DNA of 64,000 bases, taken from positions 3,968,001-4,032,000 of the forward strand of contig NZ_QYUQ01000002.1 of assembly GCF_003590835.1 (NCBI RefSeq), given 5' to 3'. Position 1 is the first letter of the stretch. Each line of letters starts with the position of its first letter. The DNA is from Noviherbaspirillum sedimenti. GTDB taxonomy: Bacteria > Pseudomonadota > Gammaproteobacteria > Burkholderiales > Burkholderiaceae_D. A program made the position numbers and the translations under genes. Below, piece after piece: positions 1-64,000 of this stretch. Under the pieces are notes generated by a model that was not told the origin of the DNA, ran no database searches, and saw only the letters and a list, made by a program, of their open reading frames with translations.

Positions 1-104
1 GCTCCGAGCAGCAACTTGCACTTCAACCGGCGTTCGACAATATCGTTTGCGGGTTCGGTATGAATCGAGGCCGGATGGGGCGTAGGCTTTTGGGCAGGCA
101 CTAA
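1..104. other. Unrecognised left-edge sequence
   Basis: One plus-strand frame is open from base 3 to a TAA at 102-104 and could be the last 33 codons of a gene entering from the left, convergent with the operon to its right. A minus-strand frame is also open from about 116 to the edge. Neither translation is recognisable, and the two cannot be told apart from this length. The hairpin that follows at 119-170 fits a convergent gene end. Confidence 0.25.
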
Positions 105-118
105 AAGCTGAATCAATG

Positions 119-170
119 GCTTGCCCGGCATTTTCCGGTTATTACTCCACCTGAAAAATACCGGGCAAGC
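119..170. terminator. Long stem-loop between convergent ends
   Basis: GCTTGCCCGG at 119-128 pairs perfectly with CCGGGCAAGC at 161-170. Beyond one mismatch the stem continues with ATTTTC against GAAAAAT. It lies about 40 bases past the stop of the tctC gene. No clear T-run follows on either side, so it may act as an mRNA-stabilising or processing hairpin rather than a classic intrinsic terminator. Confidence 0.5.
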
Positions 171-210
171 GGATGAATGCGCGGGTTGTGCAATGGACCG
201 GCAAGGAGAA

Positions 211-1194
211 TCACATGGCCTGGATATTGTTATCCTTGATCAGCTTAGTCCAGCGCACGAGTTCCGACTGGACCAGGCTGCCCAGGGCCGCTGGCGTGCC
301 CGGCCGCGGCGTCGCCGCTTCGCGCGCAAGCACGTCCTTCACGTCGCTCATCGCCAGCACGGCGTTCAGCTCCGCGTTGAGACGCTTGACCACGTCCGCC
401 GGCAGGCGCGCCGGACCGAACAGGCCAAACCAGGCTTCCAGCTGGAACCCCGGCAACCCGGCTTCGGCCACCGTCGGGAGCTCGGGCGCGAGCGGCGAGC
501 GCTGCGCGCTGGTCACGGCCAGGCCGCGCATCTTCCCCGAGTGGATATGCTGGGTTGCCGCTGCCAGGCTGGGCAGCAGCATCTGCAGGTTGCCGCCCAT
601 CAGGTCGGTAAAGGCCAGCGAAATGCCCTTGTACGGCGCATGTATGAGTTTCACTTTCGCTTCCGCAGCCAGCAGCTCGGTTCCCATGTGATTGATGCCG
701 CCGACTCCCGCCGTGCCATAGCTGATGCTGCCGGGTTTGGCGCGGGCCAGATCGATGAACTCGCGCAGCGTGGTCACCTTCAGGTCATTGGACACGACGA
801 CGGCAAACGGGGTCGTCGCGATCATGCCGATCGGCGCCAGGTCCTTCACCGGGTCATACGGCAGCTTCTTGCCGGCTGCCGCATTGGTGGTGATGGACGT
901 GGAGGCGAACAGCAGGGTATAGCCATCGGGCTGCGCCTTGGTCACGTAATCCGTGCCGATCGTGCCGCCCGAACCGCCCTTGTTTTCGACGACGACGGGT
1001 TGGCCCAGCCGGGCGCTGAGCTTGTTGGCCAGCACGCGCGCCATGTTGTCGTTGCTGCCGCCGGGGGCAAAGGGCACGACGATCTTGATCGGGCGGGCGG
1101 GCCAGGCTGCCTGGGCACTGGCCTGCAGGGGCAGCAGGAGGCCGGCGGCAGCCAGCAGCAGCGCGCGGCGGATGGGGGATGGCAATGATTTCAT
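211..1194 (-). CDS. TctC/Bug-family periplasmic solute-binding protein
   Basis: This is a 327-residue Bug-family (tripartite tricarboxylate transporter) substrate-binding protein. Family members bind carboxylates in the periplasm. A Sec signal peptide is visible (basic MKSLPSPIRRALLL, hydrophobic core, then QASAQAAWPARP). It is followed by the family signature strand IKIVVPFAPGGSNDN and the typical GTAGVGGINHMGTELL segment near residue 165. The start at 1194 is chosen over a longer frame because it carries AGGAGACACC just upstream and begins exactly at the signal peptide. No tctA or tctB membrane genes are next to it, as is usual for Bug proteins. It is the last gene of the minus-strand operon and probably binds the acid that the operon degrades. 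Family certain, ligand unknown. Confidence 0.9.
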   Translation of the reverse strand: MKSLPSPIRRALLLAAAGLLLPLQASAQAAWPARPIKIVVPFAPGGSNDNMARVLANKLSARLGQPVVVENKGGSGGTIGTDYVTKAQPDGYTLLFASTSITTNAAAGKKLPYDPVKDLAPIGMIATTPFAVVVSNDLKVTTLREFIDLARAKPGSISYGTAGVGGINHMGTELLAAEAKVKLIHAPYKGISLAFTDLMGGNLQMLLPSLAAATQHIHSGKMRGLAVTSAQRSPLAPELPTVAEAGLPGFQLEAWFGLFGPARLPADVVKRLNAELNAVLAMSDVKDVLAREAATPRPGTPAALGSLVQSELVRWTKLIKDNNIQAM

Positions 1195-1311
1195 GGTGTC
1201 TCCTTTCGGCGGGGCAAAGCGGCACTGGCCGCCGCCCGCGTTGGGTTGTAATGATCCGGAATGATAGGCTTGCCGGGCGCGTCTGGCCAGTGAGCCGGCG
1301 CGCTCCACATG

Positions 1312-2727
1312 CTACGCTGCAGGTTGCAGAGCCTGCGCGAGCCTGCGCACGTCGTCGAGCGACTCAAGCCCGTCCACCAGATCGCGTAGCAGCTGGTGCG
1401 TGTCCTGGCGCAACGGCAGCGCCGCGGTGCGCACGCAATCCTTTGCCTTGGCGTCGAAGTCTGCGGTCGACATGGGACGGCTCGGATGTCCAAGCGGGAT
1501 GTCGACGCGCAAGCTGTGCGTGGTGCCGTTCTCCAGTTCCACTTGCATGGCTGCCGGCGAGATATTGCGGCCCCACTCGCGTTCGATATCGCTGTCCACG
1601 TATGTCTCCACCTTCTGCGCCAGGTCCAGGAGATCCTGGCGGCGCAGCGAGGGATCGGTGAAATGTTCCAGCTTGACGCAACCATCTATGAAGGCTGCCG
1701 CCACGTTGTAGGGAATGCTGAATTGCGCGTTGACGATGGTTTTCGGCGCCTTGCGGACTTCCACTGGCGTGCACACCGCTTCGTATGCCTGTCGGGTGAC
1801 GCCGACCCTTACGCGTCGAATCCGGCTTGCGGGGATGTCGTTCGAGGCCCGCAACGCCAGCACAGCGTCGATGACAGTGTGGTTGAAGCGGCAGCAAGGG
1901 TAGGGCTTGTAGCTCAGCTGTACGAACTCGAAATGCTCGCCCAGCCGGTCGCGCAGCACATCGCGATCGCAGCGGTCGCGCAGGTATACCCGCAGGAAAC
2001 CGTCGACCCCATCGAATGTCGACTGGGCGCCCCGCACATTGCGCTGAGCGAGCTGGACCGACATGAGCGCCGCCTTTGCGGCAAATCCCGGCTGCATGCG
2101 TTTCGTGAGCGCACTGTCGCGCGTGACCTGATGATTGCCGGCGACCTGCGAATAGGCGATGCCCAGGGCGTTCACCATCTGCGTCTCATCCAGCCCGAGC
2201 ACTCGCCCTGCCGCGATGGTGGCGGCAAAGTAGCCGAACAGGGAGGTGTACATGTAACCGCTTTCGACGATGCCGATCTGGGTTGCGATGCCCAGGCGGC
2301 TGATCGTCTCCAGGCCGGCGGCAACGCCGGCAATGAAATCCGCACCGCTTGCCCCACCACGCAGTTCGGCGGCGGCCAGCGCTGCAGGCACGACAGACAC
2401 GCCCGCATGCAACGTGGCTGCGTCATGGGTGTCATCGTAGTCGCGTGCATGCGCCATCGTGCCATTGACCCACGCCGCATGGTGGGCCGGAACCTTGTCG
2501 CCGAAGACCAGGATGGATGCCTGCGGCGCGCCACCCCATTCAGCTGCCAGCTCGCGCGCTTCCGCTACCGCGGGCGCGCTGGAACCGGCAGCCGCGCATG
2601 CCAGCGTGTCGAAGACATTCGCCTTGGCGGCGGCAATTACCGGATCGGCCATCCGGTCCAGCGAAAGATTGCATGCGAAGCGGGCGAGAATTGTTGCGAA
2701 GTCTTCGCCGGGAGTTTGAGCTGTCAA
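1312..2727 (-). CDS. MmgE/PrpD family protein
   Basis: A 471-residue member of the MmgE/PrpD family, which includes 2-methylcitrate dehydratase, cis-aconitate decarboxylase and uncharacterised acid dehydratases or isomerases. Visible family features are HARDYDDTHDA near residue 93, KRMQPGFAAKAA near 210 and YKPYPCCRFNH near 272. The start codon is TTG at 2727, supported by GGAGAC seven bases upstream; no better ATG exists nearby. It lies 117 bases before tctC and about 125 bases after the DUF2889 gene. A MmgE/PrpD gene beside a CoA-transferase and a CitE-like lyase fits dehydration or isomerisation of a branched C5/C6 carboxylate. The exact reaction cannot be read from the sequence. Confidence 0.88.
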   Translation of the reverse strand: MTAQTPGEDFATILARFACNLSLDRMADPVIAAAKANVFDTLACAAAGSSAPAVAEARELAAEWGGAPQASILVFGDKVPAHHAAWVNGTMAHARDYDDTHDAATLHAGVSVVPAALAAAELRGGASGADFIAGVAAGLETISRLGIATQIGIVESGYMYTSLFGYFAATIAAGRVLGLDETQMVNALGIAYSQVAGNHQVTRDSALTKRMQPGFAAKAALMSVQLAQRNVRGAQSTFDGVDGFLRVYLRDRCDRDVLRDRLGEHFEFVQLSYKPYPCCRFNHTVIDAVLALRASNDIPASRIRRVRVGVTRQAYEAVCTPVEVRKAPKTIVNAQFSIPYNVAAAFIDGCVKLEHFTDPSLRRQDLLDLAQKVETYVDSDIEREWGRNISPAAMQVELENGTTHSLRVDIPLGHPSRPMSTADFDAKAKDCVRTAALPLRQDTHQLLRDLVDGLESLDDVRRLAQALQPAA

Positions 2728-2851
2728 TTTTGTCTCCAGTTATTCAGGGATTTCTGTCGATACTGCACCAGCAATGCGCTGGATTCGTCTATGTGAATTG
2801 CAGTTTGGGTAACGGGCGTGCGCAAGATCCTTGGCGTGGCTGCATGCATGG

Positions 2852-3409
2852 TCAATTTCCATCGATACCCATGTAGTAAGCCGGCCAACGCTCGCGCACA
2901 AGCTCACGATCGCTTGCATAGGCAAAGCAGCTGTCGATCTTGCGCGGCTTTCCTGAAGGATCCACCGCATCAGGTTGGGAATTTCTTACCGTCCAAAGCG
3001 TCTGAAAGGCAACTGTGGCAAGGGGCTTGAGCAACTCGGTGAGATGCGTGCAACCCTTGTGCCCCGCAAGTCGCTCGTTGATGGCCTTTGACCACCCAGC
3101 GCCGATGCACAAACCTTTCAGGCATTGCAAAGTGCTTGTCGCTTCCCGGCAGATGCCGTGCGGCGAAGCGTCCGTGGAAGCCATGGCATCCCTGACGTTG
3201 AGATCTTCGTCGACGACAAGACGAACAGACATGTCGTGAATCGATTTGCCGGGTGAAACGACACGCCCGGCTCCCACGGTTATTTCTTCCGTCTTCGTGT
3301 CTACCAGCCGCGCTTCCACGTCGTACAATCCATCCACGCGTCGAAAGCCGCGCAACTGAATGTGGCGAAAGTGGAGTTCCTCGCGCGGCACGGAAACTGG
3401 CAGTGGCAT
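2852..3409 (-). CDS. DUF2889 family protein
   Basis: A 185-residue protein resembling the DUF2889 family, whose function is not known. It starts MPLPVSVPREELHFRHIQLRGF, then has a two-strand segment (VDGLYDVEARLVDTK), a conserved IHDMSVRLVVDEDLNVRDA stretch near residue 65, and a Cys-containing middle (STLQCLKGLCIGAGW). No signal peptide or membrane segment is seen. The start at 3409 is fixed by GGGAGGAA upstream, which overlaps the last bases before the CoA-transferase stop 14 bases away, so the two are probably co-translated. Placement inside a CoA-thioester operon suggests an accessory or hydratase-like role, but this is inference only. Confidence 0.75.
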   Translation of the reverse strand: MPLPVSVPREELHFRHIQLRGFRRVDGLYDVEARLVDTKTEEITVGAGRVVSPGKSIHDMSVRLVVDEDLNVRDAMASTDASPHGICREATSTLQCLKGLCIGAGWSKAINERLAGHKGCTHLTELLKPLATVAFQTLWTVRNSQPDAVDPSGKPRKIDSCFAYASDRELVRERWPAYYMGIDGN

Positions 3410-3423
3410 GTGATGTTCCTCCC

Positions 3424-4632
3424 TTACGAGATGACGCCTTCTGCCTTGAGCGCCTTCAGCTCGTCGTTCGAACAGCCGAGCCACTCGCCGAACACGGCTT
3501 CGTTGGCGGACCCCAGCGGCAGGCTGGGTTCGATCTCCCGGCGTTGCGTTCCCTCGAAGACCAGCGGCGAATGAGGCAGAACCACGCGTCCGAGATCTGG
3601 ATGGTTGACCCATTGCAGGCTGCCGCGCGCATGCATGTTCTCGTCATGCATCACTTCCGACAGGTTGCGCACCGGCGCGCAAGGCACCTTCTCAGCGAGC
3701 ATGCGCTGCGCCACGTCATTCCTGCCGAGAGTCAGTGTCCAGCCTTCGATGAGCTCGTCCACTGCGGCGAAATTTTCGACGCGCGAAGAGCGCGTCAGGA
3801 AGCGTGGATCTTCCTTGAGGTCGGACCGGCCCATCACATCAAGGATGGAACGGAAATGATGGTCGCCGGGTGCGTTAAGCACCACGTATCCGTCCTTGGT
3901 CCGATAGACGTTGTAAGGCGAGATGCCGAGGCCGCCGTGACGGTTGCCGGTACGCGCAGGCGCTGCGTCGCCGCGCGCATGCAGCATGCCGAGGTTGGAC
4001 GCCAGCGAAGCATAGGTGGCATCCTGCATGGAGACTTCCACGACGCGGCCCTTGTCGGTATGCTCGCGCTCGTAAAGGGCTGTCATGATGGCGGCATAGA
4101 GATGAATGCCGGCCATGAAATCGCAGAGGGCCGCGCCCGACTTGACCGGCGGCTGCTCCGGGAATCCGGTGGAATCGATGACGCCGCACATCGCCTGCAT
4201 GACCAGGTCCATGGCCGGGTAGTCGCGATAAGGACCGTCCTTGCCGTAACCCGAGCTCGAGCCATAGACCAGGCGCGGATTGATCTTGTGCAGCTCCGCA
4301 GCCCCAATGCCGAGTCGATTCATGACGCCGGGCGCGAAGTTCTCGACAAGGATGTCGGCGCGCTTCACCATTTTCTTGAACAGCTCGCGGCCCTTTTCCG
4401 ATTTGAGGTTCAGGGTGACCGGCTTCTTGTTCGAATTGAGCATCGCGAACGGCAGCGCGGCGCCGCCCATGTCGCCACGGCTACGCAAATGCTCGCCCTG
4501 GAACGGTTCGACCTTGATCACGGTGGCGCCGGCCATGGCCATCAGAAAAGTGGCGTAGGGACCGTTGTAGACGTGCGAAAGGTCGATGACAGTAATGCCG
4601 GAAAGCGGGTAATGATTCTTTTCTGTGGACAT
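3424..4632 (-). CDS. Class III (CaiB/BaiF) CoA-transferase
   Basis: A 402-residue family III CoA-transferase that would move CoA from a donor thioester such as succinyl-CoA onto an organic acid. The N-terminal fold is clear: GITVIDLSHVYNGPYATFLM, then GATVIKVEPFQGEHLR. Asp171 in the ALCDFMAGIHL segment corresponds to the catalytic aspartate of formyl-CoA transferase. ATG at 4632 is preferred over the in-frame ATG four codons earlier because GGGAGATAAA precedes it. It is 14 bases downstream of the CitE-like gene. With that lyase and the MmgE/PrpD gene it matches itaconate-type activation and cleavage clusters. Substrate is inferred from neighbours only. Confidence 0.9.
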   Translation of the reverse strand: MSTEKNHYPLSGITVIDLSHVYNGPYATFLMAMAGATVIKVEPFQGEHLRSRGDMGGAALPFAMLNSNKKPVTLNLKSEKGRELFKKMVKRADILVENFAPGVMNRLGIGAAELHKINPRLVYGSSSGYGKDGPYRDYPAMDLVMQAMCGVIDSTGFPEQPPVKSGAALCDFMAGIHLYAAIMTALYEREHTDKGRVVEVSMQDATYASLASNLGMLHARGDAAPARTGNRHGGLGISPYNVYRTKDGYVVLNAPGDHHFRSILDVMGRSDLKEDPRFLTRSSRVENFAAVDELIEGWTLTLGRNDVAQRMLAEKVPCAPVRNLSEVMHDENMHARGSLQWVNHPDLGRVVLPHSPLVFEGTQRREIEPSLPLGSANEAVFGEWLGCSNDELKALKAEGVIS

Positions 4633-4646
4633 TTTATCTCCCATAT

Positions 4647-5522
4647 TTATGAATGAACAGGAATGTTCGCTCTTGCAAGTACACGCTGTGCGGCGCGGTA
4701 GTGCGGACGGTCGAGCATTTTTCCTTCGATGGCGATGGCGCCCCGGCCAGGAGCCTCGTCGAAAGCCGCGATGACTTGTTTCGCCCATGCCACGTCTTCA
4801 GCCGATGGGGTGAACGCCTCATTGATCGGTCCTACCTGGGCCGGATGAATCGCCGCCTTCGCGGAAAATCCGTCACGCAGTGCTTCGGCGGCCTCGGCCT
4901 TCAGGCCTTCGGCGTCGCGGAAGTTGGTGTAGACAGCATCGACGGCGAGCACCTGCGCCGCGCTCGCGCCAAACAGGGTCAGCGAGCGCGCGAGTTCGTA
5001 CGGCGCGGTATAGCGGCCTTGCGCCCCGCGGTTCGCTACCGTCCCGACGTCTGCCGCAAGATCCTCGCCGCCCCACATCATTCCGCAAAGCCTCGATCCC
5101 GCTGCGGTTGAGTAGCTGCCCATGTCGAACAGTGCGGCGGCGCTTTCAGTCACGATTGGCAGGATACGCAGTGAACCTGCGGCAACGCCATCGCGCGCCT
5201 CGAGCGCCGAAACATAGGCATCCACGAGCGCGACATCACGGCCGCTCATGCATTTCGGCAGCATGATCCCGCAGGGCTGCGCGCGCACCACTGCTGCCAG
5301 GTCGTCCAGCAGCAGGCCCGTCGAGAGCGCATTCACACGCACGAAGAGCGGAAGGCGCTCGCGGTGCTCCTTGACGAACTCGGCGCACATGCCGCGCGCT
5401 CGTGCCTTGTCCGCCTCGGGAACTGCATCTTCCATGTCGATGATCAGCGCGTCCGCGCCGCTATCTAGCCCCTTCGCGAGCTTGCGCTCGTCATGGGCCG
5501 GTATGAAGAGCAGCGAGCGCAT
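4647..5522 (-). CDS. HpcH/HpaI aldolase / citrate lyase beta-like (CitE) protein
   Basis: A 291-residue CitE-like protein, the fold of malyl-CoA, citramalyl-CoA and beta-methylmalyl-CoA lyases. It begins MRSLLFIPAHDERKLAKGL and has the signature IDMEDAVPEADK near residue 30, which carries acidic residues typical of Mg2+ and CoA-ester binding. ILPIVTESAAALF and GGEDLAADVG follow further on. It lies one base after the acyl-CoA dehydrogenase stop, so the two are translationally linked. No citrate lyase alpha or gamma subunits are present, so it is a stand-alone lyase. In this operon a (S)-citramalyl-CoA-type cleavage to acetyl-CoA and pyruvate is the best guess. Confidence 0.88.
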   Translation of the reverse strand: MRSLLFIPAHDERKLAKGLDSGADALIIDMEDAVPEADKARARGMCAEFVKEHRERLPLFVRVNALSTGLLLDDLAAVVRAQPCGIMLPKCMSGRDVALVDAYVSALEARDGVAAGSLRILPIVTESAAALFDMGSYSTAAGSRLCGMMWGGEDLAADVGTVANRGAQGRYTAPYELARSLTLFGASAAQVLAVDAVYTNFRDAEGLKAEAAEALRDGFSAKAAIHPAQVGPINEAFTPSAEDVAWAKQVIAAFDEAPGRGAIAIEGKMLDRPHYRAAQRVLARANIPVHS

Positions 5523-5523
5523 C

Positions 5524-6702
5524 TCAGAACGTCCCCATCGAGTGGAAACCTTCCACGGGGTCGAAATCCTTTACCAGCTTCTTGCCGACCAGGTCCTTGA
5601 GTGCTTCCACCGCGCCACCACCCAGCGTGCCGTAGCGCACCCCGCGGTAGATGCGCGAGATCGGGTAGTCATCGGTGAAGCCATAGCCACCATGCACCTG
5701 CAGCGCCTCGCTGCTGACGCGAATCGCCATCTCGTTGACGTACATCTTGGCTACGGCAGCTTGCTGCGGATTGGGGAAGGGGTCGGCCGACAGCGCCGCC
5801 TGGTACAGCAGGGCGCGGCCTGCTTCGATGTCGCGGTACATTTCCGCCAGCTTCCACTGGATGCCCTGGAAGTCGGCGATGGGGTTGCCGCGGATTGTGC
5901 GTTGGCGCACGTAGTTAATGGCCTCTTCAAAAGCGGCCTCGGCCATCCCTAAGGAGACGCTGGGGTTCAGGCAGCGCTGGGTGTTGAACGCGGAAAGCAG
6001 CTTCTTGAATGCGCCCTCGCGCAGAATCACGTTTTCCAGCGGTACTTCGACGTTGTTGAACTGGATCTCGCCAAGGAATTCGCCACCCATGGTGTGGTAG
6101 CGGGCTGTCACTTCGAAGCCCGGAGTGTTGCGGTTCACCAGCACGCAGCCAATACCGTCACGACCAGGCGCGCCATTGATGCGGGTGAATACCACGAACC
6201 ATTCCGCATCGTCTACCTTACTAATCAAGGTCTTGACACCATTGACTACAGCACAGTTTTCTTTGATGACAGTGTTGGTCTTGTAGTTCGGCACGTCGGT
6301 GCCAGCGTGCGGCTCGGTCATGCCAATGGCCAAGTTCACCTCGCCCGTGCACACCTTGGGCAATATCTCTCGCTTCAGGCTTTCAGGGGCGTATTTGCTG
6401 ATGACGCGAGTCTGAGTTCCCACCGAACTCATCACACCCATCGCAGTGGTGTAGCAATGTTTGGCGATCTCTTCGATCACCAGTACCGTGTCAAACAACG
6501 GCAAACTGGAGCCGCCATACTCTTCTGGCACCGACATGCCCAGCACGCCGATCTTGGCTAGTTCGCGCAGGTTTTCCGCTGGAAAGGTACCGTCTAGGAA
6601 CTTGATTGAATTGGTGCGCCAATTCTTGTCTCGTGCAAGATTCTGAACGGTTCCGATCAGGGCACGCTGCTCTTCAGTGAGTTGCAGTCTTTGATTGCTC
6701 AT
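5524..6702 (-). CDS. Acyl-CoA dehydrogenase with atypical active site
   Basis: A 392-residue acyl-CoA dehydrogenase. The FAD/substrate core is present (IGMTEPHAGTD near 130, QGIQWKLAEMYRD near 275, HGGYGFTDDYPISRIYRG near 337-353). The usual catalytic-glutamate segment (IYEGT-type) is replaced by YGTLGGGAVEALKDLVGKK at about 356-375. The alternative glutamate position of isovaleryl-CoA-type enzymes appears to be Gln in FNTQRCLNP. So the catalytic base is not obvious. The 5' half is AT-richer than its neighbours: 27 of 60 bases at 6241-6300 are G or C. The gap to the hydratase gene (116 bases) is also unusual for this tight operon. Both hint at replacement by transfer. AGGAAGACAAC precedes the ATG. 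Confidence 0.88.
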   Translation of the reverse strand: MSNQRLQLTEEQRALIGTVQNLARDKNWRTNSIKFLDGTFPAENLRELAKIGVLGMSVPEEYGGSSLPLFDTVLVIEEIAKHCYTTAMGVMSSVGTQTRVISKYAPESLKREILPKVCTGEVNLAIGMTEPHAGTDVPNYKTNTVIKENCAVVNGVKTLISKVDDAEWFVVFTRINGAPGRDGIGCVLVNRNTPGFEVTARYHTMGGEFLGEIQFNNVEVPLENVILREGAFKKLLSAFNTQRCLNPSVSLGMAEAAFEEAINYVRQRTIRGNPIADFQGIQWKLAEMYRDIEAGRALLYQAALSADPFPNPQQAAVAKMYVNEMAIRVSSEALQVHGGYGFTDDYPISRIYRGVRYGTLGGGAVEALKDLVGKKLVKDFDPVEGFHSMGTF

Positions 6703-6818
6703 GTTGTCTTCCTTTGTTGTGATAATTACGCCCTCTGGGCGGTTGTTGGTAACTCAGATCCAGCGGGCCTTAAGTGCTGATTCTTTACGCTGATTCGGAT
6801 GCGGATAAAGTTGGGAAT

Positions 6819-7610
6819 TCACTCCACGACGCCCGTAAACTTCGGCGGGCGCCGTTCTTCAAATGCGGCGAGTCCTTCCGCATAGTCGCTGGACCCGAGA
6901 ATGGCCGGCAGCTCAGCGCGCTCCATGCGCAGGCCATCGGCAAGCGGCATCTCGATGCCTTGGTAAACCAGGCGCTTGATGGCCGCCATGGCCGGTGCCG
7001 AGCGGCTGGCCAGCAGCTTGGCGAAAGCATGTGCGCGCGCGTCCAGTTCTTCGGGCGCGACCACCTCGTTCACGAGTCCGATTTTTTCGGCATATTCGCT
7101 GGTGACAGGTTCGCCACTGAGCATCATCTGCAGCGCCCGGCTGCGCCCGACGACGCGCGGCAGGCGCTGCGAACCGCCGGCGCCGGGGAATGCGCCGACG
7201 CGACTTTCCGTCAGGCCCAGGCTGATACCGGCCGCGGCGATCCGCAAATCGCAGGCGAGCGCCATTTCAAGCCCGCCGCCCATCGCAAGGCCGTTCAGCA
7301 CGGCGACGGTGACGAACTTGGCGCCGGCGATCGCGTTGATGGCATCGTTGATGCCTGCGTTGTGCGCCATTTTTTCGTCGAGGTTCATCTCCTTGCGCTC
7401 TTTCAGGTCGGCGCCTGCGCAAAAGGCGCGGCCGCTGCCGCGCAGCAGCAGCATGCGTGCCCGTTTCGCAGTTGCATCGGCTACGGCCTGCTGCAACGCA
7501 GCGACAGTGGCAACGCCCAGTGCATTCATGCGTTCGGGGCGGTTCAGCCGGATTTCAAATACGTTGTCACCCAGCGATTCGAGAAATACGTCTTTGTTGA
7601 ATGAAGTCAT
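6819..7610 (-). CDS. Enoyl-CoA hydratase/isomerase family protein
   Basis: A 263-residue crotonase-fold protein, probably hydrating an unsaturated CoA ester. The oxyanion-hole segment GRAFCAGADLKERKE, and both hydratase glutamates, in MGGGLEMALACD and LTESRVGAFPGAGGSQRLPR, are present, so it is likely a true hydratase (3-methylglutaconyl-CoA type) rather than an isomerase. The start at 7610 (MTSFNKDVFL) is chosen because the upstream extension does not look like crotonase. The ribosome-binding site is weak (GCGAG). It lies 22 bases downstream of the CoA hydrolase/transferase gene. Within the operon it would hydrate the CoA ester before the CitE-like lyase cleaves it. Confidence 0.88.
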   Translation of the reverse strand: MTSFNKDVFLESLGDNVFEIRLNRPERMNALGVATVAALQQAVADATAKRARMLLLRGSGRAFCAGADLKERKEMNLDEKMAHNAGINDAINAIAGAKFVTVAVLNGLAMGGGLEMALACDLRIAAAGISLGLTESRVGAFPGAGGSQRLPRVVGRSRALQMMLSGEPVTSEYAEKIGLVNEVVAPEELDARAHAFAKLLASRSAPAMAAIKRLVYQGIEMPLADGLRMERAELPAILGSSDYAEGLAAFEERRPPKFTGVVE

Positions 7611-7632
7611 TGGTAACTCGCAATATTCAGGT

Positions 7633-8913
7633 TCAGGAAAGAGCGCTGCGGGATTCGTGCAAGGCACGAGACAGCGACTCGCGATGGGCCGGATGGGCGA
7701 TTTCAATCAAGCGGCGGGCACGCTCCTGCAATGGGCACCCGCGCAGATGCGCTGCTCCATACTCCGTGATGATGACGTCGACCTCGCTGCGCGCCGTCGT
7801 CACCGGCCGGGTTCCAAGCGAAGCGACGATCCGCGAGTGCTTGCCATCTGGCGTCGCCGACGGAAAGGCAATGATCGAACGGCCGCCTGGCGAGGCCACG
7901 CCTGCACGGACAAAGTCCACTTGGCCGCCGACGGCGCCGAGATAGCGCCCCCCGGCCACTTCCGCATTGACCTGCCCTGACAGGTCGATTTCGATGGCCG
8001 AATTGATCGTATGGAATTGCGAGATCCGGGACGTCACTGCAAGGTTGTGCGTGTACTCCACGCTGCGCATATCGATCAGTCCGGTGCGCGCCGCGAAGTC
8101 GCGCAGGCGTTGCGTTCCGAACAAGCCGCCAGTCACAGTTCGCCCTGCATCGAGCCCCTTGTGCGCATTGGTGACCACGCCTCGTTCTATCAGGCTGATG
8201 AGTACGTCGGATACGACGCCGCTATGCACGCCGAGCTCCTGGTGGCCGGAGAGCGCCTGAGCTACTGCCACAGGGAGCGTGCCAACGCCGAGTTGCACCG
8301 TCGCGCGATCGGGGATGAGCGCCGCGACCTGCCGCGCGACCTCGTGCTCCACCCACGAAGGTTCCGGATCCGGCATATCGATGATGCGGACATCGCTCTC
8401 CACCAGGACATCGATGTCCGTGCTCCGCACGCAGGCATCGCCCGCGGTGGCAGGTAGCGCCGGATTAACAAGCGCAATGACGACGCGCGCCTGTTGTATC
8501 AGCGCCTGCGTAAAATCGGCGATGACACCGAGAGTGAAAATCCCGTCGGACAAAGGCTTGACCTGGATAAGTGCAACGTCGACATGCAGGTGACCTTCGC
8601 GCAGCAGGGCAGGGATCGCACTGACATGGGAGGGAACGATGTCAGCCAAGGCGGTTACGCGGCGGCTCGTTCCCGCGCCGTTCAGCGCGCGAAACCTGAA
8701 GTGCTCAGCCAGTTCGGGACGCAGCGTGTCGGATTGGGTCAGGCCGAATAACAAAGCCGGAGCGTTCATCTCCGCGCGCTGCGCCACCAGCGCTTCCGTC
8801 AGTGCGAGCGGCTCGCCCGGACCTTGCGGCCAGCCGATGACGTCATGCGGACGCACGAATTCGGCAAGGCGTAGTTGGGATAGTGGGATTGTCTTATGCA
8901 TGGGCTTGCTCAC
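7633..8913 (-). CDS. Acetyl-CoA hydrolase/transferase family CoA-transferase
   Basis: A 426-residue protein of the acetyl-CoA hydrolase / 4-hydroxybutyrate CoA-transferase family. Recognisable parts are LHVDVALIQVKPLSDGIFTLGV near 130, the glycine-rich RATVQLGVGTLPVAVAQAL near 210, the HTINSAIEIDLSGQVNAEV segment near 300 and the GGQVDFVRAGVASPGGRSIIA stretch near 330. The GTG start at 8913 shares four bases (GTGA) with the stop of the tctC remnant upstream, so translation is probably coupled to that remnant. An in-frame ATG four codons later is an alternative. Two CoA-transferases of different families in one operon suggest two different acids or donors. Confidence 0.88.
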   Translation of the reverse strand: MSKPMHKTIPLSQLRLAEFVRPHDVIGWPQGPGEPLALTEALVAQRAEMNAPALLFGLTQSDTLRPELAEHFRFRALNGAGTSRRVTALADIVPSHVSAIPALLREGHLHVDVALIQVKPLSDGIFTLGVIADFTQALIQQARVVIALVNPALPATAGDACVRSTDIDVLVESDVRIIDMPDPEPSWVEHEVARQVAALIPDRATVQLGVGTLPVAVAQALSGHQELGVHSGVVSDVLISLIERGVVTNAHKGLDAGRTVTGGLFGTQRLRDFAARTGLIDMRSVEYTHNLAVTSRISQFHTINSAIEIDLSGQVNAEVAGGRYLGAVGGQVDFVRAGVASPGGRSIIAFPSATPDGKHSRIVASLGTRPVTTARSEVDVIITEYGAAHLRGCPLQERARRLIEIAHPAHRESLSRALHESRSALS

Positions 8914-9074
8914 TTGGCAAGAATGCTGTCGTTGTTGCCCTCAGGGGCGAACGGCACTATGAAATTGACCGGCTTGCAGGACCACATCGCTTGCTCGCTG
9001 ATATACAATGTCGGCAGTGCGACAGCGCCAGCGGGGAGCACAGCTCTGCGAGGAAGAGTTTTTGAGCAATTCAC
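8910..9074 (-). pseudogene. Truncated TctC/Bug solute-binding protein (N-terminal remnant)
   Basis: A 54-codon reading frame starts at GTG 9074 behind AGGAGACGCT and ends at TGA 8910-8912. Its product begins with a signal-peptide-like stretch (MNCSKTLPRRAVLPAGAVAL). It then gives KPVNFIVPFAPEGNNDSILA, which lines up with KIVVPFAPGGSNDNMARVLA of the intact TctC protein encoded at 211-1194. The remaining 270 or so residues are missing, and the stop overlaps the next gene's GTG. It is best read as a deletion remnant of a second tctC gene that still supplies the leader and translational coupling for the operon. Confidence 0.75.
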
Positions 9075-9198
9075 AGCGTCTCCTGGCGAAATGTTGCTTT
9101 GAATAATTAAAGGTACGTGTTGCGCTCGGCAGAGCCGAGGCTGTGGCAGCGAGATGTTCGATCCGACTGCCTACCTGTGCAGTCTATGAGGCAGGTCG

Positions 9199-9233
9199 AT
9201 GTCGGGTCCATGGGGATTTTCGAGACCCGACAT
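9199..9233. promoter_or_regulatory. Inverted repeat in the LysR/operon divergent region
   Basis: ATGTCGGGTC at 9199-9208 and GACCCGACAT at 9224-9233 form a perfect 10-base inverted repeat with a 15-base spacer. It lies centrally between the divergent operon (start 9074) and the LysR gene (start 9349). The position and dyad symmetry suit a LysR-type operator. A smaller hairpin, CTCGGC-AGA-GCCGAG, is at 9125-9139 in the operon leader. Confidence 0.5.
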
Positions 9234-9348
9234 GCTTGTTTTCCGAACGATCCAATCCGTTCGAGCAGAAACGCCAAAATAAGCCCATATGAGGCCAGGC
9301 CAGCGAGTACAACAGACGGTATCGAATCCATAGAGCCAGGAGACCACC

Positions 9349-10266
9349 GTGCAAATTGACCTCGTCCAGCTACGTACTTTCGTTGCAGTCGCGGAGGAAC
9401 AGCATCTCACCCGAGCCGCCGAGCGGCTTTATATCAGCCTGTCCGCCGCCAGTGCACATGTGCGCGCAGTCGAGGAACGTCTGGACACGAAGCTCTTTTT
9501 GCGTACGAACCGCAGCCTCGAACTCACGCGTGCCGGCCAGCTTCTGCTTGCCAAAGCCAAAGTCCTGCTCAATGAAGCTGCGCTCTTCACTTCGTTTGCG
9601 CGGGAGGTCCATGGCAAGATGGAAGGGCACCTTGCCATCGGTTCAAGCAGCGATCCGACTTCCAGCCGGATCGGAGCGGTGGTCCGCGCGCTGCGCGACA
9701 AGCACCCGCTGGTCAGTGTGGACTTGCGGGCACGGCCATCTTCCGGCACGCGCCAGGGGCTGAAAACCGGCGAACTTGACGTCGGCATGATCCTGGGTCA
9801 CCCCGTTGACGCCGGCTTCACCTACTATGAGCTCACCAATGTGGTGTTCAGGGTTGCAGGCCCTGCTGCCTGGAAAGAGCAGATCGAAAGCGCGACCTGG
9901 TCGGAGCTGGCAAAGTTGCCCTGGCTCACTCCTGCCGATTACAACATGGCGTATTCGGTGATGCTGCGCCAGCTCTTCGATGAGCGCGGCCTGGAGCTCA
10001 ATATCGTCGGGCGCTTCGACAATGCGGCCCTCGGGCGTTCGATGCTGGAAGCCGGTGTAGGGGTGATGCTGATGCGGGAAGAGCATGTCTGCAAAGGAAT
10101 CGAACAGGGAATTTTGGCCGTCTCTCCCATTGCTCGCGTAAATTTCCCGGTCTTGATGGCCCACGCTGCAGGTCGCGGCAACGACCCGCTGATCCGCGCA
10201 TTCGTCGACGCTGCGGCCGACGTGTGGCCCGGCCTGAGTGCAATTCCATCGCTCGCGGAGATTTAA
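9349..10266 (+). CDS. LysR-family transcriptional regulator
   Basis: A 305-residue LysR-type regulator. The winged helix-turn-helix occupies residues 1-60 (LRTFVAVAEEQHLTRAAERLYIS), and a two-lobed effector domain follows from about 90 (MEGHLAIGSSSD). The GTG start at 9349 is supported by CCAGGAGACCACC immediately upstream. It is divergent from the 211-9074 operon and is the obvious candidate activator, with a CoA ester or free acid of the pathway as co-inducer. The recognition helix lacks the common SQPALS motif and reads ISLSAASAHV, a moderate variation. Confidence 0.9.
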   Translation: MQIDLVQLRTFVAVAEEQHLTRAAERLYISLSAASAHVRAVEERLDTKLFLRTNRSLELTRAGQLLLAKAKVLLNEAALFTSFAREVHGKMEGHLAIGSSSDPTSSRIGAVVRALRDKHPLVSVDLRARPSSGTRQGLKTGELDVGMILGHPVDAGFTYYELTNVVFRVAGPAAWKEQIESATWSELAKLPWLTPADYNMAYSVMLRQLFDERGLELNIVGRFDNAALGRSMLEAGVGVMLMREEHVCKGIEQGILAVSPIARVNFPVLMAHAAGRGNDPLIRAFVDAAADVWPGLSAIPSLAEI

Positions 10267-10334
10267 CGCCAACTGGCCGGCACATCAGCGGCCAGGCCGA
10301 GCCTTGAGCCGGCTCCCCTCCCGAGTCCCTGAAT

Positions 10335-10356
10335 GCCAGGCGCCATGTCGCCTGGC
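10335..10356. terminator. Stem-loop after the LysR gene
   Basis: GCCAGGCG (10335-10342) and CGCCTGGC (10349-10356) form a perfect 8-base stem with a 6-base loop, about 70 bases after the LysR stop. A second stem, CTGGCCG/CGGCCAG, lies at 10273-10295. Neither has a T-run. The rest of the 10267-10628 gap holds no recognisable gene. Confidence 0.4.
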
Positions 10357-10628
10357 TGACTCCTGCACGCATATGTGGCGCCGATCCCGCGATCGTTCGC
10401 AATTCAAGCACACCGCTTCCCGAAAAAAGCCATAGACCGGTCAAGGGCCTGTTTCCTAAACTGCGCCTGTACACAGTCGAATCAACATATCGCTGGCGTG
10501 CAGCCTCAACGGATCATGATCAGTAGCTGGAGACAGCGTTGAGGGCCCATGCCTGTTTTCTGAATGAATGCAACAGGTAGCGCGCGTCGCTGGTGCCGCT
10601 GCCATCACAAATTTATAAGAAGGCGAGA

Positions 10629-12602
10629 ATGTTCTTGAAAGATGCTCCTGCCTGGACCCCGTCTGCCCCGCAGGCTGCGCAGTCCAACATGAATGCGTTT
10701 CGCAAAGCGGCCGAGCGGCGTTGGCGAGTCGCGTTGCCCGACTACGATGCGCTGCACGCCTGGTCGGTCAATGAGCCGGAAAAATTCTGGGCCAGCGTAT
10801 GGGACGATGCCGGGATCATCGGCACCATGGGCGAAAGGATCTTGATCGAGAAGTATCGGATGCCTGGCGCCCGATGGTTTCCCGGGGCTCAGCTGAATTT
10901 TGCGGAAAATCTCCTGCGCCGTGCCGACGATTCCGATGCACTGGTGTTCTGGGGCGAGGATCGGGTGAAGGCCAGGCTTTCCCGTGCCGAGTTGCGCGCC
11001 ACGGTAGCAAGGTTTGCCGCAGGACTCAGAAGGCGCGGTGTCGTGAAAGGCGACCGCATCGCCGCGTACATGCCGAACATGCCGCAAACAGTCGTCGCGA
11101 TGCTTGCGGCCACCAGCATCGGCGCGGTATTCACGTCCGTATCCCCGGATTTCGGCGTGCAGAGCGTGCTTGATCGATTCGGGCAGACCGAACCAAAATT
11201 TCTCATAGCCTGCGACGGGTATTTTTACGGCGGCAAGCGTGTCGATTGCCTCGGCAAGGTCGCCGCTGTTGCTGATGCCCTGTCGTCGATCGAACATGTC
11301 GTGATCGTGCCGTATGCTGGCGAGTCGCCTTCGCTCGGGACGGTTCGGGGCGCGCAGTGGTTCGACGATTTCATCGCGGAGTCCGCCGCGGAAGTCGACC
11401 TCGCGTTCGAGGCGCTGCCCTTCGATCATCCGCTCTACATCATGTATTCGTCGGGCACCACTGGCGTGCCGAAGTGCATCGTGCACGGAGCAGGGGGCGC
11501 ATTGCTCCAGCAGCTCAAGGAGCATCGCCTGCATTGCGACGTGCGGCCGGGCGATCGCGTGTTCTACTTCACGACTTGCGGATGGATGATGTGGAACTGG
11601 CTGGTTTCCGGCTTGGCCGCCGGAGCGACACTGTTGCTGTATGACGGATCGCCATTTGCCGCAGACAACCGGATTCTTTTCGACTATGCCGATGCCGAGG
11701 GAATGACGCATTTCGGCACGTCGCCGAAGTTCCTTGATACGGCAGCGAAGCTGGGCCTCAAACCGCGCGAGACGCATGGGCTGGAGGCGCTGCGGGTTGT
11801 CCTGAGCACTGGGAGTCCGCTGGTGCCGGAAGGATTCGATTACGTGTATCGGGATATCAAGCGCGACGTGCAATTGTCATCCATCTCGGGTGGCACCGAC
11901 ATCATTTCATGCTTCGCGTTGGGCGCCCCGATCCTGCCCGTTTGGCACGGCGAACTGCAGTGCCGGGGCCTCGGGATGGCGGTTGACGTCTGGAATGATG
12001 ACGGCAAACCTGTGCGAGGAAAAAAGGGTGAACTGGTGTGCACCAGGCCGTTCCCTTCGATGCCGCTGGGCTTCTGGGACGATCGCGACGGCAGCAAGTA
12101 CCGTGCGGCCTACTTCGAGCGCTTCCGGAATGCATGGAGCCAGGGCGATTTCTGCGAAATCACGGAGCACGGCGGGCTGATCATCCATGGACGTTCCGAC
12201 GCGACCTTGAATCCCGGGGGAGTGCGCATCGGCACGGCAGAGATCTACCGTCAGGTCGAAAAGCTGTCCGAAATTCAGGAGGCGGTAGTGATCGGCCAGG
12301 ATTGGCCGCCGGCGGCACCCAAGGATGTGCGTGTGGTGCTGTTCGTCAAGCTGCGGGAAGGAAAAGTGCTTGACGACAGCCTGATCGCGAAGATCCGCAA
12401 GACGATCCGCGAGAACACGACGCCACGCCATGTCCCGGCCCGTGTGTTGTCAGTGGAGGATATCCCGCGGACTCGCACCGGCAAAATCGTGGAGCTGGCG
12501 GTGCGCAACGCCGTGCATGGCCGTGCGGTCAAGAATATCGAGGCGCTTGCCAATCCCGAGTCGTTGGCGTTCTTTTGTTGTCGCCCCGAGCTGCGGACTT
12601 GA
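10629..12602 (+). CDS. Acetoacetyl-CoA synthetase
   Basis: A 657-residue ANL-superfamily enzyme of the acetoacetate-CoA ligase type, forming acetoacetyl-CoA from acetoacetate, ATP and CoA. The ACS N-terminal segment (ALHAWSVNEPEKFWASVWDD) is followed by the P-loop-like MYSSGTTGVPKCIVHGAGG near residue 275 and the adenylate motif SGGTDIISCFALG near 430. A C-terminal lysine region, RTRTGKIVELAVRNAVHG, follows near 620. ATG at 10629 behind AAGGCGAG is preferred over a GTG 12 codons upstream that has no ribosome-binding site. It stands alone; a thiolase that could use its product lies 7 kb away. Confidence 0.9.
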   Translation: MFLKDAPAWTPSAPQAAQSNMNAFRKAAERRWRVALPDYDALHAWSVNEPEKFWASVWDDAGIIGTMGERILIEKYRMPGARWFPGAQLNFAENLLRRADDSDALVFWGEDRVKARLSRAELRATVARFAAGLRRRGVVKGDRIAAYMPNMPQTVVAMLAATSIGAVFTSVSPDFGVQSVLDRFGQTEPKFLIACDGYFYGGKRVDCLGKVAAVADALSSIEHVVIVPYAGESPSLGTVRGAQWFDDFIAESAAEVDLAFEALPFDHPLYIMYSSGTTGVPKCIVHGAGGALLQQLKEHRLHCDVRPGDRVFYFTTCGWMMWNWLVSGLAAGATLLLYDGSPFAADNRILFDYADAEGMTHFGTSPKFLDTAAKLGLKPRETHGLEALRVVLSTGSPLVPEGFDYVYRDIKRDVQLSSISGGTDIISCFALGAPILPVWHGELQCRGLGMAVDVWNDDGKPVRGKKGELVCTRPFPSMPLGFWDDRDGSKYRAAYFERFRNAWSQGDFCEITEHGGLIIHGRSDATLNPGGVRIGTAEIYRQVEKLSEIQEAVVIGQDWPPAAPKDVRVVLFVKLREGKVLDDSLIAKIRKTIRENTTPRHVPARVLSVEDIPRTRTGKIVELAVRNAVHGRAVKNIEALANPESLAFFCCRPELRT

Positions 12603-12634
12603 TGAATTTTTTATAGTGTTTGATGGAGTAATCG

Positions 12635-13381
12635 ATGCCAGAGTTTATGTTGCAGTCCACTTTCTGGGTTTCAGTGTTGCAGATCATTGCAATCGATATC
12701 CTGTTGGGCGGGGACAATGCCGTAGTGATCGCCCTGGCATGCCGAAAGCTGCCTGTTCATCAGCGCAACAAGGGTATCGCGTGGGGTGTCTTCGGCGCCA
12801 TCGGCTTGCGTGTGGTGCTGATCTTCTTTGCGCTGCAATTGCTGGCGTTGCCGTTCCTGAAAGTGGTCGGCGCCATCCTCCTGGTGTGGATCGGCATCAA
12901 ACTGCTTCAGCACGAAGAGGATGATGGTCATGCCAATGTCCATGGCAGCACGTCGCTGGTGGGCGCCATCAAAACGATTGTCGTGGCCGATGCGGTCATG
13001 AGCGTGGACAACGTCATTGCGGTGGCAGGCGCAGCCAAGGGCGATCTCAATCTGGTGATCTTTGGCATTGTCATCAGCATTCCGATCATCGTCTGGGGCA
13101 GCAAGCTCGTGCTGCGCCTGATGGATCGCTTCCCGGCGGTCATCACGCTTGGCGCAGGTTTGTTGGGATGGATCGCAGGGGATATGATCGTGTCGGACGT
13201 GGTGCTCAAGCCTTACCTGGCCGGCATGCCATCCTGGCTTCATTACCTGAGCGCTGCGTTGGGCGCACTGCTTGTAATCGTGGCTGGCAGCTGGCTTGCA
13301 GGTCGAAAAAAGGAGGAAACATCGACGCTGGTCGACCTGACGGAAGTGGCGGTGGCCGGCAAGACTCCGAAGGGCAAGTGA
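12635..13381 (+). CDS. TerC family integral membrane protein
   Basis: A 248-residue polytopic TerC/YjbE-type protein of the inner membrane. Two internally related halves each carry the family acidic motif: GGDNAVVIALAC near residue 27 and SVDNVIAVAGA near 125. About seven hydrophobic helices are visible. A short charged linker (HEEDDGHANVH) sits between the halves and a charged tail follows. Family members are linked to Mn2+ efflux and tellurite or metal stress. No yybP-ykoY-like leader is possible in the 32-base gap before it. The CzcE-type gene downstream supports a metal-homeostasis role. Confidence 0.88.
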   Translation: MPEFMLQSTFWVSVLQIIAIDILLGGDNAVVIALACRKLPVHQRNKGIAWGVFGAIGLRVVLIFFALQLLALPFLKVVGAILLVWIGIKLLQHEEDDGHANVHGSTSLVGAIKTIVVADAVMSVDNVIAVAGAAKGDLNLVIFGIVISIPIIVWGSKLVLRLMDRFPAVITLGAGLLGWIAGDMIVSDVVLKPYLAGMPSWLHYLSAALGALLVIVAGSWLAGRKKEETSTLVDLTEVAVAGKTPKGK

Positions 13382-13550
13382 GTTGCGCCACCTCGCCTGG
13401 CGAGAAGCGGATGATCCTGAAGCAGGCCTTAAACCGAGGCGGGTAAGCAAGCAATCGCGAGGCGAACACTGCGAAGCGAGAACTTCGCCTTGCAATGCTT
13501 GTCTTCTACGTGGGAAGATTGTCATTCAATCACCACTAGAGGGCCTTGCC

Positions 13551-13889
13551 ATGAAAAAAACCAAAATTTGCGCTACTGCACTTGGGCTTGCCGTATTGAC
13601 TTCGGCGATGACTGTGCAAGCTGGAACCCGGCGTCTTGACCTGCTCGGGGAGCGCGCACCCGAGGCAGCGGCGCAACGCACCGTCGTTATTACGCCGGCT
13701 ACCCGGCACGTAAGGGTAGAGGGTGGAGAAATTGTGAAATTTGTTGTTGGCGACCGGGCATTCACATGGCAGTTCAATGGCCCTCCAACGACGGAAGTAG
13801 TCAAGTTGAATCGCATTGTTCCGCCAGGCGTGCTGGATCAAAAGGTGACGGCCTACGTCGATCCTGACCCGCGGTACCTGCCTAACTGA
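13551..13889 (+). CDS. CzcE-family periplasmic protein
   Basis: A 112-residue exported protein of the CzcE family (heavy-metal, mainly copper, binding). A signal peptide (MKKTKICATALGLAVLTSAMTVQA) precedes a single beta-rich domain with the family pattern VVITPATRHVRVEGGEIVKF, then DRAFTWQFNG and a C-terminal VTAYVDPDPRYLP. ATG at 13551 is chosen because it begins exactly at the signal peptide; the ribosome-binding site (GAGGG) is moderate. No czc or cus efflux genes are adjacent, so it is a stand-alone copy. Confidence 0.82.
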   Translation: MKKTKICATALGLAVLTSAMTVQAGTRRLDLLGERAPEAAAQRTVVITPATRHVRVEGGEIVKFVVGDRAFTWQFNGPPTTEVVKLNRIVPPGVLDQKVTAYVDPDPRYLPN

Positions 13890-14237
13890 AGACCGCGGGA
13901 CATTCTGCGCGCCGTACTTGCTGCCTATGGCGGGAACGGCGTCGAGCAGCAGTTATATCATCCGGTGCCGGTTGGCTCCGGGGGGCGGTTTTCTGCGAGT
14001 GACGCAATCATCCTGTGATGCGCCATGCGAGAAGTGTATTCACTTCTGCCGGCAACCCTTTCTAGGGGATGCCGTTTGCACACAATGTGGATTTTTTTAT
14101 TGTAATTAACTTAAACCCGTAGGGGATTGCAGAAAAAGAAACATATTTGCACGATATTTGCTTGGCAAAGTCGCAATCTCCGTTAAATCAATTTTCCAAC
14201 CAGTCCACTGAAATGCTGCCGCAACGAGCAGCGAATA
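13890..14237. other. Intergenic region before the sensor kinase
   Basis: The first half is GC-rich and the second half distinctly AT-rich, as expected of a promoter region for the kinase gene. A 63-codon frame beginning with TTG at 13918 encodes a Cys-rich tail but has no ribosome-binding site and no recognisable homology. Nothing else could be identified. Confidence 0.4.
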
Positions 14238-16826
14238 ATGCATATTGTGTCTAATGTTTCCTTGAAGAAATCCTTAAGCCTGCTCGCACGACTGAAGTGG
14301 GATTATCTGAGTACCCTTAAGGGCCGTCTACTTGTCTTGACGCTCGGCTTGTCCCTTACCCTTCTTTGGGGGCTGGTGTTCTTTACAACTGCTGTCCAGC
14401 AGCAGAAATTCAGTGAAGTGCTGTTTGACCAGCAGTTCGCTACGGCACGCCGTCTTGCAGCCGATCTGGATGACAAACTGGAGGCGCGCATCAGCCTGCT
14501 CACCGCTACTGCCAGAGGCATCCCTGATCATGTCGCGCCGCCAATCATTGAGGCGCATCTGGCGCACGCCACTGCCCTGCATCGTATCCTTCCTGATGGC
14601 GTCGCCTTGATTGGCATGGATGGCAGGGTCATTGCCGATTATCCGGTCGTGACGTGGCCTCCGGGTCGTTACGTGGGAAATCGCGATTATTTCAAAACGG
14701 TGGTGGAAACAGGCCAACCGTACATCAGCAAGCCGCGAATCAGCAGGATATTGCAACGCCCGGTACTGGTGTTCTCCGTGCCTGTCCTTGACCGTGCCGG
14801 CAAGATACGTGCCGTGTTAGCGGGCATCACCGATCTCACCGCCCCCAATTTTCTGGGTGCCTATTTTGACAAGGAAATCGAGAGTAAACAGCAATTTCAC
14901 ATCGTTTCGCCGCACGACAATCTCATCCTGGCGGCCACGGACTCTTCACGCATCATGACTCCTCCGCCGGCGCACGGCGTCAACCCCTTGTATGACCGTT
15001 TTGTGGACGGCTTCAAGGGCTCGGGCATCGTCAAGTCTTCCAGCGGCAGCATGGTGCTGTCTTCCGCCAGCTACGTGCCCAGGACAAATTGGCTGGCGAT
15101 CGCATCTATGCCGGCCGACGTTGCTTTCAAACCGGTGACCATCATGCGCCATTACCTGATCGGCATGGCCGCCATCATGACCCTGGCAGCAGCGTGGCTC
15201 GCCCGCTGGATCACGCGCCGCATGCTGGTTCCCCTCAATGAAGCAGGAAAAGCGATGCAGCGCATGACGCAAGGCGACGCCCCGCTTGTGCCGTTGCCCG
15301 TGAACGGCAAAGACGAAGTCGGCGGCATCATCAACAATTTCAATACCCTGGTCGAAGACCGCCATCGCAACGAAGCCGCGCTGGCTCGTAGCGAGCAGCG
15401 TTTCCGCGCGCTTTTCGAGAATGCACCGGATGCGATTTACGTGTGCAACCGTGGTTGCTTTGCCTATGCGAACGCAGCCACGTTGGACCTGTTTGGCGCC
15501 CATTCGCAGGATCAGTTGCTGGGCCACCCCATTCTTGGCCGGGTCCATCCTGATTTGCATGGGGTTGCCGAAACCAGCCTTCAGTCGGTTATCGAGGCCA
15601 AGGAATCCGTTGCGCTAATGGAAGTGAAGTTGCAGAGAATGGATGGCTCGGTGGTGTATGCACGTATTTCCGCCATTCCGTTTCACTACGAGAATGAGCC
15701 TGCCGCACTCGTTTTTGCCCGGGACATTACCCAGCGCATACATGCTGAAAAAGCGCTGCGGGAAAGCGAAGAACGCTTTCGGCGCCTGGTCGCGCTCTCG
15801 TCGGAATGGTACTGGGAGCATGACAAGGACCTCGTGGTGACCACCGTTGCAGGCTGGAAGGCAATCAAAGGCGGCAAGATCCCGGAATACTTCATTGGAC
15901 AGAATCCCTGGGAAATGAGACGCCTCGGAAGTGACGCGGCATCCTGGAAGAAGCATCGCACCAGCGTGGAAGCCCGCCTCCCATTTACGGATTTTGAGTA
16001 CACGAGGCAACTGTCCGACGGCAGCATCGTGTGGTACGGTATTAGCGGCGAGCCCATGTTCGATGAAGACGGTACTTATAAAGGCTACCGCGGCACGGGA
16101 AAAGACATCACCGAGCGCAAGCTGGCCGAAGAAGCGCTGCGCCAGTCGCGCGCCCGCATCCGCGAGCTGGCTGCACACCAGGAAACCATCAAGGAACAAG
16201 AGCGCAAACGGATTGCCCGCGATTTGCATGATGAACTGGGGCAGACGCTGCTGGCCATCAAGCTTGATGCGGCAACTTTTGTCGAACGCACTGCCGTTGC
16301 ACAGCCCGCCTTGCACTCTACGGCACGTCTCATGCTCAATCACATCGATCTGGCCATGAAAAGTGTGAAGGCAGTGATCAATGACTTGCGGCCTTTCGTG
16401 CTGGACCTGGGGCTAGTGGCCGCCATGGAGTGGCAAGTGAATGAATTCCAGCGCCGAAGCGGCATTGAATGCGTTCTGGACGTGGACGACGAGGATGTCG
16501 ATTGCCAGCTGGACGAAGTCCGTTCGACGGCACTGTTTCGCGTCCTGCAAGAATCATTGACCAACATTGTGCGGCACGCCAAGGCAAGCCATGTGCATAT
16601 CACGATATGCGCAGAAGCCGGCCAGCTGGTCATGACGATTGCCGATGACGGCATTGGCATCGCCCTGAACCAGCGCCGCAAAAAACGGACCTTTGGACTG
16701 GTTGGCATCGAGGAGCGCATCAAGGCGATCGGCGGCACGTTTGCCGTGGACAGCGCTCCCGGCAAAGGCGCAACGCTCACCTTTGCCATTCCGCTCCCGG
16801 TGTCGACCGAGGAGGCAACGTGCTGA
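14238..16826 (+). CDS. Membrane-bound PAS sensor histidine kinase (NarL-type HisKA_3)
   Basis: An 862-residue sensor kinase. The order is: a first membrane helix (about 30-52); a Cache-type periplasmic domain (55-300) containing GRYVGNRDYFKTV; a second helix (about 305-325); HAMP; PAS (about 385-505); a second PAS with PAC (508-632); HisKA_3 with phospho-accepting His664 in RDLHDELGQ; and an HATPase domain with N-box QESLTNIVRHAK, G1 DDGIGIAL and G2 FGLVGIEERI. This architecture normally pairs with a LuxR/FixJ-type response regulator, but none is encoded beside it. The ribosome-binding site is weak. The following gene is a cyclic-di-GMP protein, so the pair may sense and signal together. Confidence 0.9.
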   Translation: MHIVSNVSLKKSLSLLARLKWDYLSTLKGRLLVLTLGLSLTLLWGLVFFTTAVQQQKFSEVLFDQQFATARRLAADLDDKLEARISLLTATARGIPDHVAPPIIEAHLAHATALHRILPDGVALIGMDGRVIADYPVVTWPPGRYVGNRDYFKTVVETGQPYISKPRISRILQRPVLVFSVPVLDRAGKIRAVLAGITDLTAPNFLGAYFDKEIESKQQFHIVSPHDNLILAATDSSRIMTPPPAHGVNPLYDRFVDGFKGSGIVKSSSGSMVLSSASYVPRTNWLAIASMPADVAFKPVTIMRHYLIGMAAIMTLAAAWLARWITRRMLVPLNEAGKAMQRMTQGDAPLVPLPVNGKDEVGGIINNFNTLVEDRHRNEAALARSEQRFRALFENAPDAIYVCNRGCFAYANAATLDLFGAHSQDQLLGHPILGRVHPDLHGVAETSLQSVIEAKESVALMEVKLQRMDGSVVYARISAIPFHYENEPAALVFARDITQRIHAEKALRESEERFRRLVALSSEWYWEHDKDLVVTTVAGWKAIKGGKIPEYFIGQNPWEMRRLGSDAASWKKHRTSVEARLPFTDFEYTRQLSDGSIVWYGISGEPMFDEDGTYKGYRGTGKDITERKLAEEALRQSRARIRELAAHQETIKEQERKRIARDLHDELGQTLLAIKLDAATFVERTAVAQPALHSTARLMLNHIDLAMKSVKAVINDLRPFVLDLGLVAAMEWQVNEFQRRSGIECVLDVDDEDVDCQLDEVRSTALFRVLQESLTNIVRHAKASHVHITICAEAGQLVMTIADDGIGIALNQRRKKRTFGLVGIEERIKAIGGTFAVDSAPGKGATLTFAIPLPVSTEEATC

Positions 16827-16878
16827 TGGCATCCTGACGAGCGGCGCGCATTGCCCTGAATGAACCCGCATGCCGGCC

Positions 16879-16884
16879 TATAAT
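16879..16884 (+). promoter_or_regulatory. Perfect -10 box upstream of the EAL gene
   Basis: TATAAT lies 29 bases before the ATG at 16914, in the 87-base gap after the kinase gene. The hexamer 17 bases upstream (CTGAAT) is a poor -35 match. The downstream gene may therefore be transcribed independently of the kinase. Confidence 0.4.
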
Positions 16885-16913
16885 GAATTGTTATACGTGC
16901 TGGAGCGGACTCC

Positions 16914-18833
16914 ATGAATCACTTTGCCGATGAGTCAACATATGAACAGGTCGGCCCTCCGTTAGAGACCGATCAGGCTCGGAAATTGGCGCGCATTCAT
17001 CGTGCCTTCAGAACTTTGAGTGCCGGCAATCATACTTTATTGCATGCTTCAGACGAGCAGGCATTGCTGCAGGACATGTGCAGGGTCATTGTGGAAAGTG
17101 GCGGATATCAACGCGCTGTCGTTGGTTATGCAGAATACGATCAAGAAAAGACGATCCGCTGGGTGGGCGCCGTCGGTACGGACATGACGTTTCTCGAGAC
17201 CCTGCATTTTACCTGGTCGGAGACGGAATCTGGCCGCACCGTGACTGGTACGGCAATCCGCACTGGCGAACCCTGTGTGGGACAACATATCCTTACCGAC
17301 CCAGCCTATGCCGGCCCAGCCTATGACCGTGTGCGCGAGGATGCAATCAAGACAGGCTTCGCTGCAGTCACCGCTTTCCCCCTGCGCATCGATGGCAAGG
17401 TGATTGGCGCCTTGGGTATGGCTGCGGCTGAGCCCGATGCCTTCGATGAGGAAGAAGTCCAGTTGCTCAGCGAGTTGGCCGATGATCTGGCTTACGGCAT
17501 TGCCAACCTGCGGATCCGCGAAAAACATCGCGAGGCCGAAGCGACCATCGCGCGCCTTGCTTACTATGATGCGCTGACTGGGCTGCCGAATCGCACGTTC
17601 CTGCTGGAGCGCCTGGAAGAAGCAATGCAAGAGGCGAAACAGCATCACCGTGCGCTGGCATTGCTGCACTTCTACGTTGGGCGCTTTCATGAAATCAACA
17701 AAGTCCTGGGCTATCGCTCGGGGGATCAATTGCTGCAGGAGCTCGGCCGGCGCCTTGAGCTGGCTGTCAAGGAAAATGAAACGCTGGCGCACGTAGGGGA
17801 GGCAGAGTTCGCCTTGCTGTTGCCTGCGGCGAGTGCCGAGCATGCGATCCAGATGGCGCAACGGCTTGCCAGCATTCTGCATGACCCGGTGGAAGTGTCC
17901 GGTCTGATGGTGGATGCCAGCGTGAACATCGGTATCGCACTTTTTCCTGGCCATGCCACAACTCCGGAAGCATTATTGCGCAGGGCGAATGCCGCGATGC
18001 ACGATGCCAGGCCGGCGCGCGGCGGCTATGCCATGTACACCGGCGGCCAGGAAGAACAACATACCAGGCGGCTTGCGCTCATGGGGGACTTGCGGCATGC
18101 CATCGAGCACAACCAATTGCTCCTGTATTGCCAGCCCAAGGTGGATATCGCTTCGCGGCGCGTGTGCGGCGCGGAAGCATTGGTGCGTTGGGAACATCCA
18201 GTGCATGGCATGATTTTGCCCAGTGAATTCATCCCGCTCGCGGAACAAGCCGGCTTGATCACGCCGCTCACCGACTGGGTGCTGGAATCCGCATTCAGTC
18301 AAAGCTACGCCTGGCATGAGGCCGGGCTGGACTGGCCGCTGGCGGTTAATCTTTCTGCGCACGATCTGCGCGATCCCGATCTGGTCGAGCGGATCCGGGG
18401 TTTGTTTTCTACCTGGGGCATCCGGCCGGAACTGATGCAGTTCGAGCTGACCGAAAGCGCTTTAATGGAGGACCCGGCCAGCGCCCTGGAGACGCTCACC
18501 GAGTTGAAGCAGCTGGGCACGCGGTTGTACATCGACGACTTTGGCACGGGCTACTCCAGCCTGAGCTATTTGCAGAAATTGCCGGTGGATTACATCAAGA
18601 TTGACCAAGCATTCGTCATGCCAATGACAGTATCCAATGATTCGGCAGTGATCGTACATTCCACCATCGAACTGGGCCACAATCTGGACATGAAAATCGT
18701 GGCGGAAGGGGTGGAGAGCCAGGCGCACTGGGATGGTTTGGCGGCGCTTGGATGCGATGTGGCACAAGGCTATCATATCAGCAAGCCGATGCCGGCAGAG
18801 CAATTCAGGAGTTGGGAAGCCAGCTGGGCCTGA
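16914..18833 (+). CDS. GAF-GGDEF(degenerate)-EAL protein, probable c-di-GMP phosphodiesterase
   Basis: A 639-residue cytoplasmic protein with an N-terminal GAF domain (about 25-200), a GGDEF domain (about 210-375) and an EAL domain (about 388-635). The diguanylate cyclase signature reads GEAEF at 295-299 instead of GGDEF, so cyclase activity is unlikely and the domain is probably regulatory. The EAL domain keeps its metal and catalytic motifs: EAL at 421-423, NLSAHD, FELTESAL, DDFGTGYSSL, the KID motif, and EGVE near the end. It should hydrolyse c-di-GMP. No membrane segment is seen. Confidence 0.9.
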   Translation: MNHFADESTYEQVGPPLETDQARKLARIHRAFRTLSAGNHTLLHASDEQALLQDMCRVIVESGGYQRAVVGYAEYDQEKTIRWVGAVGTDMTFLETLHFTWSETESGRTVTGTAIRTGEPCVGQHILTDPAYAGPAYDRVREDAIKTGFAAVTAFPLRIDGKVIGALGMAAAEPDAFDEEEVQLLSELADDLAYGIANLRIREKHREAEATIARLAYYDALTGLPNRTFLLERLEEAMQEAKQHHRALALLHFYVGRFHEINKVLGYRSGDQLLQELGRRLELAVKENETLAHVGEAEFALLLPAASAEHAIQMAQRLASILHDPVEVSGLMVDASVNIGIALFPGHATTPEALLRRANAAMHDARPARGGYAMYTGGQEEQHTRRLALMGDLRHAIEHNQLLLYCQPKVDIASRRVCGAEALVRWEHPVHGMILPSEFIPLAEQAGLITPLTDWVLESAFSQSYAWHEAGLDWPLAVNLSAHDLRDPDLVERIRGLFSTWGIRPELMQFELTESALMEDPASALETLTELKQLGTRLYIDDFGTGYSSLSYLQKLPVDYIKIDQAFVMPMTVSNDSAVIVHSTIELGHNLDMKIVAEGVESQAHWDGLAALGCDVAQGYHISKPMPAEQFRSWEASWA

Positions 18834-18839
18834 CTGGCT

Positions 18840-19015
18840 CTAGCCAGGCATCGACAGCCGCTTCAGGGCGTCCAGGTTGCACAGCGAAATGCTGCCGTAG
18901 TGACGCTCGATCAATCCATTCCGTTCCCAATCCCTGAGCACCTTGTTGATGCTTTGCCGGCTTGTGCCAAGCATCTGGCTGAGGTTTTCCTGCGACACGC
19001 CGAGCGTGTGGCGCG
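18840..19015 (-). pseudogene. Crp/Fnr-family regulator, C-terminal HTH fragment
   Basis: The minus strand encodes HTLGVSQENLSQMLGTSRQ, then a recognition helix SINKVLRDWERNGLIERHYG and a short tail. This is the winged helix-turn-helix end of a Crp/Fnr regulator of the kind with a SRQ-x-[IV]-NK motif. Nothing resembling the cyclic-nucleotide-binding domain precedes it. From about 19010 onward the sequence is antisense to a cobalamin adenosyltransferase. The stop at 18840-18842 is intact. It is a 5'-deleted gene. Confidence 0.75.
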
Positions 19016-19548
19016 ATGACGGCACCACCGGACTGGGCGACGGTTCGCGTACCGAGAAGGATAGCCTGCGCGTCGCCGCCATGGGCGAGGTCGATCATTT
19101 GAATGCATTCGTCGGATCGATCCTTTGCCATGCGGAGGTGCCGGCGCACATTCGGCCCCTTCTTGAGGACGTTCAGCATGAACTGTTCGATCTTGGCGCC
19201 GAACTGTGCATTCCCGGCAGCACACGCATTTCGGAGGAGCATGTCGTGCGCCTGGAGAACCAGCTGGATGCCATCAACGAACATCTCGGCCGCCTCCAGG
19301 ACTTTATCCTGCCCGGGGGCACTGTCGCTGCAGCGCAGGCACACCTTGCACGCACGGCATGCCGTAACGCCGAGCGCGCCTTGCTTGCACTTTCCCGGCA
19401 GGATGCGACGGTCAACGCGCCCCTGCGTCGTTATCTGAACCGGCTCTCCGACTTTCTGTTCGTCGTTGCGCGCGAACTCAATCGCAGCGCCGGCACCTCC
19501 GACGTGCTCTGGATTCAGCGGAAAGCCCAGACGTCCGGCAACGCGTAG
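19006..19548 (+). pseudogene. PduO-type cob(I)alamin adenosyltransferase lacking its N-terminus
   Basis: The plus frame gives DDGTTGLGDGSRTEKDSLRV, then AAMGEVDHLN, the LEDVQHELFDLGAELCIPG core, FILPGGTVAAAQAHLARTACR and YLNRLSDFLFVVAREL. These are the conserved blocks of PduO-type ATP:corrinoid adenosyltransferases. The usual start (KIxTRTGD, part of the ATP site) is missing; the codons upstream are antisense Crp/Fnr sequence. GTG at 19006 could in theory start a protein, but it has no ribosome-binding site. Probably a pseudogene; if translated, ATP binding should be impaired. Confidence 0.72.
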
Positions 19549-19583
19549 AAATGTGCTGCTGGCGCCAGACTGCGCCAGATGAA

Positions 19584-19624
19584 AAAAATCCTGGAGTCGC
19601 CGTATGGGCAGGTCCAGGATTTTT
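19584..19624. terminator. Bidirectional intrinsic terminator
   Basis: AAAAATCCTGGA (19584-19595) and TCCAGGATTTTT (19613-19624) form a perfect 12-base inverted repeat with A and T runs on the outer flanks. It sits between the adenosyltransferase remnant and the convergent thiolase gene and can terminate both strands. Confidence 0.8.
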
Positions 19625-19691
19625 CGTATCAAGGCGTGGCGCCTGAGTACGCTTTCAAGCGCTGACCGAAATGATCAGCGTTGGCTGTGGT

Positions 19692-20876
19692 TCAAATGCG
19701 TTCAAAGATGGCGGCAATGCCCTGGCCGCCGCCGATGCACATCGTGACCAATGCATAGCGTCCGCCGGTGCGATGCAGTTCATACACGGCCTTGGTGACG
19801 ATCAGGGCGCCGGTGGCGCCGACCGGGTGGCCCAGCGAAATGCCCGAGCCGTTGGGATTGACCTTGGCCGGATCGAAGTCCAAAGTCTGTGACACTGCGC
19901 AGGCTTGTGCGGCGAACGCTTCATTCGCTTCGATGACATCGAGGTCCTGGATGCGCAGGCCGGTCTTTTTCAACACCAGCTGCGTTGCCGGGATTGGTCC
20001 GATACCCATGTAGAGCGGTTCCACGCCAGCATGGGCGTAGCCTACCAGGCGCGCCAGCGGCCTGAGCCCCAGCGCCGCTGCGCGGCCGGCTTCGGCCAGC
20101 ACGACGGCGGCGCCGCCGTCATTGAGGCCGGACGCATTGCCGGCGGTAACCGTTCCGTCTTTCTTGAATACCGGCTTCATCTTCGCCAGCTGTTCCGCCG
20201 TGACGTCGCCGCGCACGTGCTCGTCGGTGTCGAACAGCACGGTACCCTTGCGCGTTTCGATGGCGACTGCCGCGATCTGTTCCTTGAAGTAACCGGCAGC
20301 GACGGCTTTCGCGGCGCGGCGCTGGCTTTCCAGTGCCAGCTCATCCTGCATCTGGCGGCTGATGTTGTAGCGTTCCGCGACATTTTCAGCAGTCACGCCC
20401 ATGTGGATTTTTTGCCAGGGGTCGTGCAGGATGCCGGACATGTAGTCCACCACTGCCGTGTCGCCCATGCGTGCGCCCCAGCGGGCGGCAGGCAGCAGGA
20501 AAGCGCCGCGGCTCATCGATTCGGCGCCACCGCCGATGGCGATGTCGGTATCGCCCAGCATGATCGCTTGCGCCGCCGAGACGATCGCCTGCAAGCCAGA
20601 GCCGCACAGCCGGTTGACATTGAATGCCGGCGTTTCCTGCGGAATGCCTGCATCCATCGCCGCCACCCGGCTCAGGTACGCGTCGCGCGGTTCAGTTGGA
20701 ACCACGTTACCCATCACCACATGCCCCACCGCATCCGCTGGCACGCCCGAACGTTCCAGCGCCGCTTTCACCGCTGTTGTCGCCAGCGTCGACAGCGGTA
20801 CGTCTTTATACGCACCGCCAAAGGAGCCGATAGCGGTTCTTGCCGCACCTACGACCAGGACTTCACGTGGATTCAT
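19692..20876 (-). CDS. Acetyl-CoA acetyltransferase (thiolase)
   Basis: A 394-residue thiolase condensing or cleaving acetyl-CoA/acetoacetyl-CoA. The nucleophilic cysteine is in NVNRLCGSGLQAIVSAAQAI near residue 90. The second catalytic set is present in NEAFAAQACAV, NPNGSGISLGHPVGATGA and the C-terminal CIGGGQGIAAIFE. ATG at 20876 is preferred because AAAGGCGAACAAA precedes it and the upstream extension is not thiolase-like. It is monocistronic, bounded by a terminator downstream. It could feed either polyhydroxybutyrate/ketone metabolism or the last step of the acyl-CoA pathways here. Confidence 0.92.
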   Translation of the reverse strand: MNPREVLVVGAARTAIGSFGGAYKDVPLSTLATTAVKAALERSGVPADAVGHVVMGNVVPTEPRDAYLSRVAAMDAGIPQETPAFNVNRLCGSGLQAIVSAAQAIMLGDTDIAIGGGAESMSRGAFLLPAARWGARMGDTAVVDYMSGILHDPWQKIHMGVTAENVAERYNISRQMQDELALESQRRAAKAVAAGYFKEQIAAVAIETRKGTVLFDTDEHVRGDVTAEQLAKMKPVFKKDGTVTAGNASGLNDGGAAVVLAEAGRAAALGLRPLARLVGYAHAGVEPLYMGIGPIPATQLVLKKTGLRIQDLDVIEANEAFAAQACAVSQTLDFDPAKVNPNGSGISLGHPVGATGALIVTKAVYELHRTGGRYALVTMCIGGGQGIAAIFERI

Positions 20877-21242
20877 TTTGTTCGCCTTTTGTTGAATGTT
20901 GCATAAACAAGCTTGAGTTTTACGACGCCAATGCTTCAAATTAAGATGGGTGAGATTGCGCACAGTCTGAGTATAGAAAATCGCGACTGCAGGCACCATG
21001 ACATATCCGGCCAAGATAAATGGATCAATTTGCCACCTCGTCATGCCTTACCTGGCTTGATGAATTTATTCGGCATCCAGGCCGCCGCTGCATTGACTTT
21101 AGCGGCATACACTTCCGCGTCCCAGAATCGTGACATGCCGATAAATTGGCAGGGACAACAGTTCTATTGTAATATCAAAAAGATGCAGGATGAACTGTTT
21201 TGAAATTGATGAATCTCCCGGCAATTGACACAGGAATTACAT
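20877..21242. other. Divergent intergenic region (thiolase / SDR remnant)
   Basis: This 366-base stretch is AT-richer than the flanking genes and must hold the thiolase promoter and the promoter of the 21243 transcript. A short plus-strand frame is open but has no ribosome-binding site or recognisable product. No clear operator was found. Confidence 0.4.
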
Positions 21243-21569
21243 ATGACAGGACGTTTGCAAGGCAAGGTGGCGATCGTGACAGGTGGTGCTTCCGGTATCG
21301 GCGCAGCCTGCTGCCGGCGCTTTTCGGAGGAAGGTGCCCAGGTGGTGTTGACGGAAATCCAGGAGAATCTGGGGCAACGGGTCGCCGCCGAGGTCGGCGG
21401 CTGGTTTGTGCGTCAGGATGTGACCCAGGAGATGACCAATTGCGTCGTGTTCCTGGCCAGCGATGAGTCCAGATTTGTGACGGGCAGCGAACTGCTCGCC
21501 GATGGTGGTTGGCTGGCCGAGGGAGGCATCCGAAACCTGCCAAAGACCGGTGGCGGACAGGCTGCATAG
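21243..21569 (+). pseudogene. Short-chain dehydrogenase with internal in-frame deletion
   Basis: The 108-residue product starts as a normal SDR, MTGRLQGKVAIVTGGASGIG with the NAD(P)-binding GGASGIG motif, and runs to FVRQDVTQE. It then jumps straight to NCVVFLASDESRFVTGSELL, the C-terminal SDR segment that ends in DGG. About 140 residues containing the NNAG motif and the Ser-Tyr-Lys catalytic site are missing, and the frame is kept. It cannot be a working dehydrogenase. ATG at 21243 follows an ACAGGAATT leader. It is probably co-transcribed with the TIM-barrel gene 27 bases on. Confidence 0.8.
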
Positions 21570-21596
21570 CCTGTTGATGAGATTGAAAGGCAGGCT

Positions 21597-22439
21597 ATGT
21601 CACGTTCTCTGGCATTGCATCAAACAACAGTGATGCAATGTTCTCCCCTGGAGTTGGTTGCGATTGCTGCGGAGGTCCGTTGCGACGGCGTCTGCGTGTT
21701 CGTTCAGGTGCCGGCTAAGCCTGGCGCTGGCCGTCCCGCCTTCCCCGTGGTGACGCAAGCCATGCTGCCCGCCATGCGGGCTCGCTTGCGCGACACGGGC
21801 ATCAAGGTCACGAACCTGGAGTATTTCCCCTTGACGCCGGACGTTGCGCTGCAAGAGTACAGGGCGGCGCTGGAACTGGGTGCCGCACTGGGTGCGCAAC
21901 GCGCCGTCACGCATCTGCACGATACCGACGGACGGCGTGGCATCGACAGCCTGGCGCGTTTTGCTGATCTGGCGGCAGAATATGGGCTGGCGGTGGGGCT
22001 GGAATTCGTCGGTCTTTCAGCCGGCTGCCCCAGCCTCGCCAGAGCCCTGCAACTGGTTAGATACGTGGGGCGCGACAACCTGGCTGTGGGCGTCGACCCG
22101 CTGCACCTGCAGCGCACCGGCGGTGCGCCAGTCGACCTGGCCGGCGTGGATCCGCGACTGTTAAGCTATGCACAATTGTGCGATGGCCCGGTCTTGGCCG
22201 ATCCCGGCCAGGCCCTGGAGACGGCGCGCTATGTGGCCGAGGTCTTCGATCGGCTGTCGCCGGGCGAGGGTGTGTTTCCGTTGCGGGAGCTGGTGCAAGT
22301 CTTGCCGCCAGACTTGCCATTCGATGTTGAAGTGCCTGCCCTGCGTTTGAGCGAGTCGGGTATCTCGCCCGTCGAACATGCGCGACGCGCTGTCATGGGC
22401 GCGCGACAGGTGCTGGCAACTGCAGGATTGGGAATCTGA
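21597..22439 (+). CDS. Sugar phosphate isomerase/epimerase-like TIM-barrel protein
   Basis: A 280-residue protein of the xylose-isomerase-like TIM-barrel (AP endonuclease 2) superfamily. Strands such as GIKVTNLEYFPL, RAVTHLHDT and GLAVGLEFVGLSAG, and the metal-region VGVDPLHLQRTGG, are visible. The same DxLHLQR(T/S)GG and SYAQLCD blocks occur in the 41981-42790 protein, so the two are paralogues serving the same cluster. AAGGCAGGCT precedes the ATG. Similar proteins often isomerise or cleave hydroxy- or keto-acid intermediates; the actual substrate is unknown. Confidence 0.8.
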   Translation: MSRSLALHQTTVMQCSPLELVAIAAEVRCDGVCVFVQVPAKPGAGRPAFPVVTQAMLPAMRARLRDTGIKVTNLEYFPLTPDVALQEYRAALELGAALGAQRAVTHLHDTDGRRGIDSLARFADLAAEYGLAVGLEFVGLSAGCPSLARALQLVRYVGRDNLAVGVDPLHLQRTGGAPVDLAGVDPRLLSYAQLCDGPVLADPGQALETARYVAEVFDRLSPGEGVFPLRELVQVLPPDLPFDVEVPALRLSESGISPVEHARRAVMGARQVLATAGLGI

Positions 22440-22534
22440 ACGCAGCGGCGCTGCTACGGACATTTAAGGTGGGTGGCTTCATCTCCGGCGGCCCCGAAGC
22501 CGGAGTTTTCAACATAAACCAAACGGAGATCAAG

Positions 22535-22963
22535 ATGCAAAAAGTACTGCTTCCATTCGATGGCTCGGAGTCCGCCAGGCGGGCGCTTCAATACCTGGTG
22601 ACGGCCGCACGGTCCTACCCTGGACTTGAAGTGCATGTGCTGAACGTACAACCCACCATCATTTTGCACGTTGACTATTTGTCCATGGACATGCTTAAAA
22701 AACTCGATGATGGCGCCCTGCGGCATGGCGCTGAAATCAACGCGGAGGCAATCAAGACATTGACCGCAGCCAACGTCCGCTGCTTCGCGCATGAGACCAT
22801 CGGCGAGGTAATCGGCGAGGTGGGCAAGGCCGTGAAAGACTTGGAGTGCGATACTGTGGTCATGGGCACGCGGGGAATGAGCAATCTCTCCAACCTCATG
22901 CTTGGCTCGGTCGCGTCCCGCGTCGTGCATGAGGTCCTGGTTCCGGTTCTGCTCGTTAAGTAA
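22535..22963 (+). CDS. Universal stress protein (UspA family)
   Basis: A 142-residue single-domain Usp. It opens with MQKVLLPFDGSESARRAL and carries the nucleotide-binding signature GTRGMSNLSNLMLGSVASRV near residue 115, so it is an ATP-binding-type member. CGGAGATCAAG precedes ATG 22535, which is chosen over a longer frame. It is separated from the TIM-barrel gene by 95 bases and is convergent with the aldo/keto reductase 15 bases downstream. Its role is probably general stress tolerance. Confidence 0.9.
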   Translation: MQKVLLPFDGSESARRALQYLVTAARSYPGLEVHVLNVQPTIILHVDYLSMDMLKKLDDGALRHGAEINAEAIKTLTAANVRCFAHETIGEVIGEVGKAVKDLECDTVVMGTRGMSNLSNLMLGSVASRVVHEVLVPVLLVK

Positions 22964-22978
22964 GCCCGCCGAGCATGG

Positions 22979-23941
22979 CTAGCGCCGCGCCGGCGCGCTG
23001 GCCGTGTCCAGCAGCACGAGCTGCTCTGCGCTCAACTGCAATCGCATCGCGCGCATCAGTTCGTCGATCTGGGCTGGCGTGGTGGCGCTGGCGATCGGCG
23101 CGGTGATTCCGGGCTGCGCCATCAACCAGGCCAGCGCGACCTGTGCCTGACTCGCGCCTGTCTGCGTAGTCACGGTATCGAGTGCTGCCAGCACACCGAG
23201 CCCGAAGGGATTGATGTATTTTGCGACCTCTGCACCACGCTGTCGCTCGGACAGGTCTTTCTCGCTGCGGTGCTTGCCAGTCAGGAAGCCGCTTGCCAGC
23301 GCATAAAACGGCACAACGCCGATGTTGTTTTCGATGCAAACCTGTTGCAGCGGACCTTCGAACGTATCGCGCGACAACAGGTTGTAGCGCGGCTGCAGCA
23401 CTTCGTAATGGGCCAGGCCCATGGCACGGCTGATGCTGCGCGCCTCGAGCAGCCGCTCGGCACTGTAATGCGAGGCGCCCACAGCGCGTACCTTGCCGGC
23501 CCGGACCAGATCATCGAACGCTTGCAGCGTTTCATCGAGCGCTACCTCCACATCGTCCAGGTGGGCGAAATAGAGATCGACGTAGTCGGTACGCAATCGC
23601 TGCAGCGAAGCATCGATCGCCTTGAATATGCTACGACGCGACAAGCCGGCCACATCGCCTGTGCCGCGTCCGACCTTGGTGGCGATCAGGATTTTGTCGC
23701 GGCAGCCACGGCTCGCCTGCCATTCGCCGATCATGTTTTCGGACTCGCCACCGACCAGCCCGGGTATCCAGTTGCTGTACATGTCGGCGGTGTCGATCAG
23801 CTTTCCGCCGCCTGCCACGAAGGCGTCGAGGACGGCGAAGCTGCTGTCGCGGTCGGCGGTCCAGCCGAACACGTTACCACCAAGCATAAGCGGTGTAGTC
23901 GAAAGCCCGGTGCGCCCAAGCGGGCGTTCTGCGATGTTCAT
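22979..23941 (-). CDS. Aldo/keto reductase
   Basis: A 320-residue NADPH-dependent aldo/keto reductase. The Asp and Tyr of the tetrad are in LIDTADMYSNW near residue 50, the Lys in KILIATKVG near 85 and the His in DLYFAHLDD near 125. The cofactor region includes GVVPFYALASGFLTGKHR near 205. GGGAGACAGACAGAT precedes the ATG. It is the last gene of the minus-strand arm (23-28.7 kb) and lies 19 bases after the GMC oxidoreductase gene, which places it in the catabolic cluster. It probably reduces a carbonyl intermediate. Confidence 0.9.
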   Translation of the reverse strand: MNIAERPLGRTGLSTTPLMLGGNVFGWTADRDSSFAVLDAFVAGGGKLIDTADMYSNWIPGLVGGESENMIGEWQASRGCRDKILIATKVGRGTGDVAGLSRRSIFKAIDASLQRLRTDYVDLYFAHLDDVEVALDETLQAFDDLVRAGKVRAVGASHYSAERLLEARSISRAMGLAHYEVLQPRYNLLSRDTFEGPLQQVCIENNIGVVPFYALASGFLTGKHRSEKDLSERQRGAEVAKYINPFGLGVLAALDTVTTQTGASQAQVALAWLMAQPGITAPIASATTPAQIDELMRAMRLQLSAEQLVLLDTASAPARR

Positions 23942-23960
23942 ATCTGTCTGTCTCCCACTA

Positions 23961-25574
23961 TTAACGGATCAGGGATGCTGCGTGCCAGGCCAGCGCCATT
24001 GCCGGCGCATTGGTGTTGCCAGAAATCAGGCCCGGCATGACCGAGCAGTCCACCACGCGCACGCCAGTGACTCCACGTACCCGCAATTGCGGATCGCAGA
24101 CATCCTCCTCGCTGCCGCCCATGCGGCAGACGCCGACAGCATGGATGCCGCAACGCGACAGCCGGCGGAACACATCCAGGATTTGTTCGTCGCTGTCGAT
24201 GGTCGCGCCAGGAAATTTTTCATGCTTGAGATGTTTTGCGATCGCCGGTTGCACCATCAATTTGCGGACATAGCGTACTGCGGCAATCGCTGATGCTTCG
24301 TCGGCGGCAGTGGACAGCCAGTTGGGCGCAATGGCCAGCGCGGCGCGGGGATCCCGGCCAGTGATCGCGATGCTGCCCTGGCTTTCGAGATTCAGGAGCT
24401 GCGAGTAAACGGTGAAGCCGGGCTCCCGCTCGACCGAGCCCTGCTGGACCGGCGAGTTGGGATCGCTGTTGGGCTTGGCCTGAAAGGTGAACGCGCTGCC
24501 GAACAGCTGCATGTCCGGGCGTTCCACCTCTGCACGGCTGCGCACGAACGCCCCGACCTCGTAGGGGCCGGTCGCCAGCGGCCCGGTGCGGGTGAGCGCG
24601 TAACGCAAGGCATTCCTGGCGACGCCAAGGCCATAAAATTCACGGTTGTTGCCAGCGATGCCTTGCAGACGGTATTGCATGGAAAAACCGAGGTGCTCGA
24701 GCAGATGGTTGCCGACACCCTGGCGGTCGGCCACAACGGGAATGCCGAGGGAGGACAGCAGGGCGCCTGGCCCGACGCCGGAGCGCTGCAGAATGGCCGG
24801 CGAAGCCATGACGCCAGCCGACAGGATCACCTCGCCTTTGACGATAAAGGAATGGGCGTCTCCATCGATGCGCGTCTCCACCGATACCGCGCGATTCTCC
24901 TTGAAACCGATGCGATCGACCAGCACGCCGGTTTTCACCATCAGGTTGGGGCGCTTGCGCGCAGGCTTCAGAAAGGCCACGGCAGCGCTCTGCCGGCGTC
25001 CCTTCAAGATGTTGTGCGCGTAGTAGCCGATGCCTTCCTGGGCGCCGTTCAGGTCCTCCTTGCGCTCCAGTCCGATGCCTTGACCGGCCGTGATCATCGC
25101 CTCGGCCAGCGGATAGCGATAGGTTCCGGTGCTGATATGCACCGGCCCGCCGACGCCGCGCCCTTCGCCGGCGCCAAGTTCATGGTCCTCGATTGCCTGA
25201 AACGCTGCAGTCATTTCCTTGCGGCCCCAGCCGGTGCAGCCCTTGTGCTCCCATGCGTCATAGTCCTCCAGCTGACCGCGGATCCAGATCATGCCGTTAA
25301 TCGATGAGGAGCCGCCGATCCCTTTGCCGCGCAACCACGACTCGGTTGACGGCAGGTCAGGTTTGCGGCGCTGGGCGACGGGGTAAAACCAGGCATGCCT
25401 GGGATCGGACGCAAGCTTGCCGATACCCTTGGGCATGTGAATCAGCGGGCTGGTGTCAGGCCCGCCAGCTTCCAGCAGCAGTACGCGCTTGTTCGGATTC
25501 GCCGACAATCTTTCTGCCATCACGCAGCCCGACGAGCCTGCACCGACGATGATGTAGTCCCATTGCTCAGCCAT
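23961..25574 (-). CDS. GMC-family FAD alcohol oxidoreductase
   Basis: A 537-residue glucose-methanol-choline family flavoprotein, likely oxidising an alcohol group. The FAD-binding Rossmann motif is WDYIIVGAGSSGCVMAERL at the N-terminus. The GMC signature GKGIGGSSSINGMIWIRG is near residue 85. The C-terminal catalytic part has CGIHAVGVCRMGG near 480 and SVMPGLISGNTNAPAMALA near 515. Its start codon overlaps the end of the upstream flavoprotein gene by eight bases, so the two are translationally coupled. No signal peptide; cytoplasmic. Confidence 0.92.
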   Translation of the reverse strand: MAEQWDYIIVGAGSSGCVMAERLSANPNKRVLLLEAGGPDTSPLIHMPKGIGKLASDPRHAWFYPVAQRRKPDLPSTESWLRGKGIGGSSSINGMIWIRGQLEDYDAWEHKGCTGWGRKEMTAAFQAIEDHELGAGEGRGVGGPVHISTGTYRYPLAEAMITAGQGIGLERKEDLNGAQEGIGYYAHNILKGRRQSAAVAFLKPARKRPNLMVKTGVLVDRIGFKENRAVSVETRIDGDAHSFIVKGEVILSAGVMASPAILQRSGVGPGALLSSLGIPVVADRQGVGNHLLEHLGFSMQYRLQGIAGNNREFYGLGVARNALRYALTRTGPLATGPYEVGAFVRSRAEVERPDMQLFGSAFTFQAKPNSDPNSPVQQGSVEREPGFTVYSQLLNLESQGSIAITGRDPRAALAIAPNWLSTAADEASAIAAVRYVRKLMVQPAIAKHLKHEKFPGATIDSDEQILDVFRRLSRCGIHAVGVCRMGGSEEDVCDPQLRVRGVTGVRVVDCSVMPGLISGNTNAPAMALAWHAASLIR

Positions 25575-27318
25575 GGCTGCCTTTTTTCATTGATTGGACG
25601 GGTTGTGCCGTGGTTTCGGCTGCGGCCAGATGCTTGCCTGCAATGTAGCCCAGTGTCATGCCGGGGCCGAGCGTACCGCCAGCGCCTGCGTAACCACCCG
25701 ATACGAAGCTGAGCGCATCGTTGCCGGCGGCGTAAAGGCCGGGAATCGGCGCGCCATCCTGCGCCACCACACGCGCATTGCCATCGGTGCGGATGCCGGC
25801 GAAATTGCCGATATCGCCCGGCACAAGCTTGAGGGCGTAGAAGGGGCCAACGTCGAGCGGAGCAATGTTCGGGTTCGGCTTATGATCGGGGTCGCCCTGC
25901 GAGTGGTCATAGATGTTGCCGCCGCGGCCGAATTCCGGGTCGACGCCTTTGTGGGCATGTTCATTGAAGCGCGCGACCGTCCGCTCGAACTGGGCCGCAT
26001 CGATGCCGGCCTGTTGCGCGAGATCCGATAGCGTTTCGCCGCGCAGGATGTAGCCGGAGCGCACATGCTGGCCGTTTGGCACTGGCGCAGGCTTGACGAA
26101 GCCGAGGCCGTAGCGCCTGATGGCGCGGTGATCGCAGATCAGGTAGCAGAATGTTTGGGGTAGATGCTCGCAGGCCTTGACCATCGCCGGCACGAAGTCA
26201 TGGTAGGGCGCGGCTTCGTCGAAGAAGCGTTTTCCCTCGCTGGTGACGGCGATGAAACCAGGCTTCTGGCGGTCGACGATGTGCGGCCACAAGCTCTTGG
26301 GACCCTGGTAGTACGGGATGACCGAGATCGGCATCCATGCGGACGGTTGCTGCACAGCGGTGTCAACCCAGCCGCCCGCGGACTCCGCCAGCCGGGCGCC
26401 GTCGCCGGTGTTGCTGGGGTTGGCAAGGCTGCGATGCTCGCGCCCGGCTGCCTTGTGCGGATATACCTTGGCAGTGCGCGCCGCGTCATGCGGAAAGCCG
26501 CCGCTGGCCAGCACCACGCCCTTGCGCGCCATGACCCGTACGCGGCCCTGCTGCGTCTGGACCTCGGCGCCTTCAACCCTGCCATCGACAAAGACCAGTT
26601 CCTTGGCGGGTGCGTTCAGCCAGAGCTCGATGCCGCAGTCGAATGCCGAGCGGGACAGGCGTGCGATGAGCGCGCGGCCGCGCGTCACCGGATCGGGCTT
26701 GCCATAGCGGAGCACGTCCCTGAATACGCCGCCGAATTTGCGGAGCACGAAAGCGAGGCCCTTGAGCGAACGGCCGGCGCTCATGAGCTGTTTCATCTCC
26801 ACGTTGGAGCCGACCGCCAAGCCCATGAAATTGGTTTGCGTCAGCCCCTGGCGCAGCAACTTTCGGTACTTGCCGAGCCGCCAGGCTTCGTAATCCTTGG
26901 TGCCGATCGAGCGAACCGTGGCATGGCCTGGATAGGAAGGATGGTAGTCGGGATAGGAAAACGGATAGCATTCGAGCTCGGTCTCGCGTTCCAGGAAGTC
27001 GATCATTTCGGGCCCGTTGGCCAGAAAGGCGTCGACCCGCTCGGCATCGAAATACTCGCCGGCTTCCTGCGCGATGTAGGTGCGGGCCTGCTTCAGCGAA
27101 TCCGGTCCGAGCGAGGCGGAATGCCGGTTACCCGGGATCCACATGACGCCGCCCGAAAAGCAGCTGGTGCCGCCGTACACTGCATCCTTTTCGACCATCA
27201 GCACTTCGAGTCCCTGCTTGCGAGCGGTGATCGCGGCCGTAAATGCGGCGGCGCCACTGCCGACAACCAGAACATCGACTTGCTTGATGGCGGTCGTTCC
27301 TGCAGTAGTTGAATTCAT
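25567..27318 (-). CDS. FAD-dependent KstD-like dehydrogenase (cytoplasmic)
   Basis: A 583-residue flavoprotein of the fumarate reductase / 3-ketosteroid-delta1-dehydrogenase superfamily. It has the FAD motif VDVLVVGSGAAAFTAAITA at residues 14-32 and MVEKDAVYGGTSCFSGGVMW just after. The C-terminal GLYAAGNDALSFVSGGYAGAG segment carries Tyr543 and Gly547, matching the Tyr-x3-Gly of the KstD active site. No signal peptide. AGGAGACAGA precedes the ATG. It probably introduces a double bond next to a carbonyl on a ring or acyl chain. It forms one unit with the GMC oxidoreductase, whose start overlaps its stop. Confidence 0.85.
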   Translation of the reverse strand: MNSTTAGTTAIKQVDVLVVGSGAAAFTAAITARKQGLEVLMVEKDAVYGGTSCFSGGVMWIPGNRHSASLGPDSLKQARTYIAQEAGEYFDAERVDAFLANGPEMIDFLERETELECYPFSYPDYHPSYPGHATVRSIGTKDYEAWRLGKYRKLLRQGLTQTNFMGLAVGSNVEMKQLMSAGRSLKGLAFVLRKFGGVFRDVLRYGKPDPVTRGRALIARLSRSAFDCGIELWLNAPAKELVFVDGRVEGAEVQTQQGRVRVMARKGVVLASGGFPHDAARTAKVYPHKAAGREHRSLANPSNTGDGARLAESAGGWVDTAVQQPSAWMPISVIPYYQGPKSLWPHIVDRQKPGFIAVTSEGKRFFDEAAPYHDFVPAMVKACEHLPQTFCYLICDHRAIRRYGLGFVKPAPVPNGQHVRSGYILRGETLSDLAQQAGIDAAQFERTVARFNEHAHKGVDPEFGRGGNIYDHSQGDPDHKPNPNIAPLDVGPFYALKLVPGDIGNFAGIRTDGNARVVAQDGAPIPGLYAAGNDALSFVSGGYAGAGGTLGPGMTLGYIAGKHLAAAETTAQPVQSMKKGSHG

Positions 27319-27355
27319 TCTGTCTCCTGTAAGTGCGTAGTCTTGGAATTTGAGG

Positions 27356-28723
27356 TCAGGACGTCAGCTTTGGCTGGAATTCGGCATGCGTGGCCGGATT
27401 GAAATCCGGGTCGTCATGATCGAACGGACTGATGGCATGACGGCGCGGCCACAGCAAGGTGGCAGCCACGATGGACATCAGCACGAACAATGCTGGGTAA
27501 AACGCCGGGTAGTCCAGTGAAAAGCGCGCCAGATAAGTCAGGACGATCAGCGCGGTGCCGCCGAAGATGGCGATCGGAATGTTGTAACAAGTCGCCAGTC
27601 CTGTATAGCGGATTTGTGCGGGGAATGCCCTGGCAAGAAAGGTCAGCGACAAGCCCATCGAGGCGCCGGCGCTCAATCCAAGGAAAATGGCCGGCAGCCA
27701 CAGTCCGTCCACTGTATCCTGGCTGAACATCCAGAACATGCAGATGACCGTGCACAACTGCATCAGCAGGTAGCCATTGCGCAGGTTAAAGACACGCCAT
27801 GACACCAGCATGCCGCCGAGGATATTCCCCATTCCCGAAAAGGTCAGCATGAGGGTCAGGATGGTCGAGACTTCCGCCATGGGAAGCTTCTTCATGGTGA
27901 CGAAGTAGGTGATCGGAAATTGCTGTGTTGCCGCTGCCACGATGGTGGTGCAGGCAGCCAGGAACATGGCGCCGATCAGGTTGAACCGGTGCTTCGACAT
28001 CATTTCCGCAAAGGGGGGGCGCTCCGACAGCATCATTTTTGCCTTCATGGCTTCGAAGACCGACGTTTCATGGGTGAATCGGCGCAGGTAAACCGACAGC
28101 ACGCCAAAGATGCCGCCCATGATAAAGGGGATGCGCCAGCCATAGTTCATCATGGCTTCCGCACCCAGCATATGGGTAAGCCCGCTGACGACTGCTGAGC
28201 CCGCAAGTGAGCCAGTGCTCGTTGCAGCGGCCATGATGCCGAGAGCAAAGGCAACTTTGCGGCCGCTGACCTGCTCGGACACGAAACTGATCGCGCCAGG
28301 CAACTCACCGCCGAGCGAAATGCCCTGTGCCAGGCGACACAGCAGCAGCAGGATCGGCGCCCAGATGCCGATGACCGCATAGCCAGGCAAGATGCCGATG
28401 ACCAGCGTGGGGCCGGCCATCAAGGCGAGCGTCAGCGTGAAGATGCGCTTGCGGCCAACCCGGTCGCCGATCTGGGCCATGATGATGCCGCCGACGGGGC
28501 GGATCAGGAAGCCGGCGGCAAAGATGCCGAAAGTCTGGATCAGGCGCAGCCATTCCGGCATGTCGGGCGAGGAAAAGTGCCGGCTGATCTGCGGGGCCAG
28601 AAAAACAAAGATGATAAATTCGAAATACTCGAGCATGCTGCCGAGCGAAGCGACGCCCAATGCCTTGAATTGTTCGCGGCGATTGGCGGGAGGCAGTTTA
28701 TCTGCCGTGGATTTCTGCTGCAT
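27356..28723 (-). CDS. MFS transporter, metabolite:H+ symporter type
   Basis: A 455-residue major facilitator protein with about 12 membrane helices, closest in pattern to the metabolite:H+ symporter branch (ProP/KgtP-like). It opens with ALGVASLGSMLEYFEFIIFVFLA, then has the loop motif AQIGDRVGRKRIF between helices 2 and 3 near residue 86, and LCRLAQGISLGGELPGA near 130, which is typical of this branch. CAGGAGTGAGAC precedes the ATG. It leads the minus-strand arm and probably imports the growth substrate or a derived acid. Confidence 0.9.
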   Translation of the reverse strand: MQQKSTADKLPPANRREQFKALGVASLGSMLEYFEFIIFVFLAPQISRHFSSPDMPEWLRLIQTFGIFAAGFLIRPVGGIIMAQIGDRVGRKRIFTLTLALMAGPTLVIGILPGYAVIGIWAPILLLLCRLAQGISLGGELPGAISFVSEQVSGRKVAFALGIMAAATSTGSLAGSAVVSGLTHMLGAEAMMNYGWRIPFIMGGIFGVLSVYLRRFTHETSVFEAMKAKMMLSERPPFAEMMSKHRFNLIGAMFLAACTTIVAAATQQFPITYFVTMKKLPMAEVSTILTLMLTFSGMGNILGGMLVSWRVFNLRNGYLLMQLCTVICMFWMFSQDTVDGLWLPAIFLGLSAGASMGLSLTFLARAFPAQIRYTGLATCYNIPIAIFGGTALIVLTYLARFSLDYPAFYPALFVLMSIVAATLLWPRRHAISPFDHDDPDFNPATHAEFQPKLTS

Positions 28724-28903
28724 GTCTCACTCCTGTAGGCGTGTTTTTTTGTATGGTTTTATGAAGGTCTGCGTCGCCGGCGACGGGTCTTGTCCAGTGT
28801 CCTTGGCTGGGGGAGAGGTTCATGATGGCGCTCTGTTCCAGTCGGCGAAGGTGGTACACGGGATGGTACTGCTCATTTGGCGCTGGCGCGTCCAATGCCC
28901 TTG

Positions 28904-28917
28904 CTGGCAGCTGCCAG
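28904..28917. promoter_or_regulatory. 14-base perfect palindrome, candidate operator
   Basis: CTGGCAGCTGCCAG is self-complementary and lies about 180 bases upstream of the MFS gene start. The dyad symmetry suits a dimeric repressor such as TetR. There is no direct evidence of binding. Confidence 0.35.
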
Positions 28918-29310
28918 GATCGCTCTCTTTTCTGTCTATTGAAGATTCACAATCAGACTCCATTCGTAGCAAAAATTTTGGTTTAACCATTTAAGTCTAC
29001 GCCGAAAGTCCAAAGTGGTCCATCAATAAAAGCAGGCTGGCTGGCTTGTTAAATTTAAGGTCTGGAAACGGTATGTGACGATGCAGGCGGCATGCCAGCC
29101 TGGTCGGATTGGTGTGCGCTGGCACGCCCCGGTACTGCGTGCTTCTTCATGGAGGGCGCAGAGAGGCAAACGCTTATATACCCTCCCAATTTACGTCAGT
29201 GTTGTTGCGACCAGGCATCAGTATTTGCCGATCTCCTGAAGGCTCCATATGAGGGGAAACACCAGCTTGTCGCTTCCGTCCAAAATTTAGTAAAAAACAG
29301 GACAAATTGC

Positions 29311-29339
29311 TTGTTATTTGCAAATGTGCGGTGTAAAGT
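29311..29339 (+). promoter_or_regulatory. Candidate promoter for the Rieske/uptake operon
   Basis: TTGTTA (29311-29316) and TAAAGT (29334-29339) are separated by 17 bases, each matching four of six sigma-70 consensus bases. They lie about 65 bases upstream of the TTG start at 29404, in an AT-rich stretch. Confidence 0.35.
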
Positions 29340-29403
29340 TTGGTGTAGGGCGTAAACAAATAAGCGCCAGGCAGCTGCAACAGGCTGGCAACAGGAGACA
29401 AGA

Positions 29404-30783
29404 TTGGCTGGAAATTACAAAGATATCAATGAGGAATCTTCGGTGCGCTGCCCTGGCGTATCCTGGGACGAACTGGCTGCCGCGGATAGTCGCGCTGTGC
29501 CGGATTACCTCAAAACGGATACCTATCAAAGCTTGGGTTCCGCGCCGCTGTCGACCGATCGTTACACCAGCCCGGAATTCTTCCGGCGCGAGATGGACAA
29601 GATGTGGCCGCATGTCTGGCAATTTGCCGCACGCGACGAGGAGCTGCGCAATCCCGGCGATGTGGTGGTCTATGAAAATGCCGGGCGCTCCTACCTGGTG
29701 ACGCGCCAGCCGGACGGTTCGGTCAAGGCCTTTCATAACGTCTGCCTGCATCGCGGCCGCAAGCTGCGCACCGCCAATGGCCGGGTCGGGGAATTCAAAT
29801 GTTCCTACCATGCGTGGACCTGGAACACGGACGGCAGCCTGAAGAACATTCCCAGCCGCTGGGATTTCAAGCACCTCGATGAGCAGCCGCTGGGCTTGCC
29901 CGAGGCGGAAGTGGGGCGCTGGGGCGGCTTCATTTTCATCCGGGAAGAGCCGGGCGGCCCTTCCCTGGAAGAGTTCCTCGGGCCGCTGCCGGCGCATTTT
30001 GAGCGCTGGAAGCCCGAGCAGCGCGTGACCACGGCGTGGGCTGCCAAGGTGGTGCCGGCCAACTGGAAGGCCTGCGCCGAGGCGTTCATGGAAGCCTTCC
30101 ATGTGATCGCAACGCACCCGCAGATCCTGCCTTTCACCGGCGACGCCAACAGCAAGTACAACCTGTACAACGACAATGTCAACCTGGCGATCACGCCCTT
30201 CGGCGTGACCTCGCCGCATCTGGCCGGCGATGGTCTTGCGCAGCAGGCCATCATGGATGCCTACCTGCGATACAACGGCCGGGTGGTGCCGAAAGACAGC
30301 ACCATCGATGTGCCGGACGGCTTCACCGCGCGGCGTGCCATGGGCGACTTCAACCGCAAGCGCTTTGCGGAAATGGCGGGAGTCGATCTCGATCATGCCA
30401 GCGATGCCGAGGTCCAGGATGCCTTGACCTACAACGTCTTCCCCAACTTTTCACCCTGGGGCGGTTTTTCGCCTGCCGTGATATACCGCTGGCGGCCCTG
30501 GGGTGATCAGGACCATACCCTGATGGAAGTGCGCATCCTGACCCCGGTCCCGGAAGGTCAGTCGTTGCCGCCGTCGGCGCCCATGCAAATGCTCGCATCG
30601 GATCAGAACTGGGCAGAAGCATTGGGGGTATTGGGCAGCATCGTCGATCAGGATATGGGCAACCTGCCGCATGTGCAGGCCGGCATGAAAGCGTCAAAGA
30701 CAAAGCAGTTGCAACTTGCAAATTATCAGGAAGTGCGCATCCGCCATTTCCATCAAACCCTCGACAAGTATTTGGCCGATTGA
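29404..30783 (+). CDS. Rieske [2Fe-2S] oxygenase, large subunit
   Basis: A 459-residue ring-hydroxylating oxygenase alpha subunit. The Rieske cluster ligands are Cys114-x-His116 and Cys133-x2-His136 (CLHRGRK and CSYHAWTW). The mononuclear iron histidines are His233 and His238 in FMEAFHVIATH; the bridging acidic position is Glu230 rather than the more usual Asp. The start is TTG at 29404, strongly supported by CAGGAGACAAGA. No small beta subunit follows, so it is probably an alpha-only oxygenase. The next gene is a quinone oxidoreductase. Its electron donors may be the ferredoxin at 60135 and the reductase at 63093. Substrate unknown. Confidence 0.9.
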   Translation: MAGNYKDINEESSVRCPGVSWDELAAADSRAVPDYLKTDTYQSLGSAPLSTDRYTSPEFFRREMDKMWPHVWQFAARDEELRNPGDVVVYENAGRSYLVTRQPDGSVKAFHNVCLHRGRKLRTANGRVGEFKCSYHAWTWNTDGSLKNIPSRWDFKHLDEQPLGLPEAEVGRWGGFIFIREEPGGPSLEEFLGPLPAHFERWKPEQRVTTAWAAKVVPANWKACAEAFMEAFHVIATHPQILPFTGDANSKYNLYNDNVNLAITPFGVTSPHLAGDGLAQQAIMDAYLRYNGRVVPKDSTIDVPDGFTARRAMGDFNRKRFAEMAGVDLDHASDAEVQDALTYNVFPNFSPWGGFSPAVIYRWRPWGDQDHTLMEVRILTPVPEGQSLPPSAPMQMLASDQNWAEALGVLGSIVDQDMGNLPHVQAGMKASKTKQLQLANYQEVRIRHFHQTLDKYLAD

Positions 30784-30803
30784 CGTTGGCAAGAAAGATC
30801 TGA

Positions 30804-31814
30804 ATGAAAGCTATTGCAATTACCGCCTTTGGCGCCCCTGAAGTCTTGCAACTGGTAGACCGGCCTCAGCCGGTTCCGCAAGCGGGTGAAGTCCTGATCA
30901 AGGTGGCCGCGTCCGGTGTCAATCGCCCGGATGTGTCGCAGCGCGAGGGCAATTATCCGCCGCCGCCGGGCATCTCCGACTTGCCTGGTCTGGAAATCGC
31001 CGGCGAGATCGTTGGTGGCGATCTATCGCATCCCGACAATATCTGGGGATTGAAGTCCGGTAGTGCTGTTTGCGCGCTGGTGGCTGGTGGTGGCTACGCC
31101 GAGTATTGCGTTGCTCCGATCGCCCAGTGTCTGCCGGTGCCGGCGGGCCTGTCGATGGTCGCAGCCGCCGCCCTGCCGGAAACCTACTTTACCGTCTGGA
31201 CCAATGTATTCGATCGCGCCCGTCTGGGACATGCCGAAGATGGCCGTCTGGAGTCCTTGCTGGTGCATGGGGGGGGCAGCGGCATTGGCGTTACCGCCAT
31301 CCAGATCGCCCATGCACTGGGACACCGGGTGTTTGCTACCGCGGGTAGTGAAGAGAAGTGCCGTGCCACCGAGCGTCTCGGGGCAGCGCGCGGCATTAAC
31401 TACAAGTCCGAAGATTTCGTGGCGGTGGTCAAGGAGTTGACCGAGGGGCGCGGGGTGGATGTGGTGCTGGATATGGTCGCCGGCGACTACATTCCTCGGG
31501 ATATCGATTGCCTGGCGGTGGATGGACGTTTGGCGCTGGTGGCTGTATTGGGTGGCACAGACACTCGGGTGGATCTGCTCAAAGTGCTGATGAAGCGCCT
31601 GACCATCAGCGGTTCAACCTTGCGCGCGCGCTCGATCGCGTTCAAGCAGGCCATTGCGCGCAAGCTTGTCGAGCGGGTCTGGCCACTCCTGGAGACGGGC
31701 CGGATCAAGCCGGAAATCTACGCCACCTTTGCCCCTGCGGCCGCGCCCGAGGCGCATCGGCTAATGGAGAGTAATCAGCATATTGGCAAGATCGTCATTG
31801 ATTGGGAAAAATAA
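30804..31814 (+). CDS. NAD(P)H:quinone oxidoreductase / MDR alcohol dehydrogenase-like
   Basis: A 336-residue medium-chain reductase of the zinc-free quinone oxidoreductase branch (PIG3-like). It begins MKAIAITAFGAPEVLQLVDR. Other features are NRPDVSQREGNYPPPPG near residue 40, the NADPH-binding LLVHGGGSGIGVTAIQIAHALG near 150 and GVDVVLDMVAGDY near 215. The zinc ligands of alcohol dehydrogenases are absent. It lies 20 bases after the Rieske gene. It may reduce an enone intermediate made by the oxygenase and KstD-like enzymes. Confidence 0.88.
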   Translation: MKAIAITAFGAPEVLQLVDRPQPVPQAGEVLIKVAASGVNRPDVSQREGNYPPPPGISDLPGLEIAGEIVGGDLSHPDNIWGLKSGSAVCALVAGGGYAEYCVAPIAQCLPVPAGLSMVAAAALPETYFTVWTNVFDRARLGHAEDGRLESLLVHGGGSGIGVTAIQIAHALGHRVFATAGSEEKCRATERLGAARGINYKSEDFVAVVKELTEGRGVDVVLDMVAGDYIPRDIDCLAVDGRLALVAVLGGTDTRVDLLKVLMKRLTISGSTLRARSIAFKQAIARKLVERVWPLLETGRIKPEIYATFAPAAAPEAHRLMESNQHIGKIVIDWEK

Positions 31815-31991
31815 CTTTAGCAGCAGGCAGCATAAGCAGCGAGTAGTAGCGGGGGAGTAGCGGTGCAGCCGTAACATTCGCCCGAGTAAGTGTCGGACCA
31901 CCAGGTGTACAAACGCAGGGTTGCCCGGATTTTAATCACAATTGAGATAAATTAATTCAAGATGAGCCAATTCGACAGGAGACAAAAAGTG

Positions 31992-33539
31992 ATGAACAAC
32001 GGCAAGAGGCGGCGCCTCGCTTTGAAACTGGCGGTGTCTGGGCTTGCGCTGTATGGCGCTGCGGGCGCCACTCTGGCAGTAGATATTGACACCGGCAACC
32101 CCGATGTGTCGATGCAATGGGGTAACACTCTTCGCTACAATCTCGGCTTCCGTGCCGAGTCGCGCAATGCGGGCTGGGAAACCAGTGGCATCGCAAGCAC
32201 ACAGGCCAAATACGACAAGGGCGACGTGGTGATCAACCGCGGTGACTGGCTGAGCGAACTCGACTTCAGCTACAAGGGACAGTTTGGCTTCCGTCTTGCA
32301 ACGGCTGCGTGGTACAACGCCGAATTCGACAAGCAGGTAACCCTGGCACCGGGACAGGTGGCGAGCAACTACAACGGCAACGTGTTTTCCAACCACACCA
32401 AGCGCTTCCACGGCGGGCCGTCGGCCGAAATTCTCGATGCCTATGTCTTCGCCAACTTCGATGTCGCCGGCATGCCCGCCAACGTCAAGGTGGGCCGCCA
32501 GACCAATCTGTGGGGCGAAGCAACCGTCCTGAGTGCGCACAGTATTTCGAACCAGCAGCAACCGGTGGATGGCCTCAAGGCGGTATCTTCCCCAGGGATC
32601 GACGCCAAGGAAGTTCAGCTGCCGATCGGGCAGATCCATGGCACGATCCAGGTCAACGACAAGTTGTCGCTGGCGGCGATGTACCAGTATGAATGGCTGC
32701 CAACCCGCATTGCCGAGAGTGGCACTTTCCTTTCCGGCTCCGACTCCCTGTTGCGAGGTCCGGATCGCGGCTTTGGAGGTCGCACCAATCTCCGGCTCGC
32801 CAAGCCTAAGGATGACAACGACTGGGGCGTCAGCGCCCGCTACAATTCCGAGTGGGTGGGCGGCGTGGTGGGTGTCTACTTCCGTGAATACACTGAAAAG
32901 GGACCGACGATCAGCTTGGCGCCGACGAACTATCGTGCGATTTTCCCCGAAAGCACCAAGCTGTACGGCTTGAGTGTCGGCAAGTTGATTGGTGGTTTGA
33001 GTACGGCTGCGGAGCTCTCCTACCGCAAGGATGCTGCCCTCAAGAGCACGATTCTTGACGGATCGGCAGTTGGTGCTCGTGGTAACACCTGGCACGCGCT
33101 GGCCAACGTTGCCAAGCAATGGGGGCAAAGCGCCTATTGGAGTCAGATCAACCTCTCCGGTGAGCTGGCATACAGCCATCTGGACAAGGTTACCTCTGGC
33201 GCTGCGTACTTCAGGCCATGTGCAGCGGGCGCCGATGTCAAGCGGACCGGCTGTTCCAGCAAGAATAACTGGGAAGCGACCGTCCGCCTGAGCCCGACCT
33301 GGACTGCGGTTGTCCCGGGTTGGGATCTGGGCGCAACGACGTCGCTCACTTATGGCCTGGATGGCAACGGTTCAACCACAGGCAGCGCCAGCGAGAACGC
33401 CGGCAGCTGGACCGTGGGTGCTACTGCCACCTATAACAATCAGCACGATTTCAGTATTGCGTACAACGACGCCATGTCGCCTGTCGGCCCGCAGCCTGAT
33501 CGTGGTTGGCTGTCCATGACCTATAAATATCAGTTCTAA
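31992..33539 (+). CDS. DUF1302 family outer-membrane-type protein
   Basis: A 515-residue exported protein of the DUF1302 family. A signal peptide (NNGKRRRLALKLAVSGLAL to GATLA) is followed by a beta-strand-rich body with alternating aromatic strands, ending in YNDAMSPVGPQPDRGWLSMT and a C-terminal aromatic residue (YQF), as in outer-membrane beta-barrels. Start: ATG 31992, or GTG 31989 directly before it, behind AGGAGACAAAAA. DUF1302, DUF1329, a YCF48-like protein and an RND protein recur as a set in catabolic clusters for hydrophobic compounds. The barrel is inferred to be the outer-membrane element. Confidence 0.85.
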   Translation: MNNGKRRRLALKLAVSGLALYGAAGATLAVDIDTGNPDVSMQWGNTLRYNLGFRAESRNAGWETSGIASTQAKYDKGDVVINRGDWLSELDFSYKGQFGFRLATAAWYNAEFDKQVTLAPGQVASNYNGNVFSNHTKRFHGGPSAEILDAYVFANFDVAGMPANVKVGRQTNLWGEATVLSAHSISNQQQPVDGLKAVSSPGIDAKEVQLPIGQIHGTIQVNDKLSLAAMYQYEWLPTRIAESGTFLSGSDSLLRGPDRGFGGRTNLRLAKPKDDNDWGVSARYNSEWVGGVVGVYFREYTEKGPTISLAPTNYRAIFPESTKLYGLSVGKLIGGLSTAAELSYRKDAALKSTILDGSAVGARGNTWHALANVAKQWGQSAYWSQINLSGELAYSHLDKVTSGAAYFRPCAAGADVKRTGCSSKNNWEATVRLSPTWTAVVPGWDLGATTSLTYGLDGNGSTTGSASENAGSWTVGATATYNNQHDFSIAYNDAMSPVGPQPDRGWLSMTYKYQF

Positions 33540-33576
33540 TAACGACAACCGTTTAATCCGTTTCTAGGAGACTTTC

Positions 33577-34944
33577 ATGAAATCAATGAAAAAATACGCG
33601 CCGATAGCGATGCTGCTCGGTGCAGCAAGCCTAGCGCAAGCCCAGCAAGGCGATGTGAAACAGCTTGGCACCACCTTGACACCTTGGGGCGCTATCGTCG
33701 CAGGTAATGCTGACGGCACGATTCCCGCCTACACTGGCGGCCTGACCACGCCACCGGCCAACTACGACAAAAGCAATCCAGGCTGGCGTCCGGACCCGTT
33801 CCCAGGCGACAAGCCGCTGTTCAAGATCGATGCCAGCAACATGGAGAAGTACAAGGACAAGCTGACCCCGGGCACGATCGAAATGCTGAAGAAGTACCCG
33901 ACTTTCAACGTCGAAGTCTTCCAGAGCCGCCGTTCCGTTGCTTATCCCAAGAACGTGCAGGAAAATTCGATCAAGAATGCCACGCGCTGCAAGGTCATCA
34001 ATGACGGCCTGGGGCTGGACACTTCCACCGGTTGCGGCTTCGGCATCGCTTTCCCGATCCCGAAGAACGGCACCGAAGCCATGTGGAGCCTCGCCACAAA
34101 GTACCGCGGCCAGGCTTTCGTCCAGAAGAACATGCAGGGCTCGTTCGTCAAGCCTTCCGGCGAAATCGTGAGGACATACGAAGCAATGGGTTATCGTGGC
34201 TGGGATTTTTATGATCCGAGCAAGCCGAACCCGGACCGTTATTATTCGTACAGCTACGAATACGCCGCGCCGACCCGCCTGGCGAACAACGCAGCCATCG
34301 TCTTTGACGAAATCAAGACCGGCGAGCGCACTGCCTATAATTACAGCCCGGCGACCCGCCGCGTCCGTCTTTCCCCGGACAACTCGGGCGACACCCCGGT
34401 TTCCCAGATGGGCGGCGCCATGACCTTCGACGAAGACGGCATGTTCGCCGGCAAGCTGGATCGCTTCGACTGGCAGCTGGTGGGCAAGAAGGAAATGTAC
34501 ATCCCGTACAATAACTATCGCTTCCAGTATCCCGATGCGAATGGCGAGTGCGCAGGTGCGAAGCGTACCGTTGCTTACCATCTGAACCCGAAATGCGTGC
34601 GCTGGGAACTGCATCGCGTCTGGCATATCAAGGCGACTTTGAAAGAGGGCAAGCGCCATATCTTCAAGCAGCGTGACCTGTATCTCGATGAAGATAGCTG
34701 GGGCGAAGGTGTTGGCGACAATTACGATCACAACGGCAAGATCTTCCACGTCGTGTATCAGATCGGTGCGCCGATGTATGATGCGCCGGCTCCCTCTGCG
34801 ACCGACAACGTCATCTTTGATCTGGTGTCGGGCGTGTATGGCTACTCCGGTGCGCAAAGCGGTAACTACCTGACTGACATCTGGCCGCGCTCGAAGTACG
34901 CTCCTGACTTGATCGTCAACAAGAAAATCGACTTCAAAAAATAA
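33577..34944 (+). CDS. DUF1329 family envelope protein (copy 1)
   Basis: A 455-residue exported DUF1329 protein. The signal peptide is MKSMKKYAPIAMLLGAASLAQAQ. Conserved stretches include GNADGTIPAYTGGL near residue 46, the Tyr-rich NPDRYYSYSYEY, YSPATRRVRLSP near 255, YNNYRFQYPDANGECAG and RHIFKQRDLYLDEDSWG near 365. The fold is thought to be LolB-like, which suits carrying lipid-like ligands in the periplasm. AGGAGACTTTC precedes the ATG. It lies 37 bases after DUF1302. A close second copy is at 61563, with long identical blocks and a related downstream hairpin. Confidence 0.88.
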   Translation: MKSMKKYAPIAMLLGAASLAQAQQGDVKQLGTTLTPWGAIVAGNADGTIPAYTGGLTTPPANYDKSNPGWRPDPFPGDKPLFKIDASNMEKYKDKLTPGTIEMLKKYPTFNVEVFQSRRSVAYPKNVQENSIKNATRCKVINDGLGLDTSTGCGFGIAFPIPKNGTEAMWSLATKYRGQAFVQKNMQGSFVKPSGEIVRTYEAMGYRGWDFYDPSKPNPDRYYSYSYEYAAPTRLANNAAIVFDEIKTGERTAYNYSPATRRVRLSPDNSGDTPVSQMGGAMTFDEDGMFAGKLDRFDWQLVGKKEMYIPYNNYRFQYPDANGECAGAKRTVAYHLNPKCVRWELHRVWHIKATLKEGKRHIFKQRDLYLDEDSWGEGVGDNYDHNGKIFHVVYQIGAPMYDAPAPSATDNVIFDLVSGVYGYSGAQSGNYLTDIWPRSKYAPDLIVNKKIDFKK

Positions 34945-34970
34945 TTAAACGTGGGTCGATAGCGGTGTAA

Positions 34971-35000
34971 CCAGGCAAGGCGCATTGCGCGCTTGCCTGG
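34971..35000 (+). terminator. Hairpin after DUF1329 copy 1
   Basis: CCAGGCAAG (34971-34979) and CTTGCCTGG (34992-35000) form a 9-base stem with a 12-base loop. No T-run follows, so read-through into the YCF48-like and RND genes is likely. The hairpin may set their expression lower. It is homologous in position and sequence to the hairpin after DUF1329 copy 2. Confidence 0.55.
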
Positions 35001-35041
35001 CCTTGCTTATAGCCGATCAGGCTCGGTGATGCGGATAAAAT

Positions 35042-36124
35042 ATGTTGAAACGTAATTTTGGAATTGCATGCCTCTTGGCAGTGATGGCGTCGGGCGGCGC
35101 AGTGGCCGCTGACTACAAGGGCCCGCTGGAAGTGCCGGCGAAGGTCAATACGCAATTTGCCCAGGCCAACCGCCTGACTGCGGTTGCCAAAGCCGGGAAT
35201 GCCCTGGTCGCGGCGGGCCCGCGCGGGCACATCCTGGTCTCTGAAAATGGCGGCCAGAGCTGGAGTCAGGTGCCGGTGCCTGTGTCGTCCGACTTGGTGG
35301 CAATACGCTTCCTGAACGCCACGCATGGCTGGGCAGTCGGCCATGATGGCATCGTGCTGCACAGTGCCGATGCCGGCAAAACCTGGATCAAGCAATTCGA
35401 TGGCAAGCAGGCGGCGGCCGTGGCTGATGCGCATTTCAAGCGCGCCATGGCGGCCGGCGACGAGCAAGCCAAAGCTTTCGAGAGCTTTGTGACGCGCTTT
35501 GTCGAGGAAGGCGCCGACAAGCCCTTCCTGGATGTGCTGTTCCTGAACGAAAAAGAAGGCTTTGTCATTGGCGCCTTCAACACCGCCTTCCGCACGCGCG
35601 ATGGCGGAAAAACCTGGGAGCCGCTGTTCTGGCGTGTTGAAAATCCCAATTCTTACCATTTGTACGCGCTGGCGACCCATGCCGGCGAACTGTATGCCGC
35701 CGGCGAGCGCGGCCTGCTGCTGCGCTGGAACCGCGAACAGGAGCGCTTCGTCGCCCTGGCTTCACCCTACCAGGGCAGCTTTTTCGGCTTGCTCGATACC
35801 GGCAAGGAGCTGATCGCTTATGGCTTGCGCGGCAATGTCTATGCCACCAGCGATGGCGCCGCAACCTGGCGCAAGATCGAAACGCCGGCAGCCGATTCGG
35901 CCGTGGGCGCCACCAACCTGGCGGATGGCCGCTATGCACTGGTGACTGTCGGTGGCAGGATCCTGCTCAACAAGAAGGATGGCAGCGGCTTTGATCTGCT
36001 CCCGGCCCGCAGTCCCATGCCGTACGCCTCAGTCGCGGCAGCCGGCGGCCAGGCCGTCGTCGCCGTCGGCGCGCGCGGCATCCGGGTCGAAACTATCAAT
36101 GGCCAGACGGTCCAGGAGAAATAA
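35042..36124 (+). CDS. YCF48-like/BNR beta-propeller protein
   Basis: A 360-residue exported protein related to YCF48/Hcf136 photosystem assembly factors. The signal peptide is MLKRNFGIACLLAVMASGGAVAA. Repeats carry the sialidase/BNR Asp-box pattern: SENGGQSWSQV near residue 62, SADAGKTWIKQ near 108, TRDGGKTWEPL near 185 and TSDGAATWRKI near 270. In bacteria such proteins regularly sit beside RND genes. The spacing of one base to the RND gene, whose ribosome-binding site lies inside this gene's end, indicates tight coupling. Probably a periplasmic partner of the RND protein. Confidence 0.85.
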   Translation: MLKRNFGIACLLAVMASGGAVAADYKGPLEVPAKVNTQFAQANRLTAVAKAGNALVAAGPRGHILVSENGGQSWSQVPVPVSSDLVAIRFLNATHGWAVGHDGIVLHSADAGKTWIKQFDGKQAAAVADAHFKRAMAAGDEQAKAFESFVTRFVEEGADKPFLDVLFLNEKEGFVIGAFNTAFRTRDGGKTWEPLFWRVENPNSYHLYALATHAGELYAAGERGLLLRWNREQERFVALASPYQGSFFGLLDTGKELIAYGLRGNVYATSDGAATWRKIETPAADSAVGATNLADGRYALVTVGGRILLNKKDGSGFDLLPARSPMPYASVAAAGGQAVVAVGARGIRVETINGQTVQEK

Positions 36125-36125
36125 G

Positions 36126-38630
36126 ATGGCGGTATCTAGCAAACCGGCAGGCGCAATGCCGACAATCCGCGATGTAAATGAATTTGACAAGCGCAGTGGT
36201 AACTTGCTGGAGCGGCTGGTGTTCAACCATCGTTTCCTGTTCCTGGCCGTCTGCGCCTTGTTGACGCTGTTCTTCGGCTACAAGGCGATGAGCCTGACGG
36301 TCAATGCAAGTTTCGACAAGATGATTCCGCAGAGCCATGCGTATATCAAAAACTATGTCGCCAACCGCGACAAGCTGGGTGGCTTGGGTAATGTCGTGCG
36401 GGTGGTGGTGGAAGCCAAGAACGGCGATATTTTCCAGCCCGAGTTCCTCGAAACGGTCAAGAAAGTCAATGATGACCTGTTCCTGACGCCGGGGGTGGAC
36501 CGGGCCTGGATGAAATCGATCTGGATGTCCGGGGTGCGCTGGGTGGTGGCGACCGAGGAAGGATTCCGTGGCGGCGCGGTGATGCCGGACGACTATAACG
36601 GTTCGCCCGTCAGCATGGCCAAATTGCGCACCAATATCGATACCGCGCGCCTGGTGGGCAGCCTGGTCAGCAAGGATTACAAGTCGGTCATGATTGTGGT
36701 GCCTTTGCTGGAAAAGGATCCGTCGACCGGACAGGCGATGGATTACGGCGCCTTCTCGCGCGGGCTGGAAAAGAACATCCGCGACAAGCACGGCGTGGCT
36801 GGCAAGGTGGAGATCCATATCGTCGGCTTTGCCAAGATGATTGGTGACCTGATTGACGGCATGATGCAGGTGCTGGCGTATTTCGGTTTTGCGGCGGTGG
36901 TTGCCGCTGGCATCATCTACGCCTACACGCGTTGCCAGCGCAGCACGGCGCTGGTGCTGGTCTGTTCATTCGTCGCAGTCATCTGGTTGCTGGGCTCGCT
37001 GCAGTTGCTCGGCTTTTACCTTGATCCGTACTCGGTGCTGGTGCCGTTCCTGGTGTTTGCGATCGGCGTGAGCCATGCCGCGCAGAAGATGAACGGCATC
37101 ATGCAAGACGTCGGCCGCGGCACGCATAAATATGTGGCGGCGCGCTACACCTTCCGCCGGCTGTTCCTGGCCGGTTTTACCGCGCTGCTGGCCGATGCGG
37201 TAGGTTTCGCCGTGCTGATGGTGATCGACATCCCGGTGATCAAGGACCTGGCGCTGGCAGCCAGCATCGGCGTGGCCATGCTGATCGTGACCAACCTGCT
37301 GCTGCTGCCGGTGATGCTGTCCTTCAGCGGCGTCAGCGCAAAAGCCGCACAACGCAGCCTCGTCAAGGAGGCTGTGGAAGGCAGCGCTGGGCCGGGCGGC
37401 ATGATCGGCTTCCTTGAGCGCTTCACGACCCGGCGCTGGGCCTGGGGCGCCGTGCTGGCGTCGGCAATCTTGCTGGTGGGTGGCTTCTATGTCAGCCTGG
37501 GCTTGAAAATCGGTGACCTTGATGCGGGGGCGCCCGAGTTGCGCGCCGACTCGCGCTACAACAAGGACGTTGGCTACATCAACGGCCACTACGGCTTGTC
37601 CAGCGACCAGTTCGTGGTCATCGCCAAGGTGCCCGAGGGGATGTGCTCGGACATGGTCGCGATGAAGAAGATGGAAAACCTGTCCTGGAAGCTGCGCGGC
37701 GTGCCGGGGGTGCAGACCGTGACGTCGCTGTCCGAGTCGGCCGCCTATTTCATCGCCGGCATGCAGGAAGACAATCCGAAATGGATGTCGGTGCCAAGCA
37801 GCCCGGCCATGACCGAGGCGGCGGCACAGCTGATCATCACGAATATCCCGGAAGCGGTCGACACCGGCTGCTCGACGATCCCGGTATCGGCTTATCTTGC
37901 CGATCATAAGGCTGAAACGCTCAAGGGCCTGGTCGCTGCGGTGGAAGAGTTTGCCCGGGAAAACGACAGCAAGGACATCAAGTTCCTGCTTGCGGCAGGT
38001 CCGGCGGGCATCGAGGCAGTCACCAATATCGTGGTGCATGAGGCTAACCGGCTGATGCTGCTGTACGTGTACGCTGCCGTGATCGTGCTGTGCTTCGTCA
38101 CTTTCCGCAGCTGGCGCGCGGTGCTGGTGGCGGTCATTCCGCTGGTAGTGACCTCGGTGCTGTGCGAGGCGCTGATGGCGGTGCTGGGCATCGGCGTGAA
38201 GGTCGCGACCCTGCCCGTGATCGCCCTCGGGGTCGGCATCGGCGTGGACTATGCCCTGTACCTGCTGTCGGTGCAGTTGCAGAACCAGCGCTCCGGCATG
38301 CCGCTTCGGCAAGCGTACCGGCAGGCCATGCAGTTCACCGGCAAGGTGGTCGCGCTGATCGGCGTGACGTTGGCGGCAGGCGTAATCACCTGGGCCTGGT
38401 CGCCCATCAAGTTCCAGGCTGACATGGGTATTTTACTGACCTTCATGTTCGTATGGAACATGGTCGGTGCCTTGATCATGATTCCTGCGCTCTCGTATTT
38501 CCTGTTGCGCTCCAAGGAAGAAAAGTTGGCGGAAAACGCGTCGGTCCACAAGGCGTCGATCGCCGAAAGCGCTGCGAGTCCCCTGCGAACAGTCGCTGCG
38601 CGTGTTGAGGAGTACCAGCCAGCCAAGTGA
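36126..38630 (+). CDS. RND/MMPL-family transporter
   Basis: An 834-residue RND-superfamily inner-membrane protein. A short cytoplasmic N-terminus leads into helix 1 (FLFLAVCALLTLFFGYKAMSL near residue 37). Two large periplasmic loops follow, and two sterol-sensing-like helix bundles, GFAAVVAAGIIYAYTR onward and LMLLYVYAAVIVLCFVTFRSW onward. Asp residues in the fourth helices (GVGIGVDYALYLL near 700) suit proton coupling. It lacks an adjacent membrane-fusion protein, so it is not a classic drug pump. With DUF1302/DUF1329/YCF48-like it is likely a lipid-like substrate transporter. The start at 36126 follows CAGGAGAAATAAG. Confidence 0.9.
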   Translation: MAVSSKPAGAMPTIRDVNEFDKRSGNLLERLVFNHRFLFLAVCALLTLFFGYKAMSLTVNASFDKMIPQSHAYIKNYVANRDKLGGLGNVVRVVVEAKNGDIFQPEFLETVKKVNDDLFLTPGVDRAWMKSIWMSGVRWVVATEEGFRGGAVMPDDYNGSPVSMAKLRTNIDTARLVGSLVSKDYKSVMIVVPLLEKDPSTGQAMDYGAFSRGLEKNIRDKHGVAGKVEIHIVGFAKMIGDLIDGMMQVLAYFGFAAVVAAGIIYAYTRCQRSTALVLVCSFVAVIWLLGSLQLLGFYLDPYSVLVPFLVFAIGVSHAAQKMNGIMQDVGRGTHKYVAARYTFRRLFLAGFTALLADAVGFAVLMVIDIPVIKDLALAASIGVAMLIVTNLLLLPVMLSFSGVSAKAAQRSLVKEAVEGSAGPGGMIGFLERFTTRRWAWGAVLASAILLVGGFYVSLGLKIGDLDAGAPELRADSRYNKDVGYINGHYGLSSDQFVVIAKVPEGMCSDMVAMKKMENLSWKLRGVPGVQTVTSLSESAAYFIAGMQEDNPKWMSVPSSPAMTEAAAQLIITNIPEAVDTGCSTIPVSAYLADHKAETLKGLVAAVEEFARENDSKDIKFLLAAGPAGIEAVTNIVVHEANRLMLLYVYAAVIVLCFVTFRSWRAVLVAVIPLVVTSVLCEALMAVLGIGVKVATLPVIALGVGIGVDYALYLLSVQLQNQRSGMPLRQAYRQAMQFTGKVVALIGVTLAAGVITWAWSPIKFQADMGILLTFMFVWNMVGALIMIPALSYFLLRSKEEKLAENASVHKASIAESAASPLRTVAARVEEYQPAK

Positions 38631-38679
38631 ATCGTGAAGCCTCTTTTCATCCATAAAATAAATAATTCAGGAGACAAGT

Positions 38680-38772
38680 ATGGAGCGAAATTATGATGTG
38701 ATCGTGTTCGGCCGTCTTGCCGGGCAGGTCACCGCCAGGGAAGCTCAGTCTTGTGCTTCCCTGAGTGCCTAG
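38680..38772 (+). pseudogene. N-terminal remnant of an FAD-dependent oxidoreductase
   Basis: Behind CAGGAGACAAGT an ATG opens 30 codons beginning MERNYDVIVFG, the classic first strand of a two-dinucleotide-binding flavoprotein, but the glycine loop that should follow is replaced by RLAGQVTAREAQ and a stop. The rest of such a gene is absent from the 316-base gap before the next gene. A 9-base stem (38736-38744 with 38755-38763) lies over its end. It is most simply a gene cut down by deletion. Confidence 0.6.
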
Positions 38773-38820
38773 CCATCTCGCTAAAACTGTGCGCGCATGT
38801 TCAAGTGCGGCAACAGGAGA

Positions 38821-38854
38821 CGGACGCGATCCCCCGCGTCCGCCCCAGTTTTTT
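38821..38854 (+). terminator. Intrinsic terminator
   Basis: CGGACGCG (38821-38828) and CGCGTCCG (38835-38842) form a perfect 8-base stem with a 6-base loop. Six T residues follow at 38849-38854. It can end the 29.4-38.8 kb transcript ahead of the NIPSNAP gene. Confidence 0.6.
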
Positions 38855-38946
38855 GACTTCATCTGGGATCGCTGAATGCCATCATGCGCTCCCGGAGATT
38901 TTTCCTGTTTATTTCCAGACTATTCCAACCAGATAAGGAGATGCGC

Positions 38947-39285
38947 ATGTCGATTTTCATGAAAGCCACGATCACGGTGAACGCTTACAAATGCAACGAA
39001 TTTGTCGAGGTCCTGTTGTCGGACCTGGTTCCACTGCTGGAAGAACAGGGCTGGAAGCTGCACGGCTGCTTCGTCGAGCGCTTCGGTTCCGTCAAGCCGG
39101 CGGTTGTCATTGACATCTGGGAAATGGAAGACATGGCCCACGTCGAGCGGGTAATGAAGGGCGACGCCTACCGCAATGATCCGCGTTACCTGCGTGCGTT
39201 GCCCGTCGTCGGTGCGGCCGTGATTGAGGAGAGCCTTACCTTCATGGAAAAACGTGGCGGCAGCCTGGTCTGCGTCTACGACTGA
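38947..39285 (+). CDS. NIPSNAP-like / dimeric alpha-beta barrel small protein
   Basis: A 112-residue cytoplasmic protein with a ferredoxin-like alpha/beta pattern, reminiscent of NIPSNAP-family proteins: FMKATITVNAYKCNEFVEVL, then LLEEQGWKLHGCFVERFGSV and VIDIWEMEDMAHVERVM. ATG 38947, six bases after AAGGAG, is chosen over ATG 38941, which touches the ribosome-binding site. It lies 55 bases before the flavin oxidoreductase gene. Similar small proteins occur in many degradative clusters, sometimes as isomerases or monooxygenase helpers. Function here unknown. Confidence 0.65.
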   Translation: MSIFMKATITVNAYKCNEFVEVLLSDLVPLLEEQGWKLHGCFVERFGSVKPAVVIDIWEMEDMAHVERVMKGDAYRNDPRYLRALPVVGAAVIEESLTFMEKRGGSLVCVYD

Positions 39286-39340
39286 TCAAAACATGGTGTG
39301 GCTGGACTAAGCATGGAAACAAAAATACGGAGACATCTTT

Positions 39341-41305
39341 ATGACCCAAGCAAGCCCGCAGCTGACAAACCTGTTTAGTCCTTTCAATGTCGGCAAGATG
39401 CAACTGCGCAATCGCATCATGCTGCCGCCGCATGGCCGCGTTACCGGCAATCCCTTCGGTACCGAAGAGGAAGCCGAGCGGTTCTTCGCTTACTGGCGTG
39501 TGCGTCTGCAAGATGGGGCTGCCTGGATCGATGGCTTGAACTGTTTTCTCGACAATACCGTCATGATTCCCGGGTTTGAGCCGCAGGGATTGGGTGCAAC
39601 CATCGGCGGGTATTTCCGCCTGCCGCATTTTCGCGAACGCGCGGGCCGCTACGCCGCGCTGTGTCACGAGCATGGCGCAGTGGCCACAGCACAGATCATC
39701 ATGCAGGGGGGCATGCCGCACAGCCCTTCCGGCCGGCTGGCCAACTACACCACCAATCTGGTGCCCCATATCCTGGACAAGGATGAAATCCAGTGGCTGG
39801 TCAATGAGTATGCATTCTCCGCAGTGGAAATCCAGGCGGCCGGCCTGGACGGGGTTGAGCTGCATGCCAACCACGAAGACTTGCTGCAGCTGTTCCTGTC
39901 GCCGGCGACCAATGACCGCACGGACGGCTACGGCGGCGACCTGGATGGCCGCCTGCGCTTCCTGCTGGAAGTGATTGCCGCGATCAGGCTGAAAACGGGG
40001 CCGGATTTCTGCGTCGGCATTCGCTTGAACATGGAAGAGGTGTTTGCCGGCGGCTACGATGCGGACGAGGGCATCGAGATCGCCCGGCGGCTTGAGGCCA
40101 CGGGCCAGGTCGACTATCTCCATTGCGTCATGGGCGACAACTGGGGCGCGCCGAGTTATGTGCAGCCGCACATTTATGCGGCAGGGCAGTGGGCCGAGAC
40201 GGCCGGACGCTTCAAGCAGGCGCTGCGGCTGCCGGTCGTCTATACGGGCCGGGTCAGCAGTGCGCAAGTTGCTGAGGACATCATCGCGAAAGGCTACGCT
40301 GATGTGGTGGGCATGGCGCGCGCCATGTTCGCGGACGGCAACCTGATTTCCAAGGCGCGCGCAGGCAAGTTTGAAGAGATTCGTCCTTGTATCGGCACCA
40401 ACGACTGCCTGCACCGCATTCTGGTGGAGGGCCTCAAGTTCGGCTGTTCGGTCAACCCGCGCACCGGCTACGAGCACGAAGCGCCACTCGTTCAGGTGAA
40501 AACCGGCAAAAAAGTGCTGGTGGTGGGCGCCGGACCGGCTGGCCTGGAAGCAGCCGCACTGCTCGCTGAAAAGGGACATCGCGTGACGCTGTGGGAGCGC
40601 AACAGCGAGTTGGGCGGCCAGATGCAGGCTGCCTCCCGTGTCAAGGAAAATCGCGCGTACACCGATTTCATCGCCTTCCAGCAGCGCCGCCTGGAAACGC
40701 TGGGCGTCGAGGTCTGCCTCAATCGTACCGCCACCGAGGAAGCCATCCTCGCCGCACAGGCTGACGTGGTGGTGCTGGCGACGGGGGCGCAGGCGCGCCG
40801 GCCGGTGATTGATGGCATAGCGCTGCCCTTTGTGCTGGAAGGGCGTGAGGTGATGCTGGGCAAGCAGATTGCCGGCGAACGGGTCGTGCTGGTGGCGATG
40901 GAAGACCACATGCAGCCGCTGACGATTGCGAGTTTTTTGGCCGATCAAGGCAAGCGCGTCCGCATGGTTTACCAGACGCCGGCGATTGCGCCGCTGGTGG
41001 GCAAGTACTCGCTCGGTGCATCGATGGCCAAACTCTCCAGCGCGGGTGTCGAGGTGCGGGTGATGGAGCGCGTCGAGCGAATCGAGAGCGGGCGCATCCT
41101 GACGCGCAACATTTATTCTGGCGTCGAGCAAGAGTTACACGACTTTGACTCGGTGGTACTGGCTTGCGGTGGTGTGGCTGACGACAGTCTCTACCGTTCG
41201 CTAAAGCATCGCTTGCCCGAGGTCCATGTCCTGGGCGATGCCTACGCGCCGCGCCGGATTTCATTTGCCACGCGACAAGCTTACAACCTGGTGAAAGAAA
41301 TTTGA
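39341..41305 (+). CDS. NADH:flavin oxidoreductase, 2,4-dienoyl-CoA reductase-like, altered active site
   Basis: A 654-residue protein with an N-terminal old-yellow-enzyme TIM barrel (FMN) and a C-terminal FAD/NAD(P)H domain starting at [23 protein letters not shown] near residue 388. Family members reduce enoyl or enone double bonds. Two key sites deviate. The [4Fe-4S] motif reads Cys350-IG-Thr353-ND-Cys356 with Cys369, so one of four cysteines is missing. The barrel motif that should be HxxHGY is HANHED at 175-180, so the catalytic Tyr is replaced by Asp. The paralogue at 42827 keeps both. It may have a different chemistry or a partner role. Confidence 0.88.
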
Positions 41306-41402
41306 CCCGACACCGGCACTGACCGGAATGGCCTCGGCTGTGTAATGTTATTTTTATCGTTCGTCCTGTCCTGCTTGCGAGCGGACCAACTCAAGGAGAT
41401 TA

Positions 41403-41981
41403 ATGATGGTGACTTTTAATCCGCTTTCTGAAGTGGGCGCAATCAAACACAAGCTTGCTTCGCTGGGTGAAGTATTCCAGATTGCTTTCGTACCTGCCGA
41501 TTTCGATGCAGCCTTGCGCTTCTGGACCGAGACCATCGGGGCAGGTCCTTTTTTTCTGATGGAGCACATCCAGGCCGAAGACTGCAAATACAAGGGTAAG
41601 CCGACATCATTCGACTTCAGCGCAGCCATCGGCTATTGGGGCGATTTGCAGATCGAGCTGATCCAGCAACACGATTCCGTGCCGTCGATTTATACCAGCT
41701 GGCTGGAACAGGGGCTGCAAGGTCTGCATCATGTGTGCGTCGCCGTGAAAGACATGGCCGAGACGCGCCGGGTGTGCGCCGAATCCGGTGCTACAGTCAT
41801 GCAGGAGGCCAAATTCCGTGGCGGCGCCGCCGAAGTGATTTATGTCGATACCCATGGCGGCCCCGGCACGATGGTCGAATTCTGGAAGCCTGATGAATCC
41901 GGCCCCAAGTTTTTTGCCAGCGTCCGTGACGCTGCGCGCGGCTGGGACGGTAGTCGGCCGCTACGTCGGCCCGGCGAGTAA
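41403..41981 (+). CDS. VOC/glyoxalase superfamily protein
   Basis: A 192-residue vicinal-oxygen-chelate fold protein. Two beta-alpha-beta-beta-beta modules are visible: QIAFVPADFDAALRFWTETIGAGPF, with metal-side IQIELIQQ-like strand DLQIELIQQHD, then GLHHVCVAVKDMAETRR near residue 108 and PGTMVEFWKP near the end. The His and Glu positions suit a mononuclear metal site. It resembles the Glyoxalase_4/methylmalonyl-CoA epimerase group more than extradiol dioxygenases. AAGGAGATTA precedes the start, with a second ATG next to the first. Its stop overlaps the next ATG by one base (TAATG). Confidence 0.85.
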   Translation: MMVTFNPLSEVGAIKHKLASLGEVFQIAFVPADFDAALRFWTETIGAGPFFLMEHIQAEDCKYKGKPTSFDFSAAIGYWGDLQIELIQQHDSVPSIYTSWLEQGLQGLHHVCVAVKDMAETRRVCAESGATVMQEAKFRGGAAEVIYVDTHGGPGTMVEFWKPDESGPKFFASVRDAARGWDGSRPLRRPGE

Positions 41982-42790
41982 TGGACAGGCGGCCCGTTCT
42001 GTCGCTGGCGTCCGGCGTGCTGCCTGAGGCCACGCCGCTACAAACCGTTCAGGCCGCCACCGCTTCCGGTTTCGATGCAGTGGGACTGTGGATCGATACC
42101 ACGACCTGGACGCCGCAGACCACCCGCGAAGTGCGGCAGGCGACGCGTGACAGCGGCTTGCCGGTGCTGGATGCCGAGGTGTTCTGGTTGCGGCCAGGGC
42201 CGGGCAACCCCGGCCACCTGCAAGCCATCGATATTGCCGCGGAAATTGGGGCGGCCAATGTCCTGGTGGTCAGTTCGGATCCGGATGTGGCGGCGACAGT
42301 GGAAAAGTTTATCACGCTTTGCGAGCATGCCCGTGCGATGCCCTTGCGCGTGGCGCTGGAGTTCGGCGCATTCACTGATGTCCCCACGCTTGCGGCCGCA
42401 GTTGCCATCCTCAGACAGGCGGCACAACCCAACCAGGCGCTGCTGGTGGATGCCTTGCACCTGCAGCGCTCCGGCGGGCGCCCGGCCGACCTCCGTCATT
42501 TGCCGGCAGACTGGTTCAGCTATGCCCAGCTGTGCGATGCCCCTTTGTCGGGGCCGAGTGCCAGTGACCGTGTGGCGATCCGCGATGAGGCCGTCGACCG
42601 CCGGCTATGTCCTGGCGAAGGCGCGTTGCCGCTGGCGGAATTGCTGCAGGCGCTGCCTGCGCAGTTGCCCTTGAGTGTGGAAGTACGTTCCCGACGGTTG
42701 CGCGACGACTACCCCGATTTTGTTGCGCGCGCGCGCGAAGTTGAGCGTCTGACACGGCAGTGGCTCAGCAGCCGGATGTCGCTGGCATAG
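41981..42790 (+). CDS. Sugar phosphate isomerase/epimerase-like TIM-barrel protein (paralogue)
   Basis: A 269-residue TIM-barrel protein paralogous to that at 21597. Both share DALHLQRSGG-type and SYAQLCD blocks and a C-terminal CPGEGALPLAELLQALP segment (LSPGEGVFPLRELVQVLP in the other). Strands AANVLVVSSDPD and LRVALEFGAFTD are visible. Its start overlaps the VOC gene stop (TAATG), so the two are co-translated. This places the protein on the same intermediate as the VOC and flavin reductase enzymes. Reaction unknown. Confidence 0.8.
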   Translation: MDRRPVLSLASGVLPEATPLQTVQAATASGFDAVGLWIDTTTWTPQTTREVRQATRDSGLPVLDAEVFWLRPGPGNPGHLQAIDIAAEIGAANVLVVSSDPDVAATVEKFITLCEHARAMPLRVALEFGAFTDVPTLAAAVAILRQAAQPNQALLVDALHLQRSGGRPADLRHLPADWFSYAQLCDAPLSGPSASDRVAIRDEAVDRRLCPGEGALPLAELLQALPAQLPLSVEVRSRRLRDDYPDFVARAREVERLTRQWLSSRMSLA

Positions 42791-42826
42791 CGCGGCCGTA
42801 ATGCTGGCGTAATTGAGGAAATTCTT

Positions 42827-44800
42827 GTGGCCTTGACTCATGTATTGCAGCCGATCACTATCGGCGGCGTGACGATTCCTAACCGGGTGGTGCGCTCGGC
42901 GCATGGCACCCGTTTTGGTGGCGGCCTGATGAGCGACGACCTGATCGCCTATCATGCCTTGCGTGCCTGCGGCGGTGTCGGCCTGTCGATCCTCGAAATC
43001 ATGGCGGTGCATCCCAGCAGCCCGAGTGGGCTGAATGGCTTCGACCCGCACATTGGCGAAGGCTACCAGCGTCTGCTGGAAGAGGTGCGGCCGCATGGCA
43101 TGCGCCTGTTCCAGCAGATATGGCACGGCGGCCACCAAACCATGCCGCAGGATGGCACGCCACCCTGGTCGGCCTCAGACATCCCGGGCCCCCGCCTGGG
43201 CGTGGTGCCGACGCCGATGAGCCAGACCATGATCGACGAGATCGTCGCATCCTACGCCCGCACCGCGCGCATGTGCCAGGACATGGGCCTGGATGGAGTC
43301 GAGATTCACGCCGCCCACGGCTACCTGATCCATCAGTTCCTGTCGCCGGCAACCAATATCCGTGAGGATGGCTATGGCGGCGATTTCGATCACCGCGTGC
43401 GCTTCCTGCTTGAGGTGATGACGGCGGTGCGTGATGCCGTGCGCCGCGACAATTTCGCGGTCGGCGTGCGCCTGGCGCCGGACATGAGCGCCGGCGGCTG
43501 GAATGAAGTGGATGTGCTGCGCGCCGCGCAGCTGCTCGAGGCGCGCGGGCTGGTTGATTTCGTCAATGTATCGCAGGGCAGTTACCATGCCTTCGACAAG
43601 ATGATCGGTGGCATGCACGAACCCAGCGGTTACGAGTTGCCGCTGAGTCGCAGCGTCACGCGCGCGCTCTCGGTGCCGCGCATCGTCGTCGGCCGCATCC
43701 GGACGCTGGAGGAAGCGGACCAGATCATCCGTGATGGCGATGCCGACCTGGTGGCAATGACCCGTGCCACTATTGCCGACCCTATGCTGGTTCGCAAGAC
43801 CGTGGAGGGCAAGGTCGACCAGGTACGTCCCTGCATTGGCTGCAACCAGGGCTGTGTCGGCAACCTCCTTACTGTCGGCCGCATGGGGTGCGTGGTGAAC
43901 CCGGCAGTCGGTCATGAGCGGCGCTTCGGCGAGCATCTGCTGCAGCCTGCCGCTGCAGCGCGACACGTCGTGGTGATCGGCGGCGGTCCAGCGGGCATGG
44001 AAGCGGCGCGTGTCGCCGCCTTGCGGGGCCACCGTGTCACCCTGTGCGAGGCGCAACCGCAACTTGGCGGCGCCCTGCAACTGGCGGCGCGCGGGCCAAG
44101 CCGGCATGGGCTGCTGGATCTCACCGTCTGGCTGGAACAGGAAATTTACCGTCTCGGCGTGACGGTTCAATTAAGTACTTACGCTGACGCCGCCGATGTG
44201 CTGGCCATGCGTCCCGATGCCGTGATCGTTGCCACCGGCTCCATGCCCCGCATGGACGGCGTGCAAATGTCTCATCCGGGCGCGCCTGCACAGGGCATGG
44301 ATCTGCCGCATGTGAGATCGAGCTGGGATGTGTTCAGTGATCCGAAAGTCGTGGCAACGGCCAGGACGGCCGTGGTTGTCGATGACCTCGGCCACTATGA
44401 GGCAATTGCCGTAGCCGAATATCTGGTCACGCACGGTATCAAGGTGCACTACGTGTCGCGCCATGTGGCGTTCGCACCGTTGGCTGAGCCCGCGCTGATG
44501 ACGGAACCCGCCTTGCGACGCCTTGGCCAGAAAAACTTCCAGCTGCACCTGCGCAACCGCGTCACGCGGGTGACGGCTACCTCGGTGAGCATCAGTCCTA
44601 CCTGGCTGCCGGACAGCGCTGTGAACGTCGATTTGCCGGCGGATCTGGTGGTCTTTGTATCTGCCAACTGGTGTGTGCGCGATCTCTATGATGCGCTGCA
44701 CGGACGATTGCCATTGGTCGAGTTGGCCGGCGATGCGAAGTCGCCGCGCCAGTTGCAGCAGGCCATGCTGGAGGGGCACCGGGCGGGTGCTGCCGTATAG
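42827..44800 (+). CDS. NADH:flavin oxidoreductase, 2,4-dienoyl-CoA reductase-like
   Basis: A 657-residue old-yellow-enzyme plus FAD-domain reductase. The FMN barrel begins HVLQPITIGGVTIPNRVVRSAHG. The catalytic His-Tyr region is HAAHGYLIHQFLSP, with Tyr166. The [4Fe-4S] ligands Cys336, Cys339, Cys343 and Cys355 are all present, and the C-terminal FAD motif VVVIGGGPAGMEAARVAALRG follows near residue 383. It should be a fully competent enoate/dienoyl reductase, in contrast to the paralogue at 39341. The GTG start follows GAGGAAATTCTT. It is the last gene before the TetR regulator. Confidence 0.92.
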   Translation: MALTHVLQPITIGGVTIPNRVVRSAHGTRFGGGLMSDDLIAYHALRACGGVGLSILEIMAVHPSSPSGLNGFDPHIGEGYQRLLEEVRPHGMRLFQQIWHGGHQTMPQDGTPPWSASDIPGPRLGVVPTPMSQTMIDEIVASYARTARMCQDMGLDGVEIHAAHGYLIHQFLSPATNIREDGYGGDFDHRVRFLLEVMTAVRDAVRRDNFAVGVRLAPDMSAGGWNEVDVLRAAQLLEARGLVDFVNVSQGSYHAFDKMIGGMHEPSGYELPLSRSVTRALSVPRIVVGRIRTLEEADQIIRDGDADLVAMTRATIADPMLVRKTVEGKVDQVRPCIGCNQGCVGNLLTVGRMGCVVNPAVGHERRFGEHLLQPAAAARHVVVIGGGPAGMEAARVAALRGHRVTLCEAQPQLGGALQLAARGPSRHGLLDLTVWLEQEIYRLGVTVQLSTYADAADVLAMRPDAVIVATGSMPRMDGVQMSHPGAPAQGMDLPHVRSSWDVFSDPKVVATARTAVVVDDLGHYEAIAVAEYLVTHGIKVHYVSRHVAFAPLAEPALMTEPALRRLGQKNFQLHLRNRVTRVTATSVSISPTWLPDSAVNVDLPADLVVFVSANWCVRDLYDALHGRLPLVELAGDAKSPRQLQQAMLEGHRAGAAV

Positions 44801-45028
44801 CCATGGCTTGATTTCTGCAGTTGCAAATCAAGCAGGATTGCCTGATCTTGTATGTGAAAGGGATTCACAACTAAAACATCAAGTTCAGCGATGCTTTGAT
44901 GGCATGCGTGTCACAATCGCCCTTGCAGACTGATTGTTAGTGCACTTGTCGATAGGAAAATTGATAATATGCTGATTTTCCGGGAAGATTCCGGTTTTCC
45001 GCCAATCGGACCTTGAGGGCATTTGCAA

Positions 45029-45808
45029 ATGAGTAATGAACTGTCGACCGCCATTCAGGAACTTGCCCCCGATGGTTTGTCGCCGCGTCCGGGCAGCCCG
45101 CAAGAGCAGAAAAGCTCGAAAACCCGCGAAACCATCCTGGAGGCTGCGCTCGACTGCCTGGCCGAGCATGGCTATGCCAATACCACCCATAACCTGGTCT
45201 GTCAGCAGGCCAAGGTTTCGCGCGGCGCCTTGCTGCATCACTATCCCACCAGCCAGGATCTGATGGTCGCGGTCATCGATTATGCCTTCTACAAGCATAT
45301 GACCACCTTCAGCCAGATGGTTGGCTCGCTTAGCGATGAGAGCCGCCGCAACCGCAACACGGCCATTGCCATTGATTGGCAGCAGTGCCAGAGCCGCGAG
45401 ATGCAGGTGTATCTCGAAATGAAGGTCGCGGCGCGGACCAACAGCGAACTGCGCGCCATTTTTCTGCCCCGCGCGCGGCATCACGATCTGGTCTGGAAGG
45501 AGGAGCTGCTCAAGGTCTTCCCCGAGTGGCGCGACAACATGCCCAAGCTGGACCTGACCCGCCGCCTCACCCGGGCCATCCTTGAAGGCTTGAGCATGAG
45601 TCGTGAACTTTCGCGGGACAGCGAAGCCGAATGGGCCCTGATAACCTTCACCGCAGAGATGGTGCTCAAGATCCGCCAGGGCGAACTGGACTTTCCTCCG
45701 CCTGAACGCGTCGAAGCGTTCAAGCAAGCAGTCTCGGCCAACGTCAAGAGGCCGCGCAGCACCGCCAGCAAGCCTGCCCGGCGTCCGCACAAGAACGCAG
45801 GCGACTGA
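45029..45808 (+). CDS. TetR-family transcriptional regulator
   Basis: A 259-residue TetR regulator with an unusually long N-terminal arm of about 33 residues before the helix-turn-helix (TRETILEAALDCLAEHGYANTTHNLVCQQAKVSRGALLHHYPTS is the DNA-binding part, residues 35-78). A basic Lys/Arg-rich tail ends the protein. ATG 45029 is chosen; the ribosome-binding GAGG lies about ten bases upstream. It stands between the two plus-strand operons and probably represses one or both, with a pathway CoA ester as ligand. Confidence 0.88.
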   Translation: MSNELSTAIQELAPDGLSPRPGSPQEQKSSKTRETILEAALDCLAEHGYANTTHNLVCQQAKVSRGALLHHYPTSQDLMVAVIDYAFYKHMTTFSQMVGSLSDESRRNRNTAIAIDWQQCQSREMQVYLEMKVAARTNSELRAIFLPRARHHDLVWKEELLKVFPEWRDNMPKLDLTRRLTRAILEGLSMSRELSRDSEAEWALITFTAEMVLKIRQGELDFPPPERVEAFKQAVSANVKRPRSTASKPARRPHKNAGD

Positions 45809-45976
45809 AGCATCTGCCGGTAATTCCGCGCCCCTCGAAATATTGAATGAATGTAATTTATTGGCCCAGTTCGCTGGGTCAAGTTGTCCTGTTCCCGGCT
45901 TCCGCGTACTTTATTGATGCTGCGTGCACTTTGTGCTGCCTCAAATTCGGCCGACCAAACCTTCCCTGAAATGAGA

Positions 45977-46005
45977 TTGTGCGGGCTTCCTATTTCCTGC
46001 ATAAT
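45977..46005 (+). promoter_or_regulatory. Candidate promoter for the acyl-CoA operon
   Basis: TTGTGC (45977-45982) and CATAAT (46000-46005) have a 17-base spacer. The -10 box matches five of six consensus bases. It lies in an AT-rich gap 66 bases before the CoA ligase start. Confidence 0.4.
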
Positions 46006-46071
46006 ATAAACAAACAAGGTGAACGGTTTTTAATTTATGCGCCACCCATTTCATATAGAGAAGGTTCCGTT

Positions 46072-48162
46072 ATGTCCCATCGCTTGTCCCCGCTTTTGCA
46101 GCCGCGCTCGATTGCCATGATTGGCGCAAGCAACAATCCGGCACGCATCGGCGGCATGCCCCTCGACTTGCTCAAGCAATTTGGCTTCGAAGGGCAGGTC
46201 TATCCGATCAATCCGAAGTATGAAGAAGTGTTCGGCTATCGCTGTTACGCCGATATCGAATCCCTGCCGGAGGCGCCGGACCTGGTGGTCCTGGCCATCG
46301 GCGCCGCCGACGTCACCAGCATGCTGCGGCGCTGTCACGCGCGCGGCGTCAAGGCGGCCATCGTTTATGCGGCCGGTTTTGCTGAAATGGGCGGCGAAGG
46401 GGTCGCCTTGCAGGACGAGCTGGAACGCTTTGCCGAAGAGAGCGGCATGGTGGTGGCGGGGCCCAACTGCATGGGCTTTGCCAACCTCAATTCGAAAGCC
46501 TTCACCGCATTTGCCACGGTATTCAAGAACGTGCCGCCGCAAACCGGCATCGGCCGCGCCAGCCTGGTGACGCAAAGCGGCAATGTCTGCTCGACGGTGT
46601 TTGCGTTGATGCGCCAGTTGGGCATCGAGATCAGCCACTTTATCAATACCGGCAACGAGGCTTGCGTCGAATTTTCCGAGTACCTGGAGTTCCTGGCGCA
46701 AGACGAGCAGACCGATTGCGTGATCGGTTATGTCGAGCAGCTGCGCAATGGCCCGCGTTTCATCGAGTCCGCGCTGGCATTTGCAGAGGCCTGCAAGCCG
46801 CTGATCCTGTACAAGGCGGGCCAGACCGAGAAGGGCTCCGAGGCGGTGCGCTCGCACACCTCTGCACTGGCGGGCAACATGGCGCTGTATGAAGCAGCAT
46901 TCCGTCAGTTGAACGTCATCCAGGCCCAGGACTTTACGCAGATGGCCGATATCGCACTGCTCTCCGGCTTCCGTCAGCGCACCGGCGGCAAGCGCATGGC
47001 GATCGTGACCTTGTCGGGCGCGCTCGGCGCGATCCTGGCCGACAAGTTCATCGGCGCCGGGCTGGATGTGCCCACCTTGCCGACTGATGTGCAGCAGGCG
47101 CTGCGCGATGGCATTCCCGATTACGGCATGGTCTCCAACCCGATCGACGTGACCGGCAATATCGTCAACAACCCGGATTTCGTGCGTTCGGTCTTTAGCG
47201 TGCTGGCCAAGACCGACGCCATCGATACCGTCGTCATCTATGCCAACGGTTCGCTGCTCGACCGCATGGCCGAGCCGCTGATGGAAATCTGCGCGGCGTA
47301 CCCGCGCCTGTTCGTTGCCATCGACACCGGCAAGGCCAAGTGCCGCGAGCAATTGGTCGCTGCCGGCATCCCGGTGTTCACCGACATCGGACGTGCCGCC
47401 GCGGCGCTGGCGCCATACTGCCACTGGCTCGACGGTCGCGCTGGCGTGGCGTACTGGGCGCAATTGCGCCGTCAGTCGCAGGGTGCGCATGTCGAGCGCA
47501 CGATTGCCGGTCTTGACGAGTACCAGACCAAGTGCCTGCTGGCTGAATTCGGCGTGCCGCCTGTGGCGGAAACGCCGGCCGCCGATGCCGACGCGGCCGT
47601 GGAAGCTGCCGGCCGCATTGGTTATCCGGTGGTGCTCAAAGTGCTCAGCGCCGATATCGCCCACAAGACCGAGGCTGGTGGTGTGCGCCTGAGCCTGCAG
47701 AATGAAGCCCAGGTTCGCACGGCTTTCCACGAGATTATCGAGTCGGCGCGCAAGTATGACCCGCAAGCCCGTATCCAGGGTGTGCTGGTGCAGGCCATGT
47801 CGAAAGGCATCGCCGAACTGATTGCCGGCGTGACCCATGATCCGGTATTCGGCGGTGCGCTCACGGTCGGCCTCGGCGGCGTGCTGACCGAGCTTTACCG
47901 TGACGTCAGCCATCGCATCCTGCCGGTCGATGAAGTCATGGTCGGCGAAATGCTGCGCAGCCTGAAGGCTTATCCTCTGCTCGATGGCTTCCGTGGCCGC
48001 GCGAAAGCGGACGTTGATGCGGCCGGCAAGGCGGTGGCGGCACTTTCCCGCGCGTCTTTGGCATTGGGCGAAAATGCTCAGGAAATTGAGATCAATCCCC
48101 TGCAGGTCAAGGAAGCTGGCGCCGGTGCCGTGGCCATCGACGCGCTGCTGCTGACCCGCTGA
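46072..48162 (+). CDS. Acyl-CoA synthetase, NDP-forming (acetate-CoA ligase type)
   Basis: A 696-residue ADP/NDP-forming acyl-CoA synthetase. The CoA-binding domain starts LLQPRSIAMIGASNNPARIGG, followed by the ligase domains with NCMGFANLNSKAFT near residue 135, VTQSGNVCSTVFALMRQLG near 164 and phospho-His-region SHTSALAGNMALYEAAF near 262. The C-terminal ATP-grasp part has GYPVVLKVLSADIAHKTEAGGVRLSL near 520. It would activate the acid substrate or a side-chain acid to its CoA ester, reversibly and without pyrophosphate. It heads the 46.1-56.1 kb operon. Confidence 0.92.
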   Translation: MSHRLSPLLQPRSIAMIGASNNPARIGGMPLDLLKQFGFEGQVYPINPKYEEVFGYRCYADIESLPEAPDLVVLAIGAADVTSMLRRCHARGVKAAIVYAAGFAEMGGEGVALQDELERFAEESGMVVAGPNCMGFANLNSKAFTAFATVFKNVPPQTGIGRASLVTQSGNVCSTVFALMRQLGIEISHFINTGNEACVEFSEYLEFLAQDEQTDCVIGYVEQLRNGPRFIESALAFAEACKPLILYKAGQTEKGSEAVRSHTSALAGNMALYEAAFRQLNVIQAQDFTQMADIALLSGFRQRTGGKRMAIVTLSGALGAILADKFIGAGLDVPTLPTDVQQALRDGIPDYGMVSNPIDVTGNIVNNPDFVRSVFSVLAKTDAIDTVVIYANGSLLDRMAEPLMEICAAYPRLFVAIDTGKAKCREQLVAAGIPVFTDIGRAAAALAPYCHWLDGRAGVAYWAQLRRQSQGAHVERTIAGLDEYQTKCLLAEFGVPPVAETPAADADAAVEAAGRIGYPVVLKVLSADIAHKTEAGGVRLSLQNEAQVRTAFHEIIESARKYDPQARIQGVLVQAMSKGIAELIAGVTHDPVFGGALTVGLGGVLTELYRDVSHRILPVDEVMVGEMLRSLKAYPLLDGFRGRAKADVDAAGKAVAALSRASLALGENAQEIEINPLQVKEAGAGAVAIDALLLTR

Positions 48163-48210
48163 AACACACGGACACGCGGGACTTTCCCGCCTTTATTTCT
48201 GGAGTTGACT

Positions 48211-49392
48211 GTGCTGCTGTCACTAACTGAATTGCAGGAAATGATCGAGTCAAGCGTGCTCGAATTCCTCACCCACGAGTATGACTTCCTCAAACGCGCC
48301 AACAGCCTGCATGCGCCGCATGCCATCGCGCAGCCGATCTGGCAGGGGTTTGCGGACATGGGCTGGCTGGGCTTGCCGCTGTCGGAGGCCGATGGCGGCA
48401 TCGATGGTCATGCCATGGAGTCCGGCCTGTTGATGCGGGCGTTTGGCCGCCACCTGGTGGTCGAGCCGTATCTGAGCAGCGTCCTGCTCGGCACGCGCTT
48501 GCTGGCTGAATTCGGCAGCGCCAAACAGCGCGAATCCTGGCTGCCATCCCTGCTCGATGGCACGCGTCGCCTGGTGCTGGCGCACGAGGAATTCGGCAAT
48601 AGCGACCCGTGGGCGCCGCGGGCGACGCGCGCGCGCGAAGAGGCGGGCGGTTTTATCCTCAACGGCAAGAAATCGCTGGTCGCCGGCGCGCCGGGGGCGA
48701 GCGCGGTGCTGCTGTCGGCGCAGCTGGACGGCGGCGCACATGCGTTGTTCGTCTTGCCGCTCGATACACCGGGCCTGAGCGTCACCGAACGCCGCACCCT
48801 CGACAGCGGCCGTGCGGCCGATCTGACACTCGAGGGCGTTCAGGTGGCGGCTGCCGCCAAGCTCGGCGACGCGGGAGATGTCACGCCCGTGCTGGAAAGG
48901 ATTCTTGCCGAAGCCATTGTCAACCTGTGCTGGGAAGCCAGCGGCGCCATGCAGGCGGCGCTCGAGCAGACCGCTGCTTACACCAAGGAGCGCATGCAGT
49001 TCGGCCAGTCGATCAGCAAGTTCCAGGTAGTGCAGCACCGCCTGGCGGAAATGGCCGTGGGCTGCGAAGAGGCGCTTTCGGCCTGCCAACTGGCGGCATT
49101 GCGCATCGACAGCGATCCGGCCTCGGCACGGGCGATGGCGGCCATGGCCAAGTCCAAGGTCGGGCGCGGCGCGCTTCTGGTGGCCAAGGAAGCCGTGCAG
49201 CTGCATGGTGCCATGGGTGTCTCGGAAGAACTGGCGATTGCCAGCTATTTCCGCAAACTGCAGGGTTTCTCCCAGCAGTTTGGCGGCGCCGCCTGGTTCG
49301 CCGAGCGCTATGGCGAGCACATGCTTGACAGTAATGAGTACCGTGCCAGCCGCACCTTGCTCACGCAGAAAGGAATCCAACATGCATCTTGA
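48211..49392 (+). CDS. Acyl-CoA dehydrogenase, putative partner subunit A
   Basis: A 393-residue acyl-CoA dehydrogenase-fold protein. The N-terminal helix bundle (GFADMGWLGLPLSEADGG) and C-terminal bundle (YTKERMQFGQSISKFQVVQHRLAEM) are clear. The segment that should hold the catalytic IYEGT motif reads FSQQFGGAAWFAERY, and no replacement glutamate is evident. This suggests a non-catalytic or half-site subunit. GTG 48211, six bases after GGAG, is preferred over the TTG that touches the ribosome-binding site. The next acyl-CoA dehydrogenase gene overlaps its 3' end by 11 bases, so a heteromeric enzyme is likely. Confidence 0.88.
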   Translation: MLLSLTELQEMIESSVLEFLTHEYDFLKRANSLHAPHAIAQPIWQGFADMGWLGLPLSEADGGIDGHAMESGLLMRAFGRHLVVEPYLSSVLLGTRLLAEFGSAKQRESWLPSLLDGTRRLVLAHEEFGNSDPWAPRATRAREEAGGFILNGKKSLVAGAPGASAVLLSAQLDGGAHALFVLPLDTPGLSVTERRTLDSGRAADLTLEGVQVAAAAKLGDAGDVTPVLERILAEAIVNLCWEASGAMQAALEQTAAYTKERMQFGQSISKFQVVQHRLAEMAVGCEEALSACQLAALRIDSDPASARAMAAMAKSKVGRGALLVAKEAVQLHGAMGVSEELAIASYFRKLQGFSQQFGGAAWFAERYGEHMLDSNEYRASRTLLTQKGIQHAS

Positions 49393-50560
49393 ATTAAGCC
49401 CGGCAGAGCAGGCCTTCCGCGACGAAGTGCGGGCCTTTCTGCGCGATAACCTGACGGCGGAACTCCAGCGCGGGCAGCGATATACCACCGGCGTGTATCC
49501 CGAGCCGGAAGTTTCCGGTCCATGGCAACAGGCGCTGCAGCGCAAGGGATGGCTGGTGCCGATGTGGCCGAAAGAGTGGGGCGGCACCGGCTGGAACGCG
49601 GTGGAACGCTTCATTTTCGAATCCGAGTGTTCGCTCGCCGGCGCGCCGCTGGTGCATCCGATGGGCGTGCGCCTGGTGGGGCCGGTGATTTTGCGCTTCG
49701 GCACCGAAGAGCAGAAACGCCATTACCTGCCACGCATTCTTAACAGCGAAGATTACTGGTGCCAGGGCTTTTCCGAGCCGGGCGCCGGCTCCGATCTGGC
49801 CTCGCTCAAGATGATGGCGGTGCCTGATGGCGACGACTACATACTCAACGGTTCGAAAATCTGGACCACTCACGCCCATCATTCCAACATGATGTTCGCG
49901 CTGGTGCGTACCAGTACCGAGGGCAAGCGGCAGGAAGGCATCAGCTTTGTGCTGATCGACATGAAGACCCCGGGCATCGAGGTCCACAAGATTGACACGA
50001 TCGGCGGCGATTACGACGTCAACCAGGTGTTCTTTACCGATGTGCGGGTGCCGCAGGCGAACCGCGTCGGCGCCGAGAATGCTGGCTGGGATTGCGCCAA
50101 GTATCTGCTGGAGTTCGAACGCGGCGGCGGCATTTTCAGCGGCCGTCTGCGCTCGCAGTTGAAGCGTGTCGGCGACGCCATCGAGCAATTGAAGGCGAGT
50201 AGCGTCAATGTGCGCGCGGATGCGCGCCTGGTCGCCCGTTTCGGCGAAGTGTGCGCCGATCTTGACGTCTTCGAAATGCTGGAACTGCGCATCATGGGCG
50301 CTTTGCAGCCGGGCCAGAATCCTGGCGCGATCTCGTCGATTCTCAAGCTGCGCGCCAGCCGCATGAAGCAGGCCGTCGCCGAACTGGGCGTGGAAGTGCT
50401 GGGCACCGAAGCCTTGCATTGGAGTAACGGCGCAGACGATGGCGACAGTCTGCTGCCTCTGCTGGTGCCGGACTATCTCAATAGCCGCGCATTCACGATT
50501 TTCGGCGGCGCATCCGAAGTGCAGCTAACCATCATCGCCAAGTCTGTGGTCGGCGTTTGA
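49382..50560 (+). CDS. Acyl-CoA dehydrogenase, putative partner subunit B
   Basis: A 392-residue acyl-CoA dehydrogenase. FAD/substrate motifs are well kept: WCQGFSEPGAGSDLASLK near residue 125, KIWTTHAHHSNMMFALVRT near 160 and a C-terminal SRAFTIFGGASEVQLTIIAK in which the IYEGT glutamate is Gly. That pattern is common in family members that use a glutamate elsewhere in the barrel. ATG 49382 lies inside the preceding gene, behind AAAGGAATCCAAC. The coupled pair resembles the two-subunit dehydrogenases used on steroid side chains and other bulky acyl-CoAs. Confidence 0.9.
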   Translation: MHLELSPAEQAFRDEVRAFLRDNLTAELQRGQRYTTGVYPEPEVSGPWQQALQRKGWLVPMWPKEWGGTGWNAVERFIFESECSLAGAPLVHPMGVRLVGPVILRFGTEEQKRHYLPRILNSEDYWCQGFSEPGAGSDLASLKMMAVPDGDDYILNGSKIWTTHAHHSNMMFALVRTSTEGKRQEGISFVLIDMKTPGIEVHKIDTIGGDYDVNQVFFTDVRVPQANRVGAENAGWDCAKYLLEFERGGGIFSGRLRSQLKRVGDAIEQLKASSVNVRADARLVARFGEVCADLDVFEMLELRIMGALQPGQNPGAISSILKLRASRMKQAVAELGVEVLGTEALHWSNGADDGDSLLPLLVPDYLNSRAFTIFGGASEVQLTIIAKSVVGV

Positions 50561-50589
50561 TTTTTCAAAATTACATAAGGAGACAAGGA

Positions 50590-51402
50590 ATGGGTAAGTT
50601 GACTGGAAAGCGGGCGCTTGTGCTGGGCGCTGCCGCAAAAGATAACATGTCGCAGAGTATCGCCCGGCGTTTTGCCGCCGAGGGCGCGCAAGTCATGGTG
50701 GCCGGCCGCAAAATGGACGAGCTGGAGCGCTTCGCTGCCGAGATCGGCGGTCATGCATGCTATTGTGACATCACCAAACGCGAAGATAACCAGGCGCTCG
50801 CGCAGGCGGCGGTCGAGAAGCTGGGCGGCATCGATATCGCGGTCAACGGCACCGGCTGGGGATTGCTCAAGCCTTTCGAGCTGACCACCGAGGAAGAGCT
50901 GCGGCACATGACCGACCTGCAGTTCGTCGGCCCGTTTTTCTTTTTCCAGGCAGTTGTTCCGAAGATGTCGCAGGGCGGCTCGCTGATCCAGATCTCGTCG
51001 GCGACAGCCACCATCATGCTGGAAAATCATGCTGCCTACATGGGCACCAAGGCAGGCTTTGACCACGTGATCCGCTGCCTGGCCAACGAATACGGCGCGC
51101 AGGGAGTGCGCGCCAACTCGATTTCCCCTGGCCTGACCGAGTCGCCGATGACTGCCGGCGCCAAGGCCATTCCGGGTATCTTCGAAACCTATCAAAGCCG
51201 CTATCCGCTCGGGCGTATCGGCACCCAGGACGATATTGCGGCGGCAGCCGTCTGGCTGGCCAGCGATGAATGCTTCATGTCTGGCCAGAACCTGCAAATC
51301 AATGGCGGACTGACCCTGCGTGGCAATCCGACTGGCGCCGAGCTCGATGCCGCGGCAATCAAGGCCACCGGCAAGCCGCGCCCGCGCCCCTGGGAGAAGT
51401 AA
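50590..51402 (+). CDS. Short-chain dehydrogenase/reductase
   Basis: A 270-residue SDR. The cofactor motif reads GAAAKDNMSQSIARRFAAEG near residue 14, an atypical spacing of the TGxxxGxG motif like that of enoyl-ACP reductase-type SDRs. The catalytic Ser is in LIQISSATATIM near 137, and the Tyr-x3-Lys in AAYMGTKAG near 154. The C-terminal tail (GNPTGAELDAAAIKATGKPR) is longer than usual. AAGGAGACAAGGA precedes ATG 50590. It lies 29 bases after the dehydrogenase pair and likely acts on the resulting hydroxyacyl-CoA or alcohol. Confidence 0.88.
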   Translation: MGKLTGKRALVLGAAAKDNMSQSIARRFAAEGAQVMVAGRKMDELERFAAEIGGHACYCDITKREDNQALAQAAVEKLGGIDIAVNGTGWGLLKPFELTTEEELRHMTDLQFVGPFFFFQAVVPKMSQGGSLIQISSATATIMLENHAAYMGTKAGFDHVIRCLANEYGAQGVRANSISPGLTESPMTAGAKAIPGIFETYQSRYPLGRIGTQDDIAAAAVWLASDECFMSGQNLQINGGLTLRGNPTGAELDAAAIKATGKPRPRPWEK

Positions 51403-51539
51403 GGCGCCCAGCCGATGGCAATCGCCGGATTTCTATTGTAGTATGCGATATTAAATGCAGGTTAGCCGGTTTTTAAATATCAAAGGCAAGCCCGTCCGGT
51501 AGCGGGCCGTCTTGTGCCAAGAACGATTGGAGACAAAAA

Positions 51540-53285
51540 ATGAACGATAAAGTCGATCTGAAGCGTCGCGGTCTGCTCAATAGCGGTATCGCGGGGGTCG
51601 CGGCCCTTGGTGTCATGGGCGTGAGCTCGGCCGCAGAGAAATCCGGAGCCCCGGCAATCCGCTGGGACTTGCAGACCGATATCATCTGTGTCGGCAGCGG
51701 CGCGGCGGCTTGTTCGGCGGCAGTGAATTCAGTCGATCTGGGCAACAAAGTGATCCTGCTGGAAAAGGCGCCCATCTTTGGCGGCACGACCCGCCGCTCG
51801 GGCGGTGTGGCATGGATCCCCAACAACTTCAGCCTGAAAGCACAGGGGATTGACGACGCCGAGGCCGATTGCCTGCGCTACATGGCGCGCTATTCCTATT
51901 CCGACCGCTATCGCAGCGACAGCCCTACGCTGGGACTGGAACAATTCGAGTTCGATCTGTTGCAGGCCTATTACCGCAATGGCGGGCCGGCTGTTGCGCG
52001 CCTGAACGAAATTGGCGCGGCGAACCTGATTCGCTTCGAACTGCCAGGCGGCGTTGGCCCTTCGCCGGATTATGCGGCCACGCTTCCCGAGAACAAGGTG
52101 CCGAAGGGGCGCGCCGTCTGGCCGGATCCGAAAGTCACCGGCGGGCGCGGCTCTTCGCTGGTCGATAATATGATTGCATGGCTGGAAAAGCGCGGCGTCA
52201 AGGTGCTGACTGAACATCAGGTCGTCAAGCTGGTGCAGCAGGATGGCCGTGTGGTCGGCGTCGAAGCCAAAACCGGCAACAAGACACTGCGCATTCGCGC
52301 ACGCAAGGGCGTCATCTTCGGCTCGGGCGGTTTTGTCCACAATCCGGAACTGACGCATCGTCATACTGAGCCTGTGTACGGTTCCTGCGCTGCCGCCGGT
52401 GCTACCGGCGACTTGATCGGCATGGCCACTGCCGTCGGCGCGCGCATGGGCAATCTCGGCACCGCATGGCGCACCCAGGTGTTGCTGGAAGAAGCCCTCC
52501 AGAATCCTGTCGTCGGCGCCGCGATCAACATCCCGCCAGGCGATGCCATGATCCTGGTGAACAAGCACGGTCGCCGCGTCGTCAACGAAAAGCGCAATTA
52601 CAACGACCGCACGCGTGTGCATTTTGTCTGGGATCCGACCAAGGACGAATATCCCAATCAATTCCTGTTCATGCTGTTCGATCAGCGCGGCATCGATGTG
52701 TACGGCGGCAGCTATCCGTTCCCGCGGGATGTGCGCGAGTCGCCCTATCTCATTAGCGGCGCAAGCTTCGCCGAGCTGGCTGCGAATATTCAGGCACGCC
52801 TGGAAAAACTGCGCGGCAAGATCGGCGATGTCCGCCTGGCCGGCGACTTCACGCGGCAGATCGACGAAACGGTGCAACGCTTCAGCCGCGATGCCGCGCA
52901 AGGCCGCGACGAAGAATTCCATCGCGGCCGGGATGCCGCAGAAACCGACTGGCTGGCCTATTTCTCGCGGCCGCGGGCAGGGCAGGAAGCCCAGGTGCAG
53001 GGCATGCTCAATCGCACCTTGTATCCATTCGCCAAGCAGGGGCCATACTATGCCATGATCCTTGCTCCCGGTGCGCTCGATACCAACGGCGGCCCGCAGA
53101 TCAATGCCAGGGCGCAGATTCTGGGCGGCGATGGCCAGCCGATCCCGGGGCTGTTTGGCGCCGGCAACTGTATCGCCAGCCCGACGCGCGCCGCCTATTT
53201 CGGCGCCGGCGGCACTATCGGACCGGCCCTGACCTTCGGCTATATCGCTGCCCATACGGCCAATGGCGCCAAGCTGACCCGTTGA
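51540..53285 (+). CDS. Exported KstD-like FAD dehydrogenase with Tat signal
   Basis: A 581-residue flavoprotein of the fumarate reductase/3-ketosteroid dehydrogenase superfamily. The N-terminus DLKRRGLLNSGIAGVAALGV is a twin-arginine-type signal, followed by the FAD motif DIICVGSGAAACSAAVNSVD near residue 42 and EKAPIFGGTTRRSGGVAWIP near 75. The C-terminal AYFGAGGTIGPALTFGY carries Tyr553 and Gly557, matching the KstD active site. TTGGAGACAAAAA precedes the ATG. The next gene encodes a small secreted c-type cytochrome starting 24 bases later, so electrons probably leave through the cytochrome in the periplasm. Confidence 0.87.
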   Translation: MNDKVDLKRRGLLNSGIAGVAALGVMGVSSAAEKSGAPAIRWDLQTDIICVGSGAAACSAAVNSVDLGNKVILLEKAPIFGGTTRRSGGVAWIPNNFSLKAQGIDDAEADCLRYMARYSYSDRYRSDSPTLGLEQFEFDLLQAYYRNGGPAVARLNEIGAANLIRFELPGGVGPSPDYAATLPENKVPKGRAVWPDPKVTGGRGSSLVDNMIAWLEKRGVKVLTEHQVVKLVQQDGRVVGVEAKTGNKTLRIRARKGVIFGSGGFVHNPELTHRHTEPVYGSCAAAGATGDLIGMATAVGARMGNLGTAWRTQVLLEEALQNPVVGAAINIPPGDAMILVNKHGRRVVNEKRNYNDRTRVHFVWDPTKDEYPNQFLFMLFDQRGIDVYGGSYPFPRDVRESPYLISGASFAELAANIQARLEKLRGKIGDVRLAGDFTRQIDETVQRFSRDAAQGRDEEFHRGRDAAETDWLAYFSRPRAGQEAQVQGMLNRTLYPFAKQGPYYAMILAPGALDTNGGPQINARAQILGGDGQPIPGLFGAGNCIASPTRAAYFGAGGTIGPALTFGYIAAHTANGAKLTR

Positions 53286-53308
53286 AGACCATGAAGGAGT
53301 TACACGCC

Positions 53309-53698
53309 ATGCGCATGTCCAGGATCTGCTCGGCACTGCTGCTGAGCCTGTTCGCCAGCAGCTGCCTGGCCCAGGCCGTCAGTTTCAAGAAAAACGTGCT
53401 GCCGGTGTTCCAGCGCAATTGCCTCGCCTGCCATGTGACCGGGGAGGAGCAGGGCGGCCTCGGCCTGATGCCGAAGCTGGCATACAAGAGCCTGGTCGGC
53501 AAGCCCTCGCTGCAGAGCGGTCTGCCGCGGGTGGCGCCGCGTGAGCCCGAGCGCAGCTACCTGTTGCACAAGCTGCGTGGCACGCATCTGGATCAGGGCG
53601 GCTCTGGCGCGCGCATGCCGCTGGGCCTGCAGCCATTGGGCGATGAAGAGATGGCGCAGATCGTTGCCTGGATCGCCGCCGGCGCGCCAAACAACTAA
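53309..53698 (+). CDS. Secreted monohaem c-type cytochrome
   Basis: A 129-residue protein with a Sec signal peptide (MRMSRICSALLLSLFASSCLAQA). One haem site, NCLACH, lies about 40 residues in, with the surroundings VLPVFQRNCLACHVTGEEQGG. The likely distal methionine is in SGARMPLGLQPL near residue 105. The body resembles the planctomycete-type (PSCyt) cytochrome domain. AAGGAG lies nine bases before ATG 53309; ATG 53315 is also possible. It sits between the exported flavoprotein and an MFS gene and is the obvious electron acceptor for that flavoprotein. Confidence 0.85.
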   Translation: MRMSRICSALLLSLFASSCLAQAVSFKKNVLPVFQRNCLACHVTGEEQGGLGLMPKLAYKSLVGKPSLQSGLPRVAPREPERSYLLHKLRGTHLDQGGSGARMPLGLQPLGDEEMAQIVAWIAAGAPNN

Positions 53699-53720
53699 GT
53701 ACCGAAACAAGGTGGTTTGA

Positions 53721-55058
53721 ATGAATGATATGAATGTCCGGGGAATGATCCCGACCATCAGCAGGATCAGGCAAGACGGCGCCTATGCCTGGTATGTCGT
53801 GTACCTGCTTACCTTTGCCTACACAGTCGCATTCATCGACCGCCAGGTGCTCAACCTGCTGGTTGATCCGATCAAGCGCGACATGCTGCTGACCGATGTG
53901 CAGATCAGCCTGCTGCAGGGATTTTCCTTCATGGCAGCCTATGTGATTTTCGGCCCGCTTTTCGGACGCTGGGTCGATACCGGCAACCGCCGCAACGTGC
54001 TGGTGCTGGGCGTGACGCTGTGGAGCTGTTTCACTGTGCTCTGCGGCCTGTCGCAGGAATACTGGCACCTGTTTCTGGCGCGCGCCGGCGTCGGCGCGGC
54101 TGAAGCATGCCTGGCGCCTGCCGGATTTTCGCTCATCGCCGACTATTTCAGCCGCAAGCGCCTGCCGCGAGCAATGAGCATCTTCATGCTCGGGCCATCG
54201 CTCGGCGCCGGTCTTGCGCTGATCGCCGGCGGCCTGGTGATCAGCTCGGCGAAATCGCTGGGCGAGATGTTTCCGCTGCTGGCCTCCCTGAAGACCTGGC
54301 AGCTGACCTTCGTGATGGTAGGCTTGCCAGGACTGCTGCTGGCGGCGATCTTGCTGACCGTGCGCGAGCCGGAGCGCAGCTCGATGAAGAGCGCGTCCAC
54401 GAGCGACGAGCATTTCACCCTGCAAGAAACCCTGGCATTTTTCTGGAAGAACCGGGCCTTCTACCTGGGCTATTTCGTCGGCCTGTCGTTGCTGGCGATC
54501 GTGGTGTATGGCTTGCCCACCTGGATGCCTGCCTACCTGATGCGTCATTTCGGCGCCGATCCGGCCTCCGTCGGATTGCGCTATGGCGCGCAGGTGCTGA
54601 TCATCGGCGCCATCGGCATCTATTCCGGCCCCTGGTTCGAGCGCTGGCTGTTGGCGCGCGGCTACCATGACGCGCCGGTGCGCTGGCCGATGCTATGCGC
54701 GGTCATCGTTGGCCTGCTCTGCATCGCGCTGCCGTTTGCCGGCAGCGTCGGATCGACGCTCGCCATCGCCGGATTGATCAACCTGTTCTACGCATTGCCG
54801 TACGCGGTGGCAGGGGCGGCGTTGCAGATCTCCACGCCAAATCGCATGCGTGGCATTGCCGTATCGATCTACTATTTCCTGGTTTCTGTGTTTGGCCTGG
54901 GTATTGCTCCCAGCGTCATTGCCTTCGTCACCGAACATATCCTGGGCGATCCGGCGAAGGTCGGCATTTCACTGGCCATCGTCTGCTGCGTCAGCGCGTT
55001 CGCATCCGCATGGTGTTTGCGTGGCGCCATGAAGCATTATCGGGAAGCGGAAAACTGA
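53721..55058 (+). CDS. MFS transporter
   Basis: A 445-residue major facilitator protein with about 12 helices. The first helix region is YVVYLLTFAYTVAFIDRQVLNLLVDPIK, typical of the Spinster/hexuronate-like branch. The loop motif is GRWVDTGNRRNVLVLG near residue 80, and ARAGVGAAEACLAPAGFSLIADYF near 120 matches the family motif. It lies 22 bases after the cytochrome gene, in the same operon. It differs from the MHS-type transporter at 27356, so the cluster has two import or export routes. Confidence 0.9.
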   Translation: MNDMNVRGMIPTISRIRQDGAYAWYVVYLLTFAYTVAFIDRQVLNLLVDPIKRDMLLTDVQISLLQGFSFMAAYVIFGPLFGRWVDTGNRRNVLVLGVTLWSCFTVLCGLSQEYWHLFLARAGVGAAEACLAPAGFSLIADYFSRKRLPRAMSIFMLGPSLGAGLALIAGGLVISSAKSLGEMFPLLASLKTWQLTFVMVGLPGLLLAAILLTVREPERSSMKSASTSDEHFTLQETLAFFWKNRAFYLGYFVGLSLLAIVVYGLPTWMPAYLMRHFGADPASVGLRYGAQVLIIGAIGIYSGPWFERWLLARGYHDAPVRWPMLCAVIVGLLCIALPFAGSVGSTLAIAGLINLFYALPYAVAGAALQISTPNRMRGIAVSIYYFLVSVFGLGIAPSVIAFVTEHILGDPAKVGISLAIVCCVSAFASAWCLRGAMKHYREAEN

Positions 55059-55097
55059 TCGCTTTCAAAAAACTGATTCTACCTGGAAGAGGCTGAC

Positions 55098-56057
55098 ATG
55101 AGCATGACTAACAAGGGGCCGCGCATCGGCATCATCGGCGCCGGCGCCATCGGCGGCTTCTACGGCATGATGCTGGCGCGCGCCGGCTTCGACGTGCATT
55201 TTCTGTTCCGCAGCGAATACGAGGCTGTGGTTGCCGACGGCCTGCTGCTGAAAAGCGCCACGCTTGGCGACACCCATCTCAAGCCGGTCAATGCCTATCG
55301 CAATGCGGCCGACATGCCCCCCTGCGACTGGCTGCTGGTGGCGGCAAAGACCACCAGCAATGCCGCGCTGGCGCCGGTCATCGCGCAAGCGGCGGCGCCC
55401 GGCGCCAAGGTGCTGTTGCTGCAGAACGGCCTGGCAGTCGAGGATGAAATGCGGGTGCTGCTGCCGGATTCGCTGCATCTGCTGGGCGGACTTTGCATCG
55501 TCTCCGTGCACCGGGAAGGTCCGGGCGTGATCGAACATTATGCCTATGGCAGTGTCAATATCGGTTACCACTCCGGCCCGGCGCAGGCAGAAGACGGCGG
55601 GCGGGCAATCCTCGAGGAGGCTGGCGCGCTGTTTCGCAAGGCAGGACTGGATGCTCCGGCGATGGACGATCTGGCGCAGGCGCGCTGGCAGAAGCTGGTG
55701 ATGAACATCCCCTTCAATGGACTCTCGGTGTTGCTCGACTGCGGTTCCCTGCCGCTGATGACGCACCCGCGCACCCGCACTCTGGTGCGGGAATTGATGG
55801 AAGAGGTCATTGCCGGCGCCGCGGCCTGCGGCCATCTACTGCCAGATGGCTATATCGATGTGGCCTGGGCGGCGACCGACGGCAAGCCTGACTTCAAGCC
55901 CAGCATGCTGCTCGATTACCGGGAGCAGCGGCCGCTGGAACTGGGCGCCATCTATGCTGCGCCGCTGGCGGCGGCAGCCAAAGCCGGCAGGCCGATGCAC
56001 AAGGTCGAAATGCTCTATCAGACCCTGTGCTTCCTGGATGAGCGTAACCGGCGCTAG
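55098..56057 (+). CDS. 2-dehydropantoate 2-reductase (ApbA/PanE) family protein
   Basis: A 319-residue ketopantoate-reductase-like protein. The NADP motif GIIGAGAIGGFYGMMLARAG is at residues 11-30. Then come VAAKTTSNAAL near 92, with the family Lys, LLQNGLAVEDEM near 116 and WQKLVMNIPFNGLSVLLD near 200, with the catalytic Lys. In a degradative operon such proteins often reduce 2-keto acids or act as opine-type dehydrogenases rather than serving pantothenate synthesis. It is the last gene of the operon. Confidence 0.88.
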   Translation: MSMTNKGPRIGIIGAGAIGGFYGMMLARAGFDVHFLFRSEYEAVVADGLLLKSATLGDTHLKPVNAYRNAADMPPCDWLLVAAKTTSNAALAPVIAQAAAPGAKVLLLQNGLAVEDEMRVLLPDSLHLLGGLCIVSVHREGPGVIEHYAYGSVNIGYHSGPAQAEDGGRAILEEAGALFRKAGLDAPAMDDLAQARWQKLVMNIPFNGLSVLLDCGSLPLMTHPRTRTLVRELMEEVIAGAAACGHLLPDGYIDVAWAATDGKPDFKPSMLLDYREQRPLELGAIYAAPLAAAAKAGRPMHKVEMLYQTLCFLDERNRR

Positions 56058-56461
56058 CCCGAATGTTTCATGAGCCGGCGAAAGCCGCTCATGACGAAGA
56101 AGATGACAATGCCGTGCGTTGCCGGGAGCGTCTGAGACCCTGTTTTCGGGTGTGCGGCACTGCTCAGGACGCAATTTCCCCTACCCCCATTGATTTATAG
56201 CGTGCCGGGGACAGCACTACGGGCGGTTACGTGGCCAGGGCGTGAGCGGCATGCAGAAAGACTTGCATGAGCGGATGCTGCGATGTCAGCAGCATGCGCA
56301 CGCGCCGGGTAATGCGCACGATGGTCGACCTGCCGCAACTGCCCAAGAGCGTGCATCTGGCCTCTGCATGAGGGGACGTGAGCTGCGTATTGCGTGTGGA
56401 TTCATGGTCCAAAGACACCTGGTTCGTTCGTGATGACGTTGGCACCTGATATCAACGCAGC
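56058..56461. other. Convergent intergenic region, boundary of the second module
   Basis: This 404-base gap separates the PanE-like gene from the convergent TetR gene. Several short frames are open on both strands, none with a ribosome-binding site or recognisable product. The stretch 56290-56445 looks neither like the flanking genes nor like typical intergenic DNA and could be debris of an element, but no match can be named. Confidence 0.35.
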
Positions 56462-57040
56462 TCAAATCAAACCCAAAGCCTTCTTGATGAAGCTCAGTTG
56501 ACGATGCGGCGGCCACTCTTGTAAATCGAACACGGCCTGGATCGCAATGCCATTGATGAGGGCGACACAGTGATGGGCGAGAAAGTCGCAGTCGACGCTA
56601 GCAGGCAGCAGGCCTTGACGGGCCTGCTCCTTGAAAATACGTTGAAACAGGTCTTGAGCACCACGCAGCCCCCGTCTTTGCGCCATCGCCAACTCCTGAT
56701 CGGTGATCGCCATTCCCCAGAACGCGAACCAGAGCAGCCACTCGTGCTGCTGTTCTTCATCGATGGGCAAGAACGCCTTGAGGCAGGCGTCAAGGTCAAG
56801 AGACGAGCGGGCGAGTTGGGCTTCTAGTCGCGCCTGTGCCTGCTCTACGGTGGATATGTACGTGTGCAGCAGCATCTGGCGCTTATTGGAAAAGTAGTGG
56901 TTGACGACGCCGGTGCTGTAGCCCGTTGCTTCTGCGACCCGGGCGATGGTAAGTGCTTCAATGCCTTCGCTGGCAACGATAGCGCGGGCTGCCTTGGCCA
57001 GTTCGGCGCGGCGTTGGTCATGATCGACGATGCGGGGCAT
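56462..57040 (-). CDS. TetR-family transcriptional regulator (BetI/AcrR-like)
   Basis: A 192-residue TetR regulator. The helix-turn-helix part is RRAELAKAARAIVASEGIEALTIARVAEATGYSTGVVNHYFSNKRQ at residues 9-54, as in BetI-like repressors. The C-terminal ligand domain contains EEQQHEWLLWFAFWGMAI near 98. It is divergent from the Rieske operon (57342) and probably represses it. The intervening 300 bases hold an IS1380 scrap and a strong promoter with an imperfect palindrome at the -10 box. Confidence 0.9.
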   Translation of the reverse strand: MPRIVDHDQRRAELAKAARAIVASEGIEALTIARVAEATGYSTGVVNHYFSNKRQMLLHTYISTVEQAQARLEAQLARSSLDLDACLKAFLPIDEEQQHEWLLWFAFWGMAITDQELAMAQRRGLRGAQDLFQRIFKEQARQGLLPASVDCDFLAHHCVALINGIAIQAVFDLQEWPPHRQLSFIKKALGLI

Positions 57041-57115
57041 GAAATCTCTTTAAATTGATTGTGAGGCCGCGCAGAAGTTTGCTAGCCCGAATAGTTGCTA
57101 AATTGTACCAATGAG

Positions 57116-57235
57116 CTGATCGAGTCAGGGAAGGTCGGACGCCGCGTGATCGAGGCGGCATTCGACGGCGGAGGCATCGTCAGCGACGGCGGGGTGTTTC
57201 AGCCGTTGGTCGCACCGAGGATCAGGCATCGGCAC
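57116..57235 (+). mobile_element. IS1380-family transposase N-terminal scrap
   Basis: The plus frame at 57137-57196 reads GRRVIEAAFDGGGIVSDGGV, closely matching the conserved start of IS1380-type transposases (basic VEA-x-F-x-GG followed by SDGG). The frame then loses resemblance and ends in a stop about 13 codons later. There is no start codon, no terminal repeat pair and no remaining transposase body. It marks a past insertion and deletion at the edge of the Rieske module. Confidence 0.6.
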
Positions 57236-57274
57236 CAACTTTGAGCTGGCTCATGAAATTTTACTCGAACTAGA

Positions 57275-57312
57275 TTGACTGCGGCAATTATTTATATATA
57301 CTGATCGATATA
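57275..57312 (+). promoter_or_regulatory. Sigma-70 promoter with overlapping palindrome (Rieske operon)
   Basis: TTGACT (57275-57280) and TATACT (57297-57302) are separated by 16 bases, each matching five of six consensus bases. Overlapping the -10 box is the imperfect palindrome TATA-ct-GATC-ga-TATA (57297-57312). It lies 30 bases before the Rieske gene and across from the divergent TetR gene, so it is a good candidate operator. Confidence 0.65.
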
Positions 57313-57341
57313 AATAAAACCCCCAATGTAAGAGGAGACTC

Positions 57342-58736
57342 ATGCTGAACAAGAATCGCATTCCGGCGACCGAATTCGAGGTTGCCCGCTGTCCGTCCCT
57401 GAGCGTGCAAGACATCATCCGCAACGATGGCGATCAGGCCCCGGCAATGGCTCAGGAGCATTATCGCTTTCTCGGTAACGAGGACATCCCCTTCGAGCGC
57501 TACACATCCCGCGACTTCTACGAACTGGAGATGAAGTCTCTGTGGACCAAGACGTGGCAATGGGCCTGTCGCGAGGAGCATATTCCCATGCCTGGCGATT
57601 ACTACGTATATGACATTGGGCAGTACTCGGTTCTTGTGGTGCGCACCCAGAGCGGCGACGTTCGGGGATATATCAATTCCTGTCTTCACCGGGGCACCAA
57701 GCTGAAACCGTCAGCAACCGAGGGCCACACTAAAGAGCTGCGCTGTCCATTTCATGGCTGGTCCTGGGATCTGGACGGCAATCTTAAGCACCTTCCGTGC
57801 GAGTGGGATTTCAAATACATCGACCAGAGCCAGCATCAGCTTCCGCAAGTGAAGGTGGGAATCTGGGGTGGGTTCGTGTTCATCAACCTTGACCCCGATG
57901 CGATGCCGCTGGAGGAGTACCTCGATGTATTGCCGGAGCATGCCCGCAGTACCGCGCTGGAAGACCGCTATGTCGCGGCCCACATTGAAAAGGAGCTGCC
58001 CTGCAATTGGAAGATTGCCTCGGAGGCATTCCTGGAGTCCTATCATGTTCTGGAGACGCATCCCCAGATGATGCCCGCCAATGGCGACATCAACTCGCAG
58101 TACGATATTTTTGGCGACCACGTTAATCGGGTTTACGTGGCGAACGGCGTGAAGAGCCCCAATATCACCCGCGACGTCAGCGAGCAGGAGCTCCTGGATG
58201 CGATGCTGGTCGGTGACGGGAGTGGTGACGGCGAGCGGTTGATGGTGCAGCCAGGCATGTCGGCGCGTCAAGTGATGGCCGATCACTTCCGCCAGAATCT
58301 GCGGGAGCATTATGGGACTGACAGCTCCGCGCTCTCCACCACCGAAGTTCTGGACACCATTGGTTACTTCGTTTTTCCCAATGGCCACTTCTTCCTCGGT
58401 TTGGCGTTTCCGATTGCCTATCGCTTCCGTCCTCTGGGGGACGACCACCAGAAGTGCCTGTTTGATGTTCTGGTCCTTCAGCCGCTGAAGAAGGGCGAAT
58501 CTCGTCCGGAGCCCGCAGTGCCGGTGCGGCTCAAGGTCGAGGAGTCCTATACCCAGGCACCTGGTCTGAGTGCCCAGGTCGGCCACATACTGGATCAGGA
58601 TACCAACAACATGCGGTATCAGCAGGAAGGGATGGCCACCAGTCGGAAGGCCAAGGCGTCCCTGGCAACCTATCAGGAAGTCCGAATTCGTCACATCCAC
58701 CAGGTGATCGATAAGTATCTGGGAATGCAGGGTTAA
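57342..58736 (+). CDS. Rieske [2Fe-2S] oxygenase, large subunit (module 2, first)
   Basis: A 464-residue ring-hydroxylating oxygenase alpha subunit. Rieske ligands are Cys114-x-His116 (SCLHRGTK) and Cys135-x2-His138 (CPFHGWSW). The mononuclear iron site is FLESYHVLETH, with Glu at the bridging position as in the 29404 protein, to which it is clearly related (shared WDFK, HPQ and QEVRIRHxHQ segments). AGAGGAGACTC precedes the ATG. No beta subunit is present. The second Rieske gene follows 28 bases later. It probably hydroxylates or demethylates the cluster's substrate. Confidence 0.92.
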   Translation: MLNKNRIPATEFEVARCPSLSVQDIIRNDGDQAPAMAQEHYRFLGNEDIPFERYTSRDFYELEMKSLWTKTWQWACREEHIPMPGDYYVYDIGQYSVLVVRTQSGDVRGYINSCLHRGTKLKPSATEGHTKELRCPFHGWSWDLDGNLKHLPCEWDFKYIDQSQHQLPQVKVGIWGGFVFINLDPDAMPLEEYLDVLPEHARSTALEDRYVAAHIEKELPCNWKIASEAFLESYHVLETHPQMMPANGDINSQYDIFGDHVNRVYVANGVKSPNITRDVSEQELLDAMLVGDGSGDGERLMVQPGMSARQVMADHFRQNLREHYGTDSSALSTTEVLDTIGYFVFPNGHFFLGLAFPIAYRFRPLGDDHQKCLFDVLVLQPLKKGESRPEPAVPVRLKVEESYTQAPGLSAQVGHILDQDTNNMRYQQEGMATSRKAKASLATYQEVRIRHIHQVIDKYLGMQG

Positions 58737-58764
58737 AAAACAGACCGAATTGGAGAGATGGCAT

Positions 58765-60117
58765 ATGGACAAGAAATTCGATGAGCGTGTAACCATCATT
58801 GCCCGCAACGGTAGCACCTGGACCGAGCCCGCAGTCATGGATGGTGGCACCAGCGAAATGCTACGGGGTGATGTGATTTCCGGAGACCGGTACTGGTCGC
58901 GCGAATTCATGCAAAAGGAGTGGGACCACATGTGGTCCCGGGTTTGGCATATCGGCGCGCGCGTGGCCGAGCTGATGGAGCCCGGTGACTATGTCGTGCA
59001 TAACTTCATGCAGGAGTCCGTGCTGCTTGTGCGTCAGGACGACGACAGCATCCGGGCCTTCTACAACGTCTGCCCCCATCGCGGCAACCGGCTGGTCTGG
59101 GGCGATGCAGGAGGCATGAAAAAATTCTCCTGTGCCTACCACGGTTGGGAGTTTAGCAAGAATGGACAACTTCAGCATGCACCCGATCCGGAGAACTTCC
59201 GCAAGGGCAGTCCCTGCGGCAAAGTCACTTTGGTCGAACTGAAATGTGAAGTTTGGGGCGGATTCGTCTGGTACAACATGGATCCGGAAGCCAAGTCCTT
59301 GCTGGAGTATCTGGACCCGCTGCCGAAGCATTTCGCCAATCGCGAACTCGACAAAATGAAGCGCATCGTCTGGCGCAAGGTCGATGTCAATTGCAACTGG
59401 AAGTTCGCCTCGGACAACTTCAACGAGTCCTATCACGTCCGCATCGTGCATCCGACTATGGGCGTCTACGTCGTGGAGGATTACAGTGGGCACACCTTCG
59501 AGATGTATGCCAACGGCCATAACCGCGCATTGGAGCTGGGGCAGCCGTCCTCTCGTTTCATCACGCAAAACGATTATTGGGAGAGCTTGTTAAAGGCCTG
59601 GAAGCTGGATCCGGCTGTATACGCCGGGTGCGCAGCGGAGGCGCGTCTGGCCCTGCAGGCGCAGAAACGGAAATTGGGGCCAGCGCGCGGGCATGAATAC
59701 ATGGCGAAGCTGACCGACGACGAGCTGACGGACTTCTTCCACTACACCGCCTTCCCGAACCTGACCATCACCGGCACCCCGATGGACGGCGCAGTGCACA
59801 TCTTCCGTACCGAACCTCATCCCACCGATCCGGAAAAGTGCACTTTTGAATACTGGGGGCTCTATCCGGAGATCAAGGGCGCCGAAACGATTCCGACGGT
59901 TTCCGGGCCGCGCCCATGGGAAGAAGCCGAGCCGGAAATCCTCACCTATGGCATCGACGAGGTCGGCGACTTTATCGATGAGGATCTGAGTGTGGCGGTG
60001 AACCAGCAGAAGGGCTTGCATTCCCGGGGGTATCGCGACGCCATATTGTCTGAGCAAGAAGCCCGCGTGCGCCGCTTCCATGAGGTTCTCAACGATTACA
60101 TCGCCGACCGGCGTTAG
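58765..60117 (+). CDS. Rieske [2Fe-2S] oxygenase, large subunit (module 2, second)
   Basis: A 450-residue oxygenase alpha subunit of a different subgroup from its neighbour. Rieske ligands are in NVCPHRGNRL near residue 108 and CAYHGWEF near 128. The mononuclear iron region is SDNFNESYHVRIVHPT near 220, keeping the Asn and both His residues. ATG 58765 behind GGAGAGATGGCAT is chosen over an in-frame TTG. It lies 17 bases before the Rieske ferredoxin gene. Two unlike alpha subunits in tandem suggest two sequential oxygenations, not one alpha-beta enzyme. Confidence 0.9.
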   Translation: MDKKFDERVTIIARNGSTWTEPAVMDGGTSEMLRGDVISGDRYWSREFMQKEWDHMWSRVWHIGARVAELMEPGDYVVHNFMQESVLLVRQDDDSIRAFYNVCPHRGNRLVWGDAGGMKKFSCAYHGWEFSKNGQLQHAPDPENFRKGSPCGKVTLVELKCEVWGGFVWYNMDPEAKSLLEYLDPLPKHFANRELDKMKRIVWRKVDVNCNWKFASDNFNESYHVRIVHPTMGVYVVEDYSGHTFEMYANGHNRALELGQPSSRFITQNDYWESLLKAWKLDPAVYAGCAAEARLALQAQKRKLGPARGHEYMAKLTDDELTDFFHYTAFPNLTITGTPMDGAVHIFRTEPHPTDPEKCTFEYWGLYPEIKGAETIPTVSGPRPWEEAEPEILTYGIDEVGDFIDEDLSVAVNQQKGLHSRGYRDAILSEQEARVRRFHEVLNDYIADRR

Positions 60118-60134
60118 GCGCCTTGGAGTTGAAT

Positions 60135-60500
60135 ATGACCACAAAATATAACGAGCAAAGTAGCTATCAGATTGTTGCAGAGCAGGAGGAAATTCCGCCA
60201 GGACAAAGCCGTAAGGTCAGCCTTGAGGGGCGGGATTTATTAATCTGCAACGCGGGCGGCACGTTTTATGCGATTGATGATCGGTGTCCCCATGCCGGCG
60301 CCTCGTTCGAAGGAGGTCGCATCCGTGGAAAATTAATAGCCTGTCCGTTGCACGGCGCCCGCTTTGATCTCTCCAACGGTAAATGCTTGGGTGGGGCCTA
60401 CAAGCCGGTGTCCTGTTTTTCCGTCAAGGTTGAAGATGGCCAAGTCAGCGTGGATGCCACTCAAGAACTCGATCTATGCGCCACTGGCACCGGCGGATGA
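60135..60500 (+). CDS. Rieske-type ferredoxin
   Basis: A 121-residue Rieske ferredoxin. The cluster ligands are in DRCPHAGASFEGG near residue 54 and IACPLHGARFDLSNGKC near 73 (CxH and CxxH). It would carry electrons from the reductase to the two oxygenases upstream, and perhaps to the one at 29404. ATG 60135 follows TTGGAGTTGAAT. Base composition drops sharply here (23 of 60 bases at 60121-60180 are G or C), unlike the oxygenase genes. This suggests a mosaic origin for the module. Confidence 0.92.
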   Translation: MTTKYNEQSSYQIVAEQEEIPPGQSRKVSLEGRDLLICNAGGTFYAIDDRCPHAGASFEGGRIRGKLIACPLHGARFDLSNGKCLGGAYKPVSCFSVKVEDGQVSVDATQELDLCATGTGG

Positions 60501-60525
60501 AATCTTGAGAGAAGAGGGCCTTCAA

Positions 60526-60636
60526 TTGATACCACCGTGTTCAGGGGGCTTTAAGGCAGCATCCCCGATGCATGGGCTTGAAAGCTGCTTGGTGTGTGGC
60601 ACTTGCATGGTTTTGTATAAGAAAGGGACCAAATAA
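60526..60636 (+). CDS. Tiny Cys-rich ORF, possible metal-binding peptide
   Basis: Between the ferredoxin and the SDR an open frame runs to a TAA directly abutting the SDR ATG at 60637. TTG 60526, eight bases after AGAGG, gives a 36-residue product: MIPPCSGGFKAASP, then GLESCLVCGTCMVLYKKGTK. The Cys-x2-Cys-x2-Cys block plus an upstream Cys could bind Zn or an iron-sulphur cluster. The tight junctions on both sides favour translation. It is not a known family to me, and chance is not excluded. Confidence 0.35.
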   Translation: MIPPCSGGFKAASPMHGLESCLVCGTCMVLYKKGTK

Positions 60637-61416
60637 ATGATAGGAAAGTTATTGCAAGATAAGGTGGCAATCGTGACCGGAGCAGCGCAGGGCATGGGTG
60701 CAGCGACCGCGAGGCTTTTCGCGGAACAGGGTGCGCATGTGGTCGTCGCTGACATGAACGAGCAGGAGGGTTGTGCGGTAGTCGCTGAAATTCAATCTGC
60801 GGGCGGGACGGCCTTTTTCCACAAGGTGAATGTCTCCATCAGCAGCGAAGTGGCACGAATGGTCGAGGTGACAGTGGGACGCTTCGGGCGCCTGGACGTG
60901 GCTGTCAATAATGCTGCTGTTAGCCCGGATACAAAGCCGTTGGCCGAAATGGATGAGGCGGAATTTGACAAGGTCATTGCCGTCGACCTGAAAGGGGTGG
61001 CGCTGTGCCTTAAATATGAGTTGGCGCAATTGATACGTCAGGGGCAGGGTGGATCAATCATCAATATTGGCTCGGTTAGCTCTTTCCGCCCACAGCCGAA
61101 CACCCCGGTTTATGTCGCGGCCAAGCATGGCGTAATCGGTTTGACCAAGGTGGCGGCGCTCGAGAACGGCATTCATAACATTCGGGTCAATGCGGTCGCG
61201 CCGGGTGGAATCGATACACCGATGTTGCGCAACTTCTTTGCATCTGCCGGCGCGACGCAATCGGACGAGGCTGCTTATGCTTCGGCGCTAAGTCTTCTCG
61301 GTCGCTTTGGTGAAGCGACCGAGGTGGCGCAGGCAAGTCTTTGGCTGGCATCCGATCTGGCATCGTATGTCACAGCCACGACGATCAACGTCGACGCGGG
61401 ATACATTAATCGCTGA
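60637..61416 (+). CDS. Short-chain dehydrogenase/reductase
   Basis: A 259-residue classical SDR with TGAAQGMGAATAR near residue 15, NNAAVSPDTKP near 91, catalytic Ser in NIGSVSSFRP near 145 and Tyr-x3-Lys in VYVAAKHG near 158. The Asp after the second beta strand (VVVADMNEQE) predicts NAD+ preference. It is the last gene of module 2 and probably oxidises an alcohol or cis-diol made by the Rieske enzymes. Its start region is AT-rich (19 of 60 bases at 60601-60660 are G or C). Confidence 0.9.
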   Translation: MIGKLLQDKVAIVTGAAQGMGAATARLFAEQGAHVVVADMNEQEGCAVVAEIQSAGGTAFFHKVNVSISSEVARMVEVTVGRFGRLDVAVNNAAVSPDTKPLAEMDEAEFDKVIAVDLKGVALCLKYELAQLIRQGQGGSIINIGSVSSFRPQPNTPVYVAAKHGVIGLTKVAALENGIHNIRVNAVAPGGIDTPMLRNFFASAGATQSDEAAYASALSLLGRFGEATEVAQASLWLASDLASYVTATTINVDAGYINR

Positions 61417-61562
61417 AGGGGCGTTGATCGTAAAAAACTAAACTGCATCGGCTGCAATGATGCGATTAGCCAGGGAGCGTAGTCTGACCACGGCTGCGTA
61501 TCCCTGAACCACAAATTCGTTGCCAACGATATTTGTTCAATCCATAAATGAAGGAGACATGC

Positions 61563-62927
61563 ATGAATCCAATGATGAGATATGCCCCGATTGCTTTGCT
61601 GCTGGGGTCGGCAAGCCTGGCACAGGCACAGCCAGGCGATGTGAAGCAACTTGGCAGCACCCTGACTTCCTGGGGGGCGATTGCGGCCGGCAACGCCGAC
61701 GGCACGATCCCTGCCTACACGGGCGGCCTGACCACGCCGCCGGCCAATTACAACAAGGCCAATCCGGGCTGGCGCCCGGACCCGTTCCCGAACGACAAGC
61801 CGCTGGTAAAGATCGACGCCAGCAACATGGAGAAGTACAAGGACAAGCTGAGCCCGGGCACAATGGAAATGATGAAGAAGTACCCGAGCTTCTACATTGA
61901 AGTCTTCCAGACCCGTCGCACGGCGGCATTCCCCAAGAGCTTCCATGAAAACTCGATCAAGAATGCCACGCGCTGCAAGACCATCAACGAAGGCAATGGG
62001 CTGGATACTTCCACCGGCTGCGGCCATGGCATTGCCTTCCCGATTCCGAAGAACGGCATCGAAGCCATGTGGAGCCATGCCACCCGCTATCGCACTCCGG
62101 CCTACTACATCAAGAACGTAACCGGCCTGTTCGTCAAGCCGAACGGTGAAATGGTGAAGACCTACGCCGGACATGCCTATCGCGGCTGGGACTTCTACGA
62201 CCCTGCCCAGCCCAATCCGGACCGCTACTATTCGTACAGCTATGAATATAACGCGCCGACCCGCCTGGCAAGCAACTCGACCGCCGTCTTTGACGATCTG
62301 AAGACCGGCGATCGCACGGGCTACGATTACAGCCCGGCGACCCGCCGCGTCCGCCTTTCTCCGGACAGCTCGGGCGATACTCCGGTGGGACCACTGGGCG
62401 GCGCCATGACCTTCGACGAAGACCAGCTTTTCGCCGGCAAGAAGGATCGCTTCGATTGGAAGCTGGTCGGCAAGCAGGAAATGTATATCCCCTACAATAA
62501 CTATCGCTTCCAGTACCCCGACGCGAACGGCGAGTGCGCGGGAGACAAGCGTTTCGTTCCTTTTCACCTGAACCCGAAATGCGTACGCTGGGAACTGCAC
62601 CGCGTCTGGCATATTCGTGGCACGCTAACGGAGGGGAAGCGTCATATCTTCAAGCAACGCGACATGTATGTGGATGAAGATAGCTGGGGCGATGGCATGT
62701 CCGACAACTATGACCACAACGGCAAGCTGTTCCACGTCAACCAGCAAATCGGTGCGCCGCTGTACGATGCGCCGGCTCCGGCTGCAACCGACAACATGGT
62801 GATTGACATGATCTCGGGCGTTTACGGTTGGTCGGGATCATGGGATGGTTTCTATTTGACCGAGGCCTGGCCGCGCTCCAAATTCGCGCCGGACTTACTC
62901 GTCAACAAGAAGATCGTCCTCAAGTAA
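61563..62927 (+). CDS. DUF1329 family envelope protein (copy 2)
   Basis: A 454-residue close paralogue of the 33577 protein, with a signal peptide (MNPMMRYAPIALLLGSASLAQA) and the same NADGTIPAYTGGLTTPPANY, NPDRYYSYSYEY, YSPATRRVRLSP and YNNYRFQYPDANGECAG blocks. The most divergent parts are around residues 105-150 and at the C-terminus (SGSWDGFYLTEAWP). AAGGAGACATGC precedes ATG 61563. It stands alone, without a DUF1302 partner, but the downstream hairpin is related to that of copy 1. It may carry a different product or serve the second Rieske module. Confidence 0.88.
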   Translation: MNPMMRYAPIALLLGSASLAQAQPGDVKQLGSTLTSWGAIAAGNADGTIPAYTGGLTTPPANYNKANPGWRPDPFPNDKPLVKIDASNMEKYKDKLSPGTMEMMKKYPSFYIEVFQTRRTAAFPKSFHENSIKNATRCKTINEGNGLDTSTGCGHGIAFPIPKNGIEAMWSHATRYRTPAYYIKNVTGLFVKPNGEMVKTYAGHAYRGWDFYDPAQPNPDRYYSYSYEYNAPTRLASNSTAVFDDLKTGDRTGYDYSPATRRVRLSPDSSGDTPVGPLGGAMTFDEDQLFAGKKDRFDWKLVGKQEMYIPYNNYRFQYPDANGECAGDKRFVPFHLNPKCVRWELHRVWHIRGTLTEGKRHIFKQRDMYVDEDSWGDGMSDNYDHNGKLFHVNQQIGAPLYDAPAPAATDNMVIDMISGVYGWSGSWDGFYLTEAWPRSKFAPDLLVNKKIVLK

Positions 62928-62949
62928 GCGAAGGCTGATCGCCATGTAA

Positions 62950-62985
62950 CCGGGCAGGGCGCCATGTGCGTCTTGCCCGGTTTTT
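62950..62985 (+). terminator. Intrinsic terminator after DUF1329 copy 2
   Basis: CCGGGCAGG (62950-62958) pairs with CTTGCCCGG (62972-62980), with one G-U pair, and is followed directly by TTTTT (62981-62985). It is homologous to the hairpin after copy 1, which lacks the T-run. Confidence 0.8.
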
Positions 62986-63026
62986 GCGTGTCGGCGTGAT
63001 GCTGGATTGGCTAGTGTGGCAAAAAA

Positions 63027-63055
63027 AAAGGGGGGCGCAAGGCCCCCCTTTTTCA
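63027..63055. terminator. Bidirectional intrinsic terminator
   Basis: AAAAAGGGGGGC (63027-63038) and GCCCCCCTTTTT (63044-63055) form a perfect 12-base repeat with a 5-base loop and A/T runs on both sides. It separates the convergent DUF1329 and ferredoxin reductase genes. Confidence 0.85.
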
Positions 63056-63092
63056 TGTCTGGTCGGCGCGGTGACGCGCGGCATCCGCCTGG

Positions 63093-64000
63093 TCAGGGTA
63101 TGGCCAGCGCGGCATCCTTGGCCTTGATGGCCATGTTGGCAAGCCTGTCCGCACACACGAGCGCCTGGCTGAGAATGAACTGCTTGCCGGCGATGAAATC
63201 CAGTGGCGAGTTGATTGCTTCGACTGCCATCACCTGCTCGCCCCGCAGATGATAGACGGCGAATTTTGACTGCTCGGGTGCGCCGCGCACCACCTGGCGG
63301 TCGGCGTCGAACGGCAGGCCGGCGATCTGCAGCTTGATATCGTACTGGTCCGACCAGAACCACGGCACCTCGGCGGCCGGGCGTGGCTTGCCGACGATGG
63401 CGCAGGCGACCTGGCGCGCCTGTTCCAGCGCGTTCGGCACGCTCTCCAGGCGAAACATCCTGTCGCCATAGACTGGCAATGGGCGCCAGCTCAGATCGCC
63501 GATGGCGAAGATGGCAGGATCGCTGGTGCGCGCATCCTGGTCGACCATGACGCCGTTCTCGCAGTGCAGGCCGGCGGCGCGCGCCAGTTCGTCGCGTGGC
63601 AGCGCGCCGACGCCAACCACGGCGACATCGCAGGCCAGGCGTCGGTCATCCTCCAGATGCACCGCCGTCACATGGTCGTCGCCTTCGAAATGGCTGAGAT
63701 TGGCGTTGCGAATGATCTGCACGCCTTGCTGCTGGTGGATGCGTTCGTAGAACGTTGCCAGCGGCTCGCTGGCAACCCGCGCCAGCAGTCGCGCTTCGCG
63801 CTCGACGACGGTAACCTCCATGCCGAGGGCGCGCGCCGAGGCCGCCACCTCCAGCCCGACATAGCCGCCGCCGACGATGGCCAGGCGGCGTCCTGGCTGC
63901 AGTGCGCTCTTGAGGCGCGCGGCATCGTCGATGCCGCGCAGCGTGAGAATATTCGCCAATCCTGCGCCGGGAATGGCAAGCTGCCGCGGCCGCGCGCCGG
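63093..64000 (-). CDS. Ferredoxin reductase, BphA4-type (partial, runs off right edge)
   Basis: About 302 C-terminal residues of a NAD(P)H/FAD ferredoxin reductase of the BphA4/ThcD type. The frame is open to base 64000 (GARPRQLAIPGAGLANILTL at the edge), so the FAD-binding N-terminus lies outside. Visible are the NAD-binding LAIVGGGYVGLEVAASARALG, the FAD-binding AIFAIGD segment and the family-specific VPWFWSDQYDIKLQIAGLP. It can supply electrons to the Rieske ferredoxin at 60135 and so to the three oxygenases. It is convergent with DUF1329 copy 2. Confidence 0.9.
   Translation of the reverse strand, partial: GARPRQLAIPGAGLANILTLRGIDDAARLKSALQPGRRLAIVGGGYVGLEVAASARALGMEVTVVEREARLLARVASEPLATFYERIHQQQGVQIIRNANLSHFEGDDHVTAVHLEDDRRLACDVAVVGVGALPRDELARAAGLHCENGVMVDQDARTSDPAIFAIGDLSWRPLPVYGDRMFRLESVPNALEQARQVACAIVGKPRPAAEVPWFWSDQYDIKLQIAGLPFDADRQVVRGAPEQSKFAVYHLRGEQVMAVEAINSPLDFIAGKQFILSQALVCADRLANMAIKAKDAALAIP

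Follow-up and report, generated by a model that had tools for sequence, protein, structure and literature searches.

A composite island in Noviherbaspirillum sedimenti, best read as an aerobic catabolic locus for an alicyclic ketone or terpenoid

The described systems closest to the present locus come from Castellaniella defragrans and Alicycliphilus denitrificans. In C. defragrans, deletion of ameABCD lowers growth on monoterpene hydrocarbons (PMC6394551), and the 70-kb monoterpene island of this organism, which contains the ctm, mrc and geo genes, resembles Thauera and Azoarcus more than its own family (PMC4109377). In the cyclohexanone dehydrogenase (CDH) of A. denitrificans (PDB 8am3/8am6/8am8), Tyr195, Tyr376, Tyr570 and Gly574 are catalytic and Cys305 is linked to FAD (PMC10966990).

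The window analyzed here is a 64,000-nt stretch of the N. sedimenti genome, in which an initial annotation had placed a catabolic supercluster at 21243..64000. This interval represents about two thirds of an island for which we infer a length of about 67 kb, beginning near 18.8 kb of the window and extending some 21.5 kb beyond it. The annotated right boundary was an artefact of the window end, as the cluster continues downstream to about L010:3524. On the left, the annotated start falls in the remnant of an SDR gene. Two truncated genes are found on this side:

18843..19013 (-): remnant of the island's Crp-type regulator (C-terminal 57 residues), located at the left edge
21225..21569 (+): internally deleted SDR of 114 aa, with two Pfam stretches

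The Crp fragment matches an intact gene at L010:1308-2057(-), which contains Pfam cNMP_binding and HTH_Crp_2 (tblastn, 86%; DNA, 87% over 175 bp). In the deleted SDR, the N-terminal 63 residues (55% to SDR4) are followed by a C-terminal piece resembling SDR3 214-246, the middle being absent. A Pfam scan of 60 proteins of the window and the downstream part showed that the annotated gene list was largely right, except for this first gene and a ferredoxin call; a cytochrome c, a VOC protein, a xylose-isomerase-like TIM barrel, a ketopantoate-reductase-like protein and two MFS transporters had been missed. Since long ORFs with curated-family matches coincide with collinear orthologues in two other genera, the cluster is more than a chance assembly. 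We consider it moderately probable, from gene content and distribution, that the locus is a sporadic and probably horizontally acquired catabolic island, made of a core with duplicated or imported modules, and directed at a hydrophobic alicyclic substrate.

The three Rieske alpha subunits annotated in the window were recovered by Pfam, and the island as a whole contains five (RO1-RO5). These genes and their putative electron supply are as follows:

29404..30783 (+): Rieske alpha RO1 (PF00355+PF00848), duplicate of RO4
57342..58736 (+): Rieske alpha RO2, accessory (Pfam; the KstD2 unit of pNL2 has a 48% homologue)
58750..60117 (+): Rieske alpha RO3, accessory (Pfam; on pNL2 a 57% homologue immediately adjoins KstD2)
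63093..63998 (-), running past the window (L009:1093-2328): ferredoxin reductase (PF07992+PF14759; 71-73% in the Massilia/Aromatoleum islands)
38947..39285 (+): 112-aa protein of predicted NIPSNAP fold (68-71% in the Massilia/Aromatoleum islands)

RO1 and RO4 (L009:5685-7064) share 87% protein and 89% DNA identity. Their description as alpha-only oxygenases holds: no beta-subunit gene (PF00866) accompanies the Rieske alpha genes, and the two places in the genome where this family occurs are both more than 1.4 Mb away. The ferredoxin reductase was also confirmed. The ORF 38884-39285, taken for the ferredoxin of the window, was rejected as such: it has no Pfam or NCBIfam match and two cysteines, and the AlphaFold model of 38947..39285 (mean pLDDT 84) gave NIPSNAP proteins as best Foldseek matches (5ixu, E 3.6e-6; 2ap6; 1vqs). 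The real 2Fe-2S ferredoxin (Fer2) is located 13 kb beyond the window, at L009:14938-15264.

The envelope set was likewise confirmed by Pfam, with its four genes adjacent and in the annotated order between 31962 and 38630, and a further DUF1329 gene was found downstream:

31962..33539 (+): DUF1302 outer-membrane protein, AmeA-like (PF06980, E 2e-99)
33577..34944 (+): DUF1329 periplasmic protein, AmeB-like (PF07044; signal-peptide-like N terminus by eye)
35042..36124 (+): YCF48-like periplasmic protein, AmeC-like (PF14870; hydrophobic segment at the N terminus)
36126..38630 (+): RND transporter of putative HAE3 type, AmeD-like (PF03176; start codon directly after the YCF48 stop)
61548..62927 (+): second DUF1329 protein (PF07044; 77% to the first copy)

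By hydropathy, the RND protein has two large loops with two blocks of membrane segments around them, and its best NCBIfam model is HAE3 TIGR00921 (137 bits, under the cut-off of 352). The claim that this module is dedicated to the pathway did not hold. Among four plasmid loci around related RND genes, three have no Rieske match, while the fourth, from Diaphorobacter, carries a Rieske alpha gene (38% to RO2) and E1 genes; in addition, the four cassette genes were found beside none of 12 RO1-type sphingomonad loci. Transporters of this type are so common (matches in 39 plasmid records) that they say little about terpenes. Thus, the cassette should not serve as a marker of the substrate, as it accompanies several pathways and is missing from RO1-type loci elsewhere.

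Both flavoproteins annotated as KstD-like contain FAD_binding_2; the first matches solved 3-ketosteroid dehydrogenases, and the second is of the cyclohexanone dehydrogenase type:

25567..27318 (-): KstD1, 3-ketosteroid-dehydrogenase-like flavoprotein, accessory (FAD_binding_2; PDB 7p18, E 5e-86; the N. resinovorum pHR1a cluster has a 50% homologue)
51540..53285 (+): KstD2, cyclohexanone-dehydrogenase-type flavoprotein with a Tat-like leader (FAD_binding_2; PDB 8am8, E 9e-113)
53282..53698 (+): c-type cytochrome beside KstD2 (PF00034; CLACH motif)

A 3-ketosteroid dehydrogenase label was rejected for KstD2, given its weaker match to 4c3x (E 2e-38). KstD2 keeps Tyr195, Cys305, Tyr376, Tyr570 and Gly574 of CDH, and these residues are invariant in all 120 matches listed, the query included. 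Among these matches, 101 of the 120 have a Tat-like motif, and CDH Tyr415 is mostly replaced by Phe. Homologues of the cytochrome c are likewise adjacent in Massilia, Aromatoleum, pNL2 and ES2-1; Aromatoleum EbN1 has a 54% KstD2 homologue with no cytochrome among the listed neighbours.

The remaining genes of the island within the window are the following:

19692..21044 (-): thiolase (PF00108/PF02803; a 74-78% homologue adjoins the Aromatoleum CoA ligase, whereas the stretch from Massilia has none)
21597..22439 (+): xylose-isomerase-like TIM barrel XI1 (PF01261; 37% to XI2)
22979..23941 (-): aldo/keto reductase (PF00248)
23961..25574 (-): GMC oxidoreductase, accessory (PF00732/PF05199; the N. 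resinovorum pHR1a cluster has a 62% homologue)
27356..28723 (-): MFS transporter MFS1 (Pfam; 77% DNA identity to the downstream MFS3)
30804..31814 (+): zinc-type quinone oxidoreductase QOR (Pfam; 78-81% in the Massilia/Aromatoleum islands)
39341..41305 (+): OYE1, FMN ene-reductase type, accessory (PF00724+PF07992, Oxidored_FMN/Pyr_redox)
41403..41981 (+): VOC protein GLO (PF13669; 67-71% in the Massilia/Aromatoleum islands)
41981..42790 (+): xylose-isomerase-like TIM barrel XI2 (PF01261; PDB 5hmq, E 1e-9)
42827..44800 (+): OYE2, FMN ene-reductase type, accessory (Oxidored_FMN/Pyr_redox; PDB 1ps9 dienoyl-CoA reductase, E 1e-62)
45023..45808 (+): TetR regulator TetR1 (PF00440; 94% DNA identity to TetR4, joined-coordinate 81517-82341)
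45979..48162 (+): NDP-forming acyl-CoA ligase (PF13549/PF13607/PF13380; 81% in the Massilia and Aromatoleum islands)
48205..49392 (+): acyl-CoA dehydrogenase ACADa, PimD-like (TIGR03203 best model, under cut-off; 74% and 68% in the Massilia/Aromatoleum islands)
49205..50560 (+): acyl-CoA dehydrogenase ACADb, PimC-like (TIGR03204 best model, under cut-off)
50557..51402 (+): SDR1 (Pfam; 75-78% in the Massilia/Aromatoleum islands, 62-66% in four sphingomonad plasmid loci)
53721..55058 (+): MFS transporter MFS2 (Pfam; 77-78% in the Massilia/Aromatoleum islands)
55098..56057 (+): ketopantoate-reductase-like ApbA (Pfam; 76-79% in the Massilia/Aromatoleum islands)
56462..57040 (-): TetR regulator TetR2 (Pfam)
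60637..61416 (+): SDR2 (Pfam; on pNL2 a 57% homologue adjoins the KstD2-cytochrome c pair)

For the GMC and quinone oxidoreductases, the two dienoyl-reductase-like enzymes (OYE1 and OYE2), the two TetR regulators, the CoA ligase with the acyl-CoA dehydrogenase pair, and the SDRs, Pfam agreed with the initial annotation. The TIGR03204 match of ACADb begins at residue 62, and the start of this ORF is probably too early. XI2 is a distant relative of dehydroshikimate dehydratase (QuiC model, 46 bits versus a cut-off of 1200), and the E1 and E2 components of a 2-oxo acid dehydrogenase encoded in the island do not reach the cut-offs of the models that match them best.

The core of the island is collinear within ~40 kb in Massilia niastensis and Aromatoleum toluvorans, and its segments are therefore not dispersed in these genomes, as had been envisaged for a set of separate pathways. 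Neither of these two best-matching islands contains close counterparts of GMC, KstD1, OYE1, OYE2, RO2 or RO3: no match to OYE1 was found in the two stretches, and OYE2 reaches no more than 28% in Aromatoleum, where the match lies outside the island. Thus, one coherent supercluster is supported for the core, but these genes are added modules, and the window need not serve one pathway. KstD2 was absent from the 96 other family genomes, three congeners included (E up to 1e-60), and from the 398 other sampled genomes of the order (E 1e-150); RO4 was also absent from the latter (E 1e-110). When a sample of the phylum was searched with RO4, one of 397 other genomes matched; this genome, which came up with no other query, has RO5, RO4, SDR1, ThuA, ACADb and VOC within 32 kb (G811), and E1/E2 were not found in this stretch. 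This sporadic spread, together with the 65-90% identity of the enzymes to those of Aromatoleum, fits horizontal transfer; the island, which close relatives lack although other genera have it in collinear form, was probably shared in this way. Searches with flank genes, the matches of which were confounded by paralogues, showed no empty site or insertion junction.

RO1-type oxygenases are also encoded on sphingomonad plasmids, where the genes of the island often occur singly. Of 12 such loci, ten contain ThuA and five E1a/E1b, E1 being absent from the stretches read around the other seven; an RO5 type (at least 36%) occurs in only two and a close KstD2 (52%) in one, and several hold little beyond RO1, ThuA and SDRs. 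Genes for methylmalonate-semialdehyde and 3-hydroxyisobutyrate dehydrogenases are present in two of the eight annotated loci, which would fit an isopropyl-bearing substrate. With the plasmid 3-hydroxyisobutyrate dehydrogenases as queries, tblastn gave no match, either in the window and the 28 kb added to it or in the Massilia/Aromatoleum islands as read.

A pathway for a hydrophobic cyclic substrate, as the initial annotation had inferred, is the most natural reading of the gene set. The enzyme families are already known; the pathway as a whole is a proposal, as is its substrate, for which a cyclic alcohol or ketone of terpenoid type, perhaps from plants, is the likeliest candidate. In this proposal, in which both the substrate and the order of steps are guesses, the AmeABCD-type cassette would handle the hydrophobic alicyclic compound at the envelope, and the alpha-only Rieske oxygenases would hydroxylate it with electrons supplied by the ferredoxin and its reductase. 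SDR and GMC enzymes would then yield ring ketones, in which Tat-exported KstD2 would introduce a double bond, its electrons passing to the adjacent cytochrome c. Rearrangement and ring opening could involve the TIM-barrel, VOC, ThuA, NIPSNAP-fold and class II aldolase proteins. The NDP-forming CoA ligase would activate the opened acid, which the PimC/PimD-like pair would shorten together with enoyl-CoA hydratases and a thiolase, while the lipoate-dependent 2-oxo acid dehydrogenase (E1/E2) may handle a 2-oxo acid or alpha-ketol fragment.

Instead of one pathway, the island could house two or more separately regulated neighbours, formed by the core and by the GMC-KstD1-AKR, OYE and RO2-RO3-SDR2 modules. 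Besides the accessory genes without close counterpart in Massilia and Aromatoleum, the presence of several TetR genes next to a single Crp regulator hints at multiple regulons, and RO2-/RO3-like, VOC, KstD2, cytochrome c and SDR genes form a compact unit on Novosphingobium pNL2 and ES2-1. However, differing modules repeatedly meet around the same RO1-type oxygenase: pHR1a combines KstD1 and GMC with RO1, RO5, ThuA and E1/E2 homologues, a 51% OYE2 homologue is located 0.9 kb from that of RO1 on PP1Y (Novosphingobium), and pNL2 joins RO1, RO2, RO3, KstD2, GMC and E1/E2 homologues within 41 kb. Such a division is a possibility that we regard as rather unlikely.

Degradation of a bile acid, sterol or resin acid by a steroid-type cluster of divergent make-up appears improbable. 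The initial annotation saw no classical steroid marker, but KstD1, whose predicted function is that of the solved 3-oxosteroid 1-dehydrogenase 7p18, is a candidate for one; the tyrosines and glycine that we take to be the active site of the latter align. GMC and the SDRs would also fit, and paired acyl-CoA dehydrogenases are known from steroid routes as well. On the other side, no extradiol dioxygenase family (TesB/HsaC type) occurs among the 60 scanned proteins, as had been noticed, and the two closest islands lack a close KstD1, the FAD dehydrogenase of this type that they do contain being KstD2, nearest to an enzyme acting on six-membered ring ketones. An aromatic or lignan O-demethylation route, with the Rieske proteins as demethylases and the remainder as side-chain chemistry, is still harder to accept. 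Glycine betaine monooxygenase is the best model for RO2 and RO5 and the second for RO3, after 3-phenylpropionate dioxygenase, and carnitine monooxygenase structures are the best matches of RO3 and RO5; yet none of these models comes anywhere near its cut-off, the scanned proteins included none recognizable from its Pfam matches as formaldehyde-handling or as cleaving aromatic rings, and KstD2 with the PimCD-like pair points to alicyclic chemistry.

Returning to the reading of the island as a composite aerobic locus for an alicyclic ketone or terpenoid, we tentatively raise the possibility that an undescribed aerobic, non-aromatising ring-degradation pathway recurs in beta- and alphaproteobacteria. 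RO4/RO5-type alpha-only Rieske oxygenases, a ThuA-fold protein, VOC, SDR1 and, in some members, a thiamine/lipoate 2-oxo acid dehydrogenase would open an isopropyl-bearing alicyclic terpenoid. The periplasmic cytochrome-linked cyclic-ketone desaturase would be optional, and outer-membrane entry (Ame cassette or TonB receptor) exchangeable. Of the best 8000 candidates for the lead Rieske oxygenase in the protein collection, at least 995 are close homologues (E up to 1e-150). If the core is one pathway, it would represent a recurring, apparently unexplored degradation route for cyclic compounds, and a ring-desaturase family of interest for biocatalysis.

Among known systems, KstD2 is 39% identical over 554 aligned residues to Alicycliphilus CDH and has in common with it the four catalytic residues, the FAD-linked cysteine and a Tat-like leader (PMC10966990); here a cytochrome c gene follows KstD2, the substrate of which is predicted. 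The envelope cassette is likened to AmeABCD of C. defragrans 65Phen by families (DUF1302, DUF1329, YCF48/COG4447-like, RND) and order; the best RND model is HAE3, and both sets stand inside a catabolic island for hydrophobic compounds (PMC6394551). The window differs by its extra DUF1329 copy, and export is a predicted role here.

The Rieske/ThuA/E1-E2 clusters of N. resinovorum pHR1a, N. aromaticivorans pNL2, N. humi and Sphingobium TomTYG65, for which no function was found in the papers searched, all have an RO1-type oxygenase, with varying sets of RO3, RO5, ThuA, SDR1, ACADb and E1/E2, and KstD2 and cytochrome c on pNL2. Unlike the island, they have no Ame cassette and another gene order, and TonB receptors occur in seven of the eight annotated stretches. 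The Castellaniella route does not depend on oxygen, and a BadI-like ring hydrolase has been proposed for it; the word Rieske is absent from the main text of PMC4109377, whereas five Rieske alpha subunits are present here. Nevertheless, both islands combine an Ame cassette with acyl-CoA dehydrogenases, and that of Castellaniella also lists 2,4-dienoyl-CoA reductase, NADH:flavin oxidoreductase, ferredoxin and ferredoxin reductase, like the island of N. sedimenti (PMC4109377).

The window occupies bases 3,968,001-4,032,000 of contig C2 in a host genome of 5.04 Mb (4 contigs). Open reading frames (ORFs) were called with a custom codon-bias script, and family profiles were run on a subset of them (60 proteins against Pfam and 20 against NCBIfam, 63 distinct), while RO4, one of the Rieske alpha subunits RO1-RO5, and the short-chain dehydrogenases SDR4 and SDR5 were assigned from sequence similarity and a Rieske search across the whole genome. 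The Pfam scans upheld nearly all the genes named in the initial annotation. Its view of the Rieske genes as alpha-only was also borne out, as the genome has two beta-subunit places, both distant, whereas the alpha catalytic domain was matched at 15. Two assignments had to be revised. The gene at 21243, taken as the first of the cluster, is an SDR gene with its middle deleted. The product of 38884-39285, described as a ferredoxin, was ruled out as such by the absence of any Pfam or NCBIfam match, by its having only two cysteines and by its predicted fold, which, built on a three-sequence alignment, is nearest to that of NIPSNAP proteins. The latter share the ferredoxin-like fold but lack iron-sulphur cysteines. 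In this cluster, the Fer2 ferredoxin (Pfam) lies outside the window, at L009:14938-15264, in the first of two stretches (L009 and L010) covered beyond the right end, where the cluster continues as follows.

First part: MFS, ThuA, SDR, RO4, RO5, TetR gene, E1 alpha, E1 beta, E2
Middle part: two SDRs, 2Fe-2S ferredoxin, two enoyl-CoA hydratases, aldehyde dehydrogenase, EamA transporter
Last part: TetR, second ThuA, Crp-type regulator, class II aldolase, HD-domain protein

E1 alpha, E1 beta and E2 are subunits of a 2-oxo acid dehydrogenase. Judged by their translations, the genes after the HD-domain protein resemble ETF-ubiquinone oxidoreductase (ETF-QO) and transhydrogenase. The opposite edge, at 18843-19013, carries a Crp regulator fragment of 57 residues, 86% identical to the intact gene. 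The island would extend from 18.8 kb of the window to L010:3524, or about 67 kb. That XI2 (a xylose-isomerase-like TIM barrel) and GLO (a VOC protein) represent the dehydroshikimate dehydratase and VOC parts of a QuiC split in two is no more than a weak lead, the QuiC score being 46 bits where the cut-off is 1200, with E 1e-9 for 5hmq. The window also holds a separate gene set, which possibly serves a branched dicarboxylate.

211-8913, minus strand: TctC receptor, MmgE/PrpD, DUF2889, type III CoA transferase, HpcH/HpaI lyase
211-8913, minus strand, remainder: acyl-CoA dehydrogenase, enoyl-CoA hydratase, acetyl-CoA hydrolase/transferase
9349: LysR gene

When the CoA ligase was searched in one scan of named genomes, 61 loci were obtained, two of which, in Massilia niastensis and Aromatoleum toluvorans Td21, combined an 81% identical ligase with a matching neighbourhood. 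Over the 60 and 80 kb of flanking DNA covered, both islands had the same order (ACAD, acyl-CoA dehydrogenase; ApbA, ketopantoate-reductase-like; QOR, quinone oxidoreductase).

Block 1: CoA ligase, ACADa, ACADb, SDR1, KstD2, cytochrome c, MFS2, ApbA
Block 2, opposite strand: ferredoxin reductase, MFS3, ThuA, SDR3
Block 3: RO4, QOR, DUF1302, DUF1329, YCF48, RND, NIPSNAP-fold protein, VOC, XI2
Block 3, continued: RO5, E1a, E1b, E2, SDR4, SDR5, ferredoxin
Block 3, end: hydratases, EamA, TetR, ThuA2, Crp, aldolase, HD

TetR3 stands between XI2 and RO5 in Aromatoleum only. Identities to the two islands ranged from 52% (DUF1302) to 90% (E1b); the aldehyde dehydrogenase had no close counterpart by tblastn (none in Aromatoleum; 36%, outside the block, in Massilia). 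Gene presence in islands and plasmids was counted by tblastn, overlapping ORFs having masked some genes. At the remaining 59 loci, many of them in Achromobacter, Acidovorax, Cupriavidus and Bordetella, the ligase is often accompanied by TctC, ACAD and hydratase genes, and neither RO nor KstD2 was matched in the flanking DNA examined (at most 10 kb); thus, the ligase-ACAD unit also occurs alone.

Several island genes are duplicated, with DNA identities of 89% for RO1/RO4, 94% for two TetR, 78% for two DUF1329 and 77% for two MFS genes. In the stretches covered, the Massilia and Aromatoleum islands each hold a single RO4-type gene and a single TetR of the duplicated kind. GMC, KstD1, OYE1, OYE2, RO2, RO3 and, by comparison of called ORFs, AKR of the window have no close counterpart there. 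The window is accordingly a variant with a changed gene order, some doubled genes and several extra ones.

The flavoprotein KstD2 (51540-53285) had as nearest solved structures 8am8, 8am3 and 8am6 (E 9e-113 to 7e-112), identified in PMC10966990 as the cyclohexanone dehydrogenase (CDH) of Alicycliphilus denitrificans. As 8am8 was a far better match than the 3-ketosteroid dehydrogenase 4c3x (E 2e-38), assignment as a textbook 3-ketosteroid dehydrogenase was dropped for the CDH type. The residues named in that article (Tyr195, Tyr376, Tyr570, Gly574 and the FAD-linked Cys305) are all present in KstD2 and identical in 120 of 120 proteins among the matches listed, the window's own included. Of the three gate residues, Phe496 was kept in 119 of these 120, and Tyr415 was replaced by Phe in 93 and by His in 1, and was Tyr in 26; the gating Trp was kept in all 120, a motif-based match, since number 113 of the paper is chain position 115. 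In 101 of the 120 matches listed, a twin-arginine-like motif was found among residues 1-40, and the gene after KstD2 encodes a small c-type cytochrome. On account of the CDH-type residues, this motif and the adjoining cytochrome, KstD2 is probably a periplasmic cyclic-ketone desaturase, which would donate its electrons to cytochrome c. KstD2 and the cytochrome are likewise paired in Massilia, Aromatoleum, pNL2 and ES2-1, but the KstD2 homologue of EbN1 (54%) has ACADs after it and no cytochrome among its listed neighbours. In the host, a KstD2 paralogue (40%) lies at C2:2896758-2898428, in the vicinity of a DUF1302 gene with a weak match and of a distantly related RND (28%).

RO1 was matched in 19 plasmid records, and the 12 at 53% identity or more were all examined, over about 20-25 kb per side (one over 27 kb in all), the range to which absences apply; they include two near-duplicate pairs (two N. 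humi, two Croceicoccus), so that independent cases are fewer. By tblastn, ThuA was present at 10 of the 12, directly beside the RO1 homologue in 9, E1a with E1b at five and E2 at four. An RO5 type (at least 36%) was found at two loci and a close KstD2 with cytochrome c at one. TonB receptors were annotated in 7 of the 8 annotation-bearing stretches. Several loci hold little but RO1, ThuA and SDRs, as in N. capsulatum, where they lie amid photosynthesis genes. The fullest locus, on N. resinovorum pHR1a, carries homologues of KstD1 (50%), GMC (62%), RO1 (60%), RO3 (39%), RO5 (58%), ThuA (58%), SDR1 (63%), E1b (61%), ACADb (60%) and the aldolase (50%), which argues that some accessory genes of the window belong to RO1-type chemistry. 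The NIPSNAP-fold protein had no tblastn match in the pHR1a stretch; a gene annotated there as 'putative quinol monooxygenase' (L101:31601-31957) adjoins the RO5 homologue. In the parts covered, the 96-kb plasmid of the N. humi strains (NZ_CP117419.1, NZ_CP103870.1) has RO1-ThuA, E1/E2, an ETF-QO and genes for valine-type degradation, next to a gene for a very large Ig-like protein. A 32-kb stretch of a further genome, G811, has RO4 (52%), RO5 (44%), SDR1 (53%), ThuA (51%), ACADb (46%) and VOC (45%) homologues; the envelope cassette and E1/E2 are absent from this stretch, which stops at a contig end.

In both gene content and gene order, the DUF1302-DUF1329-YCF48-RND module corresponds to AmeABCD of Castellaniella defragrans, described in PMC6394551, which also reports poorer growth on monoterpene hydrocarbons upon deletion of the cassette and assigns AmeD to HAE3. 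HAE3 was likewise the top model for the window RND, but with a score below the model cut-off. The module had been described as dedicated to the pathway, a term that the wider survey does not sustain. The RND was matched in 39 plasmid records (E <=1e-80); at three of the four plasmid loci examined, no Rieske, ThuA or E1 gene was found, and RND, DUF1302, DUF1329 and YCF48 were missing (tblastn) from all 12 RO1-type plasmid loci. The fourth RND locus, in Diaphorobacter, has a Rieske alpha gene (38% to RO2) and E1a/E1b (33%, 44%), and an RO1 type (41%) lies some 40 kb away on the same plasmid. Thus, the Ame cassette commonly accompanies hydrophobic catabolism, in some cases alongside Rieske genes. 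In the host itself, DUF1302 was matched at 12 places, two being parts of one apparently split copy (C2:1510762-1512389, neighbouring parts covering profile positions 300-541 and 3-295), and near 3.76 Mb Rieske genes stand with another Ame cassette.

C2, about 3,755,000-3,790,000: second Ame-bearing cluster with an SDR1 homologue (67%), four VOC, three Rieske alpha, ferredoxin and reductase

Close homologues are rare in the genome samples searched, which include neither Massilia nor Aromatoleum bearer. Apart from the host, KstD2 was matched in 0 of 96 family genomes (E <=1e-60), three congeners of the host among them, and in 0 of 398 genomes of the order (E <=1e-150); RO4 (E <=1e-110) was matched in 0 of 398 others of the order and in 1 of 397 others of a phylum sample, namely G811. 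Massilia and Aromatoleum fall in separate NCBI orders (lineages taken from congeners), and spread by horizontal transfer fits these distributions. At the left edge, the island adjoins gene 16914-18833, with three further host copies (87-91% identical), one of which, at 3792462, is near another Rieske/DUF1302 region; relatives in congeners reach about 35-42% identity. The ETF-QO-like gene beside the island (C2:4054061) is one of 9 host matches at E <=1e-100, the other eight being 79-96% identical, against 1 to 3 in each of five congeners (the three are fragments in one draft). It is an amplified electron-transfer gene in a host rich in catabolic clusters. With such paralogues of both flanking genes (three further copies; nine matches), no empty insertion site was established through either.

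Taken together, we lean slightly towards a composite catabolic island for an alicyclic ketone or terpenoid. Within this reading, a p-menthane-like or other isopropyl-bearing terpenoid is a more tentative proposal for the substrate. The Ame precedent (PMC6394551) and the CDH-type dehydrogenase point to a terpenoid, and PimC/PimD-like dehydrogenases (best models, below cut-off) suggest a ring-opened, possibly dicarboxylic acid. Methylmalonate-semialdehyde and 3-hydroxyisobutyrate dehydrogenases, which an isopropyl group would require, occur at 2 of 8 annotated plasmid loci. However, with the plasmid proteins as queries, 3-hydroxyisobutyrate dehydrogenase had no match in the window plus 28 kb or in the two islands, and the aldehyde dehydrogenases found were of a general kind (about 30%). 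A steroid-like substrate would agree with the closeness of KstD1 to 7p18, but the extradiol dioxygenase family of the textbook route, already reported missing by the initial annotation, is absent among the Pfam-scanned proteins.

We view the cluster as a transferable catabolic island, presumably of terpenoid type, with a recurring Rieske/ThuA element that is worth experimental study. No published description of its gene order was found in the open-licence PubMed Central literature, which is weak evidence of absence. The closest characterised system found was the 70-kb monoterpene island of Castellaniella (PMC4109377). Both systems are islands, and both have flavin reductases, a ferredoxin with its reductase, and the Ame cassette. 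The two differ in entry chemistry, which is oxygen-independent in Castellaniella, according to that article, and Rieske-based in the window island.
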